NCBI RefSeq assembly: GCF_000717345.1 | Contig: NZ_JNZA01000016.1 | Coordinates: 106,169-170,168, forward strand | From: Streptomyces lydicus | GTDB taxonomy: Bacteria > Actinomycetota > Actinomycetes > Streptomycetales > Streptomycetaceae | Direction: 5' to 3' | Length of the DNA: 64,000 bases | In this document: one piece after another, positions 1 through 64,000 of the stretch | Layout of the letters: every line of letters starts with the position of its first letter | Numbering within the stretch: position 1 is the stretch's first letter | Program-made: the position numbers and the translations under genes | Notes under the pieces: generated by a model | What the model was told of the DNA's origin: nothing | Seen by the model: only the letters and a program-made list of their open reading frames with translations | Databases searched by the model: none

Positions 1-1168
1 ACGGCTTGGTCGCCAGCCCCCAGTTGATGACGTAGTCGATCAGCCCCGCCGAGAAGCTGAAGCTGTCGTGCACCCCCAGCGCCCAGCTCACCGCCATCGA
101 CACACCCGTCAGCACCGCATGGATCGCGTACAGCAGCGGGGCGACGAACAGGAACGAGTACTCGATCGGCTCGGTCACCCCCGTCACGAACGAGGTCAGC
201 CCGACCGACAGCATCATCCCCGCGATCTCCTTGCGGCGGTGCGGCCGCGCACAGTGCGCGATCGCCAGCGCCGCCGCCGGCAGCGCGAACATCATGATCG
301 GGAAGAAGCCCGTGGTGAACTGCCCGGCATCCGGATCCCCCGCCAGGAACCGGTTGATGTCGCCGTGCACGACCGTGCCGTCCGGCTTGGTGAAACTGCC
401 GAACTGGAACCAGACGAACGTGTTCAGGAACTGGTGCAGACCCACCACCAGCAGCGCACGGTTCGCCACCCCGAAAACCCCCGCCCCCCAGGAACCCAGC
501 GCCGAGAGCCACTCACTGAAACTCGTCAGCGCCGCACCGATCGGCTGCCAGACGAACAGGCACAGCACCGCGAAGACCAGCCCGACGAACGCCATGATGA
601 TCGGGACCAGCCGTCGGCCGTTGAAGAAACCCAGCCAGTCCACCAGCTTCACCCGGTGAAAACGCTGCCAGAGCCAGGCCGAGAGAAAACCCATCACGAT
701 GCCGCCGAAAACCCCCGGATTCTGGTACGCGGCCTGCGTGACCGCCGCCTTCGAATCCACACAGACCCCGCTCCACAGCCCCGCCTGCGTATACCTCTGC
801 CCCGGGGTGCAGCCGGAAGGAAAGGCGTGCAGCACCGAGAAATAGACCAGGAAACCCGCCACCGCGGCCAGCGCCGTCGACCCGTCCGCCTTCTTCGCCA
901 TGCCGATCGCCACACCGACGCAGAACAGCAGCGGCAGCCCCAGCCCCGAATCCAGCAGCGCCCCGCCCGCCGCCGCGAACACCTTCGCCACCGCGTCCCA
1001 GCCCAGCCCCTTCGCGCCGAACACATCCGGCTGGCCCAGACGGTTGAGGATGCCCGCGGCGGGCAGAACGGCAATCGGCAGCTGCAGACTGCGCCCCATC
1101 TTCTGCAGGCCCTGGAAGAGGGAGGACGCCCAGCTCCCGCGCGGTGCCGCCGCTGCGTCCGAACTCAT
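1..1168 (-). CDS. PTS EIIC permease, N-acetylglucosamine type (3' end outside window)
   Basis: Polytopic membrane component of a sugar phosphotransferase system that imports and phosphorylates its substrate together with EIIB. About 389 residues are visible; the stop lies left of the window. The start is the ATG at 1166-1168, preceded by AAAGGA. Conserved GlcNAc/glucose EIIC stretches are visible, such as LPIAVLPAAGILNRLG near the N-terminus and GVTEPIEYSFLFVAP. It diverges from a lone EIIB gene with a DasR-type operator between them, which is the arrangement of the Streptomyces nag PTS locus. GlcNAc specificity is inferred from family resemblance and the operator; nagE1 and nagE2 cannot be told apart here. 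Confidence 0.88.
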   Translation of the reverse strand, partial: MSSDAAAAPRGSWASSLFQGLQKMGRSLQLPIAVLPAAGILNRLGQPDVFGAKGLGWDAVAKVFAAAGGALLDSGLGLPLLFCVGVAIGMAKKADGSTALAAVAGFLVYFSVLHAFPSGCTPGQRYTQAGLWSGVCVDSKAAVTQAAYQNPGVFGGIVMGFLSAWLWQRFHRVKLVDWLGFFNGRRLVPIIMAFVGLVFAVLCLFVWQPIGAALTSFSEWLSALGSWGAGVFGVANRALLVVGLHQFLNTFVWFQFGSFTKPDGTVVHGDINRFLAGDPDAGQFTTGFFPIMMFALPAAALAIAHCARPHRRKEIAGMMLSVGLTSFVTGVTEPIEYSFLFVAPLLYAIHAVLTGVSMAVSWALGVHDSFSFSAGLIDYVINWGLATKP

Positions 1169-1224
1169 CTGCGTCCTTTCGGCAGTCGGCCCGTCGACAG
1201 CCGGCCTGAAGCGTGCCGCATACT

Positions 1225-1240
1225 GGTGGTGTAGACCACT
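1225..1240. promoter_or_regulatory. dre site (DasR operator)
   Basis: GGTGGTGTAGACCACT matches 14 of 16 positions of the DasR-responsive element A(G/C)TGGTCTAGACCA(G/C)T. It lies 57 nt upstream of the EIIC start and 178 nt upstream of the EIIB start, so it could serve both promoters. DasR is the GntR/HutC regulator of GlcNAc uptake in Streptomyces. Binding here is inferred from sequence only. Confidence 0.8.
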
Positions 1241-1417
1241 CGGCGGGCTCCGGACACCCTCCCCGGCCGTCCGGCGCGCGCCGCGGTGATCGCCATCTGG
1301 TGATCGCCATCCTTCGCCAGGAAGCGGACAAACGCCCACATAGTTGGGCTGAACGTGCGTTACCGTGTGAAATCCGCGCGGCTGAACGGCCGGCGGCCGA
1401 GACAAGCAGGAGTGGAC

Positions 1418-1651
1418 ATGGCCACCAAGGCTGAGAAGATCGTCGCCGGGCTCGGCGGACTCGACAACATCGAAGAGGTCGAGGGCTGCATCACCCGCCT
1501 CCGCACCGAAGTCAACGACGCCTCCCTGGTCGACGAGGCCGCCCTCAAGGCCGCCGGCGCCCACGGCGTCGTCAAGATGGGCAACGCGATCCAGGTCGTC
1601 ATCGGCACCGACGCCGACCCCATCGCCGCCGAAATCGAAGACATGATGTGA
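1418..1651 (+). CDS. nagF: PTS EIIB domain protein, GlcNAc type
   Basis: A 77-residue free-standing EIIB domain that passes phosphate from EIIA to the incoming sugar at the EIIC permease. The sequence begins MATKAEKIVAGLGG and contains EGCITRLR, the active-site cysteine loop (Cys24) typical of glucose/GlcNAc EIIB. The chosen ATG follows AGGAG; an in-frame start 63 nt upstream has no comparable ribosome site. It lies opposite the EIIC gene across the dre operator and just upstream of rph, as nagF does in Streptomyces coelicolor. The symbol rests on that synteny. Confidence 0.87.
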   Translation: MATKAEKIVAGLGGLDNIEEVEGCITRLRTEVNDASLVDEAALKAAGAHGVVKMGNAIQVVIGTDADPIAAEIEDMM

Positions 1652-1701
1652 GCAGCTGAGCCCCCGAGCCGGCGCAGGCCGCTCCCGCTCAGCCCACGGA
1701 C

Positions 1702-1747
1702 CGAAGGCCCTTCCCCGGACGACCGACCGCCCGGAGAAGGGCCTTCG
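1702..1747 (+). terminator. Intrinsic terminator after EIIB gene
   Basis: A perfect 12-bp inverted repeat (CGAAGGCCCTTC / GAAGGGCCTTCG) with a 22-nt loop ends 23 nt before rph. It lies 50 nt past the EIIB stop and should separate the two transcription units. There is no T-tract, as is usual in Streptomyces. Confidence 0.7.
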
Positions 1748-1770
1748 CCGTTGCCGATAGGGTCTACGCC

Positions 1771-2502
<732 letters not shown>

Positions 2503-2684
2503 ACACACCGCACGCGCGACACACGGCACAGGGCACAGGACACAGGGCGCAAGGCGCAGGGGGGCTCGGCGGGCACAACGGCACACCCGCCGCCCGCCGA
2601 ACCTCCCCTGTGCCCCCTTGTGACCCTTTTCTCATGCGGCGTCCGCCTCTGGAAAAGCCGCCCCGGCACCCGCACCGTGGACCC

Positions 2685-2831
2685 ATGCCCACGACAGCCA
2701 CCGCAGCCCGCGCCCGCCCCGGCACCCGCACCGGCGGCCCCAAGGACGACTCCACCCTCCTCGAACACCTCGCCGGCTGGACCCTCGTCGTCGTGCTCGC
2801 CATGCTGCTCACCCAGACCGGCCTCGTCTGA
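2685..2831 (+). CDS. Possible small membrane protein, 48 aa
   Basis: A short reading frame with a hydrophilic Arg/Thr/Gly-rich N-terminus and one predicted membrane segment, GWTLVVVLAMLLTQTGLV, at the very C-terminus. I do not recognise a family. The ATG at 2685 has only a weak GTGGA upstream; a start at 2610 would give 73 residues with a Pro/Arg-rich extension that looks non-coding. The ending LLTQTGL recurs in the small membrane protein at 48194, which mildly favours a real gene. It sits between rph and a lipoprotein gene in the same orientation. Confidence 0.4.
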   Translation: MPTTATAARARPGTRTGGPKDDSTLLEHLAGWTLVVVLAMLLTQTGLV

Positions 2832-2936
2832 CACCTGGCCGAACCCCGCCCACGGCCGCCACCCCCGGGCAACCAAACACCCCCACCCCGCGTTTCTTCC
2901 TTTGCCCGAGCATGACCCGAAGGAAGGAACCGGCCC

Positions 2937-3344
2937 ATGGCCCCCCGCACGCCCCGCACCCGCCGCACCGCGGCCCCCGCGCTCGCCGCCTTAGCCGCCG
3001 CGACCCTCGCGATACCGGTGCTCTCCGGCTGCGGAGCGGTCCAGAAGGCCGTGGACTGCGCCAAGACCGCCACCTCCGTCGTCAACGCCGCCGACAAACT
3101 CCAGCAGGCCGCGGACAACGCCCTCATCGATCCCAAGAAGACCCAGCAGGCCCTCGACAACATCGACAGCAACCTGCGGAAGCTCAGCGACGAGGCGAGC
3201 GACCCCGAACTGTCCAAGGCCGTCGACAAGGCCAACAAGGGCATCAAGGACGCCCGCAAAGCCATCGAGAACAACAAGGCCCCCGACATCCAGCCGATCG
3301 TCGACGGCGCCGGCGAGATGACCAAAATCTGCACCCCCGGCTGA
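2937..3344 (+). CDS. Small lipoprotein, helical, unknown function
   Basis: A 135-residue lipoprotein precursor. An Arg-rich n-region is followed by a hydrophobic stretch ending in the lipobox LSGC. The mature part is short, charged and probably helical, with heptad-like spacing (VNAADKLQQAADNALIDPKKTQQALDNI begins it; key residues are A, L and N), so a coiled coil or helical bundle is likely. GAAGGA lies 11 nt before the ATG. Eighteen nucleotides separate its stop from rdgB, suggesting co-transcription. No enzymatic motif is visible. Confidence 0.82.
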   Translation: MAPRTPRTRRTAAPALAALAAATLAIPVLSGCGAVQKAVDCAKTATSVVNAADKLQQAADNALIDPKKTQQALDNIDSNLRKLSDEASDPELSKAVDKANKGIKDARKAIENNKAPDIQPIVDGAGEMTKICTPG

Positions 3345-3362
3345 CCGGGATAATCAGGTCCC

Positions 3363-3998
3363 ATGCAGTCACACACCGGCGGCCACCCCACGAGCCCCCG
3401 CCGCCTCATCCTCGCCACCCGTAACGCCGGCAAGATCGGCGAACTCCACGCCATCCTGGAAGCGGCCGGCCTCGACGTCGAACTCGTCGGCGCCGACGCC
3501 TACCCCGACGTCCCCGACGTGAAGGAAACCGGCGTCACCTTCGCGGAGAACGCCCTCCTCAAGGCCCACGCGCTGGCCCGGGCCACCGGCCACCCCGCCG
3601 TCGCCGACGACTCCGGCCTCTGCGTCGACGTCCTCGGCGGCGCGCCCGGGATCTTCTCCGCCCGCTGGGCCGGCAGTCACGGCGACGACCGGGCCAACCT
3701 CGCGCTGCTCCTGGCCCAGCTCTCCGACATCGCCGACGAACACCGCGCCGCCCACTTCGCCTGCGCCGCGGCGCTCGCCCTCCCCGACGGCACCGAGCGC
3801 GTCGTCGAGGGCACGCTGGAGGGCACCCTCCGCCGCACCCCCGTCGGCACCGGCGGCTTCGGCTACGACCCCGTCCTCCAGCCCCTCGGCGAGACCCGCA
3901 CCTGCGCCGAACTGACCCCCGCCGAGAAGAACGCCATCAGCCACCGCGGCAAGGCGTTCCGGGCGTTGGCACCGGTGGTGCGGGAGTTGCTGGGCTGA
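3363..3998 (+). CDS. rdgB: Non-canonical purine NTP pyrophosphatase (RdgB/HAM1)
   Basis: House-cleaning enzyme that hydrolyses XTP, ITP and dITP to monophosphates. The 211-residue sequence carries the HAM1 signature: LILATRNAGKIGEL, the metal/substrate loop VADDSGLCVDVLGGAPGI, GFGYDPVLQP and a C-terminal KNAISHRGKAFRAL. The first 12 residues before RRLILATRN are a short variable extension, so the true start could be slightly downstream. It closely follows the small lipoprotein gene. Confidence 0.96.
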   Translation: MQSHTGGHPTSPRRLILATRNAGKIGELHAILEAAGLDVELVGADAYPDVPDVKETGVTFAENALLKAHALARATGHPAVADDSGLCVDVLGGAPGIFSARWAGSHGDDRANLALLLAQLSDIADEHRAAHFACAAALALPDGTERVVEGTLEGTLRRTPVGTGGFGYDPVLQPLGETRTCAELTPAEKNAISHRGKAFRALAPVVRELLG

Positions 3999-4025
3999 GG
4001 CGCCGGGAACACGCGCGCACGGAAA

Positions 4026-4060
4026 CGGCCTGCGAATCGTAAATTTCGATTCGCAGGCCG
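4026..4060. terminator. Bidirectional terminator between rdgB and tRNA-Leu
   Basis: A perfect 14-bp inverted repeat (CGGCCTGCGAATCG / CGATTCGCAGGCCG) around a 7-nt AT loop. It lies 27 nt past the rdgB stop and 8 nt past the tRNA 3' end on the opposite strand, so it can end both transcripts. Confidence 0.8.
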
Positions 4061-4068
4061 TAAGCCTG

Positions 4069-4152
4069 TGCGGCCGGAGGGACTCGAACCCTCAAGGGAT
4101 TTCTCCCACAGCATCCTAAGTGCTGCGCGTAGGCCAATTCCGCCACGGCCGC
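4069..4152 (-). tRNA. tRNA-Leu (TAG anticodon)
   Basis: Read on the minus strand, the 84-nt sequence begins GCGGCCGTGGCGGAATTGG and ends CGGCCGC plus discriminator A, giving a 7-bp acceptor stem. The anticodon loop contains CTTAGGA (anticodon TAG, reading CUA). The long variable arm and the T-arm GGTTCGAGTCC are typical of class II leucine tRNA. CCA is not encoded. It lies 65 nt downstream of the HNH gene pair in the same orientation. Confidence 0.95.
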
Positions 4153-4217
4153 CAGCCACCAGTCATCGTACCGGCCCGGCGATGGTGCGGTCGGGTATGG
4201 GCGGGTGGTCCTTGCGG

Positions 4218-4883
4218 TCACTGGGGACGGCGGCCGCCACGGCACCAAGTAGTCGTGATCGCGTGACAGTTGGGGCACAGCAACCGCAGGTTCTCGCGGC
4301 GGTTGTCGCGCCAGTCCCCGTTGATGTGGTCGACCTCAAGGGTCATGGGCCTTCCGAGCCACTCGGAACCGACACCGCACGTGACGCACTCCTCGGGTAC
4401 GCCGACTTCGCGGAGAGCACGGCGGAGCAGAGGGGTTCGCGTCCGGTACTTCCCGTCGTGCGTGACCAAGATGTCTTCCGGGCGCTTGACAGGAACCACG
4501 CCCGGCTTGCCACGCTGATGTGCCTGCCCCAGGAAGTGGGAGGTGTCGAGACCGTCCTGGGCCACCCATGTGTGGAACAGGGCGCGCGATGTGCTGCTGT
4601 ACGGTTCCTGCCCGAGTGCGCGGAGAGCGCCGGCGATGGATGTCGCCTCCTGGACGGCGCGGCGTAGCTCGTCGGCGGGCGGCTTGGCGGGTGTCCTGGT
4701 GGCCCGCATCTGGCGTGGAATGTGTGAGACATCGATCTCGAAGTGGTCGAAGCGCCGGAACAGATAGCCTCGGAGCTTGCCGTACGGCCGGGTGCCCAAG
4801 AAGGCGATGACCTCGTCGATGTCGGAACACTGAGCGGCAGCTTCGCTGAGCCGCTCGCGGGTGTACTGCACGCCGCGCCTCAT
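4218..4883 (-). CDS. HNH endonuclease-domain protein, second of a tandem pair
   Basis: 221 residues. The C-terminal third is an HNH/zinc-finger nuclease domain: ECVTCGVGSEW, LEVDHINGDWRDNRRENLRLLCPNCHA supplies two CxxC knuckles, the catalytic DH and the Asn residues. The N-terminal part has two repeated modules of about 45 residues, each starting from an LxxA...LG pattern and ending with (D)xSH (DVSHIPRQ, DTSHFLGQ), possibly small helical DNA-binding units. The ATG at 4881-4883 overlaps the upstream paralogue's stop as ATGA, implying translational coupling. Phage, restriction or housekeeping roles are all possible. Confidence 0.85.
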   Translation of the reverse strand: MRRGVQYTRERLSEAAAQCSDIDEVIAFLGTRPYGKLRGYLFRRFDHFEIDVSHIPRQMRATRTPAKPPADELRRAVQEATSIAGALRALGQEPYSSTSRALFHTWVAQDGLDTSHFLGQAHQRGKPGVVPVKRPEDILVTHDGKYRTRTPLLRRALREVGVPEECVTCGVGSEWLGRPMTLEVDHINGDWRDNRRENLRLLCPNCHAITTTWCRGGRRPQ

Positions 4884-5542
4884 GCAGCGGCATCCCTGGT
4901 GCGTCCCTTGCCGCGCCCGCGGTAAGTGTCCGTCGTCGAGTGGCAGTTGGGGCAGAGTAACCGCAGGTTGTCGATGCGGTTGTCTCGCCAGTTGCCGTCG
5001 ATGTGGTCGACCTCGAGCGACAGCGGGTGCCCTCGCCAGACCGCTTCCGTGCCGCAGTGTGCACATCGTTCAGGGATGCCCAGAGCCGTCATTGCCCACT
5101 TGAGGCGGTCGCTCGGGATGCGCCGGGCCTGCGTGGCGGACTGCTCGACCAGCAGAGCCTCGGGTTTCCGGCGACGCCAGGGCCTGCCTCGTCGGGTAGG
5201 CGGCGCAAAGTGCGAGGTATCGATCCCGTACGCCTTGATACGCCGCGCGATGTTGGTCTGGTGGCCACCCACGCAATCGAGCCCCAGTCGGCGTACGACC
5301 TCGTTCACGCTCGTGGACGCGGCGACCACCGGTTCGAGGATCTCCTTCGTCCACCTGGCCCCCTCCCGTTCGAAGTGCGACGTGTCCACCCCCAGCTTCC
5401 TCATCCGCTCCCTGAGGTAGGTCCGAGTCGAACTCCGCGGATCCACCCCCAACTTCCCCACCGCCTCCGACAACGTCCGCGACGACGACGCCGCGGCCTC
5501 CAGTCGCTCCCTGGTGTACGGACTCACCGGCATGTACGCCAC
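4880..5542 (-). CDS. HNH endonuclease-domain protein, first of a tandem pair
   Basis: 220 residues, clearly paralogous to the downstream gene. Two N-terminal modules of about 45 residues start YTRERLEAAA and end in DTSHFEREG and DTSHFAPPT. The HNH domain carries CAHCGTEAVW, LEVDHIDGNWRDNRIDNLRLL and CPNCH, so Cys ligands, catalytic His and Asn residues are intact. The start may be the first ATG or the ATG three codons later (MPVSPYTRERL). The pair is transcribed toward tRNA-Leu. Target and partner are unknown. Confidence 0.85.
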   Translation of the reverse strand: MAYMPVSPYTRERLEAAASSSRTLSEAVGKLGVDPRSSTRTYLRERMRKLGVDTSHFEREGARWTKEILEPVVAASTSVNEVVRRLGLDCVGGHQTNIARRIKAYGIDTSHFAPPTRRGRPWRRRKPEALLVEQSATQARRIPSDRLKWAMTALGIPERCAHCGTEAVWRGHPLSLEVDHIDGNWRDNRIDNLRLLCPNCHSTTDTYRGRGKGRTRDAAA

Positions 5543-5634
5543 CCCCTCCGGCGCCGGAACCGCCCCGACGCCCTCTCGAACAGACCAACGATCGAACGCG
5601 GGGGCGGTTACGCGGGGTGAGAGGGCGGAAAGGG

Positions 5635-5668
5635 AAGAGGCCCCGGGGAAGGGGGTCCGGGGCCTCTT
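5635..5668 (-). terminator. Terminator after MHS transporter gene
   Basis: A perfect 12-bp inverted repeat (AAGAGGCCCCGG / CCGGGGCCTCTT) with a 10-nt loop, 13 nt past the transporter stop on the minus strand. Confidence 0.75.
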
Positions 5669-5681
5669 GTTCGGGGGATGC

Positions 5682-7220
5682 TCAGAAGCGGGGTTCCTGG
5701 GTTTGGGCGGTGATGAGTTCCACGGCCTCTTCCTTGGTGGCCACGGAGGGCGGGGAGCCTTCCAGGGGCTGCTGGGCGGTCTCCTTCATGCAGGCGACGG
5801 CGATGACGCCGACGAGGGCGGCGCCCATCGTGTAGTAGGCGGGGACCATCACGTTCTTGTCGAAGGCGTCCATGAGGGCGGTGATCACCAGGGGGGTGGT
5901 GCCGCCGAAGAGGGAGACGGCCAGGTTGTAGCCGATGGAGAGGGAGCCGTAGCGGACGCTGGTGGGGAAGAGGGCGGGGAGGGCGGCGGACATGGTGCCC
6001 AGGAGGCAGACCAGGGAGAGGCCGAGGAGGGCCATGCCGCCGCAGACGGCGAGCAGGGAGCCCTGCTTGACCAGGAGGAACGCGGGGATGGCGAAGAGGA
6101 AGAAGCCGAGCATGCCGGTCATCAGCAGGGGCTTGCGGCCGTAGCGGTCGTTGAGCTTGCCGACGCTGCTGATGACGAACATCAGGACGACCATGGTGGC
6201 GAGGAGGATCAGCAGGCCGTGGGACTCCTCGTAGTGGAGGGCGTCCGTGAGGTACGTCGGCATGTACGACAGCAGCATGTAGTCGGTGATGTTGTAGGCG
6301 CCGACCAGGGCGATGCAGAGGATGAGGGTGGGCCACTGCTGGGCGAAGATCTCGCCGAGCTTCTTCTTCGGGGCGTTCTCCGAGAGGTGGGAGAACTCCG
6401 CTTCGGCCTCGACGACGGAGCCCGAGGCGTTGTGGGTGTGGGCGGCCTCGAACTTCTGGAACGCGGGGGTCTCGTCGAGCTTGATCCGCAGGTAGAGGCC
6501 GACCAGGCCGAGCGGGCCGGCGATCAGGAAGGGCAGGCGCCAGCCCCAGGTGAGCATGGTCTCGTCGCCGAGCACGGTGTTGAGGAGCAGCACGATGCCG
6601 GCGGCGCCGGTGTAGCCGATGAGGGTGCCCATCTCCAGGAAGCTGCCGAAGTAGCCGCGCTTCTTGTCGGGGGCGTATTCGGCGATGAAGGTGGAGGCGC
6701 CGCCGTATTCGCCGCCGGTGGAGAAGCCCTGGATGATGCGGAAGGCGATGAGCAGGGCGGGGGCTCCGAAGCCGATGGTGGCGTAGGAGGGGATCAGGCC
6801 GATGCAGAAGGTGCCGACCGCCATCATGATCATGGTGAGGGCGAGGACTTTCTTGCGGCCGACGCGGTCGCCGAGGGGGCCGAAGTAGGCGCCGCCGAGG
6901 GGGCGTACGAGGAAGGCCACGGCGAAGGTGGCGAAGGAGGACAGCAGGCTGGTGGTGTCGCTGCCGCCGGGGAAGAAGACCTTGCCGATGGTGACCGCGA
7001 GGTAGCTGTAGATGCCGAAGTCGAACCATTCCATGGCGTTGCCGAGGGCCGCGGCCTTCACGGCGCGTTTGACGACGCGCTCGTCGGTGACGGTGATGTC
7101 GGTGCGGCGCAGTTTGGGATTTTTGCGCCGGGCGACGGCACGGAAGAGCACCCGGTGGCGCTTGTGTGCTTCTCGGTCCTGTTCGGGAGCGAGATCGGCG
7201 TCGGTGCTGCCGTTCGGCAC
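5682..7220 (-). CDS. MFS transporter, metabolite:H+ symporter (ProP-like)
   Basis: 512-residue, 12-helix major facilitator of the MHS family, which imports osmolytes such as proline and betaine or carboxylates with protons. Family motifs are present: NAMEWFDFGIYSYLA in the first helix, RPLGGAYFGPLGDRVGRKK between helices 2 and 3, and QGFSTGGEYGGA in helix 5. I chose the GTG at 7218-7220 because GAGAGGA precedes it by a suitable distance; an ATG 60 nt upstream adds an Arg-rich stretch without a ribosome site. Closest resemblance is to proline/betaine permeases; the substrate is not shown by the sequence. Confidence 0.9.
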   Translation of the reverse strand: MPNGSTDADLAPEQDREAHKRHRVLFRAVARRKNPKLRRTDITVTDERVVKRAVKAAALGNAMEWFDFGIYSYLAVTIGKVFFPGGSDTTSLLSSFATFAVAFLVRPLGGAYFGPLGDRVGRKKVLALTMIMMAVGTFCIGLIPSYATIGFGAPALLIAFRIIQGFSTGGEYGGASTFIAEYAPDKKRGYFGSFLEMGTLIGYTGAAGIVLLLNTVLGDETMLTWGWRLPFLIAGPLGLVGLYLRIKLDETPAFQKFEAAHTHNASGSVVEAEAEFSHLSENAPKKKLGEIFAQQWPTLILCIALVGAYNITDYMLLSYMPTYLTDALHYEESHGLLILLATMVVLMFVISSVGKLNDRYGRKPLLMTGMLGFFLFAIPAFLLVKQGSLLAVCGGMALLGLSLVCLLGTMSAALPALFPTSVRYGSLSIGYNLAVSLFGGTTPLVITALMDAFDKNVMVPAYYTMGAALVGVIAVACMKETAQQPLEGSPPSVATKEEAVELITAQTQEPRF

Positions 7221-7535
7221 GGGGCGTCCTCTCGGTCGGTCGGCGCGGGCTGCGCGTGGTGTCGACAGGTACGCCTGCACGGTCGCGCGCGAGTCAAACC
7301 AATCTCGCCGAATATCGCGAGGTAGGTCACGTGCGGGTGCGCCGTACGGGGTGTGGTGGGCGCGGCGCGCCAGGGGTGCGGCAGGGCTTGTTACAGGACT
7401 GGTACACAGCCGCGCGGTCCTCGCAGTATTCGGGCAATCAGCCTGTGTGGCGGGGACGGGAGAGTGGCAGCGCCGGGCGTGGCAGTCGTGTTTGCTGGTG
7501 GGGGTACGGGGCGTGGTCCCCGGGAGGAGATCGTG
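7221..7535. other. Divergent intergenic region, 315 bp, no gene seen
   Basis: Separates the MHS transporter (minus) from the exported-protein gene (plus). It should hold promoters for both, but I cannot assign -35/-10 boxes with confidence. Reading frames that cross it lack codon bias and ribosome sites. Confidence 0.5.
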
Positions 7536-8042
7536 ATGACCGACCGCGAAGGGTCCCGCTGGGTCCGGGGCCGTACCGCGCTGGTGGCCTTTGCCGTGGT
7601 GACGGCGCTGGCGGCGGGCGGGGTGTGGTTCAGCCAGGCGTCGGACCGCGCGTCGGCGGTGGATGCGGCGCCGAAGACGGCGGCGGTGCAGGACGTGAAG
7701 GAGGACGCCAAGCAGTCGGGCGGGCTTCCGGGGGTGCGGGACTGCGGGATCGGTGAGCCGGAGATCAAGCCGCAGGTGATTACGTTGACGTGTGCGGACG
7801 CCGGGATGGTGGCGACCGCGATCACGTGGAAGAAGTACGGGGCGCGGGATGCGCTCGGGGTGGGTGTGGTGCAGGTGGAGAAGACGGCGGCCGGGGTGGG
7901 GACGGAGTCCGGGTTTCCGGCGACGTTCCGGCTCTACGGGCCGAAGCCGGTGGACGGCGGGCTGGCGTTCACGGGGCTTGAGGTGACGTACGAGGGGTCG
8001 ACGCCGCTCGGGGACACGACGGAGATGTACAACCTCGCGTGA
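7536..8042 (+). CDS. Exported or membrane-anchored protein of unknown function
   Basis: 168 residues with one N-terminal hydrophobic segment (residues about 13-31, TALVAFAVVTALAAGGVWF) that acts as signal anchor or signal peptide. The exported part contains two cysteines (DCGIGEPEIKP and LTCADAG) that could form a disulphide. There is no lipobox. GGAGGAG precedes the ATG. Its stop overlaps the start of a histidine kinase gene (GTGATG), so the two are probably translationally coupled and this protein may be an extracytoplasmic partner of the kinase. I do not recognise the family. Confidence 0.85.
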   Translation: MTDREGSRWVRGRTALVAFAVVTALAAGGVWFSQASDRASAVDAAPKTAAVQDVKEDAKQSGGLPGVRDCGIGEPEIKPQVITLTCADAGMVATAITWKKYGARDALGVGVVQVEKTAAGVGTESGFPATFRLYGPKPVDGGLAFTGLEVTYEGSTPLGDTTEMYNLA

Positions 8043-9316
8043 TGGGCATTCGAGGCCGGATCGCCCTGGCCATTTCGTGTATGACGGCGCTGGCGGTGGT
8101 GGTGCTCGGTTTTGCCGTGCACCACATAGCGGACGCGGAGCGGGAGCGTTCGGCGCGTGCGTATCAGGACGACCGTCTGAGTTCGGCGCTGCAGATCTAC
8201 GAGCGGGACGGCACGCTGGCGCTGGGCGCGCAGCTGGATGATGCGACGTTGCCGTCGCCGTTGCGGGAGGCGGTGTTCAAGAACCGGTCGGGGACGTATG
8301 TCAGCGGCGGTGAGGATCCGCGGGTGTGGGCGGCGACGGGGGTCGGTGACGGGGACGGGAGTACCCCGGCGCGGTCGTTGTCGGTGTCGGCGGCGTATCC
8401 GGATGACGATCCGGCGCAGGTGGCGCTGGACCGTGCGTTGTTGATCGCCGGGTGCGGGACGGTGGCGCTGATGGCGGTGGTGTCGTGGTTCGTGGCGCAG
8501 CGGTTGTCGCGGCGGTTGCGGTTGAGTGCGGCGGCGGCGCGGCGGATCGCGGCGGGTGAGCCGCCGGACGCGGACGCGTTGGCGAGCCGGGGCCGGGACG
8601 AGGTGGCCGAGCTGGGCCGGAGCGTGCATCACATGGCGACGTCGTTGGCGGCGCGGGTGGAGGCGGAGCGGGAGTTCACCGCTGATGTGGCGCACGAGCT
8701 GCGGACGCCGGTGGCGGGTCTGGTGGCGGCGGCGGAGTTGTTGCCGCAGCCGCGGGCGGTGGAGATGGTGCGGGACCGGGCGCAGGCGATGCGGCGGCTG
8801 GTGGAGGACCTGCTGGAGGTGTCGCGGCTGGACGCGGGGGTGGAGCGGGCGGATGTGGATGCCTGTGAGCTGCCGTCGCTGGTGCGCGGGATCGTGAAGC
8901 GGGCGGCGCGGCAGCGGGGGGTGGACGAGGTGTCGGTGGCCGTGGAGGGGGAGCCGCGGATCGTGGAGACGGACCGGCGCCGGGTGGAGCGGGTGCTGGT
9001 GAATCTGCTGGCGAACGCGGCCAAGCACGGCAAGCCGCCGATCGAGGTGGTGGTCGCGGGGTCGCGGATCGTGGTGCGTGATCACGGTCCGGGGTATCCG
9101 GCGGAGTTGTGTGCGGAGGGTCCGCGGCGGTTCCGTACGGCGGCGCCGGAGCGGGGTACGGGGCACGGTCTGGGGTTGACGATCGCGGCGGGGCAGGCGG
9201 AGGTGCTGGGGGCGCGGCTGGACTTCGGCGCCGCCGTCGGGGGCGGCGCCGAGGCCGTGCTGGAGTTGCCGGACCGTGCGGTGGTGGATCCGGTGGTTAC
9301 AGCCCCAGGTCCTTGA
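8039..9316 (+). CDS. Membrane sensor histidine kinase without adjacent response regulator
   Basis: 425 residues: N-terminal membrane helix (about 8-28), extracytoplasmic loop of about 105 residues, second helix (about 133-153), HAMP linker, dimerisation/phosphoacceptor helix with FTADVAHELRTP (His219), and an ATPase domain with NLLANAAKHG, DHGPGYP and GTGHGLGL. It resembles the CseC-like kinases of Streptomyces. The start may be GTG 8039 or ATG 8042. No response regulator lies on either side, so it is an orphan kinase in this window. Its last 20 nt overlap the convergent bcp gene. Confidence 0.92.
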   Translation: MMGIRGRIALAISCMTALAVVVLGFAVHHIADAERERSARAYQDDRLSSALQIYERDGTLALGAQLDDATLPSPLREAVFKNRSGTYVSGGEDPRVWAATGVGDGDGSTPARSLSVSAAYPDDDPAQVALDRALLIAGCGTVALMAVVSWFVAQRLSRRLRLSAAAARRIAAGEPPDADALASRGRDEVAELGRSVHHMATSLAARVEAEREFTADVAHELRTPVAGLVAAAELLPQPRAVEMVRDRAQAMRRLVEDLLEVSRLDAGVERADVDACELPSLVRGIVKRAARQRGVDEVSVAVEGEPRIVETDRRRVERVLVNLLANAAKHGKPPIEVVVAGSRIVVRDHGPGYPAELCAEGPRRFRTAAPERGTGHGLGLTIAAGQAEVLGARLDFGAAVGGGAEAVLELPDRAVVDPVVTAPGP

Positions 9317-9764
9317 TGATCTTGGCGACGTGGCCGGTGGCCTTGACGTTGTAGAGGGCGCGTTCGACCTTGCCGTCCTCGTCGATGACGACGGTGGAGC
9401 GGATGACGCCGGTGACGGTCTTGCCGTAGAGCTTCTTCTCGCCGAAGGCGCCGTAGTTCTCGAGGACCTGCTTGTCGGGGTCGCCGAGGAGGGTGACCTT
9501 GAGGTTTTCCTTCTCGCGGAACTTGGCGAGCTTCTCCGGCTTGTCGGGGGAGATGCCGATGACGTCGTAGCCGTGGCCGGCGAGGAGGTCGAGGTTGTCG
9601 GTGAAGTCGCACGCCTGCTTGGTGCAGCCGGGGGTGAGGGCGGCCGGGTAGAAGTAGACGATGACCTTGCGGCCCTTGTGGTCGGCGAGCGAGACCTGCT
9701 TGCCGTCCGCGTCGGGCAGGGTGAAGGCGGGGGCGGTGTCGCCGGGCTGCAGTCGCTCGCTCAT
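9297..9764 (-). CDS. bcp: Thiol peroxidase / peroxiredoxin Bcp
   Basis: 155-residue Prx of the BCP (PrxQ) group that reduces hydroperoxides using thioredoxin. The active-site segment ALTPGCTKQACDF gives peroxidatic Cys47 and resolving Cys52, the C-x4-C arrangement of PrxQ. Length is normal. AGGAGAGTC precedes the ATG. The gene converges on the histidine kinase and overlaps its 3' end by 20 nt, so the two transcripts are antisense to each other at their ends. Confidence 0.95.
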   Translation of the reverse strand: MSERLQPGDTAPAFTLPDADGKQVSLADHKGRKVIVYFYPAALTPGCTKQACDFTDNLDLLAGHGYDVIGISPDKPEKLAKFREKENLKVTLLGDPDKQVLENYGAFGEKKLYGKTVTGVIRSTVVIDEDGKVERALYNVKATGHVAKIIKDLGL

Positions 9765-9930
9765 GACTCTCCTTTGGTCGGTCCGTACACCCCGACATTA
9801 GCCAGGGGGACTGACAGGCGGGGCCCGCGGGGCGCCGCGGGTGCGCGAAACGGGGGTGCTGTGGGGCGCGCGGGGGCATGAGCTGACAGACTGTCCATCA
9901 CGAATGGTGCGAGACGACGGAGGCAGCGCG

Positions 9931-10248
9931 GTGGCGGAGGCCAGGACCCCGGCGCAGATCGAGGCGGACATCGCCTTCAGGCGGCAGGAGCTCGCCGTCA
10001 CGCTCGACGAGATCGGTGTGCGGCTGCACCCGAAGACGATCATGGATGAGGCGAAGGCGAAGGCCGCGGCCGCGGTGGACCGTACGGCGGGGCGGGCGTA
10101 TGTGGCCGCCAACCGCGCGGTGTCGGACGTGCGGGCGCAGCTGGTGTCGGAGGACGGCACGCCGCGGCTGGAGCGGATCATTCCGGTGGCGTTGGTCGGT
10201 GTGGCCGTGGTCGGTCTGCTGACGCTGCGTGTCAGGCGGCGTGGCTGA
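9931..10248 (+). CDS. DUF3618 family membrane-tethered protein
   Basis: 105 residues. The N-terminus shows the DUF3618 pattern TPAQIEADIAFRRQELAVTLDEIGVRLHP, an amphipathic helical segment, followed by an Ala/Lys-rich helix and one C-terminal membrane segment (IIPVALVGVAVVGLLTL) with a positively charged tail. I chose GTG 9931, which follows GGAGG by 7 nt; longer starts add an unlikely leader. The family is common in actinobacteria and its function is unknown. It is probably anchored in the membrane with the bulk in the cytoplasm. Confidence 0.85.
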   Translation: MAEARTPAQIEADIAFRRQELAVTLDEIGVRLHPKTIMDEAKAKAAAAVDRTAGRAYVAANRAVSDVRAQLVSEDGTPRLERIIPVALVGVAVVGLLTLRVRRRG

Positions 10249-10344
10249 CGGAGGGGGCGCGGGGCGTGGGTGTGCGCTCCGTTGCGGGGGCGCGGCCGGG
10301 CCCGTGGTGCGTGGTGGGCCCTGCCTTGCAGGTACGGTCGTGCC

Positions 10345-10695
10345 GTGAGCCCGAATAACACCAAGGACACCCACGACAAGCTGCCGATCCGGATGCTGCA
10401 CGACCGCGTGCTGGTCCGGACGGACATCCCGGAGGGCGAGCGGCGCTCGTCCGGGGGCATCGTCATTCCCGCGACCGCGGCGGTGGGCCGGCGCCTGGCC
10501 TGGGCCGAGGTGGTCGCCGTGGGGCAGAACGTGCGGACCGTCGAGGTGGGGGACCGGGTGCTGTACGACCCGGAGGACCGAGCCGAGGTCGAGGTGCGCG
10601 GCGTGGCGTACGTGCTGATGCGTGAGCGGGATCTGCATGCGGTGGCCGCGGAGCGGCTGGAGGGTGCGGAGGACGCGACGGGGCTGTATCTGTAG
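10345..10695 (+). CDS. GroES-like co-chaperonin family protein
   Basis: 116 residues with the GroES fold signature: IRMLHDRVLVRTDIPEGERRSSGGIVIP (roof and mobile-loop region), AEVVAVGQNVRTVEVGDRVLYDP and a C-terminal VLMRERDLHAV. The start GTG 10345 gives a short charged leader before the domain. There is no groEL beside it, and an actinobacterial groESL operon normally lies elsewhere, so this is a paralogue whose chaperonin partner is unknown. It is followed by the riboswitch-controlled SMR gene, from which it is probably independent. Confidence 0.88.
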   Translation: MSPNNTKDTHDKLPIRMLHDRVLVRTDIPEGERRSSGGIVIPATAAVGRRLAWAEVVAVGQNVRTVEVGDRVLYDPEDRAEVEVRGVAYVLMRERDLHAVAAERLEGAEDATGLYL

Positions 10696-10782
10696 GTCCG
10701 GATCCGTGGGTCCGGTGCCGGTGGCGGGTGGTGACGTGGGTCACCGCCCGCCATGTTTGCGTTTTGCTAGCCTCGGGAGGAA

Positions 10783-10823
10783 CCCGACGAGACGCGCCGT
10801 ACCGGGTCAGGACAAGACGACGC
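10783..10823 (+). promoter_or_regulatory. Guanidine-III riboswitch (ykkC-III)
   Basis: The leader contains GACGAG, GCGCCGTACC, GGGTCAGGACAAGACG and ACGC in the order and spacing of the guanidine-III aptamer, with nearly every conserved single-stranded base present. It lies 44 nt before the ATG of an SMR exporter, the classic target of this class. Guanidinium binding should free the ribosome site GGAGG at 10856-10860; that mechanism is inferred from the family. Confidence 0.92.
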
Positions 10824-10866
10824 ACCCCTGTTGAAGCTCGTGGAGCTCTTTCGTGGAGGTGCCGTC

Positions 10867-11187
10867 ATGGCGTGGGTCCTGCTCGTGGTCGCCGGTCTGC
10901 TGGAGGTGGGCTGGTCGGTGGGGATGAAGTTCACCGAGGGCTTCACCCGGTTGTGGCCGAGTGTGTTCACCGGCGCGGGGATCGTCGTCAGCATGCTGTT
11001 GCTCTCGTACGCGGCGAGGAGTCTGCCGATCGGTACGGCGTACGGGGTGTGGGTCGGTATCGGGGCGGCGGGGGCCGCGGTGGTGGGGATGGTGGTGCTG
11101 GGCGAGCCGGCGACGGCGGCCCGGATGTTCTTCATCTGTCTGCTGCTGGTGGCGGTCGTCGGTCTGAAGGCGACGTCGGGTCACTGA
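10867..11187 (+). CDS. gdx: SMR-family guanidinium exporter (Gdx/SugE type)
   Basis: 106-residue, four-helix small multidrug resistance protein. The first helix has WVLLVVAGLLEVGWSVGMKF, with the essential membrane Glu (Glu13) and the Gdx-type GWSVGMK context rather than the EmrE form. Later helices show GTAYGVWVGIGAAGA. I chose the ATG at 10867 because GGAGG lies 7 nt upstream; an earlier start at 10831 would overlap the riboswitch expression platform. The guanidine-III riboswitch upstream supports guanidinium/H+ antiport as the function. Confidence 0.92.
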   Translation: MAWVLLVVAGLLEVGWSVGMKFTEGFTRLWPSVFTGAGIVVSMLLLSYAARSLPIGTAYGVWVGIGAAGAAVVGMVVLGEPATAARMFFICLLLVAVVGLKATSGH

Positions 11188-11203
11188 CGCCGCCCGGGGC
11201 GGG

Positions 11204-13420
11204 TCATGGCCGGGACATCGCCGTCCACCAGCGGGAGCGCAGCCGCCGCTCGAAGTCGTCGCCGCCCGGGCCCACGGTGGGGAAGTCCTGGGTGGGTTCG
11301 GTGGTCGGCGGGGTGGGCGTCGGGAAGGTGGGGGACGGCGGCAGGGTGGCCGGCGGGGTGGGGGCGCCGGTGGTCGGCGCGGGCGTCGTCGGGGTGCCGG
11401 AGGGGCCGGTGGTGGGGGAGACCGAGTCGCTGGGTGACGGGGAGGCGCTGTCGGAGGGTTCTTCGGACGGTGAGGGTTCGGCGCCGTCGGCGAGGTGCAG
11501 GTCGAAGTCGTGGACGGGGCGGCCGCGGAGGGCGGCGGCGGTGTAGTCGGCCCAGATCTCGGCGGGGAAGTCGCCACCGTTGACGCGGGCCAGGCCGGCC
11601 GCGCCGTAGAGGGGCTCCTGTGCGGCGGTGTCGGGGTTCTGGCCGAGTACGGCGACGACGGTGGCGAGGTCGGGGGTGTAGCCCGCGAACCACGCGGCCT
11701 TGTCCTCCTCCGCGGTGCCGGTCTTGCCGGCCGCGGGCCGTCCGGCGCCCTGGGCGGCGGTGCCGGTGCCGCCCTCGACGACGCTGCGGAGCATCGCGGT
11801 GGTGGTGTCGGCGGCCTCGCGGGGGACGGCGTCGATGCGCTCGCGGTCGGGCAGTTCGATCTCCTCGTCGCTTCTGGTGACCTTGTCGACGAGGGTGTAG
11901 GGCCGTCGGCTGCCGTGCTGGGCGAGGGTGGCGTAGACCTGCGCCATGTCCAGGACGCTGGGGGTGGCGGTGCCCAGCGCGATCGCGCCGCGGGAGGCGG
12001 CGAGGCTGGGGGTGTCGGCGGGGATGCCCAGGTCGACGGCGGTGTCCTTGACCTTGTCGGGGCCGACGTCGATGCCCATCTGGGCGTAGACGGCGTTGAC
12101 GGATTTGTCGGTGGCCTCGGTGACGGTGATCGGGCCGTAGGAGCGGTCGTCCTCGTTGGCGGGCGCGAAGCCGGTGGCGTGGCCGTCGCTGACCGTCATG
12201 CGCTTGTTGGTGCCGTCGTAGACGGTGTTGGGGGTGATGGGGGTGCCGTCCTGGGTGGTGGCGCGGTTCTGGACGGCGGAGGCGAAGACGATCGGCTTGA
12301 AGGTGGAGCCGACCTGGTAGTCGGTGCGGGTGGCGCTGTTGACGTACTGCTTGGCGAAGTCGATGCCGCCGTAGAGGGCGACGACCCGGCCGTTGCGGGG
12401 GTCGATGGAGGCGCCGCCGGCGCGGACGTTGCGGTCGGCGGGGCGGGAGTCGTCGAGCCGGTCCATCAGGCGGGTGTTGACCGCGGTGACGAAGGCGTTC
12501 TGGCGGCGTTTGCTGAGGGTGGTCGTGATGCGGTAGCCGCCGGCCCGCAGGGTCGCCTCGCCGAGGATCCGGTGGTCGGTGAGGTAGTCCTTGACGGCTT
12601 CGACGAGGTAGCCGCGCTGGCCGGTGAGGCCGGGGGAGGTCTTGGCGGGGCGGGGTGCGGGGAAGCGCATCGCGGCCCGCTCGGCGGGGCTCAGCCACTT
12701 CTGTTTGACCATGCCGTCCAGGACGTAGTTCCAGCGGGCCAGTACCCGCGCCCGGTTCCCGGGGTGGGCGGTGAGGTCGTAGGCGCTGGGGGCGTTGAGG
12801 AGGGTGGCGAGGTAGGCGCCCTGAGCGGTGGTCAGCTGCTCGGAGTCGCGGCCGTAGTACGCCTGGGCGGCGGCCTGGATGCCGTAGGCGTTGCGGCCGT
12901 AGTAGCTGGAGTTGAGGTAGCCCAGCAGGATGTTGTCCTTGCTGACCTCGCGGTCCAGCTTGACGGCGATGAAGAACTCCTTGGTCTTGCGGGTGAGGGT
13001 CTGCTCCTGGGCGAGGTAGTAGTTCTTCACGTACTGCTGGGTGATGGTGGAGCCGGACTGCTTGCCCTTGCCGGTGACGGTGTTCCAGGCGGCGCGGAGC
13101 ATGGCGGCGGGGTCGACGGCGGACTCCGAGTAGAAGTCGCGGTCCTCGGCGGCGAGCACGGCCTGCTGGACGGACTTGGGGATCTGGCTGAGCCGCACGT
13201 TCTGCCGGTTGACCTCGCCGTCGCGGGCGAGTTCGGTGCCGTCGGAGTAGAGGTAGACGTTGCTCTGGGCCTTGGCGGCGCTGTTGGCCGGCGGGATGTC
13301 GACGAGGAGGTAGCCGGCGATCAGCGCGCCGATGACGAGCAGCAGGAACAGCAGCACGGTGCCGAGCATCGTGCGCCAGCTGGGCAGGGCCCGGCGCCAG
13401 CCTGTGCGTGGTCCGCTCAT
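11204..13420 (-). CDS. Class A penicillin-binding protein (glycosyltransferase/transpeptidase)
   Basis: 738 residues. One membrane helix (about 19-41) anchors a GT51 glycosyltransferase domain with AAEDRDFYSE (catalytic Glu92) and SGSTITQQYVKN, followed by a transpeptidase domain with the S372-TFK motif, S440-V-N and K566-TGT. The last 100 residues are a Pro/Ser/Thr-rich disordered tail, common in actinobacterial PBPs. It polymerises and crosslinks peptidoglycan outside the membrane. GAGGAG lies 11 nt before the ATG at 13420, a long spacing, so the start is likely but not certain. The gene is monocistronic. Confidence 0.95.
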   Translation of the reverse strand: MSGPRTGWRRALPSWRTMLGTVLLFLLLVIGALIAGYLLVDIPPANSAAKAQSNVYLYSDGTELARDGEVNRQNVRLSQIPKSVQQAVLAAEDRDFYSESAVDPAAMLRAAWNTVTGKGKQSGSTITQQYVKNYYLAQEQTLTRKTKEFFIAVKLDREVSKDNILLGYLNSSYYGRNAYGIQAAAQAYYGRDSEQLTTAQGAYLATLLNAPSAYDLTAHPGNRARVLARWNYVLDGMVKQKWLSPAERAAMRFPAPRPAKTSPGLTGQRGYLVEAVKDYLTDHRILGEATLRAGGYRITTTLSKRRQNAFVTAVNTRLMDRLDDSRPADRNVRAGGASIDPRNGRVVALYGGIDFAKQYVNSATRTDYQVGSTFKPIVFASAVQNRATTQDGTPITPNTVYDGTNKRMTVSDGHATGFAPANEDDRSYGPITVTEATDKSVNAVYAQMGIDVGPDKVKDTAVDLGIPADTPSLAASRGAIALGTATPSVLDMAQVYATLAQHGSRRPYTLVDKVTRSDEEIELPDRERIDAVPREAADTTTAMLRSVVEGGTGTAAQGAGRPAAGKTGTAEEDKAAWFAGYTPDLATVVAVLGQNPDTAAQEPLYGAAGLARVNGGDFPAEIWADYTAAALRGRPVHDFDLHLADGAEPSPSEEPSDSASPSPSDSVSPTTGPSGTPTTPAPTTGAPTPPATLPPSPTFPTPTPPTTEPTQDFPTVGPGGDDFERRLRSRWWTAMSRP

Positions 13421-13711
13421 GTCTGTATGGACTCCTCGGCCGTCGCCGATGGTTGTACCCCGGCGGGGGATCGGTGTGGTGTGCGGCGGGTTCGTGCCGT
13501 ACGCCCGGAAAAGCAACTGTCGCCCGTTGGGAAACTTTCGCATCATGCGTCCCGGTCAGCGGGGGTGGCGCGCACCTGGGTCCGCCAGCTGACCGGCTGA
13601 ATGGCGCCCATGACTCACCCGAAGCGGTGATAAATCGATGGTGCCCGCGGCTCCGGCGTCTTAGGCTCCGGTGCTTTGCTGTCGGACGAGGACGGGGCCG
13701 GGTGAGCGCGC

Positions 13712-14509
13712 GTGTGGTGCGTGGCGGTGGCGGCCGGGAGCTTCCGGCGGTACGCGACTTATCGGGTGGCCACGGTGGCCGGCGTGTTCACCAACACGGT
13801 CTTCGGCTTCATCGTTGCCTACGCCTACCTCGCGCTGTGGGCGGAGCGGCCGCATCTGGGCGGCTACGACCGGGCGCAGGCGCTGACGTTCGTGTGGATC
13901 GCGCAGGCGCTGCTGGCGGCGTCGGCGCTGATGTCCGGCGGTGGTCTGGACGAGCTTCAGGAGCGGATCCGTACCGGGGACGTCGCGGTGGACCTCTATC
14001 GGCCCGCGGACCTCCAGTTGTGGTGGCTGGCCGCGGACCTGGGGCGGGCGGCGCTCCAGCTGATCGGCCGCGGGGTGGTGCCGCTGACGGTGGGTGCGCT
14101 GGTCTTCCCGCTGGCGCTGCCCGGGGACGCGGCGACCTGGGGCTGGTTCCTGCTGTCGGTGCTGCTGGGGGTGGTGGTCAGTTTCGCGCTGCGCTATCTG
14201 GTGGCGCTGGCGTCGTTCTGGCTGCTCGACGGCTCGGGGCTGTCCCTGATCAGCGGCCTGGCCTGCATGTTCTTCTCGGGGATGGTGCTGCCGCTGCGGG
14301 TGTTCCCCGGCGGTTTCGGTGAGGTCGCCCAGCTGCTGCCGTGGGCGGCGATCCTTCAGGTGCCGGCGGATGTGCTGGTGGGGGCGCGCGGCGGGGACGG
14401 GCTGGTGCGGGGGCTGGTGTTCCAGGCGGCGTGGGGCGCGGCGCTGCTGGCCCTGGGCCGGCTGGCGCAGTCGGCGGCGACCCGGAAGGTGGTGGTGCAG
14501 GGTGGCTAG
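13712..14509 (+). CDS. ABC-2 type transporter permease (first of pair)
   Basis: 265-residue polytopic membrane protein of the ABC-2/DUF990 type, with about six hydrophobic segments. It begins AAGSFRRYATYRVATVAGVFTN and contains the family-typical region QERIRTGDVAVDLYRP in the loop after the second helix. The start is uncertain: GTG 13712 or GTG 13721. Its TAG overlaps the next gene's GTG (GTGGCTAG), and an ATPase follows, making a complete exporter of three genes. The substrate is unknown; related actinobacterial systems are annotated only as export or drug ABC transporters. Confidence 0.88.
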   Translation: MWCVAVAAGSFRRYATYRVATVAGVFTNTVFGFIVAYAYLALWAERPHLGGYDRAQALTFVWIAQALLAASALMSGGGLDELQERIRTGDVAVDLYRPADLQLWWLAADLGRAALQLIGRGVVPLTVGALVFPLALPGDAATWGWFLLSVLLGVVVSFALRYLVALASFWLLDGSGLSLISGLACMFFSGMVLPLRVFPGGFGEVAQLLPWAAILQVPADVLVGARGGDGLVRGLVFQAAWGAALLALGRLAQSAATRKVVVQGG

Positions 14510-15356
14510 GGAGACGTCCCCCAGGGGCGGCTCGTCATCCGGGGCGGGCCGGATCGCCCAGGGGGTGTTCGCGTACGGGCTGATCGCGCGGATGTGGGTG
14601 CGCTCGACGCTCGCCTACCGCGCGTCGTTCGTCATGATGACGGTCGGCAACTTCGCCGCCTGCGCGCTGGACTTCGTCGCGATCATGCTGATGTTCTCGC
14701 AGATCGACGCCCTCGGCGGGTTCTCGCTGCCCGAAGTGGCCTTCCTGTACGGCACGTCCGGTGTCGCGCTGGGCCTGGCGGACCTGCTGCTGGGCAGCAT
14801 GGACCGGCTGGGGCGGCGGGTGCGGGACGGCACCCTCGATGTGCTGCTGCTGCGCCCGGCGCCGGTCTTCGCGCAGGTCGCGGCGGACCGTTTCGCGCTG
14901 CGCCGGCTGGGCCGGATCACTCAGGCGCTGCTGGTGCTGGGCTGGTCGGTGTCGCGGCTGGACGTGGAGTGGACGGTGGGGCGGGTGCTGATGGTGCCGC
15001 TGATGGTCCTGTGCGGTACGGCCATCTTCGGGTCGGTGTTCACCACGGGTGCCGCGTTCCAGTTCTGGGCCCAGGACGCGGCCGAGGTGCAGAACTCCTT
15101 CACGTACGGCGGCAATGCGCTGCTGCAGTACCCGCCGACGGTGTTCGCCAAGGACCTGGTGCGCGGGGTGACCTTCCTGGTGCCGCTGGCCTTCGTCAAC
15201 TGGCTGCCCGCCCTGCGTCTGCTGGGGCGTGAGGATCCTCTGGGGCTGCCGGGGTGGGCGGATTTCCTGGGGCCTGAGGTGGCCGTGTTGATGTGCGCGG
15301 GGGCCGCGCTGGCCTGGCGCCGCGGCCTGCGGGCCTACCGCAGCACCGGGAGCTGA
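14502..15356 (+). CDS. ABC-2 type transporter permease (second of pair)
   Basis: 284 residues with about six membrane segments, a distant paralogue of the gene it overlaps by 8 nt. The cytoplasmic loop DRLGRRVRDGTLDVLLLRPAP matches the loop IRTGDVAVDLYRPAD of its partner, the region thought to contact the ATPase. The unconserved first 30 residues (Gly/Ser-rich) suggest the functional start could be somewhat later. It forms a heterodimeric permease with its neighbour and is followed 4 nt later by the ATPase gene. Confidence 0.88.
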   Translation: MARETSPRGGSSSGAGRIAQGVFAYGLIARMWVRSTLAYRASFVMMTVGNFAACALDFVAIMLMFSQIDALGGFSLPEVAFLYGTSGVALGLADLLLGSMDRLGRRVRDGTLDVLLLRPAPVFAQVAADRFALRRLGRITQALLVLGWSVSRLDVEWTVGRVLMVPLMVLCGTAIFGSVFTTGAAFQFWAQDAAEVQNSFTYGGNALLQYPPTVFAKDLVRGVTFLVPLAFVNWLPALRLLGREDPLGLPGWADFLGPEVAVLMCAGAALAWRRGLRAYRSTGS

Positions 15357-15360
15357 CGGC

Positions 15361-16410
15361 GTGCCAGGAGAGGACGGGAGCGGGCGGATGCGTACGGAGA
15401 CGGCAGGAGGCGGGACGGTGGCCGGTGACGGCGCGGCGGCGGAGCCGCTGATCGAGGTGGACGGCGTCGAGAAGGTGTTCTCGGTACGGCGCCGGGCGGG
15501 CCGGCTGCGGCGGGTCCGCCAGGAGGTGCGGGCGGTGGACGGCCTCACCTTCCGGGTGCCGCGCGGCGAGATGGTCGGCTACATCGGGCCGAACGGCGCG
15601 GGGAAGTCCACCACCGTCAAGATGCTGACCGGCATCCTCACGCCCAGCGGCGGCCGGCTGCGGGTCGCCGGCATCGATCCCGCGCGGGAGCGCACCCGGC
15701 TCGCCCGCCGGATCGGGGTGGTCTTCGGCCAGCGCACCACGCTGTGGTGGGACCTGCCGCTGAAGGACTCCTACGAGCTGGTGCGGCGGATGTACCGGGT
15801 CCCCGACCCGGTCTACCGCGCCAACCTCGACCGCTGCGTGGAGCTGCTGGACCTGGCGCCGCTGCTGGCCGTCCCCGTACGGCAGTTGTCCCTGGGGCAG
15901 CGGATGCGCGGCGACATCGCGGCGGCGCTGCTGCACGACCCGGAGGTGCTGTATCTGGACGAGCCGACCATCGGGCTCGACGTCGTCAGCAAGGCGAAGG
16001 TCCGGCAGTTCCTGCGCGAGGTGAACGCCGAGCGCGGCACCACGGTCCTGCTGACCACGCACGACCTGACCGACATCGAGCAGCTGTGCCGCCGGGTGAT
16101 GGTCATCGACCACGGGCGCCTGGTCCACGACGGCGGACTCGACGCGCTGCGGGCGGCCGGTGAGGGGGAGCGGACGCTGGTGGTGGACCTGGAGCGGGAG
16201 CTGCCGCCCCTGGAGGTGCCCGGCGCCCGTACGGTCCGGGTCGAGGGCCCTCGGCAGTGGCTGGCCTTCCCCGCCGGGCGGAGCGCGGCGCCGCTGGTCA
16301 CCGCGATCGCCGAACGCTATCCGCTGGTGGATCTGTCGCTGCGCGAGCCGGACATCGAGGAGGTGATCGCCCGGCTCTACGCGGGCGCGCACGGGCCGGC
16401 GCCGCGTTGA
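15361..16410 (+). CDS. ABC transporter ATPase of the ABC-2 exporter
   Basis: 349 residues. Walker A GPNGAGKSTT, Q-loop GVVFGQRTTLWWDLPL, signature LSLGQRMRGD and Walker B VLYLDEPTIGLD are all present, followed by the H-loop TTHDL. It belongs to the DRA/NatA-like exporters, and the GQR(T/S)xLWW Q-loop is typical of ATPases paired with DUF990-type permeases. The start may be GTG 15361 (GGGAG 8 nt upstream) or ATG 15388. It powers the two permeases immediately upstream. Confidence 0.93.
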   Translation: MPGEDGSGRMRTETAGGGTVAGDGAAAEPLIEVDGVEKVFSVRRRAGRLRRVRQEVRAVDGLTFRVPRGEMVGYIGPNGAGKSTTVKMLTGILTPSGGRLRVAGIDPARERTRLARRIGVVFGQRTTLWWDLPLKDSYELVRRMYRVPDPVYRANLDRCVELLDLAPLLAVPVRQLSLGQRMRGDIAAALLHDPEVLYLDEPTIGLDVVSKAKVRQFLREVNAERGTTVLLTTHDLTDIEQLCRRVMVIDHGRLVHDGGLDALRAAGEGERTLVVDLERELPPLEVPGARTVRVEGPRQWLAFPAGRSAAPLVTAIAERYPLVDLSLREPDIEEVIARLYAGAHGPAPR

Positions 16411-16542
16411 GTCCGCGGGTGCCGCCGCCCTTGTGCGCCGGCGGGTGCTCGGCCGCCCCGGTCCGCCTTAGGCCCGCGACGAGTTGACCACGTCGTCGTG
16501 CAGCTCGGCCCGAGGATCGGGATGCCGTCCTAGTCTGTCCGT

Positions 16543-17250
16543 ATGACTGAAGAACTCCCTGAGTTGCGGGCCTCCGACGCCGACCGTGAGCGGGTCGCCG
16601 AGATCCTGCGGGACGCCCTCGCGGAGGGGCGGCTGGTGATGGAGGAGTTCGAGGAGCGCCTCGACGCGGCCTACCGGGCGCGCACGTACGGGGAGTTGGA
16701 GCCGCTCACCGCCGATCTGCCGACCGGTGCGGCGGCGCCGGGGGCGCCCGCGGGGCTGTCGCTGCGCAAGGACACCGGGGCGGTGACGGCCTGGTCGGAG
16801 CGGATCGTCAGCGGTGTGGAGGGCTCGTCGGCGGGGGTCGGCATCCTGGGCGGCTTCCAGCGCAAGGGCCGGTGGACGATCGGCCGGCGCTTCACGGCGG
16901 TCTGCTGCATGGGCGGCGGCGAGATCGACCTGCGCGAGGCGAACTTCGCCGCACGCGAGGTGACCGTCACCTGCTGGGCGTTGATGGGCGGGGTGAACGT
17001 CGTCGTCCCGCCGGGCGTCGAGGTCGACGTCCGCGGCCTGGGCATCATGGGCGGCTTCGACGCGCACGAGGACGGGACACCGGGCGAGCCCGGCGCGCCC
17101 CGGGTGATCGTCAAGGGACTGGCGCTGATGGGCGGCGTCGGCGTGGAACGCAAACTCCCCAAGGCGGAACGCCGCCGCCTCAAGGAGGAGCAGCGCCGCC
17201 AGAAGTCCCTGGACCGCGAGGACCGCGAGGACCGTAAGGAACTGGGCTGA
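16543..17250 (+). CDS. DUF1707 and LiaF-like C-terminal domain protein
   Basis: 235 residues. The N-terminal 55 residues are a DUF1707 domain (ELRASDADRERVAEILRDALAEGRL and EEFEERLDAAYRARTYGEL), common in actinobacteria and SHOCT-like. The C-terminal half is a beta-rich cell-wall-active-antibiotics-response (LiaF) domain with three repeats around ALMGG, visible as GILGGF, ALMGGVNV and GIMGGF. A charged coiled tail (KAERRRLKEEQRRQK) ends the protein. No membrane segment is present. A sensing or scaffolding role in envelope stress is plausible from the LiaF relation, but unproven. Confidence 0.88.
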   Translation: MTEELPELRASDADRERVAEILRDALAEGRLVMEEFEERLDAAYRARTYGELEPLTADLPTGAAAPGAPAGLSLRKDTGAVTAWSERIVSGVEGSSAGVGILGGFQRKGRWTIGRRFTAVCCMGGGEIDLREANFAAREVTVTCWALMGGVNVVVPPGVEVDVRGLGIMGGFDAHEDGTPGEPGAPRVIVKGLALMGGVGVERKLPKAERRRLKEEQRRQKSLDREDREDRKELG

Positions 17251-17295
17251 GGCCCGGGCCGGCCGGGCCGCCCGCCGCCGGCCGGTCCGTTCGCG

Positions 17296-18606
17296 CTACA
17301 GCGACGCCGGGGCCGACTGGCGGAGGTGGTCGAGGTCGAGGGTGTTGGCCATGGCCCGGTAGCCCTCGTCGCTGGGGTGGAGGTGGTCGCCGGAGTCGTA
17401 GGACGGGCGCAGGCGGACCGGGGCGGCGGGGTCGCGGAGGGCCTTGTCGAAGTCGACGACCTCGTCGTAGACGGAGCCGGAGCGGATGATGTGGTTGACC
17501 CGTTCGCGGACCGAGTTCAGCAGGGCGGAGTAGCCGCGGTGTCCGCCGAACGGCGTAAGGGTGGAGCCGGTGACCCGCAGGCCGCGGGCGTGCGCCTCGC
17601 GGACGATCAGCCGCATGCCCGCGACGATCTTCTGCGGGTCGAGCTGGCGCGGCGTCTTGAAGAGGTCGTTCAGGCCGATCTCGACGACGACCGCCTTCAC
17701 CCCGGTGCGGGAGAGGGCGTCGCGGTCGAGGCGGGACAGCACGCTGGGGCCGTTGTTCGGGGAGAACCGGCTGCCGTTGACCAGCAGGCGGTTGCCGCTG
17801 ATGCCCTGGTTGAGGACGCCGTAGCGGGGCGCGCCGGGTTCGTTGCGCAGCCGCGCGGCGAGGAAGTCCGTCCAGCGGTGGTTGGCGCCGGCGGTGGAGG
17901 TGATGCCGTCGGTGATCGAGTCGCCGATCGCGACGACCGAGCCGCGGGCCTCGGTGCTCCAGACGTCCACGCCGGTCAGATAGCGCCAGTACGGGCTCTG
18001 CTCGGTGTAGGCGGCGCCGGTGCCGTCCTCGGCGCGGTCGCCGCGCGCCAGGTAGGAGGTCTGCCGGGCGTACGGGTGGTAGGTGGCCGGGCCGGAGGGC
18101 GAGGGGGAGTAGGTGGTGACCAGGAGGTCGGTGTCGCCGGGGACCTTCAGCCGGGCCGGGTCGCTGGTGACCGCGCCGCCCGCCGGGATCGTCACCGCGG
18201 GCTTGCCGCCGAAGGTCAGCCGGCGCATGGTGCCGGCCGCGGCGGTGGGGTCGCTGGGGGCCGCGGCCAGCGCCAGGGTGGCGTGGCTGACCACCAGCGG
18301 GCGGGTGCCGTAGAGGTTGGAGAGCTGGATGCGGGCGCCGCGGCCGCCGACGCTGGTGTGCACGACGTTGCGTATCGACATGCCCGCGTACCCGTCGAGG
18401 GTGCCCGGCTCGGCCGCCGCCGCGGCCGCCGACCAGGTGCCGACCCACTGCCCGGAGACGGCCGGCGCGGCGGGGTCGCGCTGCTTGTGCGGGGAGCTGC
18501 CGGGATCGCCGTCCTCGCCGCCGAAGCCGACGAATATCGCGGTCGAGATCAGCACCACCACCGCCGCCAGACCGGCGAGCAGGGCGTAACCCACGCTTTT
18601 CTTCAT
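17296..18606 (-). CDS. Secreted SGNH/GDSL hydrolase
   Basis: 436 residues. An N-terminal membrane segment (about 7-28) exports or anchors the protein. A beta-rich domain is followed by an SGNH catalytic domain: VVAIGDSITDG (nucleophile Ser230), the oxyanion Gly in NQGISGNRL, EIGLNDL and the catalytic pair in SGDHLHPSDEGY. Such actinobacterial two-domain proteins act on lipids, acetyl groups or polysaccharide esters outside the cell; the substrate here is unknown. It converges on the DUF1707 gene across a 45-nt GC-rich gap. Confidence 0.92.
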   Translation of the reverse strand: MKKSVGYALLAGLAAVVVLISTAIFVGFGGEDGDPGSSPHKQRDPAAPAVSGQWVGTWSAAAAAAEPGTLDGYAGMSIRNVVHTSVGGRGARIQLSNLYGTRPLVVSHATLALAAAPSDPTAAAGTMRRLTFGGKPAVTIPAGGAVTSDPARLKVPGDTDLLVTTYSPSPSGPATYHPYARQTSYLARGDRAEDGTGAAYTEQSPYWRYLTGVDVWSTEARGSVVAIGDSITDGITSTAGANHRWTDFLAARLRNEPGAPRYGVLNQGISGNRLLVNGSRFSPNNGPSVLSRLDRDALSRTGVKAVVVEIGLNDLFKTPRQLDPQKIVAGMRLIVREAHARGLRVTGSTLTPFGGHRGYSALLNSVRERVNHIIRSGSVYDEVVDFDKALRDPAAPVRLRPSYDSGDHLHPSDEGYRAMANTLDLDHLRQSAPASL

Positions 18607-18873
18607 GCGGGAGAAATCTCCTGGGTGAAGCGGAGCGGTGTGCTCCGGGCGGGCAAGGGCAGCGGATGATCAGCGGCACCGTTGCGGTCCGATCGGTTCC
18701 TTCATGATCCCACGGACCTCCGGGCAACCGCCCGGCACCCCGTTCGGTGCCTCCACGCCTGGGACGCGGGGAACTCGTGGTCCGTTCCGGGAGTAGGTCA
18801 CAGTGGGAGTTACGGCCGGCCCGGTGGCCGGGCGTGCGGAGCAGGATAGGCCGTACGGCTGACGGGGGGCACG

Positions 18874-20241
18874 GTGGGAGCGGTGGAGCGGATGGAACGG
18901 ACGAGAGCGGACCTGGCACCGAAGAGCGGAGCGACGCCCCCGGGGGCGGCCGCGCGGGGCCGGGCGGCGCCGGGCGGCGGCTTCACGTACGGCGCGGCCG
19001 ACGAGGAGCGGCGGCGTGGCGTGCGCCGGATGAAGACGCTGGCCACCGGCCTGCTGCTGGGGGTCGCGCTGGTCTACGCCCTGGCGAAATGGGCGGGCAA
19101 CGCCGGGGCGGGCGGCTGGACGGGCTTCGTGGCGGCGGCCGCGGAGGCCGGGATGGTCGGTGCGCTGGCCGACTGGTTCGCGGTCACCGCGCTGTTCAAG
19201 CGGCCCATGGGCCTGCCGATCCCGCACACCGCCATCATCCCGACGAAGAAGGATCAACTGGGACAGAGCCTGGGTGATTTCGTCGGGGAGAACTTCCTGT
19301 CCGGCGAGGTCGTACGGCTCCGGCTGCGCTCGGTCGGCATCGGCCGGCGGCTCGGCGGCTGGCTGGCGGAGCCGAGGAACGCCGACCGGGTGACCGCCGA
19401 GCTGTCCACCGCGCTGCGCGGCGCGCTGACCGTGCTGCGCGACTCCGACGTGCAGGCGGTGGTCGGCGAGGCGATCACCCGCCGGGCGGACGCCCAGGAG
19501 ATCGCGCCCGGTCTCGGCACGCTGCTGGAGCGGGTCGTCGCCGAGGGCGGCCACCGGAGGGTGGTCGACCTGGTCGTCGCCCGCGCCCACGACTGGCTGG
19601 TCGAGCACGGCGACTCCGTCATGGCGGCGGTCTCCGGTGGTGCCCCCGGCTGGACGCCGCGGTTCGTGGACCGCAAGGTCGGCGACCGGGTGTACAAGGA
19701 GCTGCTGCGCTTCGTCACCGAGATGCGGGACATGCCCGAGCATCCCGCGCGCGGCGCCGTCGACCGCTTCCTCAGGGACTTCGCGGTCGACCTGCAGAGC
19801 GATCCGGACACCCGGGCCCGCGTCGAGCGGCTGAAGTCGGAGGTGCTGAGCCGCGGTGAGGTGCAGGACCTGATCGCCTCGGCCTGGAACGCGGTCCGCG
19901 CGATGATCGTGGCCGCCGCCGAGGACGAGCGCAGCGAACTGCGGCTGCGGGTGCGGGCGGCGCTGCTGTCGCTGGGCCGGCGGCTGGCCGACGAGGAGCG
20001 GCTCCAGGGCAAGGTGGACCGCTGGCTGGAGGGCGCGGCCGTCTACGTGGTGACGACGTATCAGAGCGAGATCACCGCCCTGATCACCGACACCGTCGCC
20101 GGCTGGGACGCCGAGCACACCTCGAAGAAGATCGAGGCGCACATCGGCCGTGACCTGCAGTTCATCCGCATCAACGGCACGGTCGTCGGCGCGCTGGCCG
20201 GCCTGGCCATCTACACCGTCTCCCGGGCGTTCGGCGGCTGA
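18874..20241 (+). CDS. DUF445 family membrane protein
   Basis: 455 residues. An N-terminal membrane helix (about 55-70) is followed by the DUF445 hallmark GALADWFAVTALFKRPMGLPIPHTAIIPTKKDQLG, a long helical central region and a C-terminal helix NGTVVGALAGLAIYTVSRAFGG that returns to the membrane. GTG 18874 is preceded by GGGGGG; ATG 18892 is an alternative. The family is widespread and its function is unknown; long coiled-coil-like regions suggest a structural role at the envelope. Confidence 0.92.
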   Translation: MGAVERMERTRADLAPKSGATPPGAAARGRAAPGGGFTYGAADEERRRGVRRMKTLATGLLLGVALVYALAKWAGNAGAGGWTGFVAAAAEAGMVGALADWFAVTALFKRPMGLPIPHTAIIPTKKDQLGQSLGDFVGENFLSGEVVRLRLRSVGIGRRLGGWLAEPRNADRVTAELSTALRGALTVLRDSDVQAVVGEAITRRADAQEIAPGLGTLLERVVAEGGHRRVVDLVVARAHDWLVEHGDSVMAAVSGGAPGWTPRFVDRKVGDRVYKELLRFVTEMRDMPEHPARGAVDRFLRDFAVDLQSDPDTRARVERLKSEVLSRGEVQDLIASAWNAVRAMIVAAAEDERSELRLRVRAALLSLGRRLADEERLQGKVDRWLEGAAVYVVTTYQSEITALITDTVAGWDAEHTSKKIEAHIGRDLQFIRINGTVVGALAGLAIYTVSRAFGG

Positions 20242-20323
20242 CGCCGGGCCGGGCCGCCGGGGGCCGGCGGGCGGGCCCGCGCCGCCTCTGGTGACCTGCG
20301 CCCGCAGGGCTTACGGTGCCCGC

Positions 20324-21124
20324 GTGCGGGAGCGGATACCGGTAGTCGTGCAGGGGCGGCGGCGTCCCCGCCGCGCGCGTGCCGCGCGGGCGCTGTGGAC
20401 GGCCGCGGAGCTGGCCGTGACGGCCGGCGCCGTCCTGCTGCTGCTCGTCGCGCACCAGTTGTGGTGGACGAACCGTCAGGCGCGGGACGCGGCGCGGGAC
20501 GAGGTGACGCAGCTGGAGCGGCAGTGGCAGCACGCCCGGTCGTCGTCCCCCGCCCCGGCCCCCGCGCCCCGGGACCGTACGCCGTCCGGGGACGGTACGC
20601 CGCCCGGCGACGGCGGCACCCGGCCGGCCCCGGACCGCGGGCCGGCCGCCCGCGGGGCCGCCCGGCCCGCGCCCGGCCTCGCGTACGCCGTGCTGCGCAT
20701 CCCGCGCCTCGGGGTGACCGCCCCCGTCGCCGAGGGCACCGGCAAGGCCGCGGTCCTCGACAAGGGGTATGTCGGGCACTACCGGCACACCGCGCAGCCC
20801 GGCGAGGCCGGCAACGCCGCGCTGGCGGGGCACCGCAACACCCACGGCGAGCCGTTCCGCCACCTCGACCTGCTGAGGCCGGGGGACACCGTCGTCGTCG
20901 ACACCGCCGCCGCCCGCTACACCTACGTGGTGCGGCGGATCCTGCCGCGGACCACACCGGGCGACGGCACCGTGCTGGCGGCCGTCCCGCACAGCGCCGT
21001 GCACCCCGCCTACCGGTTCACCGCGCCCGCCGCCTATCTGACGCTGACGACCTGTACGCCCGCCTACACCTCCACCTACCGGCTGGTGGTCTGGGGCGTG
21101 TTGCGGTCGACACAGTCGCGGTGA
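20324..21124 (+). CDS. Class E sortase
   Basis: 266 residues. N-terminal Arg-rich segment, membrane helix (about 27-46), a Pro/Gly/Asp-rich linker (about 74-118) and a sortase domain with the full triad: His170 in LAGHRNTHG, Cys244 in LTLTTCTPAYTS and Arg253 in YRLVVWG. Class E enzymes of actinobacteria anchor LAxTG proteins, such as chaplins, to peptidoglycan. The GTG start is the first in frame after a GC-rich gap from DUF445. Contrast it with the sortase-like protein at 62077, which lacks these residues. Confidence 0.94.
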   Translation: MRERIPVVVQGRRRPRRARAARALWTAAELAVTAGAVLLLLVAHQLWWTNRQARDAARDEVTQLERQWQHARSSSPAPAPAPRDRTPSGDGTPPGDGGTRPAPDRGPAARGAARPAPGLAYAVLRIPRLGVTAPVAEGTGKAAVLDKGYVGHYRHTAQPGEAGNAALAGHRNTHGEPFRHLDLLRPGDTVVVDTAAARYTYVVRRILPRTTPGDGTVLAAVPHSAVHPAYRFTAPAAYLTLTTCTPAYTSTYRLVVWGVLRSTQSR

Positions 21125-21156
21125 GAGCGGTGCCGCGTCGCCTAGGCTCTTGCCAC

Positions 21157-21402
21157 GTGCCTTCTCCGTTTTCCGGTGGTCGATCCCCGGGCTCCCGAAA
21201 GCGCCCCGCGCTGCTGTGGCTGCTGCTGCCGTACGTGCTGTTCCTGGCGGTGCTGCCGCTGGTGAACCGGGTCACGCCGACCGTGCTGGGCCTGCCCTTC
21301 CTGTTCTTCTGGATGCTGGTGGCCACCCTCGCCACCCCGGTGGCGGTGTGGCTGGCGCGCCGCGCCGACCTCCGGCGGGGCCTGGGCAAGGAGGGTTCGT
21401 GA
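21157..21402 (+). CDS. DUF3311 family small membrane protein
   Basis: 81 residues with two membrane helices (ALLWLLLPYVLFLAVLPLV and GLPFLFFWMLVATLATPVAVWLA), the DUF3311 layout. Its stop overlaps the GTG of the sodium-solute symporter (GTGA), so the two are translated together. This pairing of a DUF3311-type protein with an SSS carrier recurs in bacteria and suggests an accessory subunit. No catalytic residue is evident. Confidence 0.88.
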   Translation: MPSPFSGGRSPGSRKRPALLWLLLPYVLFLAVLPLVNRVTPTVLGLPFLFFWMLVATLATPVAVWLARRADLRRGLGKEGS

Positions 21403-22925
21403 ACGCCGCGGTCGCCACCGCCGTCTTCGGCGGCTTCATGGTGCTCACCGTCGCCCTGGGCCTGCTCGCGGTGCGGGGCAGGGGGTCCGGCGGGGGCCTC
21501 ACCGAGTGGTCGGTGGGTGGCCGCAGCCTGGGCACCGTCTTCATCTGGGTGCTGATGGCGGGGGAGAGTTACACCAGCTTCAGCTATCTCGGCGCGGCCG
21601 GCTGGGGCTACAACTTCGGTGCCCCGGTGCTGTATGTGCTGGCCTACATGTCCTGCGGCTACGCCCTCGGGTACGTCGTCGGGCCGATGCTGTGGGCGTA
21701 CGCCGGCCGGCACGGCCTGGTCGGCATCAGCGACATCGTCGCGCACCGCTACCGCCGGCCCTGGCTCGGCGCCGCGGTCGCCCTGCTCGCCACGGTCTGC
21801 CTGCTGCCGTACATCCAGCTCCAGATCACCGGCATGGGCGTGGTCGTCTCCACGATCTCCTACGGTGCCATCAGCCTGAACTGGGCGTACTTCATCGGCT
21901 TCGCGGTGACCACCGGGTTCGTCGTGGTCAGCGGGCTGCGCGGCAGCGCCTGGGTCTCCGTCCTCAAGGACATCCTGGTCATCGCCACCCTCGGCTTCCT
22001 CGTGGTCTATGTGCCGCTGCACTACTTCGACGGCTACGGGCCCTTCCTGCACCGGATCGTCGCGGAGAAGCCGCAGTGGCTGACCTTCCCCGGGCACGCC
22101 TCGGGCGGTCTGGGCCAGGTCTGGTTCATCACCACCACCGTCGTCAACTCCCTGACGGTGGTGATCTTCCCGACGACCGTGGCCGGCTATCTGGGGGCCC
22201 GCAACGCCGATGCGCTGCGCCGCAACGCGATGTACCTCCCCTTCTACAACGTGCTGCTCTTCGTGCCGATGCTGCTGGGTCTGGCGGCGCTGTTCGTGGT
22301 GCCGGGGCTGACCGGCGCGGACTCCAACCTCGCGTTGTTCAAACTGGTGGTGGACTCCCTCCCGGCCTGGGCCGTGGGCGTGATCGGCGTTGCCGCGGCC
22401 CTCTCCTCCATCGTGCCGATGGCCGTGTTCATGCTGGTCATCGGCACGATGTGGGGGAGGAGCGTGCTGGGTGCGGTACCGCGGCTGGCGTCCCGTCAGA
22501 AGCTGTGGTCGCAACTGGTGGTGGTGGCGGCCGGCGCGGTGGCCCTGCTGCTGACCTACACCGCCCCCAACACCCTCGTGCGGCTGTCCCTGATCTCGTA
22601 CGAGGGCATGGCGCAGCTCGTGCCGATGCTGCTGCTGGGGCTGGTGTGGCGGGGGCTGACGTGGCGCGCCGCGGTGAGCGGCCTGGTAGCGGGCTTCGCT
22701 CTGGTGTGTGTCCTGGTCTTCGGGGGACACGACCCGCTGTGGGGGATGAACGGGGGGCTGGTCGCGCTCGCCGTGAACGTGGTGGTGGCGCTGGCGGTCA
22801 CCTGGCTGGGGCCGCGGGACGCGGACGAGCGGCCGGACGCCGAGGTGCTGGCGCTGGACGACGAGTTCCCCCGGGACGAGGCGCTCGCGCCGGGCGGCCG
22901 GGTCAGCCCGCCGGCGTCGTCGTGA
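21399..22925 (+). CDS. Sodium:solute symporter family transporter
   Basis: 508-residue SSS-family carrier with about 13 membrane helices. The N-terminal helix is followed by the family-typical EWSVGGRSLGTVFIWVLMAGESYTSFSYLGAAGWGY. It resembles the MctP/PutP-like monocarboxylate branch; substrate not determined. GTG 21399 overlaps the DUF3311 stop. The last 23 nt overlap the convergent lipoprotein gene. Confidence 0.92.
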   Translation: MNAAVATAVFGGFMVLTVALGLLAVRGRGSGGGLTEWSVGGRSLGTVFIWVLMAGESYTSFSYLGAAGWGYNFGAPVLYVLAYMSCGYALGYVVGPMLWAYAGRHGLVGISDIVAHRYRRPWLGAAVALLATVCLLPYIQLQITGMGVVVSTISYGAISLNWAYFIGFAVTTGFVVVSGLRGSAWVSVLKDILVIATLGFLVVYVPLHYFDGYGPFLHRIVAEKPQWLTFPGHASGGLGQVWFITTTVVNSLTVVIFPTTVAGYLGARNADALRRNAMYLPFYNVLLFVPMLLGLAALFVVPGLTGADSNLALFKLVVDSLPAWAVGVIGVAAALSSIVPMAVFMLVIGTMWGRSVLGAVPRLASRQKLWSQLVVVAAGAVALLLTYTAPNTLVRLSLISYEGMAQLVPMLLLGLVWRGLTWRAAVSGLVAGFALVCVLVFGGHDPLWGMNGGLVALAVNVVVALAVTWLGPRDADERPDAEVLALDDEFPRDEALAPGGRVSPPASS

Positions 22926-23874
22926 TCTTCTTGCCGTCCTTGGAGACCGCGAACCACAGGCCCATCTTGCCCTGACCGTTGATGTCGCCGGGCTGCTTGT
23001 CGCCGGTGAAGGTGTAGACCGGCCAGCAGTCGACGGCGAGCTGGCGCAGCCCGTCGGGACGGGTGACGGTGGAGATCAGCTTGGCCGGGATGCCCTTGAG
23101 CTTGGAGCGGTCGGCGGGCTTGGCGGGCTTCCAGGTGTCCAGGCAGGCGTCGTTGCAGCCGAACTTCATCGGCCAGGCGCTGTCCTTGTTGAAGCGGTAG
23201 AGGGTCATGCCGTTGCCGTCGACGAGGATCTGGCCCAGCTCGGGCTGGTTGAGCACCGAGACGTCCGCGGCGTCCTGCGCGACGGCCTTCTTGCCCTCGG
23301 CGGTCAGCGCGTTCCAGGTGCCGCCGACGCCCTGGCCCTTGGTGTCACCGGCCTTGGTGTCCTTGGCGTAGCGGTAGGCGGGCCAGCCGCCGATGGTCAG
23401 CTGCTTGGTGCCGTCGGCCCGGGTGACCGAGCCCAGCGCGCTCTTGGCGATGCCCGCGGGCGCGGTGGCGCCGTCGGCGGGGACCGGCGGCCAGGTGGTG
23501 GCGCAGGAGCCCGAGCAGTTCGACGTCGGCGGCTGGGCGGTGTCCTTGTCGAAGCGGTAGAGGGTCATGCCCTTGGCGTCCGTGACGACCGGGCCGAGCT
23601 TGGCGTCCTGATGGAGCGCCAGCGTCCCGGCGCTCGGGCCGGTCTGCGCGGACTTGCCGCTGTCGCCGCCGGCCTGGCCGCCGTATGTGCCGTCGCCCTG
23701 GCCGGAGCCGGAGGAGCCATAGCCGTAGTCGCTGGTGCCCTGGCCCGCGGGCTGGACCGAGTCGGCGTTCGGCGAGGTGCCGGCGCCCTGGTTGGTGCTG
23801 CTGCCGCAGGCGGCGGTGAGCGCCAGGGTGGCGACCGCCGCGGCCGCGAGTCCCGCACGACGTCGAGTGATCAT
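22903..23874 (-). CDS. Lipoprotein with secreted repeats (PF03640 type)
   Basis: 323 residues. Signal peptide with lipobox LTAAC, then a Gly/Ser/Gln-rich linker (about 24-85) and two copies of a paired repeat: LGPVVTDAKGMTLYRFDKD...CSGSCATTWPPV and LGQILVDGNGMTLYRFNKD...CNDACLDTWKPA, each followed by a second half with TIGGWPAYRYAKD or AVDCWPVYTFTGD. This is the secreted-repeat lipoprotein family seen beside redox proteins in actinobacteria. It is the last gene downstream of the NuoF-like and b-type membrane genes, 156 nt after them, and may be their extracellular electron partner (inference). Confidence 0.9.
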   Translation of the reverse strand: MITRRRAGLAAAAVATLALTAACGSSTNQGAGTSPNADSVQPAGQGTSDYGYGSSGSGQGDGTYGGQAGGDSGKSAQTGPSAGTLALHQDAKLGPVVTDAKGMTLYRFDKDTAQPPTSNCSGSCATTWPPVPADGATAPAGIAKSALGSVTRADGTKQLTIGGWPAYRYAKDTKAGDTKGQGVGGTWNALTAEGKKAVAQDAADVSVLNQPELGQILVDGNGMTLYRFNKDSAWPMKFGCNDACLDTWKPAKPADRSKLKGIPAKLISTVTRPDGLRQLAVDCWPVYTFTGDKQPGDINGQGKMGLWFAVSKDGKKITTTPAG

Positions 23875-24030
23875 GGTGTCTCCAATGCCGGTGGGCGAGG
23901 TCGATCGGTATGTGGTGGTTCGTTGCTTGCTGGGCGAGTTGCCGTCGCCCGGGAATACGGCGTACGGGGTGGCCCGCGTTCAACGCCCGCGAAGTTTTTC
24001 TCCGCCGGGCGAAAACCCGGGCCACAGCCG

Positions 24031-25569
24031 TCAGTTGCCGCCCTGCACCCGCAGCGCCAGCGCCGGGCAGCGGCGCACCGCCAGCTGCGCGCGGCGCCGC
24101 ATCCGGGCCGGCAGCGGCATGCTGGCGCGCTCCGGGTAGCCGTCCGGGCCGAGCTTGACGATGCCGGGCACCACGTCCGCGCACAGGCCGTGGCCGCGGC
24201 ACAGCGTCCAGTCGACCAGCAGCCGCTCCTGCGGCGGGGCGGCGGCCGGGGACGGCGGCGGGGTGGCGGCCGGCGGTGGCTGGTGCCCGGTGACCGGCAG
24301 CGCTCCGGTCACCGGGCGGCCGCACCCGAACCCCTGCGCGTGGCGCTCGAACTCCTCGGGGAAGGCGCCGAGGGCCGAGGCGACGAAACGCGCGGTGCCG
24401 TCCGGGTGGCTGCAGGCGCCGCGCTTCTCCACGGCCCGCATCCGGGCCCGTACGGCGTCCAGCGCGCCCTCGCCGCCGCCCCGCACGGCACGGGCGAGTT
24501 CCTCGGCGAGCGCGGGCAGGCCGAGGACGCACGGGCCGCACTGGCCGGCCGACTCGGCGCCCATCCACTGCGCGACGCGCACCGTCTCGCCGGCCGGACA
24601 GGTGTCGTACGGCAGCGGCAGCACCGCGCCGGCGCCGAGCACCGCCTTGTAGTCGGCGAGCGCCTCCCGGGACAGCGTCGCGGTCAGCGCGTCGGTGGCG
24701 GACACGAACGTGCCGTGGTAGCCGCCGATCAGCACGCCCTGTCCCTGGTCCATCCCGCACAGGGCCAGCACCCGGGAGAGGGACACCCCGTAGGGGACCT
24801 CCACGACCATGCTGCCGGCGACCGTCAGCAGCAGGGTGCCGGGCTCGGCGGGCAGCCCCACGTTGCGGTAGCCGAGCGCGCCGAGCCGTGCGGCGACGGC
24901 GAGTTGGGCGTAGGTCTCGGTGTTCGACAGCAGCGTCGGCACCCCGTTCAGCCCGCGCTCGCTGGAGCGGATCTTGCGGCCGGAGGGCAGGCCGGGGCCG
25001 CCGCCCAGCCCGTTGGTCATGGCCGACCCCTCGCCCGTGACGAACCGCTCGGTCAGCAGGGTGACCCGTAAGGCCGGCCGGACCGGGCCGCGTTCGGCGA
25101 TCGCCCGGCGCACCGAGTCCTCGACGTCTTTGCGGGTCACCCCGAGGGCGACCTCCTGCGCGCCGAGCGCCTCGGCGGCCAGCAGCGCGCCGTCCAGGAC
25201 CAGGTGCGGGGCGTGCAGCAGCAGCGCGGTGTCCTTGAGGCAACTGGGCTCGCCCTCGCTGCCGTTGACGACCACCGCGCCCTTGCCGTCGGCGCGTTTC
25301 ATCCCGTCCATGACGGCGGTCAGTTTCCGGGCGAAGGGGAAACCCGCGCCGCCGCGGCCGCGCAGGTCGATGTCCTCGGCCAGCGCCACCAGCTCCTGAG
25401 GGGAGAGCTGGGGCAGGCCGCCGTGCCGGGCGAGGTGGGCCACCCGGTCCATGCGCGGTACCTCGTCGAGGCCGGCGAGCAGCCGCGGCGGCCCGAAGGA
25501 CGCCAGCGTCGGTACCGGCTCCGGTCCCTGGAGGGCGGGCAGGAGTTGGGTCGGGGCGGGGGCGGTCAT
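24031..25569 (-). CDS. NuoF-like flavoprotein fused to a C-terminal ferredoxin
   Basis: 512 residues. The N-terminal part matches the FMN/NADH domain of complex I subunit NuoF: DLRGRGGAGFPFARKL and VNGSEGEPSCLKD. The SLBB and [4Fe-4S] region has ESAGQCGPCVLGLPALAEEL and RGACSHPDG. A Pro-rich linker (about 425-445) leads to a ferredoxin tail with three cysteines (LCRGHGLCADVVPG and RRCPALAL), the pattern of actinobacterial 3Fe-4S ferredoxins. It probably oxidises NAD(P)H or a flavin pool and passes electrons on. The ATG overlaps the upstream membrane gene's stop (ATGA). Confidence 0.9.
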   Translation of the reverse strand: MTAPAPTQLLPALQGPEPVPTLASFGPPRLLAGLDEVPRMDRVAHLARHGGLPQLSPQELVALAEDIDLRGRGGAGFPFARKLTAVMDGMKRADGKGAVVVNGSEGEPSCLKDTALLLHAPHLVLDGALLAAEALGAQEVALGVTRKDVEDSVRRAIAERGPVRPALRVTLLTERFVTGEGSAMTNGLGGGPGLPSGRKIRSSERGLNGVPTLLSNTETYAQLAVAARLGALGYRNVGLPAEPGTLLLTVAGSMVVEVPYGVSLSRVLALCGMDQGQGVLIGGYHGTFVSATDALTATLSREALADYKAVLGAGAVLPLPYDTCPAGETVRVAQWMGAESAGQCGPCVLGLPALAEELARAVRGGGEGALDAVRARMRAVEKRGACSHPDGTARFVASALGAFPEEFERHAQGFGCGRPVTGALPVTGHQPPPAATPPPSPAAAPPQERLLVDWTLCRGHGLCADVVPGIVKLGPDGYPERASMPLPARMRRRAQLAVRRCPALALRVQGGN

Positions 25570-26324
25570 GGGAGTTCTCCTGAGTTCCTGCGTTCGTCGC
25601 GCAGCCGCAGCGCCAGCCGTACGGCCACCGCGGCAAGGCATAGGGCGTATCCGACGACGGCGTAGCCGGCCGCGGCACGGCCCGACTTCAGGCCGTGCAC
25701 CAGGGCGAGGCCCCAGGCGAGATACGCGCTCATGTGCAGCGCCCGCCACCAGCGGGACGCGGTGATACCGGTGAAGGCGCCGCGCACCGCGCCGGTCACG
25801 GCGACGGCGACGAACACATAGGCGGCGAGGGTGCCCAGTCCGATGAGCACCGGCCGCGCGCCGTCGGTGAACGGCACGGCGACGGACACCGTGCCGACGT
25901 GGCCCTCGGCGACCTTCACCCAGATGTGCAGTCCGAGGAAGCCGAGTCCGGCGACGCCGGTGCCGCGGTGCACGGCCTGGGCGAGCAGCCGGTGGTTCGA
26001 GTGCAGCACCATCCGGTCGGTGGCGGCCAGCCCCCACAGCACGGTGACCGACAGCGAGACCAGGGCGAGCACCCCGGCGCCGAAGTCGAGGAAGCGCATG
26101 AGGGTGTCCATCGCGCCGGAGTGCAGGGTGACGGCGATGAAGAGCAGCAGCGCGGCCGGAAGTGCCGGCCGCAGCACGGCAGTTCCGTTGAGCCCGCCGC
26201 CGGGCGCGCGTCGGTCCGGCGGCCCGGGTTCGTTCGGCGGGCGCCGGGGGCGGGGCACGGTCGGCGAGGGACGGGCGCGGTGTGCACGGCGGCCCTGGCG
26301 GCTCTGCAGGCGTGGTGCGGACAT
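25566..26324 (-). CDS. Ferric-reductase-like / cytochrome b-type membrane protein
   Basis: 252 residues. After a Pro/Arg-rich cytoplasmic leader (about 1-50) come about six membrane helices. Histidines sit in membrane segments in the ferric-reductase pattern: HSNHRLLAQAVHRGTGV, LGLHIWVKVAEGH, LHMSAYLAWGLALVHGL, suggesting two b-type haems. It overlaps the NuoF-like gene by 4 nt. The long leader leaves the true start open. Proposed role: carry electrons from the cytosolic flavoprotein across the membrane. Haem binding is inferred from the His spacing only. Confidence 0.87.
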   Translation of the reverse strand: MSAPRLQSRQGRRAHRARPSPTVPRPRRPPNEPGPPDRRAPGGGLNGTAVLRPALPAALLLFIAVTLHSGAMDTLMRFLDFGAGVLALVSLSVTVLWGLAATDRMVLHSNHRLLAQAVHRGTGVAGLGFLGLHIWVKVAEGHVGTVSVAVPFTDGARPVLIGLGTLAAYVFVAVAVTGAVRGAFTGITASRWWRALHMSAYLAWGLALVHGLKSGRAAAGYAVVGYALCLAAVAVRLALRLRDERRNSGELP

Positions 26325-26644
26325 CGGACCTCCCGGTGTCGGGGCACGGGTGCGGGATACGAATTTCGACGAAATTCCCGGCGGTGGTATTTGCCGGGGC
26401 TTTTGCGTGTGTGACCCCCGGTAACACTAAACATTCCGTAACCGGCTGGATACGCAGGGCCGTAATCCGGATGTGCAAAAGCATCTACGAACGCGTTCAG
26501 GCTTTCGTAAGGTTTATCGCGCTGTGACAAATTCCTGCACCGGCGTCGCGGTCGCGCGGGAGGACTCCGGATGATGCCGACTCAGGCGCACGGGGGCGCC
26601 GCTCCCCTGTCCAAGCCGCATCCCCGCCAGGATCGAGGTTAGCG
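26325..26644. other. Divergent promoter region, 320 bp, between redox module and PucR-like regulator
   Basis: AT-richer than its surroundings. It contains a perfect 17-bp palindrome at 26361-26377 and the 10-bp palindrome GAACGCGTTC at 26489-26498, and no gene. It should carry promoters for the minus-strand redox operon and the plus-strand regulator. Confidence 0.6.
26361..26377. promoter_or_regulatory. Perfect palindrome, candidate operator of the redox operon
   Basis: GAATTTCGACGAAATTC has two 8-bp arms around a single base. It lies 37-53 nt upstream of the annotated start of the b-type membrane gene. The binding protein is unknown; the divergent PucR-like regulator is one candidate. Confidence 0.5.
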
Positions 26645-27700
26645 ATGTGTGATCTCCTCAACCGCATCTGGTCGCGTCCCCGAGGCGAGTGGACCCGGGT
26701 GGTGAGAAATGAACTCCCGGGCCTCGCAGAGAACGTGGTCGCGGAGTTGCAACGCGGATTTCCCGCATTGGCTGCTCTTCTCGGTGATACCCCCGTAGAA
26801 GAGGCAGAATGGGCGCTGGAACAGGCGCTGCTGACAGTTCTGGGTTACCAGAAAGAGTCGGAAAGTAAACGTCCGGCCGTCTCGTCCGTTGTCACCCCGA
26901 TGCCCGTTGCACGGGCCCGCCAGGACCTCTTCGAGGTGCTCGCCGGCCAACGCGAGGCACCGGAGGACGGCTTGGACGAGCTGGCCCGCGCGGCCGGCTG
27001 GCCGGTCCCCGACACCCTCCAGGCCGTCGTGCTCGCCACCCCCGCCGAGGCACCCCAACTCGCCGCCGCACTGGGCCACGCGCTCATCGGCACCGTGGAC
27101 GGCTACACCTGCCTCTTCGTGCCCGACCCGGCCACCCAGACCCGGGCCCGCCTGGAGGCCGCCCTCAAGGGCCGCCCCGCCGCGGTGGGCCACGTCGTCC
27201 CCGCGACCGACACCGCGTCATCCCTGCGGTGGGCCCGCTACTTGCTGACCCTGGCCCCCGGCCGGGTCGGCCCCGAGTCCCGCCCCGCGTTCGTCGACGA
27301 CCATCTCTCCGCGCTGCTCCTGCTGCAGGACGAGTCCCTCGCCGACGCCCTCACCTCCCGCTGGCTCGGCCCGCTGGAGGAACTGACGCCACGCCAGAGC
27401 GAGCGCCTCGAAGTCACCCTGCTCGCCTGGCTGGAGGGCGGCGGCGCACCGGAGGCGGCGAAACTCCTGCATGTGCATCCCCAGACGGTCCGGTACCGCC
27501 TCCGCCAGATCGAGAAGCTCTTCGGTCCGGTCCTGCGCGACCCCCGCACCCGCTTCGAACTCGAAATGGCGTTGCGCAGCCGCCGTCTGATGGCTCATGT
27601 CCGCAGCTACCGCGCCCGGGCGGGCCGCCGGGCCCGCGCGGTGGCCTCCTCGATACGCCCCCTCGGCGTCGCCCGCGAGGCCCGCGTCAACGGCCTCTGA
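26645..27700 (+). CDS. PucR/CdaR-type transcriptional regulator
   Basis: 351 residues. The C-terminal PucR helix-turn-helix is clear: LEVTLLAWLEGGGAPEAAKLLHVHPQTVRYRLRQIEKLFG (about residues 257-298; key pattern AAxxLHVHxxTVRYRL). The N-terminal 250 residues hold a RsbRD-like helical sensor segment and a degenerate cyclase-like fold. GAGG precedes the ATG by 6 nt. It diverges from the redox operon; related Streptomyces regulators with this layout control development or metabolism, but the target here is not shown. A Lys/Arg-rich tail follows the HTH. Confidence 0.9.
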   Translation: MCDLLNRIWSRPRGEWTRVVRNELPGLAENVVAELQRGFPALAALLGDTPVEEAEWALEQALLTVLGYQKESESKRPAVSSVVTPMPVARARQDLFEVLAGQREAPEDGLDELARAAGWPVPDTLQAVVLATPAEAPQLAAALGHALIGTVDGYTCLFVPDPATQTRARLEAALKGRPAAVGHVVPATDTASSLRWARYLLTLAPGRVGPESRPAFVDDHLSALLLLQDESLADALTSRWLGPLEELTPRQSERLEVTLLAWLEGGGAPEAAKLLHVHPQTVRYRLRQIEKLFGPVLRDPRTRFELEMALRSRRLMAHVRSYRARAGRRARAVASSIRPLGVAREARVNGL

Positions 27701-27829
27701 CCCACGGCCCGGCCGGTCGTCCCCGTCGGGACCCGTGACCGTGGCTCACCGGAACGACGCGACAACTGAATCGATGCACCGGCTGCTCTGACGTTCGCCA
27801 CCCCAATGTCAGCCACCGGTCATCAGAAC

Positions 27830-27877
27830 GCGACGGCCCCGCCCCCGGGGAGAGTTACCGGGAGGCGGGGCCGTCGC
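27830..27877 (+). terminator. Strong terminator downstream of the PucR-like gene
   Basis: A perfect 14-bp stem (GCGACGGCCCCGCC / GGCGGGGCCGTCGC) with a 20-nt loop, 129 nt past the regulator stop. Confidence 0.75.
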
Positions 27878-28729
27878 TTGTGCGGTGCCGCCGGCGGTCG
27901 CACTTTGGTTGAATGGAAAAGCGTCCTCCGGAATCCGCGGAAAGCGCCTTCCCGTGCATGCCGGACGCCATTCCGTAGCGCGCGTAACGGCTGTCCCGGG
28001 AATCCCCATCGCTCCGATCTGCCGAAGAATTCCGCATTTCGATAATGATGCCTTTCGGGCCCGCGCGGAAAGTGTGCATTCTCTTTCCGGGCCGCCGACG
28101 CGTGCGGCAAATCTCCCGGTCGTCATCGGCGCGTCCGTACGGCCATTTCCCGGCCGGTCGCAAGAGACGCCGTACGAACCGTTCCGGACGGGGTGCGGTG
28201 CGCCGAAAAGGTTTTTCCGGCGGTCGACGGCCAGGACGTTCTCGCGGGTTTTTGTGTCGCCGGCGGGGGCCCGGCCGCCGGCCGTCGAGATGGCCGGGGC
28301 GGGCCGCCGTCCGGGTGCCTTCCGGCCGGTGAAGCCCGGTCCGGCCGCTGGCCGGCGAGCCGTGGGCGCGGCCGGTACAGGCGGGTGGCGGTGACCTGTG
28401 CCCGCGCCGCGTACTGCGCGACGCCTCGGTGGATTCCGCCGCCACCTAATGTGTCGGCGATGTTTACCGCCGGGCCGGCGAACTTCTTCACCCGACCTTC
28501 CAAGCGGTCGGTTACCCGGGTGAAGTACCGGCACCGGTCGCGAAGTTTTCAGGAGCAGACGGTGAAGTATTCGTGCGCATGACGCCGGCCCCCCGCCAGC
28601 GCTGGTGATCTTTCCTCACATGCGCTATTGGACGGCGGGGACGGGCGGCGCGGTCTTCGCATCAAGGATGTAGCAAAGCAGCAAATTCTCGGGGCGGGGA
28701 AGGGCGCTGGCGGGGTAAAGCCCCGCACG
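27878..28729. other. About 850 bp without a convincing gene
   Basis: Open frames exist on both strands, but all have Arg/Pro/Gly-rich, unbiased composition and no ribosome site at a start. The segment is less GC-extreme than the genes around it and repeats TTCCG/CGGAA words. It includes a stem-loop at 28486-28525. It could be a long intergenic region, a decayed gene or a non-coding RNA locus. Confidence 0.5.
28486..28525. other. Stem-loop in the gene-free region
   Basis: CTTCACCCGACC at the left pairs with GGTC and CGGGTGAAG at the right, leaving a small bulge and an 8-nt loop. The outer 9 bp are a perfect inverted repeat (CTTCACCCG / CGGGTGAAG). No flanking gene ends here, so an RNA element or an operator is possible. 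Confidence 0.4.
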
Positions 28730-29497
28730 TTATGGGGTGTTGGTGCGGCCGTCCCTGGGTCCGAAAGCCGCCAGCGCGTCGGCGTCCGTGGCGCGGGCGT
28801 GGAGGTAGTAGTCGGCCCAGGCGGCGGCGTCGGGGTAGGTGGAGATGCGGGTGAGCCGGCGGACGGCGGCTTCCAGGTCGTAAGGGGTGTGGCGGAGGTC
28901 GGTGCCGGGGCCGAGGAGGGCCCAGTGGGCGCCGGGGCGGCCGTAGGGCATGCCGACGCTGCCGGGGTTGACCACCAGACGGCCGTGGGCGAGGCGGACG
29001 AAGGGCATGTGGGTGTGGCCGCACACCACGGTGCGGATGTCGTCGTCGAGGCCGGTGAAGACCTCCTGCCAGCGGTCCAGGCGGGAGTCGACGAGGACGA
29101 CTTCCTCGTCGTCGCGGGGGGTGGCGTGGCAGAAGAGGACGGTGCCCAGGCCCCGCACGGGCAGGGTGAGCGTGCGGGGGAGGGAGGCGAGCAGGTCGAG
29201 GTGGTCGGGGCGGAGTCGGTCGGCGGCCCAGGGGGTGAGGGGGTCAGGGGTGGGGGCGGAGTCGGGGGTGTGCCGGCGGTGTTCGAGGAGTTCGCGGTCG
29301 GCGTTGCCGGCGATCCAGCCGACCCGGTCGCCCAGGGACATCAGCAGGTCCAGGACCTCGGTCGGTTGGGGGCCGGCGGCGATGTCACCGGTGAGGACGA
29401 TGCGCTCCGCGGCGCGGACGTCCGGTTCGGCGAGCACCGCCTCCAGAGCGGGCAGCACCCCGTGGATGTCGGAGAGTACGGCTACGCGGTTCAACAT
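28730..29497 (-). CDS. Metallophosphoesterase (YfcE/MJ0936-like)
   Basis: 255 residues from the ATG at 29497; a GTG at 29506 is also possible. Metal-binding motifs of the calcineurin-like family are in order: VLSDIHGVLPAL, LTGDIAAGP, IAGNADREL, FCHATP, CGHTHMPF and NPGSVGMP. It resembles small phosphodiesterases such as YfcE. It has a gap of 81 nt to the exporter gene of the adjacent cluster and is probably outside that operon because a GC palindrome lies between them. Confidence 0.92.
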   Translation of the reverse strand: MLNRVAVLSDIHGVLPALEAVLAEPDVRAAERIVLTGDIAAGPQPTEVLDLLMSLGDRVGWIAGNADRELLEHRRHTPDSAPTPDPLTPWAADRLRPDHLDLLASLPRTLTLPVRGLGTVLFCHATPRDDEEVVLVDSRLDRWQEVFTGLDDDIRTVVCGHTHMPFVRLAHGRLVVNPGSVGMPYGRPGAHWALLGPGTDLRHTPYDLEAAVRRLTRISTYPDAAAWADYYLHARATDADALAAFGPRDGRTNTP

Positions 29498-29554
29498 GGC
29501 CACCACGGTGGGCCGGTGCGCGTCACGCGGAGCGGGCTTTCGCTGTGCGCGTAG

Positions 29555-29576
29555 GCCCCGGCCGGCCGGCCGGGGC
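29555..29576 (-). terminator. GC-rich palindrome downstream of the EamA exporter
   Basis: A perfect 22-nt palindrome with no unpaired loop, made of CCGG repeats, 3 nt past the exporter stop. Position suggests a terminator for the N-hydroxylase operon, though a self-complementary repeat of this kind can also arise by chance in such GC-rich DNA. Confidence 0.4.
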
Positions 29577-29578
29577 GG

Positions 29579-30547
29579 TCAGGCCCGTGCCGTTCTCGCC
29601 CGGCGGTTGTTGACGAGGGCCGCGCCGATCAGGGAGATGACGCCGCCCACGAGGCCCAGGAGGCTGGGGAGTTCATGGAGGAAGGCGAAGGAGATGAGGA
29701 TGGTGATGAGGGGGAGGGCATAGAGGCCCGAGGTGGAGGCGGAGACGTCGAGCCGGGCCAGGGCGTAGTTCCACAGGAGGTAGGCCACGGCGGCGGGGAA
29801 GATGCCGAGGTAGACGAGGATGAGGAGGTTGGGGGTGGTCGCCGAGGCGAGCTGGTGGGTGAGGTCGCCGGCGAAGGGGAGCATCATCAAGGTGCCCGGG
29901 ATCGTGACGTAGAGGTTCAGCTCCATGGAGCTGTAGCGCGTCAGCAGCGGCTTGGACAGGACGAAGTAGAGGCTCTCGGCGATCGCGGCGGCCAGGACGT
30001 AGACGGTGCCGATGTTGATCGAGAGGCCGGCCTGGTCGGCGAAGAGCATGACGACGGTGCCGACGATGCCCACCCCCACGCCGATCCAGCCGACCACCGC
30101 CACCCGCTCACGGAGGATCGCGGCGGCCAGCATGATGCTGAACACCGGGACCTGGCCGACCAGGAAGCTCGCGGTGCCGGGACTGACCGTCTGCTCGCCG
30201 AAGTTCACCCCCAGGTTGTAGACGACGATCAGGAGCAGGGCGCAGAGCAGCAGCAGCGGGATGTCGCGGCGGGCGGGCAGGCGCAGGCGTTCGCGGCGGA
30301 GGCGGGTGGAGACCAGCCACAGGGCCAGCAGGCCCAGGGACGCGATGGTGAAGCGGAGCAGGGCCATCGGCCCGGGGGTGAAGTCGTGCAGGGCGGAGCG
30401 GATGCCGACGAAGGCGGAGGCCCACAGGGTGAGGGCCCCTGCCAGGGCGAGCCAGACCGCGGCCGGGGCCCGGCGGGGGGCCGGGCCCGTGGGGCCCGGC
30501 CCGTCCGCCGGTCGGATCGGCCGCTCGGTGGAGTGCTCAGCGGTCAT
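29579..30547 (-). CDS. EamA/DMT-family exporter, operon-terminal
   Basis: 322 residues with ten membrane helices in two EamA repeats (WLALAGALTLWASAFVGIRSAL and GTVYVLAAAIAESLYFVLSKPLL mark their starts). Members export amino acids or small metabolites. Its ATG overlaps the stop of the WD40-TIR gene (ATGA), so it belongs to the N-hydroxylase operon and probably exports the product or a shunt metabolite. A second EamA gene lies at the other end of the cluster. Confidence 0.92.
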   Translation of the reverse strand: MTAEHSTERPIRPADGPGPTGPAPRRAPAAVWLALAGALTLWASAFVGIRSALHDFTPGPMALLRFTIASLGLLALWLVSTRLRRERLRLPARRDIPLLLLCALLLIVVYNLGVNFGEQTVSPGTASFLVGQVPVFSIMLAAAILRERVAVVGWIGVGVGIVGTVVMLFADQAGLSINIGTVYVLAAAIAESLYFVLSKPLLTRYSSMELNLYVTIPGTLMMLPFAGDLTHQLASATTPNLLILVYLGIFPAAVAYLLWNYALARLDVSASTSGLYALPLITILISFAFLHELPSLLGLVGGVISLIGAALVNNRRARTARA

Positions 30548-32952
30548 GAGCGGGTCCTGTCTATGAGAATGCCGCCGAGGAGGGCGTCGAGGTGGCCGCG
30601 GTGCGCGGTCCGGTTGTCCTCTCCCCCGTACCGGTAGCGGTCGAAACTGTGCAGGTGGTCGGGGAGGCCGGCGGGCGGCTCCACCCCGTTCACGGTGACC
30701 GGCAGCCAGCGGATGCGGCGGCCGGAGGCCCGGGTGCCGGCGGTGAGGCGGGCGTACGGCTCGGCCAGCGGCCCGGCCGGCCACCCGCGGGCGGCGAGGG
30801 ACGGGGTGAGGAGCAGCAGGGCGGTGCGGGCGTCGAGGGTGGACTCGGTCAGCGGGTCGGTGCGGTGCTCGCCGTAGGTGGCGCGCAGGCCGAGGGTGGT
30901 GAGTTCGGCGGCCAGGGCGGCCGCGGTGGGGTGGTCCTCGGGGGTGTGCCAGAGGTGGACGTCGGGACGGTCGTGCCCGGCGAAGCCCTCGTTCAGCAAC
31001 AGGCGTTCCTGGCGGGCCCGTTCGTCGTCGAGGTGCTCGTCGACGACGGCCACCCGGTCCTCGGGACGGGGCGGCAGGTCCGCGTGGGTCAGGGACCGGA
31101 CGCGGGTGGCGGCGGGGTCCCAGGGGCGCAGGCTGCCGGGCACGGTGAGCGGCAGGGACGTGGTGCGGCGGACGGGTGGGGCGGCGTCGGGGCAGGCGCG
31201 GGCGAGGCGGCGGGTCAGGAGCGCGGCGAGGAGCGCGCGGTCCTCGCCGCGGGCCGCGGCGATGCGAACGGTGAGGCCGTTGCCGGGCCCCTCCCCGGCG
31301 GTGAAGCGTGCCGTCACCCGTACGGGGTGGCCGTCGTCGGTCAGGGCGGTCAGGCCCCGGTGGTCGGCGGCCCAGTGGCGGAACAGGGTGGTGTGCAGGA
31401 CGTCGGTCAGGACGCGCGCCGGGGTGTACGGGCCGGCCTGCGGGAAGTGGAGTTCCTCCGCGTCCGGCAGGGTCTCCGGTACCACCTCCGGACGCGTTCC
31501 CCGCCCGGTCTCCGGCACCGCGCCCGGCTCCGCCTCCGTTTCGGCCTCTGTTTCGGCCCGGGGCACCCAAAGTTCCCCGGGGCGGGTGGTGTCGGTGAGC
31601 AGGGCGCGGCCGGTGCGTACGAGCAGGGCGCCGACCAGGGCCGCCGTCGTGGCGGCCGAAGGGTGTCCGGTCCCGCCGGCCGCCGGCGGCGCGGCGGCCA
31701 GCAGCCGTTCGACGGTGGGCCGCAGCGGCAGGTCCGCGCCCGGCGCGGCGGCGGCCGCCGTGACGCAGCGGTCGGCCAGCCGCCGGAGCCGGGCGGGGTC
31801 CAGGGCGGCCACCCGGCCCCCGAAGAAGGCGAGTGCGCCCGCGTCGGCGCCCCGTACGAACTCCGCCTCGGCCCAGCCCTCCGGCTTGCGGAGGGCCGGC
31901 AGCGCGGCGGCGAGGCGGCCGGTGGCGCCGGTGAGGGTCAGGTGGTCCCGGCCGGTGCGCCGGGCGTCGTCCAGCACGTCGCGCAGGACGCCGCCGACCT
32001 GCGCGGCCACCTCCTGCTCCCCGGGCCCGGCACCGTCCGCCGGCGCCAGGGGCCACAGGCGGACCTCCTGGCCGTCGGCGTCGGTGCCCGCCAGGACACC
32101 CGCCGTCGGGGACGCCTCCAGGCAGCCGGTCCAGCCCGGGTAGGCGTCCGCGCGGCGCCACAGCGGCCGGCCGGTGCGGGCGTCCCACACGGCGACGGTC
32201 TGGTCGTGCGAGAGGGTGGCGAGGACGGCGCCGTCATGGCCGGCGGTGACCCGGGCGACCGCCCCGCCGTGGCCGTCGATCGTCGCCCGGGGCCGCAGGG
32301 TGCGCGGGTCCCACAGGTGCACCCGCCCGGCGGCGTTGCCCGTCGCCAGGCCGCCGGGCCACCAGCACACCGTCCAGACGCTGCCCGGCCCGGCGGCGGG
32401 CCGCGCGCGGACCGTCCAGTCCGCGGTGTCCCAGACCGTGAGCTCCGCGCCGCGCGCGGTGGCCGCCAGCGCGGAGCCGTCCGGGGACCAGGCCAGGCTG
32501 AGGAAGACCCCGTAGGGGCTCGGCAGGGGGCGGGTGACCGGGCGGCCGTAGCGGTCGGTGACCACGAGCCGCCGGTCGCCGCCGGCGGCCGCCAGCCGGC
32601 GGCCGTCCGGCGCCCAGGCCACCGCGTTGACCCAGCGCCGGTTGCGCTGCGGGGTCGCCAGCCGTTCGCCGGTCGCGGTGTCCCAGATGCCGACGGTGCC
32701 GTCCTCCGCGCCGGAGGCCAGCAGGGCGTCGTCCGGTGTCCAGGACAGTGACCGTACGGCCCCGTCGTGGCCGCGCAGGGTGGCCAGCAGTTCCGCGGTG
32801 CCGCCGCGGGGACGCCAGATCTTGATCAGACCGTCGTTGCCGCCGGTGGCCAGGCGCTGCCCGTCGTGGGACCAGGACAGCGCGCAGAGCCCGGCGGGGT
32901 GGGCGGCCCAGCCGGCGGTCGCCGGCGGGCACGCCACGGGCCTCGCGGTCAT
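30544..32952 (-). CDS. WD40-repeat protein with C-terminal TIR-like domain
   Basis: 802 residues. Residues about 18-300 contain seven WD40-type blades (LSWSHDGQRLATGGNDGLIKIW, LSWTPDDALLASGAEDGTVGIW and others, each ending near W). Residues 301-600 are unassigned, with a Glu/Ala/Thr repeat near 467-480. Residues about 663-790 look TIR-like: DVHLWHTPEDHPTAAALAAELTTLGLRATY and ARTALLLLTPSL, RRIRWLPVTVNG. No membrane segment is seen. The ATG overlaps the N-hydroxylase stop (ATGA). WD40-TIR proteins are usually signalling or defence proteins, so coupling to a biosynthetic gene is odd. The TIR call is by pattern and less certain than the WD40 call. Confidence 0.85.
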   Translation of the reverse strand: MTARPVACPPATAGWAAHPAGLCALSWSHDGQRLATGGNDGLIKIWRPRGGTAELLATLRGHDGAVRSLSWTPDDALLASGAEDGTVGIWDTATGERLATPQRNRRWVNAVAWAPDGRRLAAAGGDRRLVVTDRYGRPVTRPLPSPYGVFLSLAWSPDGSALAATARGAELTVWDTADWTVRARPAAGPGSVWTVCWWPGGLATGNAAGRVHLWDPRTLRPRATIDGHGGAVARVTAGHDGAVLATLSHDQTVAVWDARTGRPLWRRADAYPGWTGCLEASPTAGVLAGTDADGQEVRLWPLAPADGAGPGEQEVAAQVGGVLRDVLDDARRTGRDHLTLTGATGRLAAALPALRKPEGWAEAEFVRGADAGALAFFGGRVAALDPARLRRLADRCVTAAAAAPGADLPLRPTVERLLAAAPPAAGGTGHPSAATTAALVGALLVRTGRALLTDTTRPGELWVPRAETEAETEAEPGAVPETGRGTRPEVVPETLPDAEELHFPQAGPYTPARVLTDVLHTTLFRHWAADHRGLTALTDDGHPVRVTARFTAGEGPGNGLTVRIAAARGEDRALLAALLTRRLARACPDAAPPVRRTTSLPLTVPGSLRPWDPAATRVRSLTHADLPPRPEDRVAVVDEHLDDERARQERLLLNEGFAGHDRPDVHLWHTPEDHPTAAALAAELTTLGLRATYGEHRTDPLTESTLDARTALLLLTPSLAARGWPAGPLAEPYARLTAGTRASGRRIRWLPVTVNGVEPPAGLPDHLHSFDRYRYGGEDNRTAHRGHLDALLGGILIDRTRS

Positions 32953-34301
32953 ATACCGGCCCCGGTGGGTTCCAGGACGGGCATCTCCAGCGTGGTGGTG
33001 GTCTTGCCTCCCCAGTCCACGGTGGTGCCGTCGACATCCACGTCGTACAGGTAGCGGCCGGTCAGGCTGTTGACGATGACGCCGCTGCGCCAGGCCATCC
33101 CGGCGAAGTTGGGGTCGATCCAGCCGTGGGTGTGCAGGGACATGTTGTGGGCGAAGATCCGGTGGTCCGCCGGGCCGTCCCAGCGCAGCGAGAAGTCCTC
33201 GTTGACGACGCACCGGCCGTCCTCGTCCAGGACCAGCCGGTCGGCGAGCTGGTCGAGCACCGCGGGGACGCCGTTGGAGAAGCCGGTCGCCAGGATCACG
33301 ATGTCGGCCTCCACCGCCTCCACGCCGTGGGGGCCCTCCATGGTGAGCACCCAGCCGTCGGCCTTCGGGGAGACCCGGGTGAACTGGCGGTCCACCAGCA
33401 TCCGGTAGTCCAGCCGGCTGTCGTGGAGGAAGTCCGTCTCGTACAGCCGGCGGTAGATGCCCTCCAGCAGCGGCTGGAGGATGGCGTCGCTGGAGAGCTT
33501 CTGCATCGGCAGCAGGCGCTGCCGCTCGGCGGGCGACTGCGCGTGGAAGTAGCGCGTGTAGCCCGGCACGTACAGCTCGTTGGCGAACGGCGACTCGTCG
33601 AACGGCGCGAAGTTGCCGCGCCGGGTCACCCAGGTGACCTGGGAGGGCAGCCGGGAGTCGTCGGAGATCAGGTCGTCGAAGATCTCCGCGCCGGTCTGGC
33701 CGCCGCCGATCACCGCGACGCGTTTGCCGGTGGGGTCGAGGTCGCGCAGCAGGTACTCGCTGCCGTGGAAGACGGTCTCGCCGAGGTGGGCGCGCGCCCC
33801 CTCGGGGACGAAGGGCGCCCGGCCGACGCCGAGGACCACGTCCTTGGCGCGGTACTCGCCGCGGTCCGTGCCGGCGACGAACGACTCGCCGTCGAAGGTC
33901 AGCGACGCCACGCCGGTGCCGAAGCGGAGCGTGTCGAGGCTGCGGCAGATCCACTTGAAGTACTCGTTGAACTCGCGGCGCATGACGTTGGGGTGGTCGG
34001 CGACCACGAAGCGGTTCAGCCGGCGGCTGCGCGAGAGGTAGTTGAGGAACGAGTACTCGCTCGTCGGGTCGACGAGCGTGACGCAGTCCTTGAGGAACGG
34101 CGACTGCAGCGTGGCGTTGCGGAACAGCAGGCCGGGGTGCCAGTCGAAGCTGTCCTTGGCGTCGAGGAACCGGGCGGTCACTCCGTCCTTCGGCAGCAGG
34201 GCGGCGGTGCTGAGGTTGAACGGGCCGATGCCGATGCCGAGCACGTCGAGGATCTCGGCGGGCGGGGCGGAGGCGGCGGGGCGGTTGCGGTATTCGGACA
34301 C
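32949..34301 (-). CDS. L-lysine N6-monooxygenase-like enzyme (IucD/SidA family)
   Basis: 450 residues. Flavin N-hydroxylase that uses NADPH and O2 to hydroxylate the side-chain amine of lysine or ornithine. FAD motif GIGIGPFNLS (22-31), NADPH motif VAVIGGGQTGAE, the IucD-like blocks FLKDCVTLVDPTSEYSFLNYL, QKLSSDAI and HNMSLHTHGWIDPNFAGMAWRS are all intact; lysine is favoured by the resemblance to IucD. GTG 34301 has GAGGAG 9 nt upstream. Only 2 nt separate it from the MetRS-like gene. No siderophore synthetase or NRPS is nearby, so the hydroxylamine is probably used for N-N bond formation (inference). Confidence 0.93.
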   Translation of the reverse strand: MSEYRNRPAASAPPAEILDVLGIGIGPFNLSTAALLPKDGVTARFLDAKDSFDWHPGLLFRNATLQSPFLKDCVTLVDPTSEYSFLNYLSRSRRLNRFVVADHPNVMRREFNEYFKWICRSLDTLRFGTGVASLTFDGESFVAGTDRGEYRAKDVVLGVGRAPFVPEGARAHLGETVFHGSEYLLRDLDPTGKRVAVIGGGQTGAEIFDDLISDDSRLPSQVTWVTRRGNFAPFDESPFANELYVPGYTRYFHAQSPAERQRLLPMQKLSSDAILQPLLEGIYRRLYETDFLHDSRLDYRMLVDRQFTRVSPKADGWVLTMEGPHGVEAVEADIVILATGFSNGVPAVLDQLADRLVLDEDGRCVVNEDFSLRWDGPADHRIFAHNMSLHTHGWIDPNFAGMAWRSGVIVNSLTGRYLYDVDVDGTTVDWGGKTTTTLEMPVLEPTGAGI

Positions 34302-34303
34302 GG

Positions 34304-35869
34304 TCAGTTGCTCCTCACGTGGCACACGGGTGCTATCTCGTCGGCGGTGAAGGTCTGCGGCGGTACGGGGGCCGCGGGGACGGCGGGGCCGGACGCGCGG
34401 TCCAGGACGGCGAGCCGGGGGCGGCCCGGCCTGCCGAGCGCCGTCCACAGGCGCTGCGCGGCCTCCGGCATGAACGGCTCGGCGAGCAGGGCCACCCCGG
34501 TCGCCCAGGCGGCGCCGGTGACCGGCGGCCGGGTCAGCCACTCGTCGAGGACCCGGACCGCGGCGGGCAGGCTGACCGCCGCCCCGGGCCGCAGCTGCGC
34601 CCCCTGCTCGTGGACGGCCGCGGCGATCCGGGCGGCGCCCTCGGCCGGCAGCGCGCCGCCGCCGGCCTCCTGCGCCTGGTGCGAGGCGGCGGCGAGCCGC
34701 TCGCGGACGTGGTTGACGCTGTCGACGAAGGCGGCGACGGCGAAGTTGTCGCTACCGGTCGTCAGGTCCACATGGCTCAGGTGGTAGCGCAGCTCGTCGG
34801 CGGTCGCCGAGGTGCGGGAGAGGAGCTCGTTCAGCCAGATGCCGTGTTTGCGGCTGGTGGAGCACTTCTCGCCCTCGAAGTCCAGGAAGTAGTTGGTCAC
34901 CATGTGGTCGAACGCCTTGAGCTCGCCGTGGGCGTGCGCGAGCGCCTGGCTGGCGGCGACCCCGCCGACCGCGTTGTCGATGCCGAACAGCCCGACGGTG
35001 ATCACGCCGGAGTCCCGGTGGAAGGCGTTGTGCTCGGTGCCGTGGCGCTGCCGGTAGACCTCGCCGCAGTAGAGGCTGAAGCCGAAGTACGGGTTGCTCA
35101 GCACGCCTTCGGGGCCGGCCAGCTCGCTGGGGATGCCCCAGCTGCCCGGCTGCGAGAGCCGTACCGCGCCCTTGGTCTGCCGCAGGTAGGTGACCGCGAT
35201 GTCGGCGAAGTCGGACGCCACGTCCGAGGCCCGCACCGCGTCGACGACGTCCTCGACGGACGGCGGGCTCAGGTACCAGCTGTCGAAGTCCTCCCAGTCC
35301 AGCGGGCCTTCGTCCAGCCGCGAGTACGGTTCGAGGATCTCCGACGGCTGGTAGTGGTAGCCGCACTCCTCGCAGGCGTTGCCGCCGCCGGGGGTGTGGC
35401 ACTGCGGGCAGGTGCCCTTCAGCCACACGCCGATGACATGGCGCCCGGTGTCCCGCGAGCGGGGGGTGGGGTCGGGCACCTTGACGGCGGTGCCGGCCGC
35501 CGCCAGCCGCTCCAGCAGCTCCTCGTGGGTGCGGCGGTAGGGCTCGGCGTGGTCGTCGGCCAGCGGGCTGATCCAGTCGTCGAGCTCCACGCCGAGGCTG
35601 CGCAGGTCGTCGCCGATCAGGGCGTGGAAGCGCCAGCAGGTCTCCGCCGGGGAGCGGCCCGCGTCGAGCGCGTCCAGCAGGATCCAGTTCTCGTACGCGT
35701 CGCTGCCGCTCATCACCGACACCTGGTGGCCCTCGCGGCGCAGGTGGCGGGCGAGCACATCGGCCCGCAGGTAGGCGCCCGCGGCGTGCCCGATGTGCAG
35801 CCGCCCGTTGGGCGTGGGGTGCATCGGTACGAGCAGATAGCGCTGTGGCTCCGGGGTTTCGGGGGTCAT
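34304..35869 (-). CDS. Methionyl-tRNA-synthetase-like enzyme, biosynthetic type
   Basis: 521 residues of the class I aaRS/MetRS fold. HIGH motif at 25-28 (GRLHIGHAAG), zinc knuckle with Cys154, 157, 166 and 169 (CPQC...CEEC) and a KMSKS-position motif reading KCSTS (335-339, EGEKCSTSRKHG). The anticodon-binding half is degenerate. MetRS-like proteins beside lysine N6-hydroxylases are the hydrazine synthetase partners described for s56-p1, formycin and related pathways; those are fused to a cupin, while this one is not. AAGGAG lies 4 nt before the ATG. A spare housekeeping MetRS is the alternative, but context argues against it. Confidence 0.9.
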   Translation of the reverse strand: MTPETPEPQRYLLVPMHPTPNGRLHIGHAAGAYLRADVLARHLRREGHQVSVMSGSDAYENWILLDALDAGRSPAETCWRFHALIGDDLRSLGVELDDWISPLADDHAEPYRRTHEELLERLAAAGTAVKVPDPTPRSRDTGRHVIGVWLKGTCPQCHTPGGGNACEECGYHYQPSEILEPYSRLDEGPLDWEDFDSWYLSPPSVEDVVDAVRASDVASDFADIAVTYLRQTKGAVRLSQPGSWGIPSELAGPEGVLSNPYFGFSLYCGEVYRQRHGTEHNAFHRDSGVITVGLFGIDNAVGGVAASQALAHAHGELKAFDHMVTNYFLDFEGEKCSTSRKHGIWLNELLSRTSATADELRYHLSHVDLTTGSDNFAVAAFVDSVNHVRERLAAASHQAQEAGGGALPAEGAARIAAAVHEQGAQLRPGAAVSLPAAVRVLDEWLTRPPVTGAAWATGVALLAEPFMPEAAQRLWTALGRPGRPRLAVLDRASGPAVPAAPVPPQTFTADEIAPVCHVRSN

Positions 35870-35895
35870 GGCACTCCTTCGTGCGTGCGGGGTGG

Positions 35896-36687
35896 CTAGA
35901 TGTGCGGGACGTAGGGGGTGAAGTCGACGAGCAGGACGGAGCGTTCGCCGCGCCGCGCGTCGGGGCCCAGGCGCACCGGGCTGACGTAGTGGCTGACCTT
36001 CGGGTCGTAGACGGCGTACGAGTCCAGCGGGCCGTCGAGGGTGAACTCGGCCTCGATCAGCTCCTCGTTGACCTCCTGCGGGCGCAGGCCGGCGCAGCGC
36101 GGGGGAGCGATCACGTTCACGCCGCCGGTGACGTTGTAGCGGCTGATCAGGTGGGCGAAGGTGAACGGTTCGCCGTCCTGGTGCAAGGCGTTGGGGGAGG
36201 GCACGGCGACCTCGTCGGCGCCGTCCACGGCCAGTTTGAGGAAGTGCACGCCGACGTGGACCAGGCCGTGGCGCAGGCTCTCCAGCTGGCAGGCTTCCTC
36301 GGCGTCGAAGAGGATGATCTGGCGCAGCAGCGCGTTGGCGCGGGCCTCGGGGGTGACCGCGGGGAAGCGGCGCCGCTCGCCGCGGTGTTCGGGGTTGTGT
36401 TCGCCCTGGTAGTACTCGGTGACCGGCCCGAGGGCCGGGTCCGGGGTGGTCGGCAGCCAGGTCAGGGACTGGTCCCAGGGGACGTAGACCGCGCGGCCGT
36501 ACCTGCGGAAGCGGTGGGCGTGCTCGGCGTACGGGTCCGGGGGCAGCTCCGCGAAGGCGTCCCGGAGCCGCCCGAAGAGCGCGTCGGCGTCGTGCTCGCC
36601 GACCCTCTCCAGGAAGACCTCGCGGTCGTAGCGCTCAAATCCTTTGCCGAGCAAGCGAGTTGATGCCTCGACGGACAGTGTCGTCAT
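35896..36687 (-). CDS. 2-oxoglutarate/Fe(II) dioxygenase, PF10014 type
   Basis: 263 residues. The motif ALHQDGEPFTFAHLISRYNVTGGVNVI matches the PF10014 family of free-amino-acid hydroxylases (isoleucine dioxygenase IDO, BsmA). The facial triad is His169, Asp171 and His233 (KVSHYVSPV), with a candidate 2OG-binding Arg at 246 or 249. It should oxidise an amino acid or a pathway intermediate, releasing succinate and CO2. GGAG lies 9 nt before the ATG. It is the first gene of the five-gene operon and is 26 nt upstream of the MetRS-like gene. Confidence 0.87.
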   Translation of the reverse strand: MTTLSVEASTRLLGKGFERYDREVFLERVGEHDADALFGRLRDAFAELPPDPYAEHAHRFRRYGRAVYVPWDQSLTWLPTTPDPALGPVTEYYQGEHNPEHRGERRRFPAVTPEARANALLRQIILFDAEEACQLESLRHGLVHVGVHFLKLAVDGADEVAVPSPNALHQDGEPFTFAHLISRYNVTGGVNVIAPPRCAGLRPQEVNEELIEAEFTLDGPLDSYAVYDPKVSHYVSPVRLGPDARRGERSVLLVDFTPYVPHI

Positions 36688-36755
36688 GTTCTTTCACTCC
36701 GTTATTCGCTTCAGGGAATCCCGCATCCGGACAGGGCGGGGCCGATCGGACGTGC

Positions 36756-36845
36756 AGAGGGAAGGAAGAAAAAGGGGGAAAAGGGGGGAAAGGGGCGCGA
36801 GGAGGGCAGGGGGCGGTGGAACAGGGGGAGGGGAGGGGAGGGAGG
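36756..36845 (+). repeat. Polypurine tract with G-quadruplex motif
   Basis: Plus strand is about 90 percent A/G for 90 nt. Within it 36824-36842 reads GGGGGAGGGGAGGGGAGGG, four G-runs separated by single A residues, a textbook G4-forming sequence. The tract ends about 69 nt upstream of the dioxygenase start codon. Confidence 0.8.
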
Positions 36846-36939
36846 CATCGGCCGATGCGGCACAACCGAGGAGATGCGCAGATTCCTCAACTCGGGATGT
36901 CCGGGAGGGATCGGCCGAGGGGGGAGTTCCGGTTCAGTG

Positions 36940-36972
36940 GGCCGGCCGCGTGCCGGGGACGCGCGGCCGGCC
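36940..36972 (-). terminator. Terminator after the DJ-1/PfpI gene
   Basis: A perfect 11-bp stem (GGCCGGCCGCG / CGCGGCCGGCC) with an 11-nt loop, 30 nt past the PfpI stop. It marks the end of the upstream transcription unit, so the dioxygenase operon probably has its own promoter. Confidence 0.65.
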
Positions 36973-37002
36973 TGCCATCAGGGTCGTCGGGCTCCGTTCA
37001 GG

Positions 37003-37701
37003 TCACAGGATGTCGCACAGCACCCGGGCGAGCGGCCGCGCCGACGCCGGGTTCTGGCCGGTCAGGAGGGCCCGGTCACGGACGAGGTGCTCGCCCCAGG
37101 GCGGGGCCGCGACGAAGCGGGCGCCGCGCTTGACCAGGCGTCCCTCGGCCGTCCAGGGAATGAGGTCCAGCAGTCCGAGATCGGCCTCCTCCTCGTCGGT
37201 GAAGGACGTCATCTCGTAACCGCTGAACAGCCATTCACCGGCTACATCCATGGAGGACAGGAGCGCCGCCGGGCCGTGGCAGACCGCCGCGATGGGTTTT
37301 CCGGTGCGATGGAACTCGCTCAGCACCCGCCCGCAGTCGGGGTCGGCCCACAGGTCTGCCAACGGGCCGTACCCGCCGGGGATGAACACCGCGTCGAACC
37401 GCTCCACGTCGACGGAGGCCAGCGGCACCGGAGTGGTGTAGCGCGGACGCAGTGCCTCGACGGCGTCGATCAGTTCGGCGCAGCGCTCGGCGCTGTACCC
37501 GGTGCCCTCCGGGGTGAGCCCGGCGGGGTCGGCGCCGGCCGGGGCGCCTTCTGGGGTGGCGAGGACGGTGGAGATGCCGGCGGCCGCGAAGACGGCCTCC
37601 GGATCCACGACCTCCTCCGGCCAGAATCCCGCGGTACGACAACTTCCGTCGGTGAGTGGCAGCTCGGTGGCGGCTGACAGCATCATCAGGACCGACGTCA
37701 T
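37003..37701 (-). CDS. DJ-1/PfpI family protein (Hsp31/glyoxalase III-like)
   Basis: 232 residues. The nucleophile elbow AAVCHGPAALL gives Cys141-His142, and FIPGGYGPLADL supplies the conserved Gly-rich loop and a candidate Glu/Asp partner. Length and the long segment before the elbow match the Hsp31-like glyoxalase/deglycase branch. In a biosynthetic operon such proteins may detoxify an aldehyde, hydrate an isonitrile-like group or act as a cyclase; none can be chosen from sequence. GGAAGGAG precedes the ATG. It closes the left transcription unit. Confidence 0.9.
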   Translation of the reverse strand: MTSVLMMLSAATELPLTDGSCRTAGFWPEEVVDPEAVFAAAGISTVLATPEGAPAGADPAGLTPEGTGYSAERCAELIDAVEALRPRYTTPVPLASVDVERFDAVFIPGGYGPLADLWADPDCGRVLSEFHRTGKPIAAVCHGPAALLSSMDVAGEWLFSGYEMTSFTDEEEADLGLLDLIPWTAEGRLVKRGARFVAAPPWGEHLVRDRALLTGQNPASARPLARVLCDIL

Positions 37702-37785
37702 GGCTGCTCTCCTTCCTGTGTGAGTGGTTCGGGCGGTCGCCTGCGGTGCCCGCCGCGCGCGGCACGCGCCGCCGGCGACCCCCGC

Positions 37786-38859
37786 TTACTGGCCGGCCGG
37801 CTCCTCGGCGTAGAGGCCGAGTCGCTCCAGCAGAGGGAACTCGTTGTACGAGAACAGCACGGCCTCTCCGGTGCCGGGGTTGGCGTGGCTGTGCCACGAC
37901 CAGGACGGCACGCAGAAGGTGTCCCCGGCGCTCCAGGCGTGGTCCACGCCGTCGATCGTCACGGTGCCGCGCCCTTGCGCGGCCACGTAGACGACCGAGC
38001 CGGTGTGCCGGTGGCTCCGGGTCTGCTCGCCCGCCGCCAGCAGCTGCAGTTTCGCGCCGACGGTGGGGGTCACCGACCCGCCCGTGGCAGGGTTGGTGTA
38101 CTCCATGATCACGCCGTCGAACGCGGAGTGGTGCCCGGCCCGCGCGGCCGCCGTCAGCGCCTCGTGGCACTTCTCCCACGGGAAGGAGAACAGCGGGGAG
38201 TTCTCGGCGCGCCGACGGGTGTCGGGCAGCAGCAGGCCGCCGTAGCGGGCGAGGGTGTCGTTGCGCGGCCCGCCGGTGAGGTGGGTGCCCTGCGGGTGCA
38301 GCTCGAAGAAGTTCGCCCCGAGGGTGTTGACCAGCGGATCGTCGGTGCAGTCCTGCCAGATGACGAGTCCGTCGTCGGAGTCGTTGCCGTGTTCGTGCCA
38401 CAGCCGGCTGGGCGTGATCACCACATCGCCCGGGCCGACGGGCATCCGGTCGCCGTCGACGGCCGTCCAGCCGCCCTCGCCCTCCAGCACGAAACGGATC
38501 GCGGAGGCGGCGTGCCGGTGGGCGGTCATCCGCTCGTGCGGTTTGAGGGTCTGCAGCCCCGAGTACAGGTGGCCGACGGCCGCCTCGTGGTCCGGGTGGC
38601 CGGGGTTGAGGTGGGTGATCACCCGCAGGGCGGCGTCCTCGCCCTTGACGAACTCCGCGGCCTCGACGGCGAACGGACGCATGTCCGCGTAGCGCCACAG
38701 GGCGGGCACCGAGCGGGGGGCCGGGGTCCAGGACTGGTTCTCGTTGGCGGCGCTCCACCGCCCGACGGCGTGGTGGTGGCGCAGCCGGCCGGCGAAGGTC
38801 TCCGGCTCGGCGGGGCCGCGCCGCCCGGGGCGGGCCACGCCGGTGAGGGCCGGGCTCAT
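37786..38859 (-). CDS. Bicupin protein, gentisate 1,2-dioxygenase-like
   Basis: 357 residues with two cupin domains. The first has MTAHRHAASAIRFVLEGEG and GDVVITPSRLWHEHGND, with the His-x-His...His ligand set; the second has RSHRHTGSVVYVAAQGRG and GDTFCVPSWSWHSHANPG. Both halves appear able to bind metal. The closest family look is gentisate or 1-hydroxy-2-naphthoate dioxygenase, but no aromatic-degradation genes surround it. As the only cupin in a cluster with MetRS-like and N-hydroxylase genes it could instead act in N-N bond chemistry. It overlaps the decarboxylase stop by 4 nt. Confidence 0.88.
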   Translation of the reverse strand: MSPALTGVARPGRRGPAEPETFAGRLRHHHAVGRWSAANENQSWTPAPRSVPALWRYADMRPFAVEAAEFVKGEDAALRVITHLNPGHPDHEAAVGHLYSGLQTLKPHERMTAHRHAASAIRFVLEGEGGWTAVDGDRMPVGPGDVVITPSRLWHEHGNDSDDGLVIWQDCTDDPLVNTLGANFFELHPQGTHLTGGPRNDTLARYGGLLLPDTRRRAENSPLFSFPWEKCHEALTAAARAGHHSAFDGVIMEYTNPATGGSVTPTVGAKLQLLAAGEQTRSHRHTGSVVYVAAQGRGTVTIDGVDHAWSAGDTFCVPSWSWHSHANPGTGEAVLFSYNEFPLLERLGLYAEEPAGQ

Positions 38860-40334
38860 AACGTGCTCCGTTCGGTCAGGCGCGGGGCCGCACAGCGCTC
38901 CGCGGCGGCGGTGAGTTCGCTCCACAGGGCGTCGATGTCGGCTTCGGTGGTGTGGATGTTTCCGATGGAGATGCGTAGCGCGTACCCCGTGGGCAGCACG
39001 GTGTGCGAGACGAAGGAGGTCCTGCCGTCGTTGACGGCCCGGTGGATGCGCCGGTTGAGCTCGTCGGTCTCCGCGTCGTCGAGGTCCCGGTCGTGCGGGC
39101 GGTGGCGCAGGCACACCAGCGGGAAGGGCGAGTCGTTCTCCACCGTCCAGTCCGGGTGGGCGCGGGCCCGGGCCCGCAGGCCGTCGGCGAGGGCGGCCGC
39201 GGCGCTCAGCCGGCTGGTGAGGCCCGCGACCCCGAACGACTTGATCAGCCACCACAGTTTGAGGGCCCGGAACTGCCTGCCCAGCTGGAGCGAGTAGTTC
39301 ATGAAGTCCACGCTGCCGTCCTCGTGACGGGTGCGCAGGTACTCCGGTACGACGCGGAAGGTGTTGGTGAGGGCGTCGCGGTGCCGGCAGAACAGCGCGC
39401 CGGCCTCCATCGGGCTCAGCAGGACCTTGTGCGGGTTGGCCACCACCGAGTCGGCCCGGGACAGGTCGGGCAGCAGCGGGCGCACCTCGGGCGCCAGCCG
39501 CCAGAAGCCGCCGTACGCCGCGTCGACGTGCAGCCAGGTGTCGTACGCGGCGCACACCTCGGCGATCTCCTCGACCGGGTCGATCGCCCCGATGGAGGTG
39601 GTGCCGACGTTCGCGACCACGGCCAGCGGCCGGTGCCCGCTGCGCACGTCCCGCTCCAGGGCCGCCCGCAGCGCCTCGGGGTCGAGCCGGCCGGTGGGGC
39701 CGGCGGGGAGGCGTACGACGTTGTCGAGGCCGACGCCGAGGGTGATGGCCGCCTTGTCGACGGAGCTGTGGGTCTGGTCGGAGGTGTAGATCCGCAGCCG
39801 CGGCAGGTCCCGGCCGGCCAGCCCCTGCTGCCGGATGTCCAGGTCGGACAGCCGCTCCCGGGCGGCGGCCAGGGCGTAGAGCGTGCCCAGGGAGGCGCCG
39901 TCGACCAGTACGGAGTCCTGCGCCACGGGGTAGCCGACCATCTGCGCGAGCCAGTCGAGGACCGTCAGTTCCACGGCGGCGGCGGCCGGCGCGGCGTCCC
40001 ACAGCATCACGTTGACGTTCATCGCCGCGGTGAACATCTCCGCCAGGATGGCCGGTCCGCTGGAGCTGTTGCTGAAGTACGCGTGGAAGCGCGGGTGGTT
40101 CCACAGGGTGAGGTTGGGGCGGACGTCGTCCCAGGTCTGTTGGAGGATCTCGGGGAACGGTTGCGGTGCGGTGGGCAGCGGTTCGTCGATGACCGCGCGG
40201 ATCTCCTGCGCGGAGCGCGTGGTGGTGACGGGCTGGGTGCGCAACGTCGTGAAGTGCTCGCGCAGTTGGGACAACAGGAGGTGGCCGTTCTTCTCCAGCT
40301 CTTCGGGGCTCCAGTCCCCGACGTTCTCACTCAT
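38856..40334 (-). CDS. PLP-dependent group II amino acid decarboxylase
   Basis: 492 residues, fold-type I. PLP-binding features: SDQTHSSVDKA (ring-stacking His189), LHVDAAYGGFW (Asp271) and NPHKVLLSPME (Schiff-base Lys303). The usual aromatic-decarboxylase DPHKW is replaced by NPHKVLL, so the substrate pocket is probably unusual. Length matches aromatic-L-amino-acid and diaminobutyrate decarboxylases. It is 39 nt downstream of the ABM-like gene and overlaps the bicupin start (ATGA). It could act on an amino acid precursor or on a modified intermediate. Confidence 0.92.
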   Translation of the reverse strand: MSENVGDWSPEELEKNGHLLLSQLREHFTTLRTQPVTTTRSAQEIRAVIDEPLPTAPQPFPEILQQTWDDVRPNLTLWNHPRFHAYFSNSSSGPAILAEMFTAAMNVNVMLWDAAPAAAAVELTVLDWLAQMVGYPVAQDSVLVDGASLGTLYALAAARERLSDLDIRQQGLAGRDLPRLRIYTSDQTHSSVDKAAITLGVGLDNVVRLPAGPTGRLDPEALRAALERDVRSGHRPLAVVANVGTTSIGAIDPVEEIAEVCAAYDTWLHVDAAYGGFWRLAPEVRPLLPDLSRADSVVANPHKVLLSPMEAGALFCRHRDALTNTFRVVPEYLRTRHEDGSVDFMNYSLQLGRQFRALKLWWLIKSFGVAGLTSRLSAAAALADGLRARARAHPDWTVENDSPFPLVCLRHRPHDRDLDDAETDELNRRIHRAVNDGRTSFVSHTVLPTGYALRISIGNIHTTEADIDALWSELTAAAERCAAPRLTERSTL

Positions 40335-40373
40335 GGGTGTCCTTACGTGGCACAGGGAGTGGACGGCGGCGGG

Positions 40374-40697
40374 TCAGTGGTCGTGGTCGACCTCGACCTC
40401 CAGCTCGGTGGCGTAGCGGATCTGCCGCGGGCGGGTGCAGTACGTGCGGTACAGCGGCTCCGCCAGGGCCTCCTCGGTCTTCAGCAGGTCCTCGTGGTCC
40501 TGCTTGCTGCGCCACGAGTACTGCCACGTCACCTGGTGCGGATCGGCCTCGTCCTGGAAGAAGGTGGCGTGCCCGTTCCAGCCGGCGTGGGCGTGGGCGC
40601 TGTCGCCCAGCGCGTCGTCCATCTGCTGCATGACCTTCGTCGCCTGGGTGGCGGCGTCGTCGTTGAGGTACCAGGTCTCGATCACCGTGATGGCCAT
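40374..40697 (-). CDS. Small ABM-like (dimeric alpha-beta barrel) protein
   Basis: 107 residues. The pattern VIETWYLNDDAATQATKVMQQMDDALGD, HAGWNGHATFFQDEADPHQVTWQYSWRSKQDHEDLL resembles antibiotic-biosynthesis-monooxygenase/ferredoxin-like barrel proteins, with strands around VIETWYL and VTWQYSW. Members are cofactor-free monooxygenases, haem-degrading enzymes or cyclases. GGAGACGG lies just before the ATG. It sits 39 nt before the decarboxylase gene. The family call rests on fold pattern, not on a catalytic motif. Confidence 0.75.
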   Translation of the reverse strand: MAITVIETWYLNDDAATQATKVMQQMDDALGDSAHAHAGWNGHATFFQDEADPHQVTWQYSWRSKQDHEDLLKTEEALAEPLYRTYCTRPRQIRYATELEVEVDHDH

Positions 40698-40739
40698 GGC
40701 CGTCTCCTTGGGTGTGGTGTGCGGTGTGTGCGGGGTGTG

Positions 40740-41249
40740 TCAGGCGTTGGCGTTGAAGTAGTCCTGGAGCAGCGACTGGCCGCCGGGGACGAACTTCTCG
40801 CAGATGAGCTTGTGGCTGGCGCGGTTCTGGGACTGCGCGCGCCAGAGGCGGGTGGCGGCGCGCTCGACGTCCTCGGGCACGTGCCCGGCGCGGATGGCGC
40901 TCTTCAGGCCGGTGCGGATCGTGCGCATGAGGTGCAGCATCCGCTCGTGGTCGGTGTTGAACTTCCCGGAGAAGCCGGGGTTCAGCCAGGGCGGCTCCAT
41001 GGACGGCCGGATGAGGCTTTCGTAGGCCGTCGCCGGGAAATCCGACGCATAGCGCATGCACGAGGTGGCGGCGCCGTAGAGCCGGCTGAGGGTGTCCAGC
41101 AACGGGCGGGTGGACTGCCAGTCACGTTCCTCGACACATTTCTGCAATGACGTGAGGTAGGTGTTCATCACGGTGAGATGCAGATGGAAGACGTGATGTC
41201 CGAGCTTCCACCGGCGCACTGCTGTCTGCTGTTCCTGCGATATGTGCAT
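40740..41249 (-). CDS. Unrecognised 169-aa protein of the cluster
   Basis: I do not recognise a family. The sequence is helical, with many His and aromatic residues: WKLGHHVFHLHLTVMNTYL at about 15-33, then LYGAATSCMRYASDFP and WLNPGFSGKFNTDHERMLHLMRTI. An all-alpha bundle with several His residues could bind a metal or haem, but no known motif is present. It is in tight order between the 99-aa protein (50 nt) and the ABM-like gene (42 nt), so it is probably a functional part of the operon. Confidence 0.85.
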   Translation of the reverse strand: MHISQEQQTAVRRWKLGHHVFHLHLTVMNTYLTSLQKCVEERDWQSTRPLLDTLSRLYGAATSCMRYASDFPATAYESLIRPSMEPPWLNPGFSGKFNTDHERMLHLMRTIRTGLKSAIRAGHVPEDVERAATRLWRAQSQNRASHKLICEKFVPGGQSLLQDYFNANA

Positions 41250-41299
41250 CGCTGTCGAGCGCTCCCTTTCCCTACCGGGGGGTCGGAATTTCGGGCCGG

Positions 41300-41599
41300 T
41301 CAGCTCGCCATTTGCTGCAGCGTGTGCTGCAGGATGATGGCGATACCGTCAAGAATCTGGGCCTGTTCGCCGTCTTCCAGGCTGGTGGCCGGCAGATCGG
41401 CCCGCACCTTTTCCGCGATCGTCAGCACGGTGTGCACCCAGTCGCCCTGGGACATGTCGTCCTCGTGCTCGATGCGGAAATACGCGTCGTACTCGTCGTT
41501 CTCGCTGATCGGTTTCACCTCGCCCGGTGCCTGGCCGTTGCTGGGCAAGGTGATCGGAGCGATCAGGCGGTAATCATCTACAAGGGTCTCTTCACCCAT
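41300..41599 (-). CDS. Unrecognised acidic 99-aa protein of the cluster
   Basis: I do not recognise a family. It is rich in Asp and Glu, contains no cysteine and shows SENDEYDAYFRIEHEDDMSQGDWV in its centre, then a helical tail AEKVRADLPATSLEDGEQAQILDGIAII. No membrane segment. GGGGAAA lies before the ATG at 41599. Sixty-seven nt separate it from the EamA exporter upstream. Possible roles are an accessory subunit or a carrier-like protein; no Ser-based carrier motif such as DSL is present. Confidence 0.8.
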   Translation of the reverse strand: MGEETLVDDYRLIAPITLPSNGQAPGEVKPISENDEYDAYFRIEHEDDMSQGDWVHTVLTIAEKVRADLPATSLEDGEQAQILDGIAIILQHTLQQMAS

Positions 41600-41666
41600 G
41601 ACGTTTCCCCGTCGGTTGGCAGAACTTCCGTCAGAACGGTCTTGCGCTTACCGGGTACTACCTCAT

Positions 41667-42629
41667 TCAGGAACGATTGCGGCCGGCCGGACGCGGGGTG
41701 CGGTGGGAGAACCACACCGCGGCGATCACGATCACGCAGCCGACGAGCTGGGAGGCGCTGGGCGTCTCCCGGAGGATCACCAGTCCGAAGCCGATGGCCA
41801 TCACCGGCTGGAGCAGGAGCAGGGCGGCGGACGTGTTCGGCGCCAGCCGGGGCGTCCCGGTGCTGATCAGCAACCAGGCCGCCACCTGCCCCAGCAGGGC
41901 CAGCGCGACCACCCAGCCCCAGGAGACCGGTGAGATCGACAGCGGGAGGCCCGTGGTGAACAGGCTGATCAGTCCGGCGGTCGCCGCGGCGGCGCCGGTG
42001 GAAATACAGATCGGTGTGACGACGTGCCGTGGACTGCGCTCGCCGGAGGCCCGGTTGAGGTACAGATACACCGCATAGGCAACTCCCGCGGCCACACCGA
42101 GCACCGCACCACGTACCGGATTACCGGATTCCGAGCCGTGTTGCAGCGCACCACTCGCCAGCGCGATTCCGGCCAACATCACCGGAATGGTGAAGACGAA
42201 CCGGCGGGAGATCGCCGTTCCGCCGAACACCCTGGCCAGCAGCGGGAATACGATGACCTGCACGTTGATCAGTACGGTGGCCACCGCCGCACCCACGTCG
42301 AGGATGCTCATCGTCCACATGACGTAATCCGCGCCGAGAAAAACGCCCGCTACCACCGCATATCCCTGCAACGGCCGGGACAGCCACCCTTTGCGCCATA
42401 CCTCGTGCGCGAGCAGCGGCACCAGGGCGACCAGGGCGACGGCGCAGCGCAGGAATGCCGCGGTACCCGCGCTGATGTCGGCGAGCTTGACGAACATCGC
42501 CGAGGCCGACAAACAGGCGGCTCCGCCGATGACCAACACCGCGGGGCCCGTTGTGCCCTGCGGGCGGTCCGGGAGGGTGTCATCGGAGGTCTTCACAGAA
42601 GACGTTGAGGTCGCATCCACAACGTTCAC
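41667..42629 (-). CDS. EamA/DMT-family exporter next to the LysR regulator
   Basis: 320 residues with ten membrane helices in two EamA halves (GPAVLVIGGAACLSASAMFVKLADIS and GAVLGVAAGVAYAVYLYLNRAS start the halves). The start is GTG 42629, with weak ribosome-site evidence. It diverges from the LysR gene across 65 nt and heads the minus-strand unit that carries the decarboxylase and bicupin genes, so it is probably under LysR control and exports the product or an intermediate. Confidence 0.9.
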   Translation of the reverse strand: MNVVDATSTSSVKTSDDTLPDRPQGTTGPAVLVIGGAACLSASAMFVKLADISAGTAAFLRCAVALVALVPLLAHEVWRKGWLSRPLQGYAVVAGVFLGADYVMWTMSILDVGAAVATVLINVQVIVFPLLARVFGGTAISRRFVFTIPVMLAGIALASGALQHGSESGNPVRGAVLGVAAGVAYAVYLYLNRASGERSPRHVVTPICISTGAAAATAGLISLFTTGLPLSISPVSWGWVVALALLGQVAAWLLISTGTPRLAPNTSAALLLLQPVMAIGFGLVILRETPSASQLVGCVIVIAAVWFSHRTPRPAGRNRS

Positions 42630-42694
42630 GATGACAGCGTGAGCCCTGTAACACTATTCAAAATTCATTAGGTAAAAGCATTAGTCTGCCTTAC
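42630..42694. promoter_or_regulatory. AT-rich divergent promoter of exporter and LysR genes
   Basis: Only 65 nt, with an unusually AT-rich core (CTATTCAAAATTCATTAGG and AAAAGCATTAG) in a 72 percent GC genome. A T-N11-A-type LysR operator could fit in ATTCATTAGGTAAAAGCATTA. No -10/-35 assignment is secure. Confidence 0.55.
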
Positions 42695-43651
42695 ATGATC
42701 ACCTGGGAGAGATTACGTGTCTTTGCCGCCGTGGCCCGGCTCGGCTCCGTGGGCGCGGCGGCCGAGGCCCTGCACATCACCGGCCCGGCGGTGTCCCAGC
42801 ATCTCCGCAAACTCGAGAAGGAGGCGCAGTGCCAGCTCATCGAGCGGGACGGCCGCGGCATCAGACTCACCAGTGCCGGACAGGTGCTGGCCGCGTCCGC
42901 CCAGTCCATGGTGGGCACGCTCGCGGACGCCGAGCGTGACCTGGCCAACCTGCACGGTCTCGTCGCCGGGCCGCTGCGCATCGGCGGCGTCGCCAGTGCC
43001 ATCCGGGCCCTCGTCCCGCAGGTGCTGCACCGGCTGATCGAACGTCATCCGCGCCTCGAACCGTCGTTGCGGGACGGTGAGGCGGTCGACATGATCCCGA
43101 TGCTTCAGGAGCGCCAGCTGGACGCGGTCGTCACGGAGAGCTGGACGCACCGCCCGGCCCACATGCCCTCCGGGGTCCGCACCACCCGGCTGCTGCACGA
43201 GGACGCCCAACTGGCGGTGCCCGCCGGACATCCGCTCGCCGACCGGGAGTTCGTGGCGCTGAACGAACTCCACGGCGAGCTGTGGACCAGCTGTCCGGAG
43301 GGGAGCGACGCGCACGAGGCGCTGCTGCAGCTGCTGCGCGCCCATGAGGTGGAGGCGGACGTGCGCTACTGCGTCTCCGACTACGCCACCCAGCTCCAGC
43401 TGGTGGCGGCCGGCCTCGCGGTGACGATGGTGCCGCGCATGGTGCGTGCCTCCGCCTCCAAGGACGTGCGGTTCATCCCCTGCCGGCCGACCGTCACGCG
43501 CAGCGTGATCGTGGCGACCGCGGCCGACGCCGAGACGCCGCGCGTACGGGCCTTCATGGCGGAGATGATCCGCGTCGCCTACCGGGCGGAGCCCAGCTGT
43601 CCGCCGCCCGGCCGGCCCGGCGCGGCGGCGGGCCCGGCCCCGGTGGACTGA
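42695..43651 (+). CDS. LysR-family transcriptional regulator
   Basis: 318 residues. N-terminal winged helix with ERLRVFAAVARLGSVGAAAEALHITGPAVSQHLRKLEKEAQCQL, then the effector-binding domain beginning GPLRIGGVASAIRALVPQVL. It diverges from the EamA exporter and is the only regulator in the cluster, so it is the likely pathway-specific regulator. No clear Shine-Dalgarno precedes the ATG. A Pro/Gly/Ala-rich tail of about 25 residues follows the domain. Confidence 0.93.
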   Translation: MITWERLRVFAAVARLGSVGAAAEALHITGPAVSQHLRKLEKEAQCQLIERDGRGIRLTSAGQVLAASAQSMVGTLADAERDLANLHGLVAGPLRIGGVASAIRALVPQVLHRLIERHPRLEPSLRDGEAVDMIPMLQERQLDAVVTESWTHRPAHMPSGVRTTRLLHEDAQLAVPAGHPLADREFVALNELHGELWTSCPEGSDAHEALLQLLRAHEVEADVRYCVSDYATQLQLVAAGLAVTMVPRMVRASASKDVRFIPCRPTVTRSVIVATAADAETPRVRAFMAEMIRVAYRAEPSCPPPGRPGAAAGPAPVD

Positions 43652-43666
43652 CCTGCGGGCAGCACG

Positions 43667-43700
43667 CAGCGACGCCGGCGCACGGGCGCCGGCGTCGCTG
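43667..43700. terminator. Bidirectional terminator between LysR and DUF1996 genes
   Basis: A perfect 15-bp stem (CAGCGACGCCGGCGC / GCGCCGGCGTCGCTG) with a 4-nt loop, 15 nt past the LysR stop and 32 nt past the convergent gene's stop. Confidence 0.85.
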
Positions 43701-43732
43701 TGGTCGCGGTCCGGGGGAGGTTCAGACCGCCG

Positions 43733-45247
43733 TCAGGTGCACTGCTGCCCCCGGTTGATGCAGTCGACGGCCTTGCCCATCAGGTCGTCCGGCATCACAT
43801 TGATGAAGTCGCCGTGATCGGTGACCGGTTTGTGGAGCTGCTCGGGGAAGCTGTCGACCGCGAAGCTGGTGCCCTGGGGCACGTCGTAGGTGAGCCGCTC
43901 GACCAGCTGCGGGATGGCCCGGAAGTTGTTGGGGCAGTTGCCGTTCCGGTCGGAGAAGGTCACGTGGTCCCGGTGGTTGGCGCTGTCGGTGGACCGGCCG
44001 TCCCAGCAGTTCTGGAACGCGAAGGTGCGCACGACCTGCGAACCGTTCGGGCACAGCGGGTACTTGTCCTTCAGCTGGCGGTTCTCGAAACCGGTGCAGC
44101 TCCACGAGGCGTTGGCGTTCTTCGTGCCGTTGGTGAACGCCTTGGCGTCGCCGGTGATGATGCGCAGGAACCGCGGCATCGCCGTCACCTGGCCGGACTG
44201 GCTGCCGCGGTAGGTGAGGGTCACCGTGGCGGGGGTCAGCACCGAGCCGACGTTGGCGTCCTGTGCGGCGCCGGGCTTCTGCTCGGCGTTGCCGTCCAGT
44301 TTGCGCAGCACCGGCCAGTAGTAGGTGGACAGGTCGCCGTTGTTGCAGGTGGTGTCGGAGGCGGCCAGGGACTGGTCGGTTGAGTTGCCGTCGGTGGACT
44401 TGTTGCCGACGTAGTCGTGGGTGTGGTGGGCGCCGTTGCTCACGCCCGGGGTCACGATGACGTTGTCGGGGTTGAAGTGTCCTTCCTCGTTGCGGCCGCA
44501 CTCGGTGGTGAACGTACCGGTGGTGGCGTTGCCGCCCTGGGGCGCGGCGAACGGCGGGGCGTCGGCGTTCGGCTGGACGGTGGTGATGTCGACGAAGTCG
44601 TCGGGGGAGGGGCCGCCGGCCGGGCCCTGCTGCCCGCCGTTCTGCCCCTGCTGCTGGCCCTGCTGCTGGTCCTGGCCCTGCGGCGGCTGCTGGCTCTGCT
44701 GCTGCCCTTGCTGCTGCTGCCCCTGTTGCGGGCTCTGCCCCTGGTACCAGCCCTGCGCGGTGGACTTCGTGGAGTCGAAGCCGCCGGCGCCCGCGCCCTC
44801 GTCGACGGGCTTGGTGGTACAGCCGCTCATCTTCAGCAGGTAGCCCGGCCGTTTCGCGTCCTTGGCGATGGCGGTGACCATCGAGGTGATGGTGTGCGAC
44901 CGCTGCCGTTTCAGCGTGACCAGGACGGTGCTGCCGCTGCCGCCCATCATCTTGTGGTAGGCGTCGTGCACCTGGCGGTCCAGCGTGGCCAGGCCCTTGG
45001 AGACCTGGAGCTGGGCGCTGTGCGGCACCTGCCGCAGCCGCTCACCGACATCGGGGCACGAGATGGTGGTGGCCATGACCGTGTGCCGGTGGCCGGCGCT
45101 CGCCGTGGGCGTGTTGCTGCCGGCCAGCGCCGTGGTGGCGACCACGGCCAGCCCGCCGCCGCCCAGCAGGAGCGCGGCCGCTCCCACCAGCATTCTGTTG
45201 GTCAAGCGCGAGCGTTTGTGGCCCTGTTGGCGCTGCCGTTGCCTCAT
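43733..45247 (-). CDS. Secreted DUF1996 protein with Gln-rich linker
   Basis: 504 residues. An Arg/Lys-rich n-region and hydrophobic segment (about 19-41) export it. The middle has a Gln/Gly/Pro low-complexity linker (about 170-213). The C-terminal half is a DUF1996 domain: FTTECGRNEEGHFNPDNVIVTPGVSNGAHHTHDYVGN, several His residues and Cys pairs, and CPNGSQVVRTFAFQNCWDG. The domain is frequent in secreted actinobacterial and fungal proteins with unknown biochemical role. It is probably co-transcribed with the DUF4142 gene, 63 nt upstream. Confidence 0.9.
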   Translation of the reverse strand: MRQRQRQQGHKRSRLTNRMLVGAAALLLGGGGLAVVATTALAGSNTPTASAGHRHTVMATTISCPDVGERLRQVPHSAQLQVSKGLATLDRQVHDAYHKMMGGSGSTVLVTLKRQRSHTITSMVTAIAKDAKRPGYLLKMSGCTTKPVDEGAGAGGFDSTKSTAQGWYQGQSPQQGQQQQGQQQSQQPPQGQDQQQGQQQGQNGGQQGPAGGPSPDDFVDITTVQPNADAPPFAAPQGGNATTGTFTTECGRNEEGHFNPDNVIVTPGVSNGAHHTHDYVGNKSTDGNSTDQSLAASDTTCNNGDLSTYYWPVLRKLDGNAEQKPGAAQDANVGSVLTPATVTLTYRGSQSGQVTAMPRFLRIITGDAKAFTNGTKNANASWSCTGFENRQLKDKYPLCPNGSQVVRTFAFQNCWDGRSTDSANHRDHVTFSDRNGNCPNNFRAIPQLVERLTYDVPQGTSFAVDSFPEQLHKPVTDHGDFINVMPDDLMGKAVDCINRGQQCT

Positions 45248-45310
45248 GAGATCACTTCGCTTCGTCCGATGAGAGTGTGAGGGGTGAGGGGGTGCCGTCG
45301 TGCGCCGGGA

Positions 45311-45958
45311 TCAGCTGCTGTGCAGCGTGTCGAAGTCGACCTGGCCGGTGTTCTCCAGCACCGTGATGTGGTCCAGCACGGTGGAGTTGGCCTTGTTCGC
45401 CAGGGCGCGCACCATCGTGTTGCGGGTCTGGTCGCGGACCATCGCGATCAGCCCGAAGACCTTGCCGTGCGAACGGCGGAGCAGTTCGGCGAACAGGCGG
45501 GGGTACTCGGCGTCCGAGGCGGAGTTCAACTGCCCCAGCCAGCCCTGCTGTTCGGCGGAGGGCTGGTTGGGCAGCGGGATGCCCAGGGCCCGGCCGGCCT
45601 CCACCGACCGCCGGTCCAGCTCGGTGTGGCCGGCCACGAGGTGGTCGCCCGCGGTGCGCACCGCCGCGGTCTTGCCGCGTTCCTGGGCCTGCCGGCCCGC
45701 GGGCATCTCCCACAGTCCGGCCAGCCGGACCTTGCGCACGAAGTCCCGGTCCATCGGGGTCAGCGGCCCGTAGCGGGTGTTCACCGTGCCGCCGCCGTCG
45801 TCGTCGTACGACACCGTGTTCGTCGCCGCGGACGCGGTCTCACCGAAGAGCTGTACCGGCAGCAGCAGTGCCGCGAGCGTGGCCACGAGCGCGGCGACCA
45901 CCAGTCCGGTGGCGATGGTCCGCCCGGATGTTGCGGAGTTGCTGAGGATGGACCGCAC
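45311..45958 (-). CDS. Secreted DUF4142 protein
   Basis: 215 residues. Signal peptide (about 14-35) with ASA before the cleavage region, then a ferritin-like helical DUF4142 domain: TPMDRDFVRKVRLAGLWEMPAGRQAQERGKTAAVRTAGDHLVAGHTELDR (key residues are Asp, Lys and His spaced along two helices) and HITVLENTGQVDF. GGGAGG precedes GTG 45958. It is followed by the DUF1996 gene. DUF4142 proteins are exported and of unknown function; the four-helix pattern suggests metal binding. Confidence 0.88.
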   Translation of the reverse strand: MRSILSNSATSGRTIATGLVVAALVATLAALLLPVQLFGETASAATNTVSYDDDGGGTVNTRYGPLTPMDRDFVRKVRLAGLWEMPAGRQAQERGKTAAVRTAGDHLVAGHTELDRRSVEAGRALGIPLPNQPSAEQQGWLGQLNSASDAEYPRLFAELLRRSHGKVFGLIAMVRDQTRNTMVRALANKANSTVLDHITVLENTGQVDFDTLHSS

Positions 45959-46133
45959 AGGGCCTCCCGGTTCGTCCTACTGGAATGCCACCGGACGCTA
46001 AGCGCCGCAGCGGGCCTTCGGACGCGGGTTCTCACCCCTGGACAAATAACGGCCGGGCCCGCCGCGACACTGCTACGGTGCCGCGAACGGGCCCGGCTCG
46101 GGGCGGGGACGACCGCTGCGCGCTGCCCTGCGC

Positions 46134-48032
46134 TCAGCGCGCGTACAGCCCGGCCGCCGCCCACCTGCGGCGCTCGCTGCGGGTCGCGGGCTCCTCGCGC
46201 TTCCCCTGCGCGTACAGCGCGTCGATCTCCGCCGCGTACGCCCGGACGATCGCGGCCCTGCGCAGCTTCCGCGACGGCGTCATCAGCCCGGAGTCCTGGC
46301 TGAACTCGCCGGGCAGCACCTTGAACGCGCGGATCGACTCGGAACGGGACACCGACGCGTTCGCCCGCGCCACCGCCCGCCGCACCTCCGCCTGCAACTG
46401 CTCCTCCGGCGACGGCCCCTCGCCGGCCCCGCCCGGCTCGCCGCGCAGCTGCCGCCACTGCTCCAGCGCCTCCGGATCCAGCGTGATCAGCGCGGCCACG
46501 TACGGCCGGTTGTCGCCGACGACCACGCACTGCGAGATCAGCGGATGGGCGCACAGCCGCTGCTCCAGGCCCTGCGGGGCGACGCTCTTGCCGTTGCTGG
46601 TGATGATGACGTCCTTCTTGCGCCCCGTGATGACGAGGTAGCCCTGCTCGTCCAGATGGCCGAGGTCACCGGTCGGCAGCCAGCCGTCGTAGAGGCCGCT
46701 GCCGCCCCCGTCCGCCCCGTCGTCGAGGTAGCCGGCGAACACCACCGCGCCGCGCACCCACACCTCGCCGTCCAGCGCCAGATGGATGGCACTGCCCGGC
46801 AGCGGGAGGCCCACCGTCCCGAACCGGACCCGGCCGGGCGGCTGGGCGGTGATCGCACCGCTGGTCTCCGTCAGGCCGTAGCCGTCGTAGACGGTGATGC
46901 CGAGGCCCGCGAAGAGCAGGCCCAGCTCGCGGAAGAGCGGCGAGCCGCCGGAGACCGCGGTGCGCACCCGGCCGCCCAGCAGCTCGCGGATGCGCGAGTA
47001 CACCAGCCGGTCGTAGAGGGCGTGCCGGGCCCGCAGGAAGGGGTCGGGGCCGCGCCCGCCCTGTTCCTCCTCGGCCAGCGCCTCCGCGTAGCGCACCGCG
47101 ACCGTCATCGCCGCGTCGAACGTCCGCAGCTTGCCGGCCTGTTCGGCGGCCAGCCGGGCGCGGGCGCAGATCTTCTCGAAGACGTACGGCACCGCGAACA
47201 GGAACGTCGGTCGGAACGAGGCGAGCGCCGGCAGCAGCTGGTCCGACGAGGCATCGGGCTGGTGCGCCAGCTTCACCCCGCCGCGCAGGCACGCCACCTG
47301 CACCATCAGCCCGTAGATGTGCGCGAACGGCAGGAACGCCAGCAGCGACGGGCGTTCGCCGGGCGCGGCCAGCAGCCCGCCCCAGCCCGCGTAGAGGGTG
47401 TCGCACTGGGCGGCGAGGTTGGCGTGCGTGATCACGCAGCCGCGCGGCCGCCCGGTGGTGCCCGAGGTGTAGACGATCGCGGCGACGGCGTCCGGGGCCA
47501 CCGCGTGCCGCAGCCGGTGCACGTCCGCCTCGGCCAGCCGGGTGCCCTCCTCCGTCAGCCGCCGGATGCAGTCCAGGTCCAGCTGCCACAGCCGGCGCAG
47601 CCGCGACCGCGCGTCGCAGGCTTCCGCCACGGTCATGGCGTGCGCCTCGTTCTCCACGACGATCGCGGTGACCTGCGCCCCGTTGAGGATGCAGCGCAGC
47701 TGCTCGGCCGAGGCGGTCGGGTAGACCGGTACGAGCTGCCCGCCGATCGCCCACAGGGCATAGCTGAACAGCGTCCACTCGTAGCGCGTACGGGACATCA
47801 GCGCGACCCGGGTGCCGGGCCGCACCCCGTCGGCCAGCAGTCCCCTGGCAAGCGCCATGACTTCGTCCCGGAACTCCTTCGCGGACACCTCCTGCCAGTC
47901 GCCGGCGGCTCCGTCGTCGCAGCGGGCGAGCTGAGCGAAGTCCGGCTGGTGGGCGGCGGTGTCGAAGACGGAGTCGGCCAGACCGCCGCTCCGCAGTGGA
48001 GCCGCCAGGGCCGGAACGCTGATGTCGCGCAC
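46134..48032 (-). CDS. Long-chain fatty acid-CoA ligase (FadD-like)
   Basis: 632 residues of the ANL superfamily. Motifs: YTSGTTGRPRGCVITHANL (ATP-binding loop), YDGYGLTETSGAITAQ, GWLPTGDLGHLDEQGYLVITGRKKDVIITSNGKSVAP (hinge and A8) and a C-terminal Lys in TPSRKLRR. It activates fatty acids to acyl-AMP and acyl-CoA. AGGAGG lies 4 nt before GTG 48032, so a longer ATG start 66 nt upstream is rejected. Monocistronic, with no lipid-metabolism genes next to it. Confidence 0.94.
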   Translation of the reverse strand: MRDISVPALAAPLRSGGLADSVFDTAAHQPDFAQLARCDDGAAGDWQEVSAKEFRDEVMALARGLLADGVRPGTRVALMSRTRYEWTLFSYALWAIGGQLVPVYPTASAEQLRCILNGAQVTAIVVENEAHAMTVAEACDARSRLRRLWQLDLDCIRRLTEEGTRLAEADVHRLRHAVAPDAVAAIVYTSGTTGRPRGCVITHANLAAQCDTLYAGWGGLLAAPGERPSLLAFLPFAHIYGLMVQVACLRGGVKLAHQPDASSDQLLPALASFRPTFLFAVPYVFEKICARARLAAEQAGKLRTFDAAMTVAVRYAEALAEEEQGGRGPDPFLRARHALYDRLVYSRIRELLGGRVRTAVSGGSPLFRELGLLFAGLGITVYDGYGLTETSGAITAQPPGRVRFGTVGLPLPGSAIHLALDGEVWVRGAVVFAGYLDDGADGGGSGLYDGWLPTGDLGHLDEQGYLVITGRKKDVIITSNGKSVAPQGLEQRLCAHPLISQCVVVGDNRPYVAALITLDPEALEQWRQLRGEPGGAGEGPSPEEQLQAEVRRAVARANASVSRSESIRAFKVLPGEFSQDSGLMTPSRKLRRAAIVRAYAAEIDALYAQGKREEPATRSERRRWAAAGLYAR

Positions 48033-48193
48033 AGCACCTCCTAGGTGTTGCCTTTGTCCCCCCGTGGTCCACCGCCGTCCCGACGGCAGGGAGGGCAAGT
48101 TACCGGCCGGTCTGCGGTCTGCCCAGAGGTGCGGCTACTCTTGAGCGGAAGACGACAAGTTGTGGGGACGAGCCGTACGCGAGGGGGCGCCGG

Positions 48194-48499
48194 ATGTACC
48201 GCATCGCCCAGGCGTGGCGCCTGTACACCTCCGCACTCCTCTTCCTCCTCGCCGGCCTCCTGCTCACCCAGACCGGGCTGGCCACCGCGCTGACCGCCGC
48301 CGCGACCACGGCCGCGGTGCTGCTGCTGTGCAGCGCCTTCCTGATCGCCGCCTGCGCACGGCCCGTGCCACCGGGCCGGATCCGAACGGCGATCCGCGAC
48401 CGTGAGCGGCGCACGGCGTTCCTGCCGCAGCGCGATCCCGACGCGGCCGGGCGTCCGCGGCCCCGGGCACCGGGCCGTGCCCTCCTGACGGCCGCGTAG
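48194..48499 (+). CDS. Small membrane protein upstream of a YidC-like insertase
   Basis: 101 residues with two adjacent membrane helices (ALLFLLAGLLLTQTGLA and ALTAAATTAAVLLLCSAFLIAACA) and an Arg/Pro-rich cytoplasmic tail. It looks like DUF6412-type Streptomyces proteins, which are commonly placed beside YidC-like genes. GAGGGGG precedes the ATG. It is 86 nt upstream of the YidC-like gene and probably co-transcribed with it. Confidence 0.75.
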   Translation: MYRIAQAWRLYTSALLFLLAGLLLTQTGLATALTAAATTAAVLLLCSAFLIAACARPVPPGRIRTAIRDRERRTAFLPQRDPDAAGRPRPRAPGRALLTAA

Positions 48500-48585
48500 A
48501 CGCCTTTCCCAGCACGTCCGCGTCCGCGCGGCTCGTCACGCCGAATCCGTATCCCGGCACGACGAGACCCGTGGAGGGCTCACCC

Positions 48586-49524
48586 ATGTCTGTTTTCGGC
48601 TTCCTCGGCGAGGCGCTGACGCGCGGCGCCACCGCCATCGAACCGCTCTTCGGCCCCGCGGCGATGGCCGTCGCCATCGTCGTCTGCACCCTCGCGGTAC
48701 GCGCCGCGCTGCACCCGCTCGCCCGCGCCGCGGCCCGCGGCGAGAAGGCCCGCACCGCGCTCGCCCCGCAACTCGCCGCGCTGCAGCGCACACACAAGGG
48801 CAACCCGGAGCGGCTGCAGAAGGCGATGGCCGACCTGTACGCCACCACGGGTGCGTCGCCGCTGGCGGGCTGTCTGCCGACGCTGCTGCAGATGCCCGTC
48901 TTCTTCGTGATGTACCACCTCTTCTCCACCGGCGGCGGCGGTCTGCTGGAGCACACCCTGCTGGGCGCCCCGCTCGGCGGCCACTGGAGCCAGGCGCTCG
49001 CCGACGGCGGGGTGTTCGGCCCGCAGGGCCGGGTCTACCTGGGGCTGTTCCTGCTGATCGGGGCGGTCGCGACCTGGAACTTCCGCCGCGCGCGGGCCGG
49101 TGCGGCCAAGGCCCCGGCGCCGGCCGCGGGCGGGGCGCTGCCGGGGATGGCCTCGCTGTCCAAGGTGCTGCCGCTGCTGTCCTTCGGCACGCTGGTCACG
49201 GTGGCCGTGGTCCCGCTGGCGGCCGGCCTCTACATGGTCACGACGACGACCTGGACGGCGTGCGAGCGGGCCCTGCTGCACCGCGACCGGAAGGAACCGG
49301 CCCCCGAGGAGCAGCCGACCACCGAGGCCGTCCCGTCCGGCCCGGCGCCGGACGCCCCCGCCCCGCGACGGCAGCGCCCCGCCCCGAAGAGCCGCGCGGC
49401 CCGGCAACGGGCGGCCCGCACCCGGGCCGGCGCACAGGCGAAGGCCCGGACCACGACGCCCGGCACACCGACCCGGCCGGACAGCGCAGCACCTGCGGGC
49501 AAGCCCGCCACTACCGCCCGGTAA
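48586..49524 (+). CDS. YidC/Oxa1-family membrane protein insertase
   Basis: 312 residues, of which about 215 form the YidC/Oxa1 core with five membrane segments. Family stretch: VVCTLAVRAALHPL...QLAALQRTHKGNPERLQKAMADLYATTGASPLAGCLPTLLQMPVFFVMYHLF. The first periplasmic loop is short, as in Gram-positive homologues. The C-terminal 80 residues are basic, with Pro/Ala/Arg (RQRPAPKSRAARQRAARTRAG), typical for ribosome contact. This is likely a second, non-essential YidC paralogue, because the housekeeping copy lies near oriC. GGAGG precedes the ATG. Confidence 0.92.
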   Translation: MSVFGFLGEALTRGATAIEPLFGPAAMAVAIVVCTLAVRAALHPLARAAARGEKARTALAPQLAALQRTHKGNPERLQKAMADLYATTGASPLAGCLPTLLQMPVFFVMYHLFSTGGGGLLEHTLLGAPLGGHWSQALADGGVFGPQGRVYLGLFLLIGAVATWNFRRARAGAAKAPAPAAGGALPGMASLSKVLPLLSFGTLVTVAVVPLAAGLYMVTTTTWTACERALLHRDRKEPAPEEQPTTEAVPSGPAPDAPAPRRQRPAPKSRAARQRAARTRAGAQAKARTTTPGTPTRPDSAAPAGKPATTAR

Positions 49525-49526
49525 CG

Positions 49527-49560
49527 GTCCAGTCCGTGAACGGGGTCTTGCGGACTGGAC
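49527..49560 (+). terminator. Terminator after the YidC-like gene
   Basis: A 10-bp perfect stem (GTCCAGTCCG / CGGACTGGAC) with a 14-nt loop, 3 nt past the stop codon. Confidence 0.6.
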
Positions 49561-49661
49561 GGCCCTCTTGGAGGATCGACCAATCGCTCGATGGCCGTCC
49601 CCCATCGGCCGGTCCGGAAGGCCCCTTCCGGGCCGACCCTTCGACCACGGGAGTTGAATCG

Positions 49662-50519
49662 ATGAAGCTGCTGCGCGTCGGAACGGTGGGGGCGGAACGC
49701 CCGGCGCTGCTCGACGAGTCGGGGGTCCTGCGGGACCTGTCCGGCCTGGTGCCGGACATCGACGGAGCGCTGCTCGCGGACGACGGGCAGCTGGCCCGGA
49801 TCCGCGCCGCCGCGGCCTCCGGCGAGCTGCCCGCCCTCGATGCCGCCGGCCTGCGCACCGGACCGCCGGTGGCCCGCATCGGGAAGGTCGTGTGCATCGG
49901 GCTGAACTACCACGACCACGCCCGGGAGACGGGAGCGGCGACCCCCGAGGAGCCGATCATCTTCATGAAGGCCCCGGACACGGTCGTCGGCCCCGACGAC
50001 ACGGTGCTGGTGCCGCGCGGCAGCGTGAAGACGGACTGGGAGGTGGAGCTCGCCGTCGTCATCGGCCGCACCGCCCGCTACCTGGAGAGCGACGAACAGG
50101 CGCTGGCGGCGGTGGCCGGCTACGCGGTGGCGCACGACGTCTCCGAGCGCGCCTTCCAGATAGAGCGCGGCGGCCAGTGGGACAAGGGCAAGAACTGCGA
50201 GACCTTCAACCCGCTCGGTCCGTGGCTGGTGACCGCCGACGAGGTACCCGACCCGCAGGCCCTCGGTGTCCGGCTGTGGGTCAACGGCGAGCTGAAGCAG
50301 AACGGCACGACCGCCGAACAGATCTTCCCGGTGGCCGAAGTCGTCCGCTACGTGAGCCAGTTCATGACCCTGTACCCCGGCGACGTCATCAACACCGGCA
50401 CCCCGGCCGGCGTCGCCATGGGCCAGCCCGAACCCAAGCCGTATCTGCGGGCCGGCGACGTCGTCGAGCTGGAAATCGACGGCTTGGGCCGCCAGCGGCA
50501 GTCCCTCAAGGGGGCTTAG
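49662..50519 (+). CDS. Fumarylacetoacetate hydrolase family protein
   Basis: 285 residues. The FAH core is clear: KVVCIGLNYHDHARETG, PIIFMKAPDTVVGPDD, WEVELAVVIGRTAR, VAHDVSERAFQ and GDVINTGTPAGVAMG, with the acidic residues (Glu in WEVE, Asp in DVSER) that bind the metal. Members cleave C-C bonds in 2-oxo acids, for example fumarylpyruvate hydrolase or 2-hydroxyhepta-2,4-diene-1,7-dioate isomerase; the substrate here is not evident. The ATG at 49662 has weak upstream GGGAG. It is followed by the large palindromic element. Confidence 0.92.
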   Translation: MKLLRVGTVGAERPALLDESGVLRDLSGLVPDIDGALLADDGQLARIRAAAASGELPALDAAGLRTGPPVARIGKVVCIGLNYHDHARETGAATPEEPIIFMKAPDTVVGPDDTVLVPRGSVKTDWEVELAVVIGRTARYLESDEQALAAVAGYAVAHDVSERAFQIERGGQWDKGKNCETFNPLGPWLVTADEVPDPQALGVRLWVNGELKQNGTTAEQIFPVAEVVRYVSQFMTLYPGDVINTGTPAGVAMGQPEPKPYLRAGDVVELEIDGLGRQRQSLKGA

Positions 50520-50815
50520 CCCTTCCGCTGCGCTTTGCCGCCGCCCACGTTGTCGTCTGCGGTGCCGGCCCTCCAGACTTCGTCCTCCGGTCCAGCCCCT
50601 CCCGTAGGGGGAAAAGTTGAAGGCCGGTGGGGGCGAGCGTCCGTAAGACGCCCGCCCCCACCGGCCTTTTCCTACCCACTACGGGAGGGGCTGCGCCGCA
50701 GGACGAAGTCCGGAGGAGCGGCACCGCACCCGACACCAACCCAGCCCGCCGCTGGGGGTACCTCCCACGCCCTTTAGGCAGTGGGGGAGCAACGGCGAGA
50801 GGGCACCACGGCGGG
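50520..50815. repeat. Nested inverted-repeat element, 296 bp
   Basis: Three layers of inverted repeats surround a strong terminator. Outer: the 16-bp arm CCCACGTTGTCGTCTG at 50544-50559 and its complement at 50817-50832. Middle: imperfect arms of about 50 bp, 50561-50612 and 50671-50725, close to 88 percent complementary. Inner: the terminator at 50620-50668. A further small hairpin (CTCCCAC / GTGGGGGAG) occurs at 50762-50789. No gene is seen. The outer right arm overlaps the end of the UPF0303 gene. Confidence 0.8.
50620..50670. terminator. Strong bidirectional terminator inside the palindromic element
   Basis: A perfect 16-bp stem (AAGGCCGGTGGGGGCG / CGCCCCCACCGGCCTT) extends, after one mismatch, by 5 bp more (GCGTC / GACGC) to a 5-nt loop, and is followed by TTTT. 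It lies between the converging FAH and UPF0303 genes. Confidence 0.9.
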
Positions 50816-51313
50816 TCAGACGACAACGTGGGAAGCGCCCCCGGCCAGGAACGCGGTCAGGGCTGTCACCACCAGCGCGTGGTCCTCCGCCTGGGGGAGG
50901 CCCGAGACGGCTACCACGCCGACCATGCCCGTGCCGCGGATCCGTAGGGGGAACGCGCCGCCGTGGGCCGCGTAGTGGTCGGGGTCGAGGCGGGAGGAGT
51001 CCTCGAAGGTGCGGCCCTTGGCGCGGAAGCGGGCGCCGACCAGGTACGAGGAGGCGCCGTAGCGTTCGACGACGGCGGATTTGCGGGCGATCCAGGCGTC
51101 GTTGTCGGCGGAGGTGCCGGGCAGTGCGCAGTGGAAGAGCTGCTGGGCGCCGCGCCGGATGCCGATCGTGACGGCCGCGTCGCGCTCGCGGGCCGTTTTC
51201 ACCAGCAGCGAGCCCAGGGCCCAGGCGTCGTCGTTGCTGAACGTGTCGAGGACCAGGCGCTGTTCGTCAGCTTCGAGGGCGCGTATCTCGTCCGTGGCCG
51301 CATCGCCGGTCAT
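50816..51313 (-). CDS. UPF0303 / haem-degrading-domain family protein
   Basis: 165 residues of the UPF0303 family (DUF336-like GlcG/HbpS fold). Family pattern: LGSLLVKTARERDAAVTIGIRRGAQQLFHCALPGTSADNDAWIARKSAVVERYGASSYLVG and GGAFPLRIRGTGMVGVVAVSGLPQAEDHALV. The fold binds haem or other small molecules in relatives; no activity can be assigned. The ATG overlaps the upstream oxidoreductase stop (TCAT on the plus strand), so the two are coupled. Confidence 0.9.
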   Translation of the reverse strand: MTGDAATDEIRALEADEQRLVLDTFSNDDAWALGSLLVKTARERDAAVTIGIRRGAQQLFHCALPGTSADNDAWIARKSAVVERYGASSYLVGARFRAKGRTFEDSSRLDPDHYAAHGGAFPLRIRGTGMVGVVAVSGLPQAEDHALVVTALTAFLAGGASHVVV

Positions 51314-52434
51314 GCCGTCGCCTCGATCCGGACCGTGACGCCCTCGGCCGCCGAACGCTTCGCGGCCTCCAGTACGCGCAACGTCGCCGCGGCCTCGGTG
51401 GCCGTGACCGGCGGTGCACCGCCCTCGCGCAGGGCGCGGGCGATCGCGGCGTAGTAGGCGGGGTAGTCACCCGGCAGGGTCGGCACCGGCTCGCCGCCGC
51501 CGTGGCGCGGAGAGGCGCCGGCGCCGAGGCGGCCCCAGGAGGGCCGGGGCTCCACACCCCACTCCACGCCCGCGTCGCCCGGGCGCAGGCCCTCGCGCAG
51601 GGCGGCCTCCTGCGGGTCCAGGCCGTGCTTGGTGTAGCCGGCCCGGCTGCCCAGTACCCGGAAGCGGGGGCCCAGCAGGGCGGTGGTGGCGCTCACCCAG
51701 AGGTGCGAGCGGACGCCGTTCGCGTGGGTGAGGGCGAGGAAGGTGTCGTCGTCGGCCTCCGCGCCCGGGCGGCGGACGTCGGACTCGGCGTAGACGGACA
51801 CGACCGGGCCGAAGAGGGTCAGCGCCTGGTCGACGAGGTGGCTGCCGAGGTCGTACAGCAGGCCGCCGATCTCCTGCGGGTCGCCGGACTCGCGCCAGCC
51901 GCCCTTGGGCTGCGGCCGCCAGCGCTCGAAGCGGGACTCGAAGCGCCAGACGTCGCCGAGCGCGCCGTCCTCGATGAGCGTGCGGACCGTGCGGAAGTCG
52001 TTGTCCCAGCGGCGGTTCTGGAAGACCGAGAGCAGCAGGCCGCGGTCGTCGGCGAGCGCGGCGAGCTTCTCGGCCTCGGCCGCGGTCCCGGCCAGCGGCT
52101 TGTCGACGACCACCGGCAGGCCGGCCTCCAGCGCGGCGGTGGCGAGCGGCACATGCGTCTTGTTGGGCGTCGCCACCACGATCAGGTCCAGCTCCGCGGC
52201 GCGTTCGAGCACCGCCTCGGGGGTGCTGACCGTGCGCACCTGCGGGTGCTCGGCGCGGGCCTGTGCCTGCCGTTCCGGATTGCTGGTGGAGACGGTGTCG
52301 AGCACCAGGCCGTCGGTGGCGGCGATCAGCGGGGCGTGGAAGACCGAGCCCGCCAGGCCGTAGCCGAGCAGGCCGACGCGGAGCGGACCGTCGGGGGTGG
52401 GGGAGTCGCTCTTCTTCTCGCTCGTCTCACTCAT
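51310..52434 (-). CDS. Gfo/Idh/MocA family oxidoreductase
   Basis: 374 residues. NAD(P)-binding N-terminus LRVGLLGYGLAGSVFHAPLI, the catalytic-region motif VVDKPLAGT (Lys of the EKP/DKP motif) and a C-terminal alpha-beta domain with GGLLYDLGSHLVDQAL (His/Asp). Members oxidise or isomerise sugars, inositols and related polyols. ATG 52434 is chosen; a longer frame would run into the divergent regulator's promoter. It is 56 nt from a ROK regulator on the opposite strand, which probably controls it. Confidence 0.93.
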   Translation of the reverse strand: MSETSEKKSDSPTPDGPLRVGLLGYGLAGSVFHAPLIAATDGLVLDTVSTSNPERQAQARAEHPQVRTVSTPEAVLERAAELDLIVVATPNKTHVPLATAALEAGLPVVVDKPLAGTAAEAEKLAALADDRGLLLSVFQNRRWDNDFRTVRTLIEDGALGDVWRFESRFERWRPQPKGGWRESGDPQEIGGLLYDLGSHLVDQALTLFGPVVSVYAESDVRRPGAEADDDTFLALTHANGVRSHLWVSATTALLGPRFRVLGSRAGYTKHGLDPQEAALREGLRPGDAGVEWGVEPRPSWGRLGAGASPRHGGGEPVPTLPGDYPAYYAAIARALREGGAPPVTATEAAATLRVLEAAKRSAAEGVTVRIEATA

Positions 52435-52446
52435 GACTCCACTTAA

Positions 52447-52459
52447 GCAACGCTGTTGC
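52447..52459. promoter_or_regulatory. Candidate ROK-regulator operator
   Basis: GCAACGCTGTTGC, a 5-bp inverted repeat around GCT, lies in the 56-nt gap between the divergent oxidoreductase and ROK genes. It is extended by partly symmetric flanks (TTAA left, CAAA right). The binding is inferred from position and symmetry only. Confidence 0.5.
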
Positions 52460-52490
52460 CAAAGTGCAAGCCGCAACGGACAATGGGCGG

Positions 52491-53639
52491 GTGAGCAGCA
52501 ACGACCTCCCCTCCCTCGGTGCCGGCAGTCCGGGCGCCAACCTCCCCGCGCTGCGCGGCCACAACACCGCGCTGGTGCTCGGGCTGCTGCGCGCCGCCGG
52601 GGGCGAGGGCGTCAGCCGGCTGGAGCTCGCCGCGCACACCGGGCTCACCCCGCAGGCCGTCAGCAAGATCACCGCTCGGCTGCGGTCCGAGGGCCTGGCC
52701 GCCGAGGCGGGCCGCCGCGCCTCGACCGGCGGCAAACCCGCCACCGTCCTGCGCCTGGTCCCCGGCGCCCGGCATGCCGTGGGGCTGCATCTGGACCGTG
52801 ACGAGCTGACCGCCGTCCTCGCCGACCTCACCGGCCGCGCGGTCGCCGAGCGGCGCGCCCCGCTCGCCTTCGAGGCGGGCGCGGAGCAGGTGCTCACCAC
52901 CGTCGAACGCGAGGTCGCGGCGCTGCTCGCGGCGGCCGACGGGCCGGGCGTCCTGGGTGTCGGCGTGGCCTGCCCGGGCCCGCTGGACCACACCACCGGT
53001 GTGCTGCACCGCGTCACCGGCGCCCCGCGATGGGACGGCTTCCCGCTGCGGGACGCCGTCGCCGCGCGGCTCGGCCTGCCCGCCGTCCTCGACAAGGACA
53101 CCAACGCCGCCGCGCTCGGCCTGGACCGGGCCCGCCCCGACGGCACGGGCTCCTTCGGCTATCTGCACCTGGGCACCGGCCTGGGCGCCGGACTCGTCCT
53201 GGACGGCACCCTCTACCGGGGGCCGCGCACCGGCGCCGGCGAATTCGGCCACCAGATCGTCCAGTTGGACGGCCCGCGCTGCGACTGCGGCCGGCAGGGC
53301 TGCATAGAGGCGCTGTGCCTGGCGGCGGTGGCCGGCGGTGATCTGCCGGGCGCGGCCCGGGCGCTGGGCGTGGGCGCCGCGAACCTCGTCGAGCTGCTGG
53401 ACATCGACCAGGTGCTGCTCGGCGGACGCACCGTTCTGGCGTACCCCGAACCGTTCCTCGGCGGGGTGGCCCGGGAGCTGGCCGCGCAGGCCCGTACGCG
53501 AGGCGGCGGATCCGGCGCCCGGCCCGCGGTGTCGGTGGCGCTCGCCCCCGGCGGCGCGCGGGCGGTCGCCGACGGGGCCGCCGAGCTGGTGCTCGCCCCG
53601 CTCTTCGGGGCCCGCCGCCCCGCCCTGCGGCCGCGCTAG
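52491..53639 (+). CDS. ROK family transcriptional regulator
   Basis: 382 residues. N-terminal winged helix (SRLELAAHTGLTPQAVSKITARLRSEGL), then the sugar-kinase-like ROK fold with HLGTGLGAGLVLDGTLYRG and the zinc motif CDCGRQGCIEAL. The kinase-like DxGxT phosphate-binding site is present only in part (GVGVACPGPLDH). It is the likely repressor of the divergent Gfo/Idh/MocA gene, with a sugar or sugar derivative as effector. GTG 52491 is the first start after the promoter region; a Pro/Arg-rich tail ends the protein. Confidence 0.93.
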   Translation: MSSNDLPSLGAGSPGANLPALRGHNTALVLGLLRAAGGEGVSRLELAAHTGLTPQAVSKITARLRSEGLAAEAGRRASTGGKPATVLRLVPGARHAVGLHLDRDELTAVLADLTGRAVAERRAPLAFEAGAEQVLTTVEREVAALLAAADGPGVLGVGVACPGPLDHTTGVLHRVTGAPRWDGFPLRDAVAARLGLPAVLDKDTNAAALGLDRARPDGTGSFGYLHLGTGLGAGLVLDGTLYRGPRTGAGEFGHQIVQLDGPRCDCGRQGCIEALCLAAVAGGDLPGAARALGVGAANLVELLDIDQVLLGGRTVLAYPEPFLGGVARELAAQARTRGGGSGARPAVSVALAPGGARAVADGAAELVLAPLFGARRPALRPR

Positions 53640-53692
53640 CGCGCCGGCCCCCGCTGCCCGGCCCGCGCCCCCGGGGGTGCGAAGATCGCCCC

Positions 53693-54463
53693 GTGGAGTT
53701 CCCGTACGGCCAGGACCCTGGCGCGCCCGTCCGGTCCGGCATCCCCGAGCACGGACGCATCCCCAAGTACTACGCGGCCAAGGTCGAAATCGCCGCGCTG
53801 CTGGCCGAGTTGGGCGAGGGGGAGGTCCTGCCCACCGAGCGCGAGCTGGCGGCGCGGTTCGAGGTGTCCCGCGAGACGCTGCGGCAGGCGCTGCGCGAGC
53901 TGGTGCTGGAGGGGCGGCTGCGGCGGCTGGGGCGTGGCACGGTCGTGGCCGGTCCCAAGCTGGAGCAGCCGCTGTCCCTGGCGAGCTACACCGAGGGCGT
54001 ACGCGACCAGGGACGCAGGCCCGGCCGGCACCTCGTCGCACTGGACCGCTTCCGCTGCCCGCCGGGGCTCGCCGGCGATCTGGGCATCGGGACCGGCGAC
54101 CCCGTGTGGCACATGGAGCGGGTGCTGCTCGCCGACGACGAGCGGGTCGGACTGGAGAGCACCTACGTCGCGGTCGAGCGGGTCCCCGACCTGGCCACCG
54201 ACTTCGCACCGGACTCGTCGTTCTACGCCTACCTCCGCGAGCGGCTCGGCATCGGCTTCGGTGACGCGGACGAGCGGCTGGAGACCGTGCTGGCCACCCC
54301 GCGCGAGGCGCTGCTGATCGGTACGCCGGGCGCGCTGCCGATGCTGCTGATCCACCGGCTGTCCCGGGACACCGGTAGCCGCCCGCTGGAGCGGGTGCGC
54401 TCCCTCTACCGGGGGGACCGGTTCTCCTTCACCACCCACCTGGGCCGGCCCGCGCAGGGCTGA
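53693..54463 (+). CDS. GntR family regulator (UTRA domain) of the phosphonate operon
   Basis: 256 residues. N-terminal winged helix with IAALLAELGEGEVLPTERELAARFEVSRETLRQALRELVLEGRLRRLGRGTVV, then a UTRA effector domain (SLASYTEGVRDQGRRPGRHLVALDRFRCP and MERVLLADDERVGLESTYV). UTRA regulators bind sugars, amino acids or phosphonates. It is immediately upstream of, and same-strand with, the phosphonate genes, so it is probably their regulator. GTG start; the first 20 residues are weakly conserved and the true start may lie later. Confidence 0.92.
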   Translation: MEFPYGQDPGAPVRSGIPEHGRIPKYYAAKVEIAALLAELGEGEVLPTERELAARFEVSRETLRQALRELVLEGRLRRLGRGTVVAGPKLEQPLSLASYTEGVRDQGRRPGRHLVALDRFRCPPGLAGDLGIGTGDPVWHMERVLLADDERVGLESTYVAVERVPDLATDFAPDSSFYAYLRERLGIGFGDADERLETVLATPREALLIGTPGALPMLLIHRLSRDTGSRPLERVRSLYRGDRFSFTTHLGRPAQG

Positions 54464-54515
54464 GACGGGCCCGGCGCCGGCGCGCCACACCCTCCCGTAA
54501 AGTCACGAAAGGATA

Positions 54516-54531
54516 ACGGGTCTAGGCCAAG
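54516..54531. promoter_or_regulatory. Candidate UTRA-regulator operator upstream of the phosphonate operon
   Basis: ACGGGTCTAGGCCAAG matches 12 of 16 positions of the dre/HutC-type palindrome ACTGGTCTAGACCAGT. It lies 52 nt past the GntR gene and 74 nt before the FAD oxidoreductase start. It could be the target of the adjacent UTRA regulator or of DasR. Confidence 0.55.
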
Positions 54532-54604
54532 CTTGCCGTCCTGTTCACCGACCCGCCGCCGGACCGCCCCCCGCGCGCCACCCACCGCCACGACCGTCTG
54601 GGGC

Positions 54605-55726
54605 ATGCGAGTCATAGTTGTCGGAGCCGGTGTGCTGGGAACGATGCACGCCTGGCACGCAGTCGAACGGGGCCACGAGGTCCTGCACCTCGAACGGGAG
54701 GCCGAGGCCCGCGGCGCCTCGGTCCGTAACTTCGGACAGATCTGGGTCAGCGGCCGCGCCGGCGGCGCGGAACTGGACACCGCGCTGCGCGCCCGCGCGC
54801 TGTGGGAGGACATCGGCGCCCGCGTCCCCGGCATCGGCTTCCGCGCCATCGGCTCACTGACCGTCGTACGCAACGACGCCGAGCGGGCGGTCGCCGAGGC
54901 CGCCACCCGCCGCCCGGACGCCGCCGCCCGCGGCTACCGGTTGCTGGACGCCGACCGGGCCCGCGCCCTCAACCCCGCACTGCGCGGCGACTTCACCGGC
55001 GCCCTGTGGTGCGAACGGGACGCCGCCGTCGAACCCCGGGTCGCCCAACGCGCCCTGAAAGACGAGCTGTTGAGGTCCGGGCGGTACACCTACCTCGGCG
55101 GCCGCGAGGTCCGCGAGGTGGTCGGCGAGCGCTCCGTACGCGACGACCACGGCGACCTCCACCACGGCGACGCGGTCGTCCTGTGCACCGGCGCCTGGCT
55201 CGGCGGCCTGGTCCGCGAGCTGATCCCGGACCTGCCGGTGCGCCGCGTACGCCTCCAGATGATGCAGACCGAACCGCTCGGCGAGCCGCTGACCACCTCC
55301 GTCGCGGACGCCGACAGCTTCCGCTACTACCCCGCCTACCGCGGCGCCGCCCTGGACGCGCTGAACGCCGGCCAGGCCCAGTCGCCGACCGCCGCCGCGC
55401 ACAAGATGCAACTCCTGATGGTCCAGCGCACCGACGGCGGCCTGACCATCGGCGACACCCACGAGTACGCGACGCCGTTCGCCTTCGACACCGTCGAGGA
55501 GCCCTACGAGCACCTCACCGGCGTCGTCGAGACGCTCCTCGGCCGCCCGCTGCCCCGTATCCGCCGCCGCTGGGCCGGCGTCTACGCCCAGTGCACCGAC
55601 ACCGCCCGGGTCGTCCACCGCCAGCAGGCCCGCGAGGGCGTCTGGCTGGTCACCGGCCCCGGCGGACGCGGCATGACCTGTTCCCCCGCGATCGCCGAAA
55701 CCACCGCCGACGAGCTGGGATGGTGA
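54605..55726 (+). CDS. FAD-dependent oxidoreductase of phosphonate metabolism (TIGR03364-like)
   Basis: 373 residues. DAO-fold enzyme with FAD motif RVIVVGAGVLGTMHAWHAVERGHEV at the N-terminus, the family stretch GASVRNFGQIWVSGRAGGAEL, and a C-terminal FAD contact TGPGGRGMTCSPAIAE. It resembles the FAD oxidoreductases next to phosphonatase genes in bacterial phosphonate operons, which are thought to oxidise 2-aminoethylphosphonate or an N-alkyl form to phosphonoacetaldehyde. No PhnW transaminase is present here, so this enzyme may fill that role (inference). It overlaps the next gene by 7 nt. Confidence 0.88.
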   Translation: MRVIVVGAGVLGTMHAWHAVERGHEVLHLEREAEARGASVRNFGQIWVSGRAGGAELDTALRARALWEDIGARVPGIGFRAIGSLTVVRNDAERAVAEAATRRPDAAARGYRLLDADRARALNPALRGDFTGALWCERDAAVEPRVAQRALKDELLRSGRYTYLGGREVREVVGERSVRDDHGDLHHGDAVVLCTGAWLGGLVRELIPDLPVRRVRLQMMQTEPLGEPLTTSVADADSFRYYPAYRGAALDALNAGQAQSPTAAAHKMQLLMVQRTDGGLTIGDTHEYATPFAFDTVEEPYEHLTGVVETLLGRPLPRIRRRWAGVYAQCTDTARVVHRQQAREGVWLVTGPGGRGMTCSPAIAETTADELGW

Positions 55727-56433
55727 GCCCCTTGACCGACAGCACCACCGAGCACGACATCCAGTTGGTCGTCCTCGACATGGCCGGCACCACCGTCGCC
55801 GACGACGGCCTGGTCGAGTGCGCCTTCGACGCCGCCGCCCGGCACCTCGGCGTCGAACCCGGCAGCCCCGACCACACCGAGAAGCTCGCCTACGTACGGG
55901 CCACCATGGGCGAGTCCAAGATCTCCGTCTTCCGCCACCTCTTCGGCGACGAGACCGCCGCCCGCCGCGCCAACTCCGCCTTCGAGACGGCCTACGGCGA
56001 ACTCGTCGACGACGGCTGGATCGCGCCCGTCCCCGGCGCCCGGGAAGCCGTCGAGGCGCTCCGGGAGGCCGGCCGCACCGTCGTGCTCACCACCGGCTTC
56101 GCCCGCGTCACCCAGGACGCGATCCTCGCCGCGCTCGGCTGGCAGGACCTCGTCCCGCTCACCCTGTGCCCGGCCGACGCCGGCGGCCGCGGCCGGCCCT
56201 ACCCCGACCTCGTCCTCACCGCGCTGCTGCGCACCCGCGCCACCGACTCCGTCCGGCGGATCGCGGTGGCCGGCGACACCTCGTACGACATGCTCTCCGG
56301 GCGGCGGGCCGGCGCCCCGGTCGTCGCGGGCGTCCTGACCGGCGCGCACGGCCGGACGCAACTGGAGTCGGCCGGCGCCACCCACGTCCTCGGCTCGGTC
56401 GCCGAACTGCCCGCGTTGCTGGGGGTGGTGTGA
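55720..56433 (+). CDS. Phosphonatase-like HAD hydrolase (PhnX-like)
   Basis: 237 residues of the HAD fold. Motif I VVLDMAGTTVADDG gives nucleophile Asp20 and the TT acceptor-side residues; motif II TTGFAR, motif III/IV RIAVAGDTSYDM. In the cap, MGESKISVFRHLFG places Lys67 where phosphonoacetaldehyde hydrolase has its Schiff-base lysine. It should cleave the C-P bond of phosphonoacetaldehyde. The first six residues are weakly supported; ATG 55720 overlaps the FAD gene stop, and GTG 55723 or TTG 55735 are alternatives. Stop is 1 nt from the transporter ATPase gene. Confidence 0.87.
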   Translation: MVSPLTDSTTEHDIQLVVLDMAGTTVADDGLVECAFDAAARHLGVEPGSPDHTEKLAYVRATMGESKISVFRHLFGDETAARRANSAFETAYGELVDDGWIAPVPGAREAVEALREAGRTVVLTTGFARVTQDAILAALGWQDLVPLTLCPADAGGRGRPYPDLVLTALLRTRATDSVRRIAVAGDTSYDMLSGRRAGAPVVAGVLTGAHGRTQLESAGATHVLGSVAELPALLGVV

Positions 56434-56434
56434 G

Positions 56435-57592
56435 ATGCGCGCGCCAGCCGCCCCGGCCACCGCACGGCCCGCCGCCCCCGCCGCGGAGCCGGGCCGCCCC
56501 GCGTCCGGGATCCGCTTCGACGACGTCTCCGTGGCCTACGGCAGGCACGGCGAGCACACCGTCCTGGACTCCTTCGACCTGACCGTGGAGCCGGGCGAGG
56601 TGATGGCCCTGCTCGGCCCGTCCGGCTCCGGCAAGACCACCGCGCTGCGGGCCGTCGCCGGCTTCGTCCGCCCCGCCCGCGGCCGGGTGCTGATCGGCGG
56701 CCGGGACGTGACCGGCCTGCCGCCGTACCGGCGCGGCATCGGCATGGTCGTCCAGCAGTACGCGCTCTTCCCGCACATGAAGGTCTCCGAGAACGTCGCC
56801 TTCGGCCTGAAGGCGCAGAAGACCCCGCGCGCCGAGATCCCCGGCCGGGTCGCCGAAGCGCTGGAGATGACCGGCATGGCCGCGTACGCCGGCCGGCAGC
56901 CCCGCGAACTCTCCGGCGGCCAGCAGCAGCGGGTCGCCCTCGCCCGGGCGCTGGCCATCCGCCCCGGTGTGCTGCTGCTGGACGAGCCGCTCTCCGCGCT
57001 CGACGCCCAGCTGCGCTCCGGCATGCTCGCCGAACTCGCCCGCCTGCACCGCGAGTTGCCGGACGTCTCGATCCTCTACGTCACCCACGACCAGATCGAG
57101 GCGCTCACCCTGGCCGACCGGATCGCCGTACTGGAGTCGGCCCGGCTGCGCGACTGCGGCACCCCGCAGGACCTCTACCGGCGCCCGCGCACCGCCTTCA
57201 CCGCCTCGTTCATCGGCACCGCGAACCTGCTGCCGGTGACCGTGCGCGCGGACGGCACCGGCGTCGACCTCGGCGGCCGGCTCCTGACGGTGCCGGTCGC
57301 GGAGGGCGTGGCCCGGGGCAGCGGCGCGACGCTGTGCGTCCGCCCGCACCTCGTCGGCCTCGGCGACGGCGGCGCCACCGGCAACACCCTGCCCGGGACG
57401 GTCACCGAAGTGCAGTGGCGCGGCGCGACCCACCGGCTGTACGTCTCCGTCGACGGCCACCGCGTGATGGCCGACGTCCGCGAACTGCGCACCCCACCGA
57501 CGCCGGGCGACACGGTCACGGTGCACTTCGCCCCGGAGGACGCGGTACTCGTCCCGGGCGGCCTCACCGGGGACGGGGACCACCATGGCTAG
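56435..57592 (+). CDS. phnT: Phosphonate (2-AEP-type) ABC transporter ATPase
   Basis: 385 residues, PotA-like ABC ATPase. Walker A GPSGSGKTT, Q-loop VVQQYALFPHM, signature LSGGQQQRVALARAL, Walker B VLLLDEPLSALD, and a C-terminal TOBE-like regulatory domain (about 260-380). The Ala/Pro-rich first 25 residues are disordered. Context identifies it: it lies between a phosphonatase-like gene and two permeases plus a binding protein, the PhnSTUV arrangement. ATG 56435 is 1 nt after the upstream stop; the stop overlaps the permease start by 8 nt. Confidence 0.9.
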   Translation: MRAPAAPATARPAAPAAEPGRPASGIRFDDVSVAYGRHGEHTVLDSFDLTVEPGEVMALLGPSGSGKTTALRAVAGFVRPARGRVLIGGRDVTGLPPYRRGIGMVVQQYALFPHMKVSENVAFGLKAQKTPRAEIPGRVAEALEMTGMAAYAGRQPRELSGGQQQRVALARALAIRPGVLLLDEPLSALDAQLRSGMLAELARLHRELPDVSILYVTHDQIEALTLADRIAVLESARLRDCGTPQDLYRRPRTAFTASFIGTANLLPVTVRADGTGVDLGGRLLTVPVAEGVARGSGATLCVRPHLVGLGDGGATGNTLPGTVTEVQWRGATHRLYVSVDGHRVMADVRELRTPPTPGDTVTVHFAPEDAVLVPGGLTGDGDHHG

Positions 57593-58514
57593 CGCCACGA
57601 AGGCGCCGGCCCCCGTCCGGACGGCCGCGCCGCGCCGGCCCGGCCGCCGGCCCGCGGCGGCCCTCTGGGTCCTCCCGCCCGTAGCCGCCCTCGCCGTGGC
57701 CTTCCTCCACCCCCTCGCCCTGATGGTGTGGCAGTCCCTCACCCCCGAGGACGGCGGCGGCCCCTCCACCGCCCATTACACCCAGGTCTTCGGCGAGGCG
57801 TCGTTCCGCGACGCACTCACCACCACCGTGCTGATCGCCGCCGGCGCCACCGCCGGCGCCCTCCTCCTGGGCCTGGCACTATCACTCGTGATCGCCTTCG
57901 TCCCGCTCCCCGGCGGCCGGGCGATCGGCCGCTTCATCGACCTCTTCCTCGCCTTCCCGTCCTTCCTGATCACCCTCGCGCTGCTCTTCCTCTACGGCAC
58001 GACCGGCATGGCCAACGGCCTGTGGACCGACCTCACCGGCGACGCCCACGGCCCGCTCGACTTCCTGCACACCCCCTGCGGCGTCCTGCTCGCCGAGGTC
58101 ACCTACTTCACCCCGTTCGTGATGCGGCCGCTGCTCGCCGCGTTCTCACAGGTGGAGACCGGTCAGCTGGAGGCCGCCGCGTCGCTGGGCGCCCGGCCGT
58201 GGCGGATCGTACGGACGGTGATCCTGCCGGAGGCGCTGCCCTCGCTCGCGGCGGGCGGCGCGCTGGTCCTCGTGCTGTGCCTCAACGAGTTCGGCATCGT
58301 GCTGTTCACCGGCGCCAAGGACGTCGTCACCCTCCCGGTGCTCGTCTACACCAAGGCCATCCTCGACGGCGACTACACCGGAGCCTGCGTCGTCGCCGTC
58401 GTCAACATCGCGCTGTCCGTCGCGCTCTACGCCCTCTACCGGACCGTGATGTCCCGTACGGGCGGCGGCGCCGGCCCCCGCCGAGGAGGTGCACCCCACC
58501 GTGCTGGTGCATAG
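57585..58514 (+). CDS. phnU: Phosphonate (2-AEP-type) ABC transporter permease 1
   Basis: 309 residues with six membrane helices and a PotB-like fold. The EAA loop is EAAASLGARPWRIVRTVILPEALPSLAAGGALVLVL (about residues 196-229), which contacts the ATPase. It overlaps the ATPase stop by 8 nt and its end overlaps the next permease by 14 nt, so all are translated together. A basic C-terminal tail of about 20 residues is unusual and probably arises from the overlapping reading. Confidence 0.9.
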   Translation: MASATKAPAPVRTAAPRRPGRRPAAALWVLPPVAALAVAFLHPLALMVWQSLTPEDGGGPSTAHYTQVFGEASFRDALTTTVLIAAGATAGALLLGLALSLVIAFVPLPGGRAIGRFIDLFLAFPSFLITLALLFLYGTTGMANGLWTDLTGDAHGPLDFLHTPCGVLLAEVTYFTPFVMRPLLAAFSQVETGQLEAAASLGARPWRIVRTVILPEALPSLAAGGALVLVLCLNEFGIVLFTGAKDVVTLPVLVYTKAILDGDYTGACVVAVVNIALSVALYALYRTVMSRTGGGAGPRRGGAPHRAGA

Positions 58515-59298
58515 CAGGACCGCCCGCCGGGCCGTCCACACCCTCTTCCTCGTCCTCTTCCTCCCCGTCTTCGCGCTGCCCCTCGTGGTCATCGCCGCCG
58601 CGTCCTTCGCGACCGCCTGGAGCGGCGCGCTGCCCTCCGGACCGACGCTGACGCACTATCAGGACATCGTCCGGGGCGACGCGCCGAGGGCCCTGCTCAC
58701 CAGCGTCCTCACCGCGCTGGCCGCCGGCCTCGCCGCGCTCACCCTCGGCACCTGGGCGGCCCTCGCCGCCGAACGACTGCCCCGCCGCGCCCGCCGCCTC
58801 CTCGACGGCCTCTTCCTCCTCCCCGTCGCGGTGCCCTCCGTCGTCGTGGGCCTCGCCCTCCTGGTGGCCTTCTCCCGGCCGCCCTTCCTGCTCAACGGCA
58901 CCCCCCAGATCGTGATCACCGCCCACACGGTGCTGGTCACCGCCTTCGCCTACCAGTCCGTGACGGCCGCGCTGGCCCGCCTCGACCCGGCGTACGAACA
59001 GAGCGCGGCCGGTCTCGGCGCCCGCCCCGCCTACGTCCTGTGGCGGGTCAAGCTCCCCCTGCTGCTGCCGTCCCTGACCGCGGCCGCCGGCCTCTGCTTC
59101 GCCCTGTCCATGGGCGAACTGAGCGCCACGGTGATGCTCTATCCCCCCGACTGGATGCCGCTGCCCGTCCAGATCTTCGCCGCCACCGACCGCGGAGCCC
59201 TCTTCGCGGGCGCCGCCCTGGCGGTGGCCCTGATGGGCACCACCCTGCTCGTCCTCCTGGCCGTCTCCCGCCTCCGCACCCGCGCCACCTACCGCTGA
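58501..59298 (+). CDS. phnV: Phosphonate (2-AEP-type) ABC transporter permease 2
   Basis: 265 residues with six membrane helices, PotC-like. EAA loop: QSAAGLGARPAYVLWRVKLPLLLPSLTAAAGLCFALSMGELSATVML (about residues 162-208). GTG 58501 is chosen because GAGGAGG lies about 11 nt upstream; GTG 58489 would precede that ribosome site. It forms the heterodimeric channel with the upstream permease and is followed 41 nt later by the binding-protein gene. Confidence 0.9.
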   Translation: MLVHSRTARRAVHTLFLVLFLPVFALPLVVIAAASFATAWSGALPSGPTLTHYQDIVRGDAPRALLTSVLTALAAGLAALTLGTWAALAAERLPRRARRLLDGLFLLPVAVPSVVVGLALLVAFSRPPFLLNGTPQIVITAHTVLVTAFAYQSVTAALARLDPAYEQSAAGLGARPAYVLWRVKLPLLLPSLTAAAGLCFALSMGELSATVMLYPPDWMPLPVQIFAATDRGALFAGAALAVALMGTTLLVLLAVSRLRTRATYR

Positions 59299-59339
59299 CC
59301 TCCCCGAACCCCCGTGCCCTGCTGAGGAGTTGCCCCACC

Positions 59340-60419
59340 ATGCCCACTTCCCGCCGCCGCTCGCCCGGCACCCCGCTCGTCGCCGCCTGCGGTGCCCTCG
59401 CCCTCGGCGCCTCGCTCACCGCCTGCGGCGGCGCCTCCACCGCCGACCCCCACGCCAAGGTCATCACCGTCTACAGCGCCGACGGCCTCAAGAGCGAGAA
59501 GGGCGACGGCTTCTACGACAAGGTCTTCAAGGACTTCGAGAAGAAGACCGGCATCAAGGTCGACTACGTCGAGTCCGGCTCCGGCGCGGCCGTCCAGCGG
59601 CTGGCCCGCGAACGGTCCAACACCAAGGCGGACGTGCTCGTCACCCTTCCGCCGTTCATCCAGCAGGCCGACGGCAAGGGCCTGCTGGACACCTACCGCC
59701 CCCACGGCGCGGACCGGGTCGCCGCCGCGGACAAGGACCCGGCCGGCCGGTGGACCTCGATCGTCAACAACTACTTCTGCTTCATCTACAACAAGAAGCA
59801 GCTGACCCAGCCCCCCGCCACCTGGCAGGACCTCCTCGACGCCAAGTTCAGGGGCCGCCTCCAGTACTCCACCCCCGGCGTCGCCGGCGACGGCACCGCC
59901 GTCCTCATCAAGGCCCTGCACGACTTCGGCGGCCAGGGCCCGGCGATGAAGTTCCTCGGCCGGCTCCAGGCCAACAACGTCGGCCCGTCCTCCTCCACCG
60001 GCCAGCTCGCCCCCAAGACCGACAAGGGCGAACTCCTGGTCGCCAACGGCGACGTCCAGATGAACTACGCCAACCTGACGTCGATGCCCGACCAGGGCAT
60101 CTTCTTCCCCGCCGCCAAGCCCGGCGCCAGGCCCGCCACCTTCGCCCTCCCCTACGCCGCCGGCCTGGTCAAGCACGCCCCGCACGCCGCCAACGCCCGC
60201 AAGTTCCTCGACTACCTGCTGACGCCCGAGGTCCAGCGCCAGGTCTCCGCCGTCGGCGGCGGCTTCCCCTCCCGCAAGGACATCAAGCCCACCGGCCCCC
60301 ACGCCACCGCCCTCGCCGCCCTCATGAAGGGCGTCGACATCTTCCACCCCGACTGGCAGGACATCGACAAAAACCTCCACACGTACGTCGACGCCTGGAA
60401 AACCGCGACGAGCAGCTGA
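59340..60419 (+). CDS. phnS: Phosphonate (2-AEP-type) ABC transporter substrate-binding lipoprotein
   Basis: 359 residues. Signal peptide ending in lipobox LTAC, then a periplasmic-binding-protein class II fold: KVITVYSADGLKSEKGDGFYDKVFKDFEKKTGIKVDYVESGSG, LVTLPPFIQQADGKGLLDTY, NNYFCFIYNKKQL, PSSSTGQLAPKTDKGELLVANGDVQMNY. It resembles AfuA/PhnS iron- or phosphonate-binding proteins. GAGGAG lies 9 nt before the ATG. It completes the transporter and ends the operon. Confidence 0.92.
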   Translation: MPTSRRRSPGTPLVAACGALALGASLTACGGASTADPHAKVITVYSADGLKSEKGDGFYDKVFKDFEKKTGIKVDYVESGSGAAVQRLARERSNTKADVLVTLPPFIQQADGKGLLDTYRPHGADRVAAADKDPAGRWTSIVNNYFCFIYNKKQLTQPPATWQDLLDAKFRGRLQYSTPGVAGDGTAVLIKALHDFGGQGPAMKFLGRLQANNVGPSSSTGQLAPKTDKGELLVANGDVQMNYANLTSMPDQGIFFPAAKPGARPATFALPYAAGLVKHAPHAANARKFLDYLLTPEVQRQVSAVGGGFPSRKDIKPTGPHATALAALMKGVDIFHPDWQDIDKNLHTYVDAWKTATSS

Positions 60420-60477
60420 CGCCGGGACGTCCGCGCACGCCTGCTCGTGCCCGCCCGTGCCGAGCTTCTCGGCTTCC

Positions 60478-60702
60478 GTGAACCAGCGGTACCCACAGCT
60501 CGAAATGGGTGCCGAGTTGCTCGGCCACGCGCGCGCCATGCTCAATGACCGCCGGGCCTCGAACGGTGAGCTGCGCCACCTGGGTGAGCGGCTGACCGAG
60601 GCACTCTGCGACGTGCTGCGGATCGCGCAGAGCAGAGGTGCGGCCGGTCTCCCCGGGCGGGAAGTCCGGGGTGATCGTCCGGGTCGGGGAGGCGGGGGCT
60701 GA
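60478..60702 (+). CDS. Small conserved-looking protein, 74 aa
   Basis: A short frame with helical, gene-like composition in its first 50 residues (NQRYPQLEMGAELLGHARAMLNDRRASNGELRHLGERLTEALCDVL...; keys are Leu/Glu/Arg at heptad spacing) and a Gly/Arg-rich tail. GTG 60478 is chosen because the sequence before it is not protein-like. I recall no characterised relative; similar short proteins occur in Streptomyces. Confidence is limited by the absence of a clear ribosome site. Confidence 0.5.
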   Translation: MNQRYPQLEMGAELLGHARAMLNDRRASNGELRHLGERLTEALCDVLRIAQSRGAAGLPGREVRGDRPGRGGGG

Positions 60703-60803
60703 CTTAGGGTGGGGGCGTCGGCCGTACGTACGACGGGCGGGGCAGGCGTCGCCTGTGGGTGCGGCCGGTGCCCCTGGTCAACACGCACGGCAGGAGTCCG
60801 GCA

Positions 60804-61583
60804 GTGGCAGAGCGCAAGCCGATCGAGTCATGGCTCACCGACATGGACGGCGTCCTGATGCACGAGGGGGTCCCGGTCCCCGGGGCGGAGGCATTCATCA
60901 AGCGCCTGCGTGACTCGGGCAAGCCCTTCCTCGTACTGACCAACAACTCCATCTACACCCCGCGTGACCTGCACGCCCGGCTCAACCGGATCGGGCTGGA
61001 CGTGCCCTGGGAGTCGATCTGGACGTCCGCGCTGGCCACCGCGCAGTTCCTCGATGATCAGCGTCCCGGCGGCACCGCGTACGTCATCGGTGAGGCGGGG
61101 CTGACCACCGCCCTGCACGACATCGGCTACGTCCTGACCGACCACGACCCCGATTACGTCGTGCTCGGAGAAACTCGAACGTACAGCTTCGAGGCGCTGA
61201 CGAAGGCGATCCGGCTCATCGAGGCCGGCGCCCGGTTCATCGCGACGAACCCCGACGAGACCGGCCCGTCGCCCCAGGGGCCGCTGCCCGCGACCGGCTC
61301 GGTGGCCGCGCTGATCACCAAGGCGACGGGCGTCGCCCCGTACTTCGTCGGCAAGCCGAATCCGCTGATGATGCGGCACGGACTGAACGCCATCGGCGCC
61401 CACTCCGAGACCTCCGCGATGATCGGCGACCGGATGGACACCGACATGCTGGCCGGACTGGAGGCGGGCATGGAGACGTTCCTGGTGCTCACGGGGCTGA
61501 CCCGGCCCGAGGAGATCGAACGGCACCCCTACCGGCCCTCCCGGGTCGTGGACTCGATCGCGGACCTCATCGACCTGGTCTGA
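60804..61583 (+). CDS. NagD-like HAD superfamily phosphatase
   Basis: 259 residues of the HAD-IIA group. Motif [23 protein letters not shown] gives nucleophile and acid/base Asp; motif [14 protein letters not shown]; the C-terminal motifs [10 protein letters not shown] and [26 protein letters not shown] complete the active site. Relatives act on nucleotide or sugar phosphates. AGGAG precedes GTG 60804 by 7 nt. The symbol nagD is not assigned because the substrate is unknown. Confidence 0.93.
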
Positions 61584-61688
61584 GCGCCGGGTGGGGCCCC
61601 GGCTCCACCCGAATGGCGCAGGCCAGGGCCACACCGGGATGCGGCCGGGCGGGCGCGGGCGGACCTTCGGAGGGATCGGAGGTTCACC

Positions 61689-62087
61689 ATGCGCTCACCG
61701 CTTCTTACGCTGTGCGCCGCGGCCGCGGCCTGCGCGGTGACGGCGGCGCCCGCGTACCCCGTGGCAGCATCCGGCGCCGGGACCACAGCGGTCCGCGTCA
61801 CCCCGGGCCCGGCCCCCGCCGGCTGCCCGGCCGGCCCCCGCGTCACCCCCTGCGGCTCCGCAGCGGCCCCCGCCCGGCCGGCGGCCCTCGCCGGCGTCCT
61901 GCCGCTCACCCGGTCCGAGCCCCCCGGCCCGCCGGCCGAGGCGTCCGCGCGCGGCGAGCTGAGCAGCACCTCGGCCGTCGGCCTGGTGCTGGCCGGCGGC
62001 GCCGTCCTGGTCATCGCCGGGCAGCTGCTCCGGCTCCGGCTGCGGCTGCGCCGCGAACGGCAGGGCGACGCAGCCGATGAACGATGA
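61689..62087 (+). CDS. Exported small protein next to a sortase-like gene
   Basis: 132 residues. Signal peptide (about 1-27), then a Pro/Gly/Ala-rich stretch with two cysteines (GCPAG, TPCGS), and one C-terminal membrane segment (STSAVGLVLAGGAVLVIAGQLLRL) with a basic tail. This is a small cell-wall or membrane-anchored protein type seen beside sortase genes in actinobacteria. Its stop overlaps the sortase-like gene by 11 nt. No LPxTG motif is present before the C-terminal helix. Confidence 0.82.
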   Translation: MRSPLLTLCAAAAACAVTAAPAYPVAASGAGTTAVRVTPGPAPAGCPAGPRVTPCGSAAAPARPAALAGVLPLTRSEPPGPPAEASARGELSSTSAVGLVLAGGAVLVIAGQLLRLRLRLRRERQGDAADER

Positions 62088-62790
62088 GGAGCCGGGGCGG
62101 CCCCGCCCGGGGCAGCTGCTCACCGGTGTGACCTGGGTGGTTCTGCTGCTCGGCCTGTGGCTGTGGGGCCGCGACCTGTCGGGCGGAGGAGCGGCGGCGC
62201 AGCTCGCCACGACGGGCGATGTCGCCGCCGTCGGGCGCCCGTGGGGCCGGCCGGCGCCCCCGCAGGCGCACGTCCCGGTGCCCGCGCCCGCCGCGGTGCG
62301 GCCACGCCGGATCACCCTCGGCGCCGGCGACGTACGGGGCGCCGGCATCGTCGAGCGCGACCCCGGCCGGGACGGCGCCCTCGCCCCGCCGGCCGCCGCG
62401 GACATCGTCGGCTGGTACGCGGACGGACCGCAGCCGGGCGAGGCGGGTGCCGCGCTGCTCGTCGGCCGGGCCGACGCGGACGCCGGCGCCGCACCCGCCG
62501 TCTTCCGCTCGCTGACCGGTGTCAGACCGGGGGAGCGGGTGGAGATCCGCCGCTCCGACGGCAGTACGGTCCGGTTCGCCGTCGAGGACGTCCGGCTCTT
62601 CGACCGCCGCCACTTCGACGTCCACCGGGCCCGCGCCGTCCGTGCGCGCGGCCGCGCCGAACTCCGGCTGATCGGCAGCGGCGTCCGCCCGGCAGGGCGC
62701 GGCTCCCGCGGCGGCCACGGGGAGGCCGCAGTGGTCGTGGTCTCCGGCTACCTGACGAGCTACCAGCCGCCGTCCGGCGGTCGTGACTGA
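62077..62790 (+). CDS. Class F sortase-like protein lacking catalytic Cys and His
   Basis: 237 residues. One N-terminal membrane helix (about 18-30), a Pro-rich linker and a sortase-F-like beta domain: ADIVGWYADGPQPGEAGAALLVG followed by VRPGERVEIRRSDGSTVRFAVEDVRLFDRRHF and ELRLIGSG. In active class F enzymes the first block ends VGHVDS and the second ELRLITCGG. Here the His position is Arg131 and the Cys position is Ser201. The protein is therefore probably a non-catalytic sortase relative, or the fold has been reused. It overlaps the upstream gene by 11 nt. Confidence 0.85.
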   Translation: MNDEEPGRPRPGQLLTGVTWVVLLLGLWLWGRDLSGGGAAAQLATTGDVAAVGRPWGRPAPPQAHVPVPAPAAVRPRRITLGAGDVRGAGIVERDPGRDGALAPPAAADIVGWYADGPQPGEAGAALLVGRADADAGAAPAVFRSLTGVRPGERVEIRRSDGSTVRFAVEDVRLFDRRHFDVHRARAVRARGRAELRLIGSGVRPAGRGSRGGHGEAAVVVVSGYLTSYQPPSGGRD

Positions 62791-62832
62791 GACGTCTCGC
62801 GAGCCCTGCGAACGCCCTCCGTCAAGTCCCGT

Positions 62833-62867
62833 AGCGGCCCTGTGGACAGCTTGTCCACAGGGCCGCT
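62833..62867 (+). terminator. Strong terminator before the GH6 gene
   Basis: A perfect 16-bp stem (AGCGGCCCTGTGGACA / TGTCCACAGGGCCGCT) around a 3-nt loop, 42 nt past the sortase-like gene and 81 nt before the GH6 start. Confidence 0.85.
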
Positions 62868-62948
62868 CGGGCGCGGAGGGGGTGTGCCACGATGGATGCG
62901 GCCGGTGATCAGGAGCCGGTCAACTCCCGTACTCCGAGGGGGGAGTGG

Positions 62949-63942
62949 ATGTACGGCAAAACCCGCAGGGCCGCGGTGGGGGCACTGGTCGTGCTGCTCG
63001 CCGGCTGCTCCGCGAACGGTGGTGACAGCGGCAAGGAAGGCAGCGACGGCGCCCCGGGCCGACCGGGCCAGCGCCCCAAGTCCGTCGCGCCGTACTGGGT
63101 CAACCCGGACAGCAGAGCCGCCCGTCAGGTCCTCGCCTACGACAAGGAGGGCCGGGCCGCGGACGCCCGCACCGTCGACCGGATCGCGCGCCAGCCGGTC
63201 GCCGAATGGATCGGCGTCGACGACCCGCAGGGCGAGGCCCGCGGCTTCACCGAAGCGGCCGCCAAGGCCGACCGCGAGGCGCTCCTCGTCCTCTACGACA
63301 TCCCGCACCGCGACTGCGGCAGATATTCGAAGGGCGGCGCCGCCGACGGCAATGCCTACCGCGCCTGGCTGGACGGCGTCCTCAAGGGCATCGGCGACCG
63401 CGCCGCCACCGTCGTCCTGGAACCCGACGCGCTGCCGCACCTCGTGGACCGCTGCACGCCCCAGCAGTTCCAGGAGGAGCGCTACGCCCTGCTGACCGAG
63501 GCGGTCGGCAAGCTCAAGGCGCTGCCGCACACCAAGGTGTATCTGGACGCCGGCAACCCGCACTGGATCAAGGATCCGCGCGCGATGGCCGAACCGCTGC
63601 GGCGCGCCGGCATCGACCGGGCCGACGGCTTCGCGCTGAACATCTCCAACTACCAGACCACCGAGGAGAACGCGGCGTACGGCAAGAAGCTGTCCGGGCT
63701 GGTCGGCGGCAAGCACTTCGTCATCGACACCAGCCGCAACGGCAACGGCCCGGCCCCCGGCGGGGACGATCCGGAGAACTGGTGCAACCCGCCCGGCCGC
63801 GCCCTGGGCACCCCACCGACGACCAGGACCGGCGACCCCCTGATAGCGGCCTACCTCTGGATCAAACGCCCCGGTGAGTCCGACGGCACCTGCAAGGGCG
63901 GCCCCAACGCGGGCGCATGGTGGCCCGCCTACGCCCTGAAGC
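62949..63942 (+). CDS. GH6 glycoside hydrolase, lipoprotein (3' end missing)
   Basis: About 331 residues are visible. Signal peptide with lipobox LAGC (Cys20), a Gly/Ser/Pro-rich linker to about residue 44, then a GH6 (cellobiohydrolase/endoglucanase) domain. Catalytic-region motifs: LYDIPHRDCG (Asp122), VVLEPDALPHLVDRC (Asp160), YLDAGNPHWIKDP, FALNISNYQTT and FVIDTSRNGNGP...ENWCNPPGRALGT. ATG 62949 follows AGGGGGGAGTGG. The reading frame is open into the adapter at 63943, so the last residues are lost; GH6 proteins usually end about ten residues after AWWPxYAL. Confidence 0.93.
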
Positions 63943-64000
63943 CTGTCTCTTATACACATCTCCGAGCCCACGAGACTCCTGAGCATCTCGTATGCCGTCT
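63943..64000. other. Illumina Nextera/P7 adapter (sequencing artefact)
   Basis: The last 58 bases read CTGTCTCTTATACACATCT, then CCGAGCCCACGAGAC, TCCTGAGC (the i7 index sequence N704) and ATCTCGTATGCCGTCT. This is the transposase end plus P7 primer, not Streptomyces DNA. The genomic sequence ends at about 63942. Translating the reverse strand gives the known artefact LVGSEMCIRDR. Confidence 0.97.

Follow-up and report, generated by a model that had tools for sequence, protein, structure and literature searches.

The region between positions 29579 and 43651 of the window (the whole 64,000-nucleotide stretch of Streptomyces lydicus DNA that was analysed) joins two separately conserved modules, B (29579-36687) and A (37003-43651). 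Our tentative reading, to which we give slightly less than an even chance, is that these adjacent modules serve one small-molecule pathway, in which B would provide a cupin-less ester or hydroxamate route and A a catechol route. An original prediction had treated the region as one gene cluster; its genes are real, each lying where it had been placed among the 13 of the region (Table 1), but the locus they form consists of the two modules. As had also been claimed, no NRPS, PKS or siderophore synthetase occurs among the 13 genes, and the predicted PF10014 dioxygenase, PLP decarboxylase, DJ-1/PfpI protein and two exporters (EamA) were all matched by family profiles.

Table 1. Genes of modules B and A, with window coordinates and basis of assignment
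Feature	Length (aa)	Module	Position	Strand	Basis
EamA1, EamA-family exporter	322	B	29579..30547	-	PF00892, 138 bits
WD40 beta-propeller protein	802	B	30544..32952	-	WD40 PF00400, 115 bits
LysOH, lysine N6-hydroxylase-type flavin monooxygenase	450	B	32949..34301	-	PF13434, 316 bits
MetRS-like ligase	521	B	34304..35869	-	PF09334, 131 bits
PF10014 2OG-Fe(II) dioxygenase	263	B	35896..36687	-	PF10014, 104 bits
DJ-1/PfpI family protein	232	A	37003..37701	-	PF01965, 56 bits
Gentisate 1,2-dioxygenase-like bicupin	357	A	37786..38859	-	PDB 3bu7, 1.7e-95
Aromatic L-amino-acid/DOPA decarboxylase-like PLP enzyme	492	A	38856..40334	-	PF00282, 297 bits
107-aa protein	107	A	40374..40697	-	No Pfam or NCBIfam match at E<=0.01
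P169, putative heme-domain half of split SfmD/TyrH-type tyrosine hydroxylase	169	A	40740..41249	-	Profile and motifs
P99, probable N-terminal part of P169's split enzyme	99	A	41300..41599	-	Natural fusions, profile
EamA2, EamA-family exporter	320	A	41667..42629	-	PF00892, 75 bits
LysR regulator, divergent from module A		A	42695..43651	+	PF03466/PF00126

Module A recurs in 10 of the 31 fetched P169 loci, with the 99-aa gene undetected in one of the ten; among module A loci the DJ-1/PfpI gene is conserved and EamA2 is kept beside LysR. Within the flanks examined, LysOH, MetRS-like and PF10014 genes are absent from all 31. Three further genomes carry module B: in G503 and G110 it adjoins A, while in G364 it stands without A, P169 and the bicupin both being missing, and A is therefore not required for B. 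EamA1 is 67-97% identical to its counterparts in these three loci. Such distributions speak for the explanation that A and B are independent pathways and neighbours by chance, A yielding a tyrosine/catecholamine-type product and B a separate metabolite, which we consider unlikely. Against it stands the fact that A adjoins B in all but one of the four B loci, in two diverged arrangements, one seen in the window (genome G000) and G503 and the other, with the order swapped, in G110. The module A proteins of G110 are only 44-62% identical to those of the window (32% for P99), and the G110 homologue of the window's LysR is divergent from B instead of A. The co-occurrence check that accompanied the original prediction cuts both ways: A stands without B in all 31 fetched loci, within the flanks examined, and yet adjoins it in most B loci.

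Among 394 Streptomycetaceae, complete module A occurs in 2 of 3 B genomes versus 3 of 391 others (p=0.0004); when the window's genome is left out, the counts are 1 of 2 versus 3 of 391 (p=0.02, resting on one independent case). A sampling of relatives covering 150 genomes gave no further B loci, its three matches being the window's own and two distant ones. The window LysR is 70% identical to a LysR adjoining a PF10014 gene in locus L059. A search for a LysR operator shared upstream of both modules gave no clear common palindrome, and no copy was seen by eye upstream of the window's PF10014 gene. CACTA- and TTAGxCTG-like stretches were observed beside LysR in the window and L059, and partly in some A loci.

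The claim that an intact IucD/SidA-type N-hydroxylase lies 2 nt from a MetRS-like enzyme was borne out, both by family profiles and by position, the start of LysOH being at 34301 and the stop codon of the MetRS-like gene ending at 34304. The evidence supports placing both proteins in the broad families from which MetRS/cupin hydrazine synthetase pathways draw their enzymes. LysOH is 40-46% identical to the LysOH proteins of 11 MetRS+cupin loci, versus 30-33% to siderophore-type enzymes (five from the PDB and two further N-hydroxylases encoded in this genome). In the alignment, an SD[AG]I stretch is present in all 15 rows from the window, B and cupin loci versus 0 of 7 others, and a D[DE]SPF stretch, also found in MbtG and PvdA, is absent from diamine-type enzymes. 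Assignment of LysOH as a desferrioxamine-type diamine N-hydroxylase (DesB/FbsI) was rejected: in the tree the diamine hydroxylases form their own clade (support 100/100) with the window protein outside it, identities and motifs disagree, and DESPFANE stands where the diamine hydroxylases carry their own stretch. A DesB-like gene does occur elsewhere in this genome, at C10, next to a PLP decarboxylase.

The MetRS-like ligase is distinct from the genome's own MetRS, and the HIGH, SD(A) Asp and KxSTSR motifs are all kept in the motif alignment. In the tree it groups with cupin-poor homologues (those of B and D loci) and not with the cupin-partnered clade, at a support of only 82/75. A plasmid search brought up two distant MetRS-like loci, one annotated with a LysOH and a small cupin and the other without annotation.

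Every one of the 16 C-, E- and plasmid-type or related MetRS-like loci examined carries a cupin of the 5UQP/RHS1 kind, fused or separate, as does one of five D loci; the four B loci have none. Likewise, no fused or adjacent zinc cupin with a (D/E/H)xHxxxE...H site was found in any of the four B loci. The loci of genomes G363, G353 and G240 proved identical with L004-L006. The original prediction had assigned the role of hydrazine-forming partner to the bicupin of the neighbouring unit. A bicupin is indeed encoded there, and this proximity, together with a low-scoring similarity to the hydrazine-cupin profile (43 bits, or about 30 bits per barrel in the genome-wide search), is what speaks for the model. 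The protein instead resembles gentisate 1,2-dioxygenases (best PDB match 3bu7, 323 bits; 287 bits to the NCBIfam equivalog TIGR02272, whose cut-off is 442), and the comparison with hydrazine-synthetase cupins that had been proposed went against the model, as both barrels carry Ala or Val at the position of the essential Glu. Furthermore, the bicupin travels with module A, whose 31 fetched loci show no MetRS-like or LysOH genes in the flanks examined, and is missing from the B-bearing G364. It was rejected as an N-N enzyme on these grounds, and the model, largely refuted, is now highly improbable.

Module B could nevertheless make a hydrazine if the PF10014 enzyme, or a cupin encoded elsewhere in the genome, rearranged the ester to an N-N bond, a possibility that we regard as somewhat unlikely. 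The kinship of LysOH and the ligase to hydrazine-pathway enzymes would fit such a route, as would the PF10014 gene, which adjoins the ligase gene in all four B loci and whose product is by family a double-stranded beta-helix metalloenzyme. Generic cupins (32-38 bits) that could act in trans are found in all four B genomes, G364 included, and that of G000 has an HxxxE site. The nearest PDB relative of the PF10014 protein, however, is an amino-acid hydroxylase, L-isoleucine-4-hydroxylase (6lnh, 1.9e-12), and in the 16 loci fetched, out of 26 that encode a homologue of approximately 50% identity, there is no MetRS-like or LysOH gene. In the whole-genome cupin search, moreover, no match in any of the four B genomes exceeded 38 bits, far below the bit scores at the MetRS-linked cupins of G251 (141), G064 (141), G048 (85) and G421 (71), and the position of the ligase outside the cupin-partnered clade also argues against a hydrazine. 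In the window and L102 loci, weak cupin-profile matches come from the gentisate bicupin only. The search profile comprised nine rows; distant cupins may be overlooked, because a single-sequence query had missed the ligase-adjacent cupin of G048.

The remaining member of module B, the WD40 protein, is encoded by a gene that overlaps each neighbour by 4 nt and recurs in each of the other three B loci. It had been described as a WD40-TIR protein; the WD40 part matches PF00400, but the TIR domain found no Pfam support, residues 300-802 giving no match at E<=0.01. The C-terminal part has at least five relatives, all from Streptomyces among the matches listed, the protein of G110 not being one of them. 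Identification as a known defence protein was also rejected, the only PADLOC match being HEAT-ARM_XIII (38 bits, residues 22-126, in the WD40 part).

In module A, two proteins that the original prediction had left unrecognised, P169 and P99, are placed by profiles within a heme-dependent tyrosine hydroxylase, and together they look like a split enzyme of the SfmD/TyrH type. The P169 profile (A1) matches SfmD (6vdp, 1e-17), TyrH (7kqr, 3.4e-11) and 8r2s (8.1e-10), and R13, W14, H18, H146 and C150, which make up RWxxxH and HxxxC in the alignment to SfmD, are invariant in 34 aligned sequences. LmbB2 has an R-W-x3-H motif (PMC3851162). Natural P99-P169 fusions of about 272 aa exist in some actinomycetes (P0023, P0034, P0039), and the fused profile (A2) aligns to SfmD 96-284. 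PF27188, a precomputed family of 169-aa relatives, gave no match in the Pfam scan of the locus. The PLP enzyme has DOPA decarboxylase 7xin as its best PDB match (4.7e-80). For the 107-aa protein, homologues of which occur in 20 of 31 P169 loci, the earlier description as ABM-like received no backing from Pfam or NCBIfam.

From module assignments made at the sequence level we infer the substrates, the order of steps, the link between A and B and the final product of our preferred scheme, a single pathway served by both modules. In module B, LysOH would make N6-hydroxy-L-lysine, and the ligase would adenylate an amino acid and attach it through the N-OH group, so that an O-aminoacyl hydroxylamine forms; the PF10014 dioxygenase would perhaps hydroxylate that amino acid before or after ligation. 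Because a dedicated N-N-forming zinc cupin is lacking, the most likely product of B would be the O-aminoacyl ester or its rearrangement product, the hydroxamate N-aminoacyl-N6-hydroxylysine, with EamA1 as its presumed exporter. A precedent is reported for PyrN, whose MetRS domain without a working cupin forms an O-acyl ester that rearranges to N-glutamyl-N6-hydroxylysine (PMC8664883). In module A, the P99/P169 heme enzyme would hydroxylate tyrosine or a tyrosine-like ring to a catechol, and the PLP enzyme would then decarboxylate it to a DOPA/dopamine-derived unit. The gentisate-type bicupin would cleave the aromatic ring, probably leaving the module A unit ring-opened, while export and regulation would fall to EamA2 and LysR.

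The joint product of A and B is probably new, but may lack an N-N bond. The original prediction of an N-N pathway to an undescribed product survives in the family membership of LysOH and the ligase, and not in the partnership with the bicupin. This gene combination was not found in published work, as judged from titles and abstract openings among the matches listed. A broader proposal, which we advance as doubtful, is that a naturally cupin-less LysOH/MetRS-like pair has been turned from hydrazine formation to tRNA-synthetase-like synthesis of hydroxamates or O-acyl hydroxylamines, with a PF10014 hydroxylase, and in some Streptomyces has been coupled to a split SfmD-like enzyme, a DOPA decarboxylase and a ring-cleaving bicupin, giving undescribed chelating or reactive amino-acid derivatives. 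If the ligase works without a cupin, the hydrazine-synthetase scaffold gains a second output, ester or hydroxamate, and the calling of N-N products from LysOH and MetRS-like genes alone in genome mining would have to change. The split SfmD-like enzyme, if real, would constitute a two-gene branch of the heme-dependent aromatic oxygenases across many actinomycetes and would suggest a function for PF27188 proteins annotated as hypothetical.

Several known systems resemble parts of the locus. With the MetRS-like/cupin hydrazine synthetases (PyrN, Spb40, Tri28 and the RHS1 system) module B shares the LysOH and ligase families, their adjacent genes and their catalytic motifs; it differs in having no [DEH]xHxxxE zinc cupin, in a ligase of another clade and in carrying PF10014, the WD40 protein and an EamA exporter instead. 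The hydrazine output of the compared cupin loci is itself assigned by homology. Iyer and co-workers (2010) predicted MtRS-cupin-LysOH systems in which the cupin association was reported to be without exception (PMC2922099); the paralogous MetRS and lysine 6-monooxygenase, and the accessory 2OG dioxygenases noted there, are in common with our locus, whereas the cupin is not. P99/P169 has the RWxxxH, RPSM-type and HxxxC stretches of SfmD, a member with TyrH and LmbB2 of the HDAO superfamily, but its 99- and 169-aa parts come from separate genes, and its putative partners here are a decarboxylase and a gentisate-type bicupin. The bicupin, finally, shares with gentisate 1,2-dioxygenase its two-barrel architecture, HxH...WHxH in both barrels and the match to 3bu7, but falls below the equivalog cut-off, and module A has no recognised gentisate pathway gene.

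The stretch, 72% G+C, belongs to a genome of 8.18 Mb (G000; G-numbers denote genomes and L-numbers fetched loci), and the nearest named relatives of its proteins are from Streptomyces. Its cluster comprises two modules, B (EamA1 to the PF10014 dioxygenase) and A (DJ-1 to LysR), with 315 bp between the PF10014 and DJ-1 genes.

Genes of modules B and A in the window, with the basis of each assignment
Feature	Position	Strand	Basis
EamA exporter (EamA1)	29579-30547	minus	gene call + domain assignment
WD40 protein	30544-32952	minus	gene call + domain assignment
Lysine N6-hydroxylase-type enzyme (LysOH)	32949-34301	minus	gene call + domain assignment
MetRS-like ligase	34304-35869	minus	gene call + domain assignment
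PF10014 dioxygenase	35896-36687	minus	gene call + domain assignment
DJ-1	37003-37701	minus	gene call + domain assignment
Bicupin	37786-38859	minus	gene call + domain assignment
PLP decarboxylase	38856-40334	minus	gene call + domain assignment
107-aa protein	40374-40697	minus	gene call
169-aa protein (P169)	40740-41249	minus	gene call
99-aa protein (P99)	41300-41599	minus	gene call
Second EamA exporter (EamA2)	41667-42629	minus	gene call + domain assignment
LysR	42695-43651	plus	gene call + domain assignment

Searching 394 Streptomycetaceae genomes for the MetRS-like protein (E<=1e-60) gave matches in 18, among which G000, G110 and G364 showed at least 70% identity. A PF10014 search of 392 Streptomyces genomes, which gave 28 matches at E<=1e-40, brought in G503, whose A and B genes are all 92-99% identical to those of the window; no further B loci were found in 394 Actinomycete-class genomes or in a sample of 150 relatives. 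EamA1, WD40, LysOH, MetRS-like and PF10014 genes are co-located in all four B loci, the WD40 gene lying within the operon each time and, in the window, sharing 4 nt with the gene on either side. The C-terminal half of the WD40 protein has at least five relatives, all from Streptomyces among the matches listed. The closest PDB relative of the PF10014 protein is L-isoleucine-4-hydroxylase and, because neither MetRS-like nor LysOH genes occur in 16 fetched loci (of 26 such places) carrying 47-51%-identical PF10014 homologues, it is probably, on sequence grounds, an amino-acid hydroxylase. Five loci (L105, L109, L110, L112 and L113) place 47-49%-identical homologues beside a conserved protein of ~329 aa and one of ~1320 aa that resembles an adenylation enzyme by eye; they probably represent an unrelated peptide pathway. 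The available portion of a review of N-N chemistry contains neither '2-oxoglutarate' nor 'dioxygenase' (PMC11705231), and no paper on such a cluster was recognized by title or opening of the abstract, which is weak evidence of absence, as the search covered a minority of subscription papers.

The 169- and 99-aa proteins of module A, unrecognised in the original prediction, can now be placed. A profile of the P169 family (A1; 34 sequences including that of the window) matches SfmD (6vdp, 1e-17) and TyrH-type enzymes (7kqr, 3.4e-11; 8r2s, 8.1e-10), and R13-W14-x3-H18 of P169 matches the R-W-x3-H stretch known from LmbB2 (PMC3851162, in part). P169 H146-x3-C150 aligns with H-I-G-V-C of SfmD, whereas two TyrH chains retain the His and lack the Cys. 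The heme of SfmD is attached through this Cys, reportedly by a single thioether bond, as the title of a paper cited by PMC11791213 has it. Some actinomycetes carry P99 and P169 naturally fused, and a profile of the fused form matches SfmD over residues 96-284, so P99 probably forms the N-terminal portion of the P169 enzyme. With DOPA decarboxylase and gentisate 1,2-dioxygenase as the best PDB relatives of the decarboxylase and the bicupin, module A may lead from tyrosine via DOPA and dopamine to ring cleavage.

Queried with A1, named genomes, almost all of actinomycetes, yielded 31 P169 loci (flanks of up to 10 kb, several ending at contig edges), which were compared with 15 window genes by tblastn (E<=1e-4). 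LysR, EamA2, P169, 107-aa, decarboxylase, bicupin and DJ-1 genes are co-located in 10 of them (L004-L007, L009, L014, L015, L019, L020, L025), nine of which have a detectable 99-aa gene; L026, ending at a contig edge, retains five genes. A decarboxylase homologue is present in 30 of the 31, being absent from L008 and partial in L010 and L033. Other loci (L010-L013, L016-L018, L021-L024, L027-L034) have P169 and decarboxylase homologues without bicupin or DJ-1 matches, many with a gap of ~0.7-1.8 kb ahead of the decarboxylase, which suggests other pathways using the same heme hydroxylase family.

The expectation that all these genes travel together as one cluster holds in part: A and B adjoin in G000, G503 and G110, but LysOH, MetRS-like, PF10014 and EamA1 have no match in the 31 P169 loci at this threshold and flank length, a 28% WD40 hit in L021 being the sole module B match. 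Likewise, in G364, which has B, neither P169 (E<=0.001, with 150 of the 173 candidates scored) nor the bicupin was found. In G110 the DJ-1, bicupin, decarboxylase, 107-aa, P169 and P99 genes lie on the opposite side of B, the second exporter gene is reversed and the LysR homologue (70% identical) diverges from PF10014, not from the exporter; the modules are thus adjacent in two arrangements. Identity to the window's A proteins is 44-62% in G110 (P99, 32%) and 56-76% in L004-L007 (P99, 46-55%). Treating both 394-genome Streptomycetaceae draws (MetRS-like and P169) as one set, P169-type matches at E<=1e-10 occur in 57 genomes, mostly as longer, weaker relatives, and the short form (E<1e-50) in six. 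Five of the six have complete A (G000, G110 and, as L004-L006, G363, G353 and G240); G242, with P169 and a 32% decarboxylase alone, was left out of this count. Complete A is thereby found in 2/3 B genomes versus 3/391 others (Fisher p=0.0004), or 1/2 versus 3/391 without the window's genome (p=0.02). A functional link between the modules appears likely from these gene distributions.

In PyrN-type synthetases, the MetRS-like domain esterifies an amino acid to N6-hydroxylysine and a zinc cupin then yields the hydrazine; when cupin activity is absent the ester rearranges to N-glutamyl-N6-hydroxylysine (PMC8664883, in part). Iyer and co-workers found all such MetRS paralogues accompanied by a cupin and LysOH (PMC2922099, in part). 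The proposed kinship of module B with these systems stands for LysOH: identity is 40-46% to its counterparts in 11 cupin loci and 76-96% to those in B loci, against 30-33% to five PDB enzymes as well as to the genome's two other N-hydroxylases. SD[AG]I occurs in 15/15 window, B and cupin-locus rows versus 0/7 others, while D[DE]SPF is found in MbtG and PvdA as well. The LysOH tree resolves diamine-type hydroxylases (100/100), B (100/100) and a cupin-locus group (95/93), without resolving their order. Two more N-hydroxylase and PLP-decarboxylase pairs occur in G000 (C10:4899-7341 and C24:110679-112870); the C10 hydroxylase is DesB-like (desferrioxamine type) in the tree, and the C24 decarboxylase match runs through one TGA. 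The MetRS-like protein has intact HIGH and KxSTSR motifs. In a tree with a very long outgroup branch it falls outside the cupin-partnered groups C and E (97/95) and joins the five-member group D (82/75). Group D proteins (L060-L063, L119) are about 42-45% identical and lack a LysOH match; a class-III aminotransferase cluster occurs in L060-L063, and ATP-grasp ligases flank the MetRS-like gene in L060 (Pfam) and L063 (sequence clustering). Perhaps these are amide ligases.

The C-type cupin has as its top PDB match 5uqp, the RHS1 structure (3.5e-15). Cupins of this kind, fused or separate, accompany the ligase in all 16 of the examined loci that belong to neither B nor D (11 C, 2 E, L126 of G421 and two on plasmids), in 1/5 D loci (L061) and in 0/4 B loci, where the gentisate bicupin alone gave weak signals (43 bits in the window, 47 bits in L102), by a profile made from the very loci on which it was scored; single-sequence tblastn concurs except at L061. 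The motif (D/E/H)xHxxxE is present in 14/15 distinct cupins, L061 being the exception. Where Glu is expected, the two barrels of the window's bicupin carry Ala (HRHAASA) and Val (HRHTGSV); PyrN E56A abolished activity and RHS1 E69A did not convert the ester (PMC8664883, in part). These residues, the gentisate dioxygenase relationship and the absence from G364 speak against the bicupin as hydrazine-forming partner, the role originally assigned to it.

Genome-wide, a single-sequence cupin query, which overlooked the cupin beside the ligase in G048, reached at most 27 bits in G000, G503 and G110 and found nothing in G364. With a nine-row profile, the best matches among the candidates scored (the first 150 of 215-231 in B genomes) were 33 (G000), 32 (G503), 38 (G110) and 33 bits (G364); MetRS-linked cupins scored 141 (G251), 141 (G064), 85 (G048) and 71 bits (G421), the first three being or resembling rows of the profile. 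Group D genomes G195 and G230 have unlinked cupins of 64-79 bits, and the best in G105 is 31 bits. A weak match in G000 (contig C9) has an HxxxE site, so cupin help in trans is possible. Because no cupin of the hydrazine-forming kind accompanies the ligase in the four B loci, we file module B as a variant of the MetRS/LysOH system and not as a hydrazine synthetase. LysOH would supply N6-hydroxylysine and the ligase an O-aminoacyl hydroxylamine, which in B may follow the documented default fate of such esters and become a hydroxamate.
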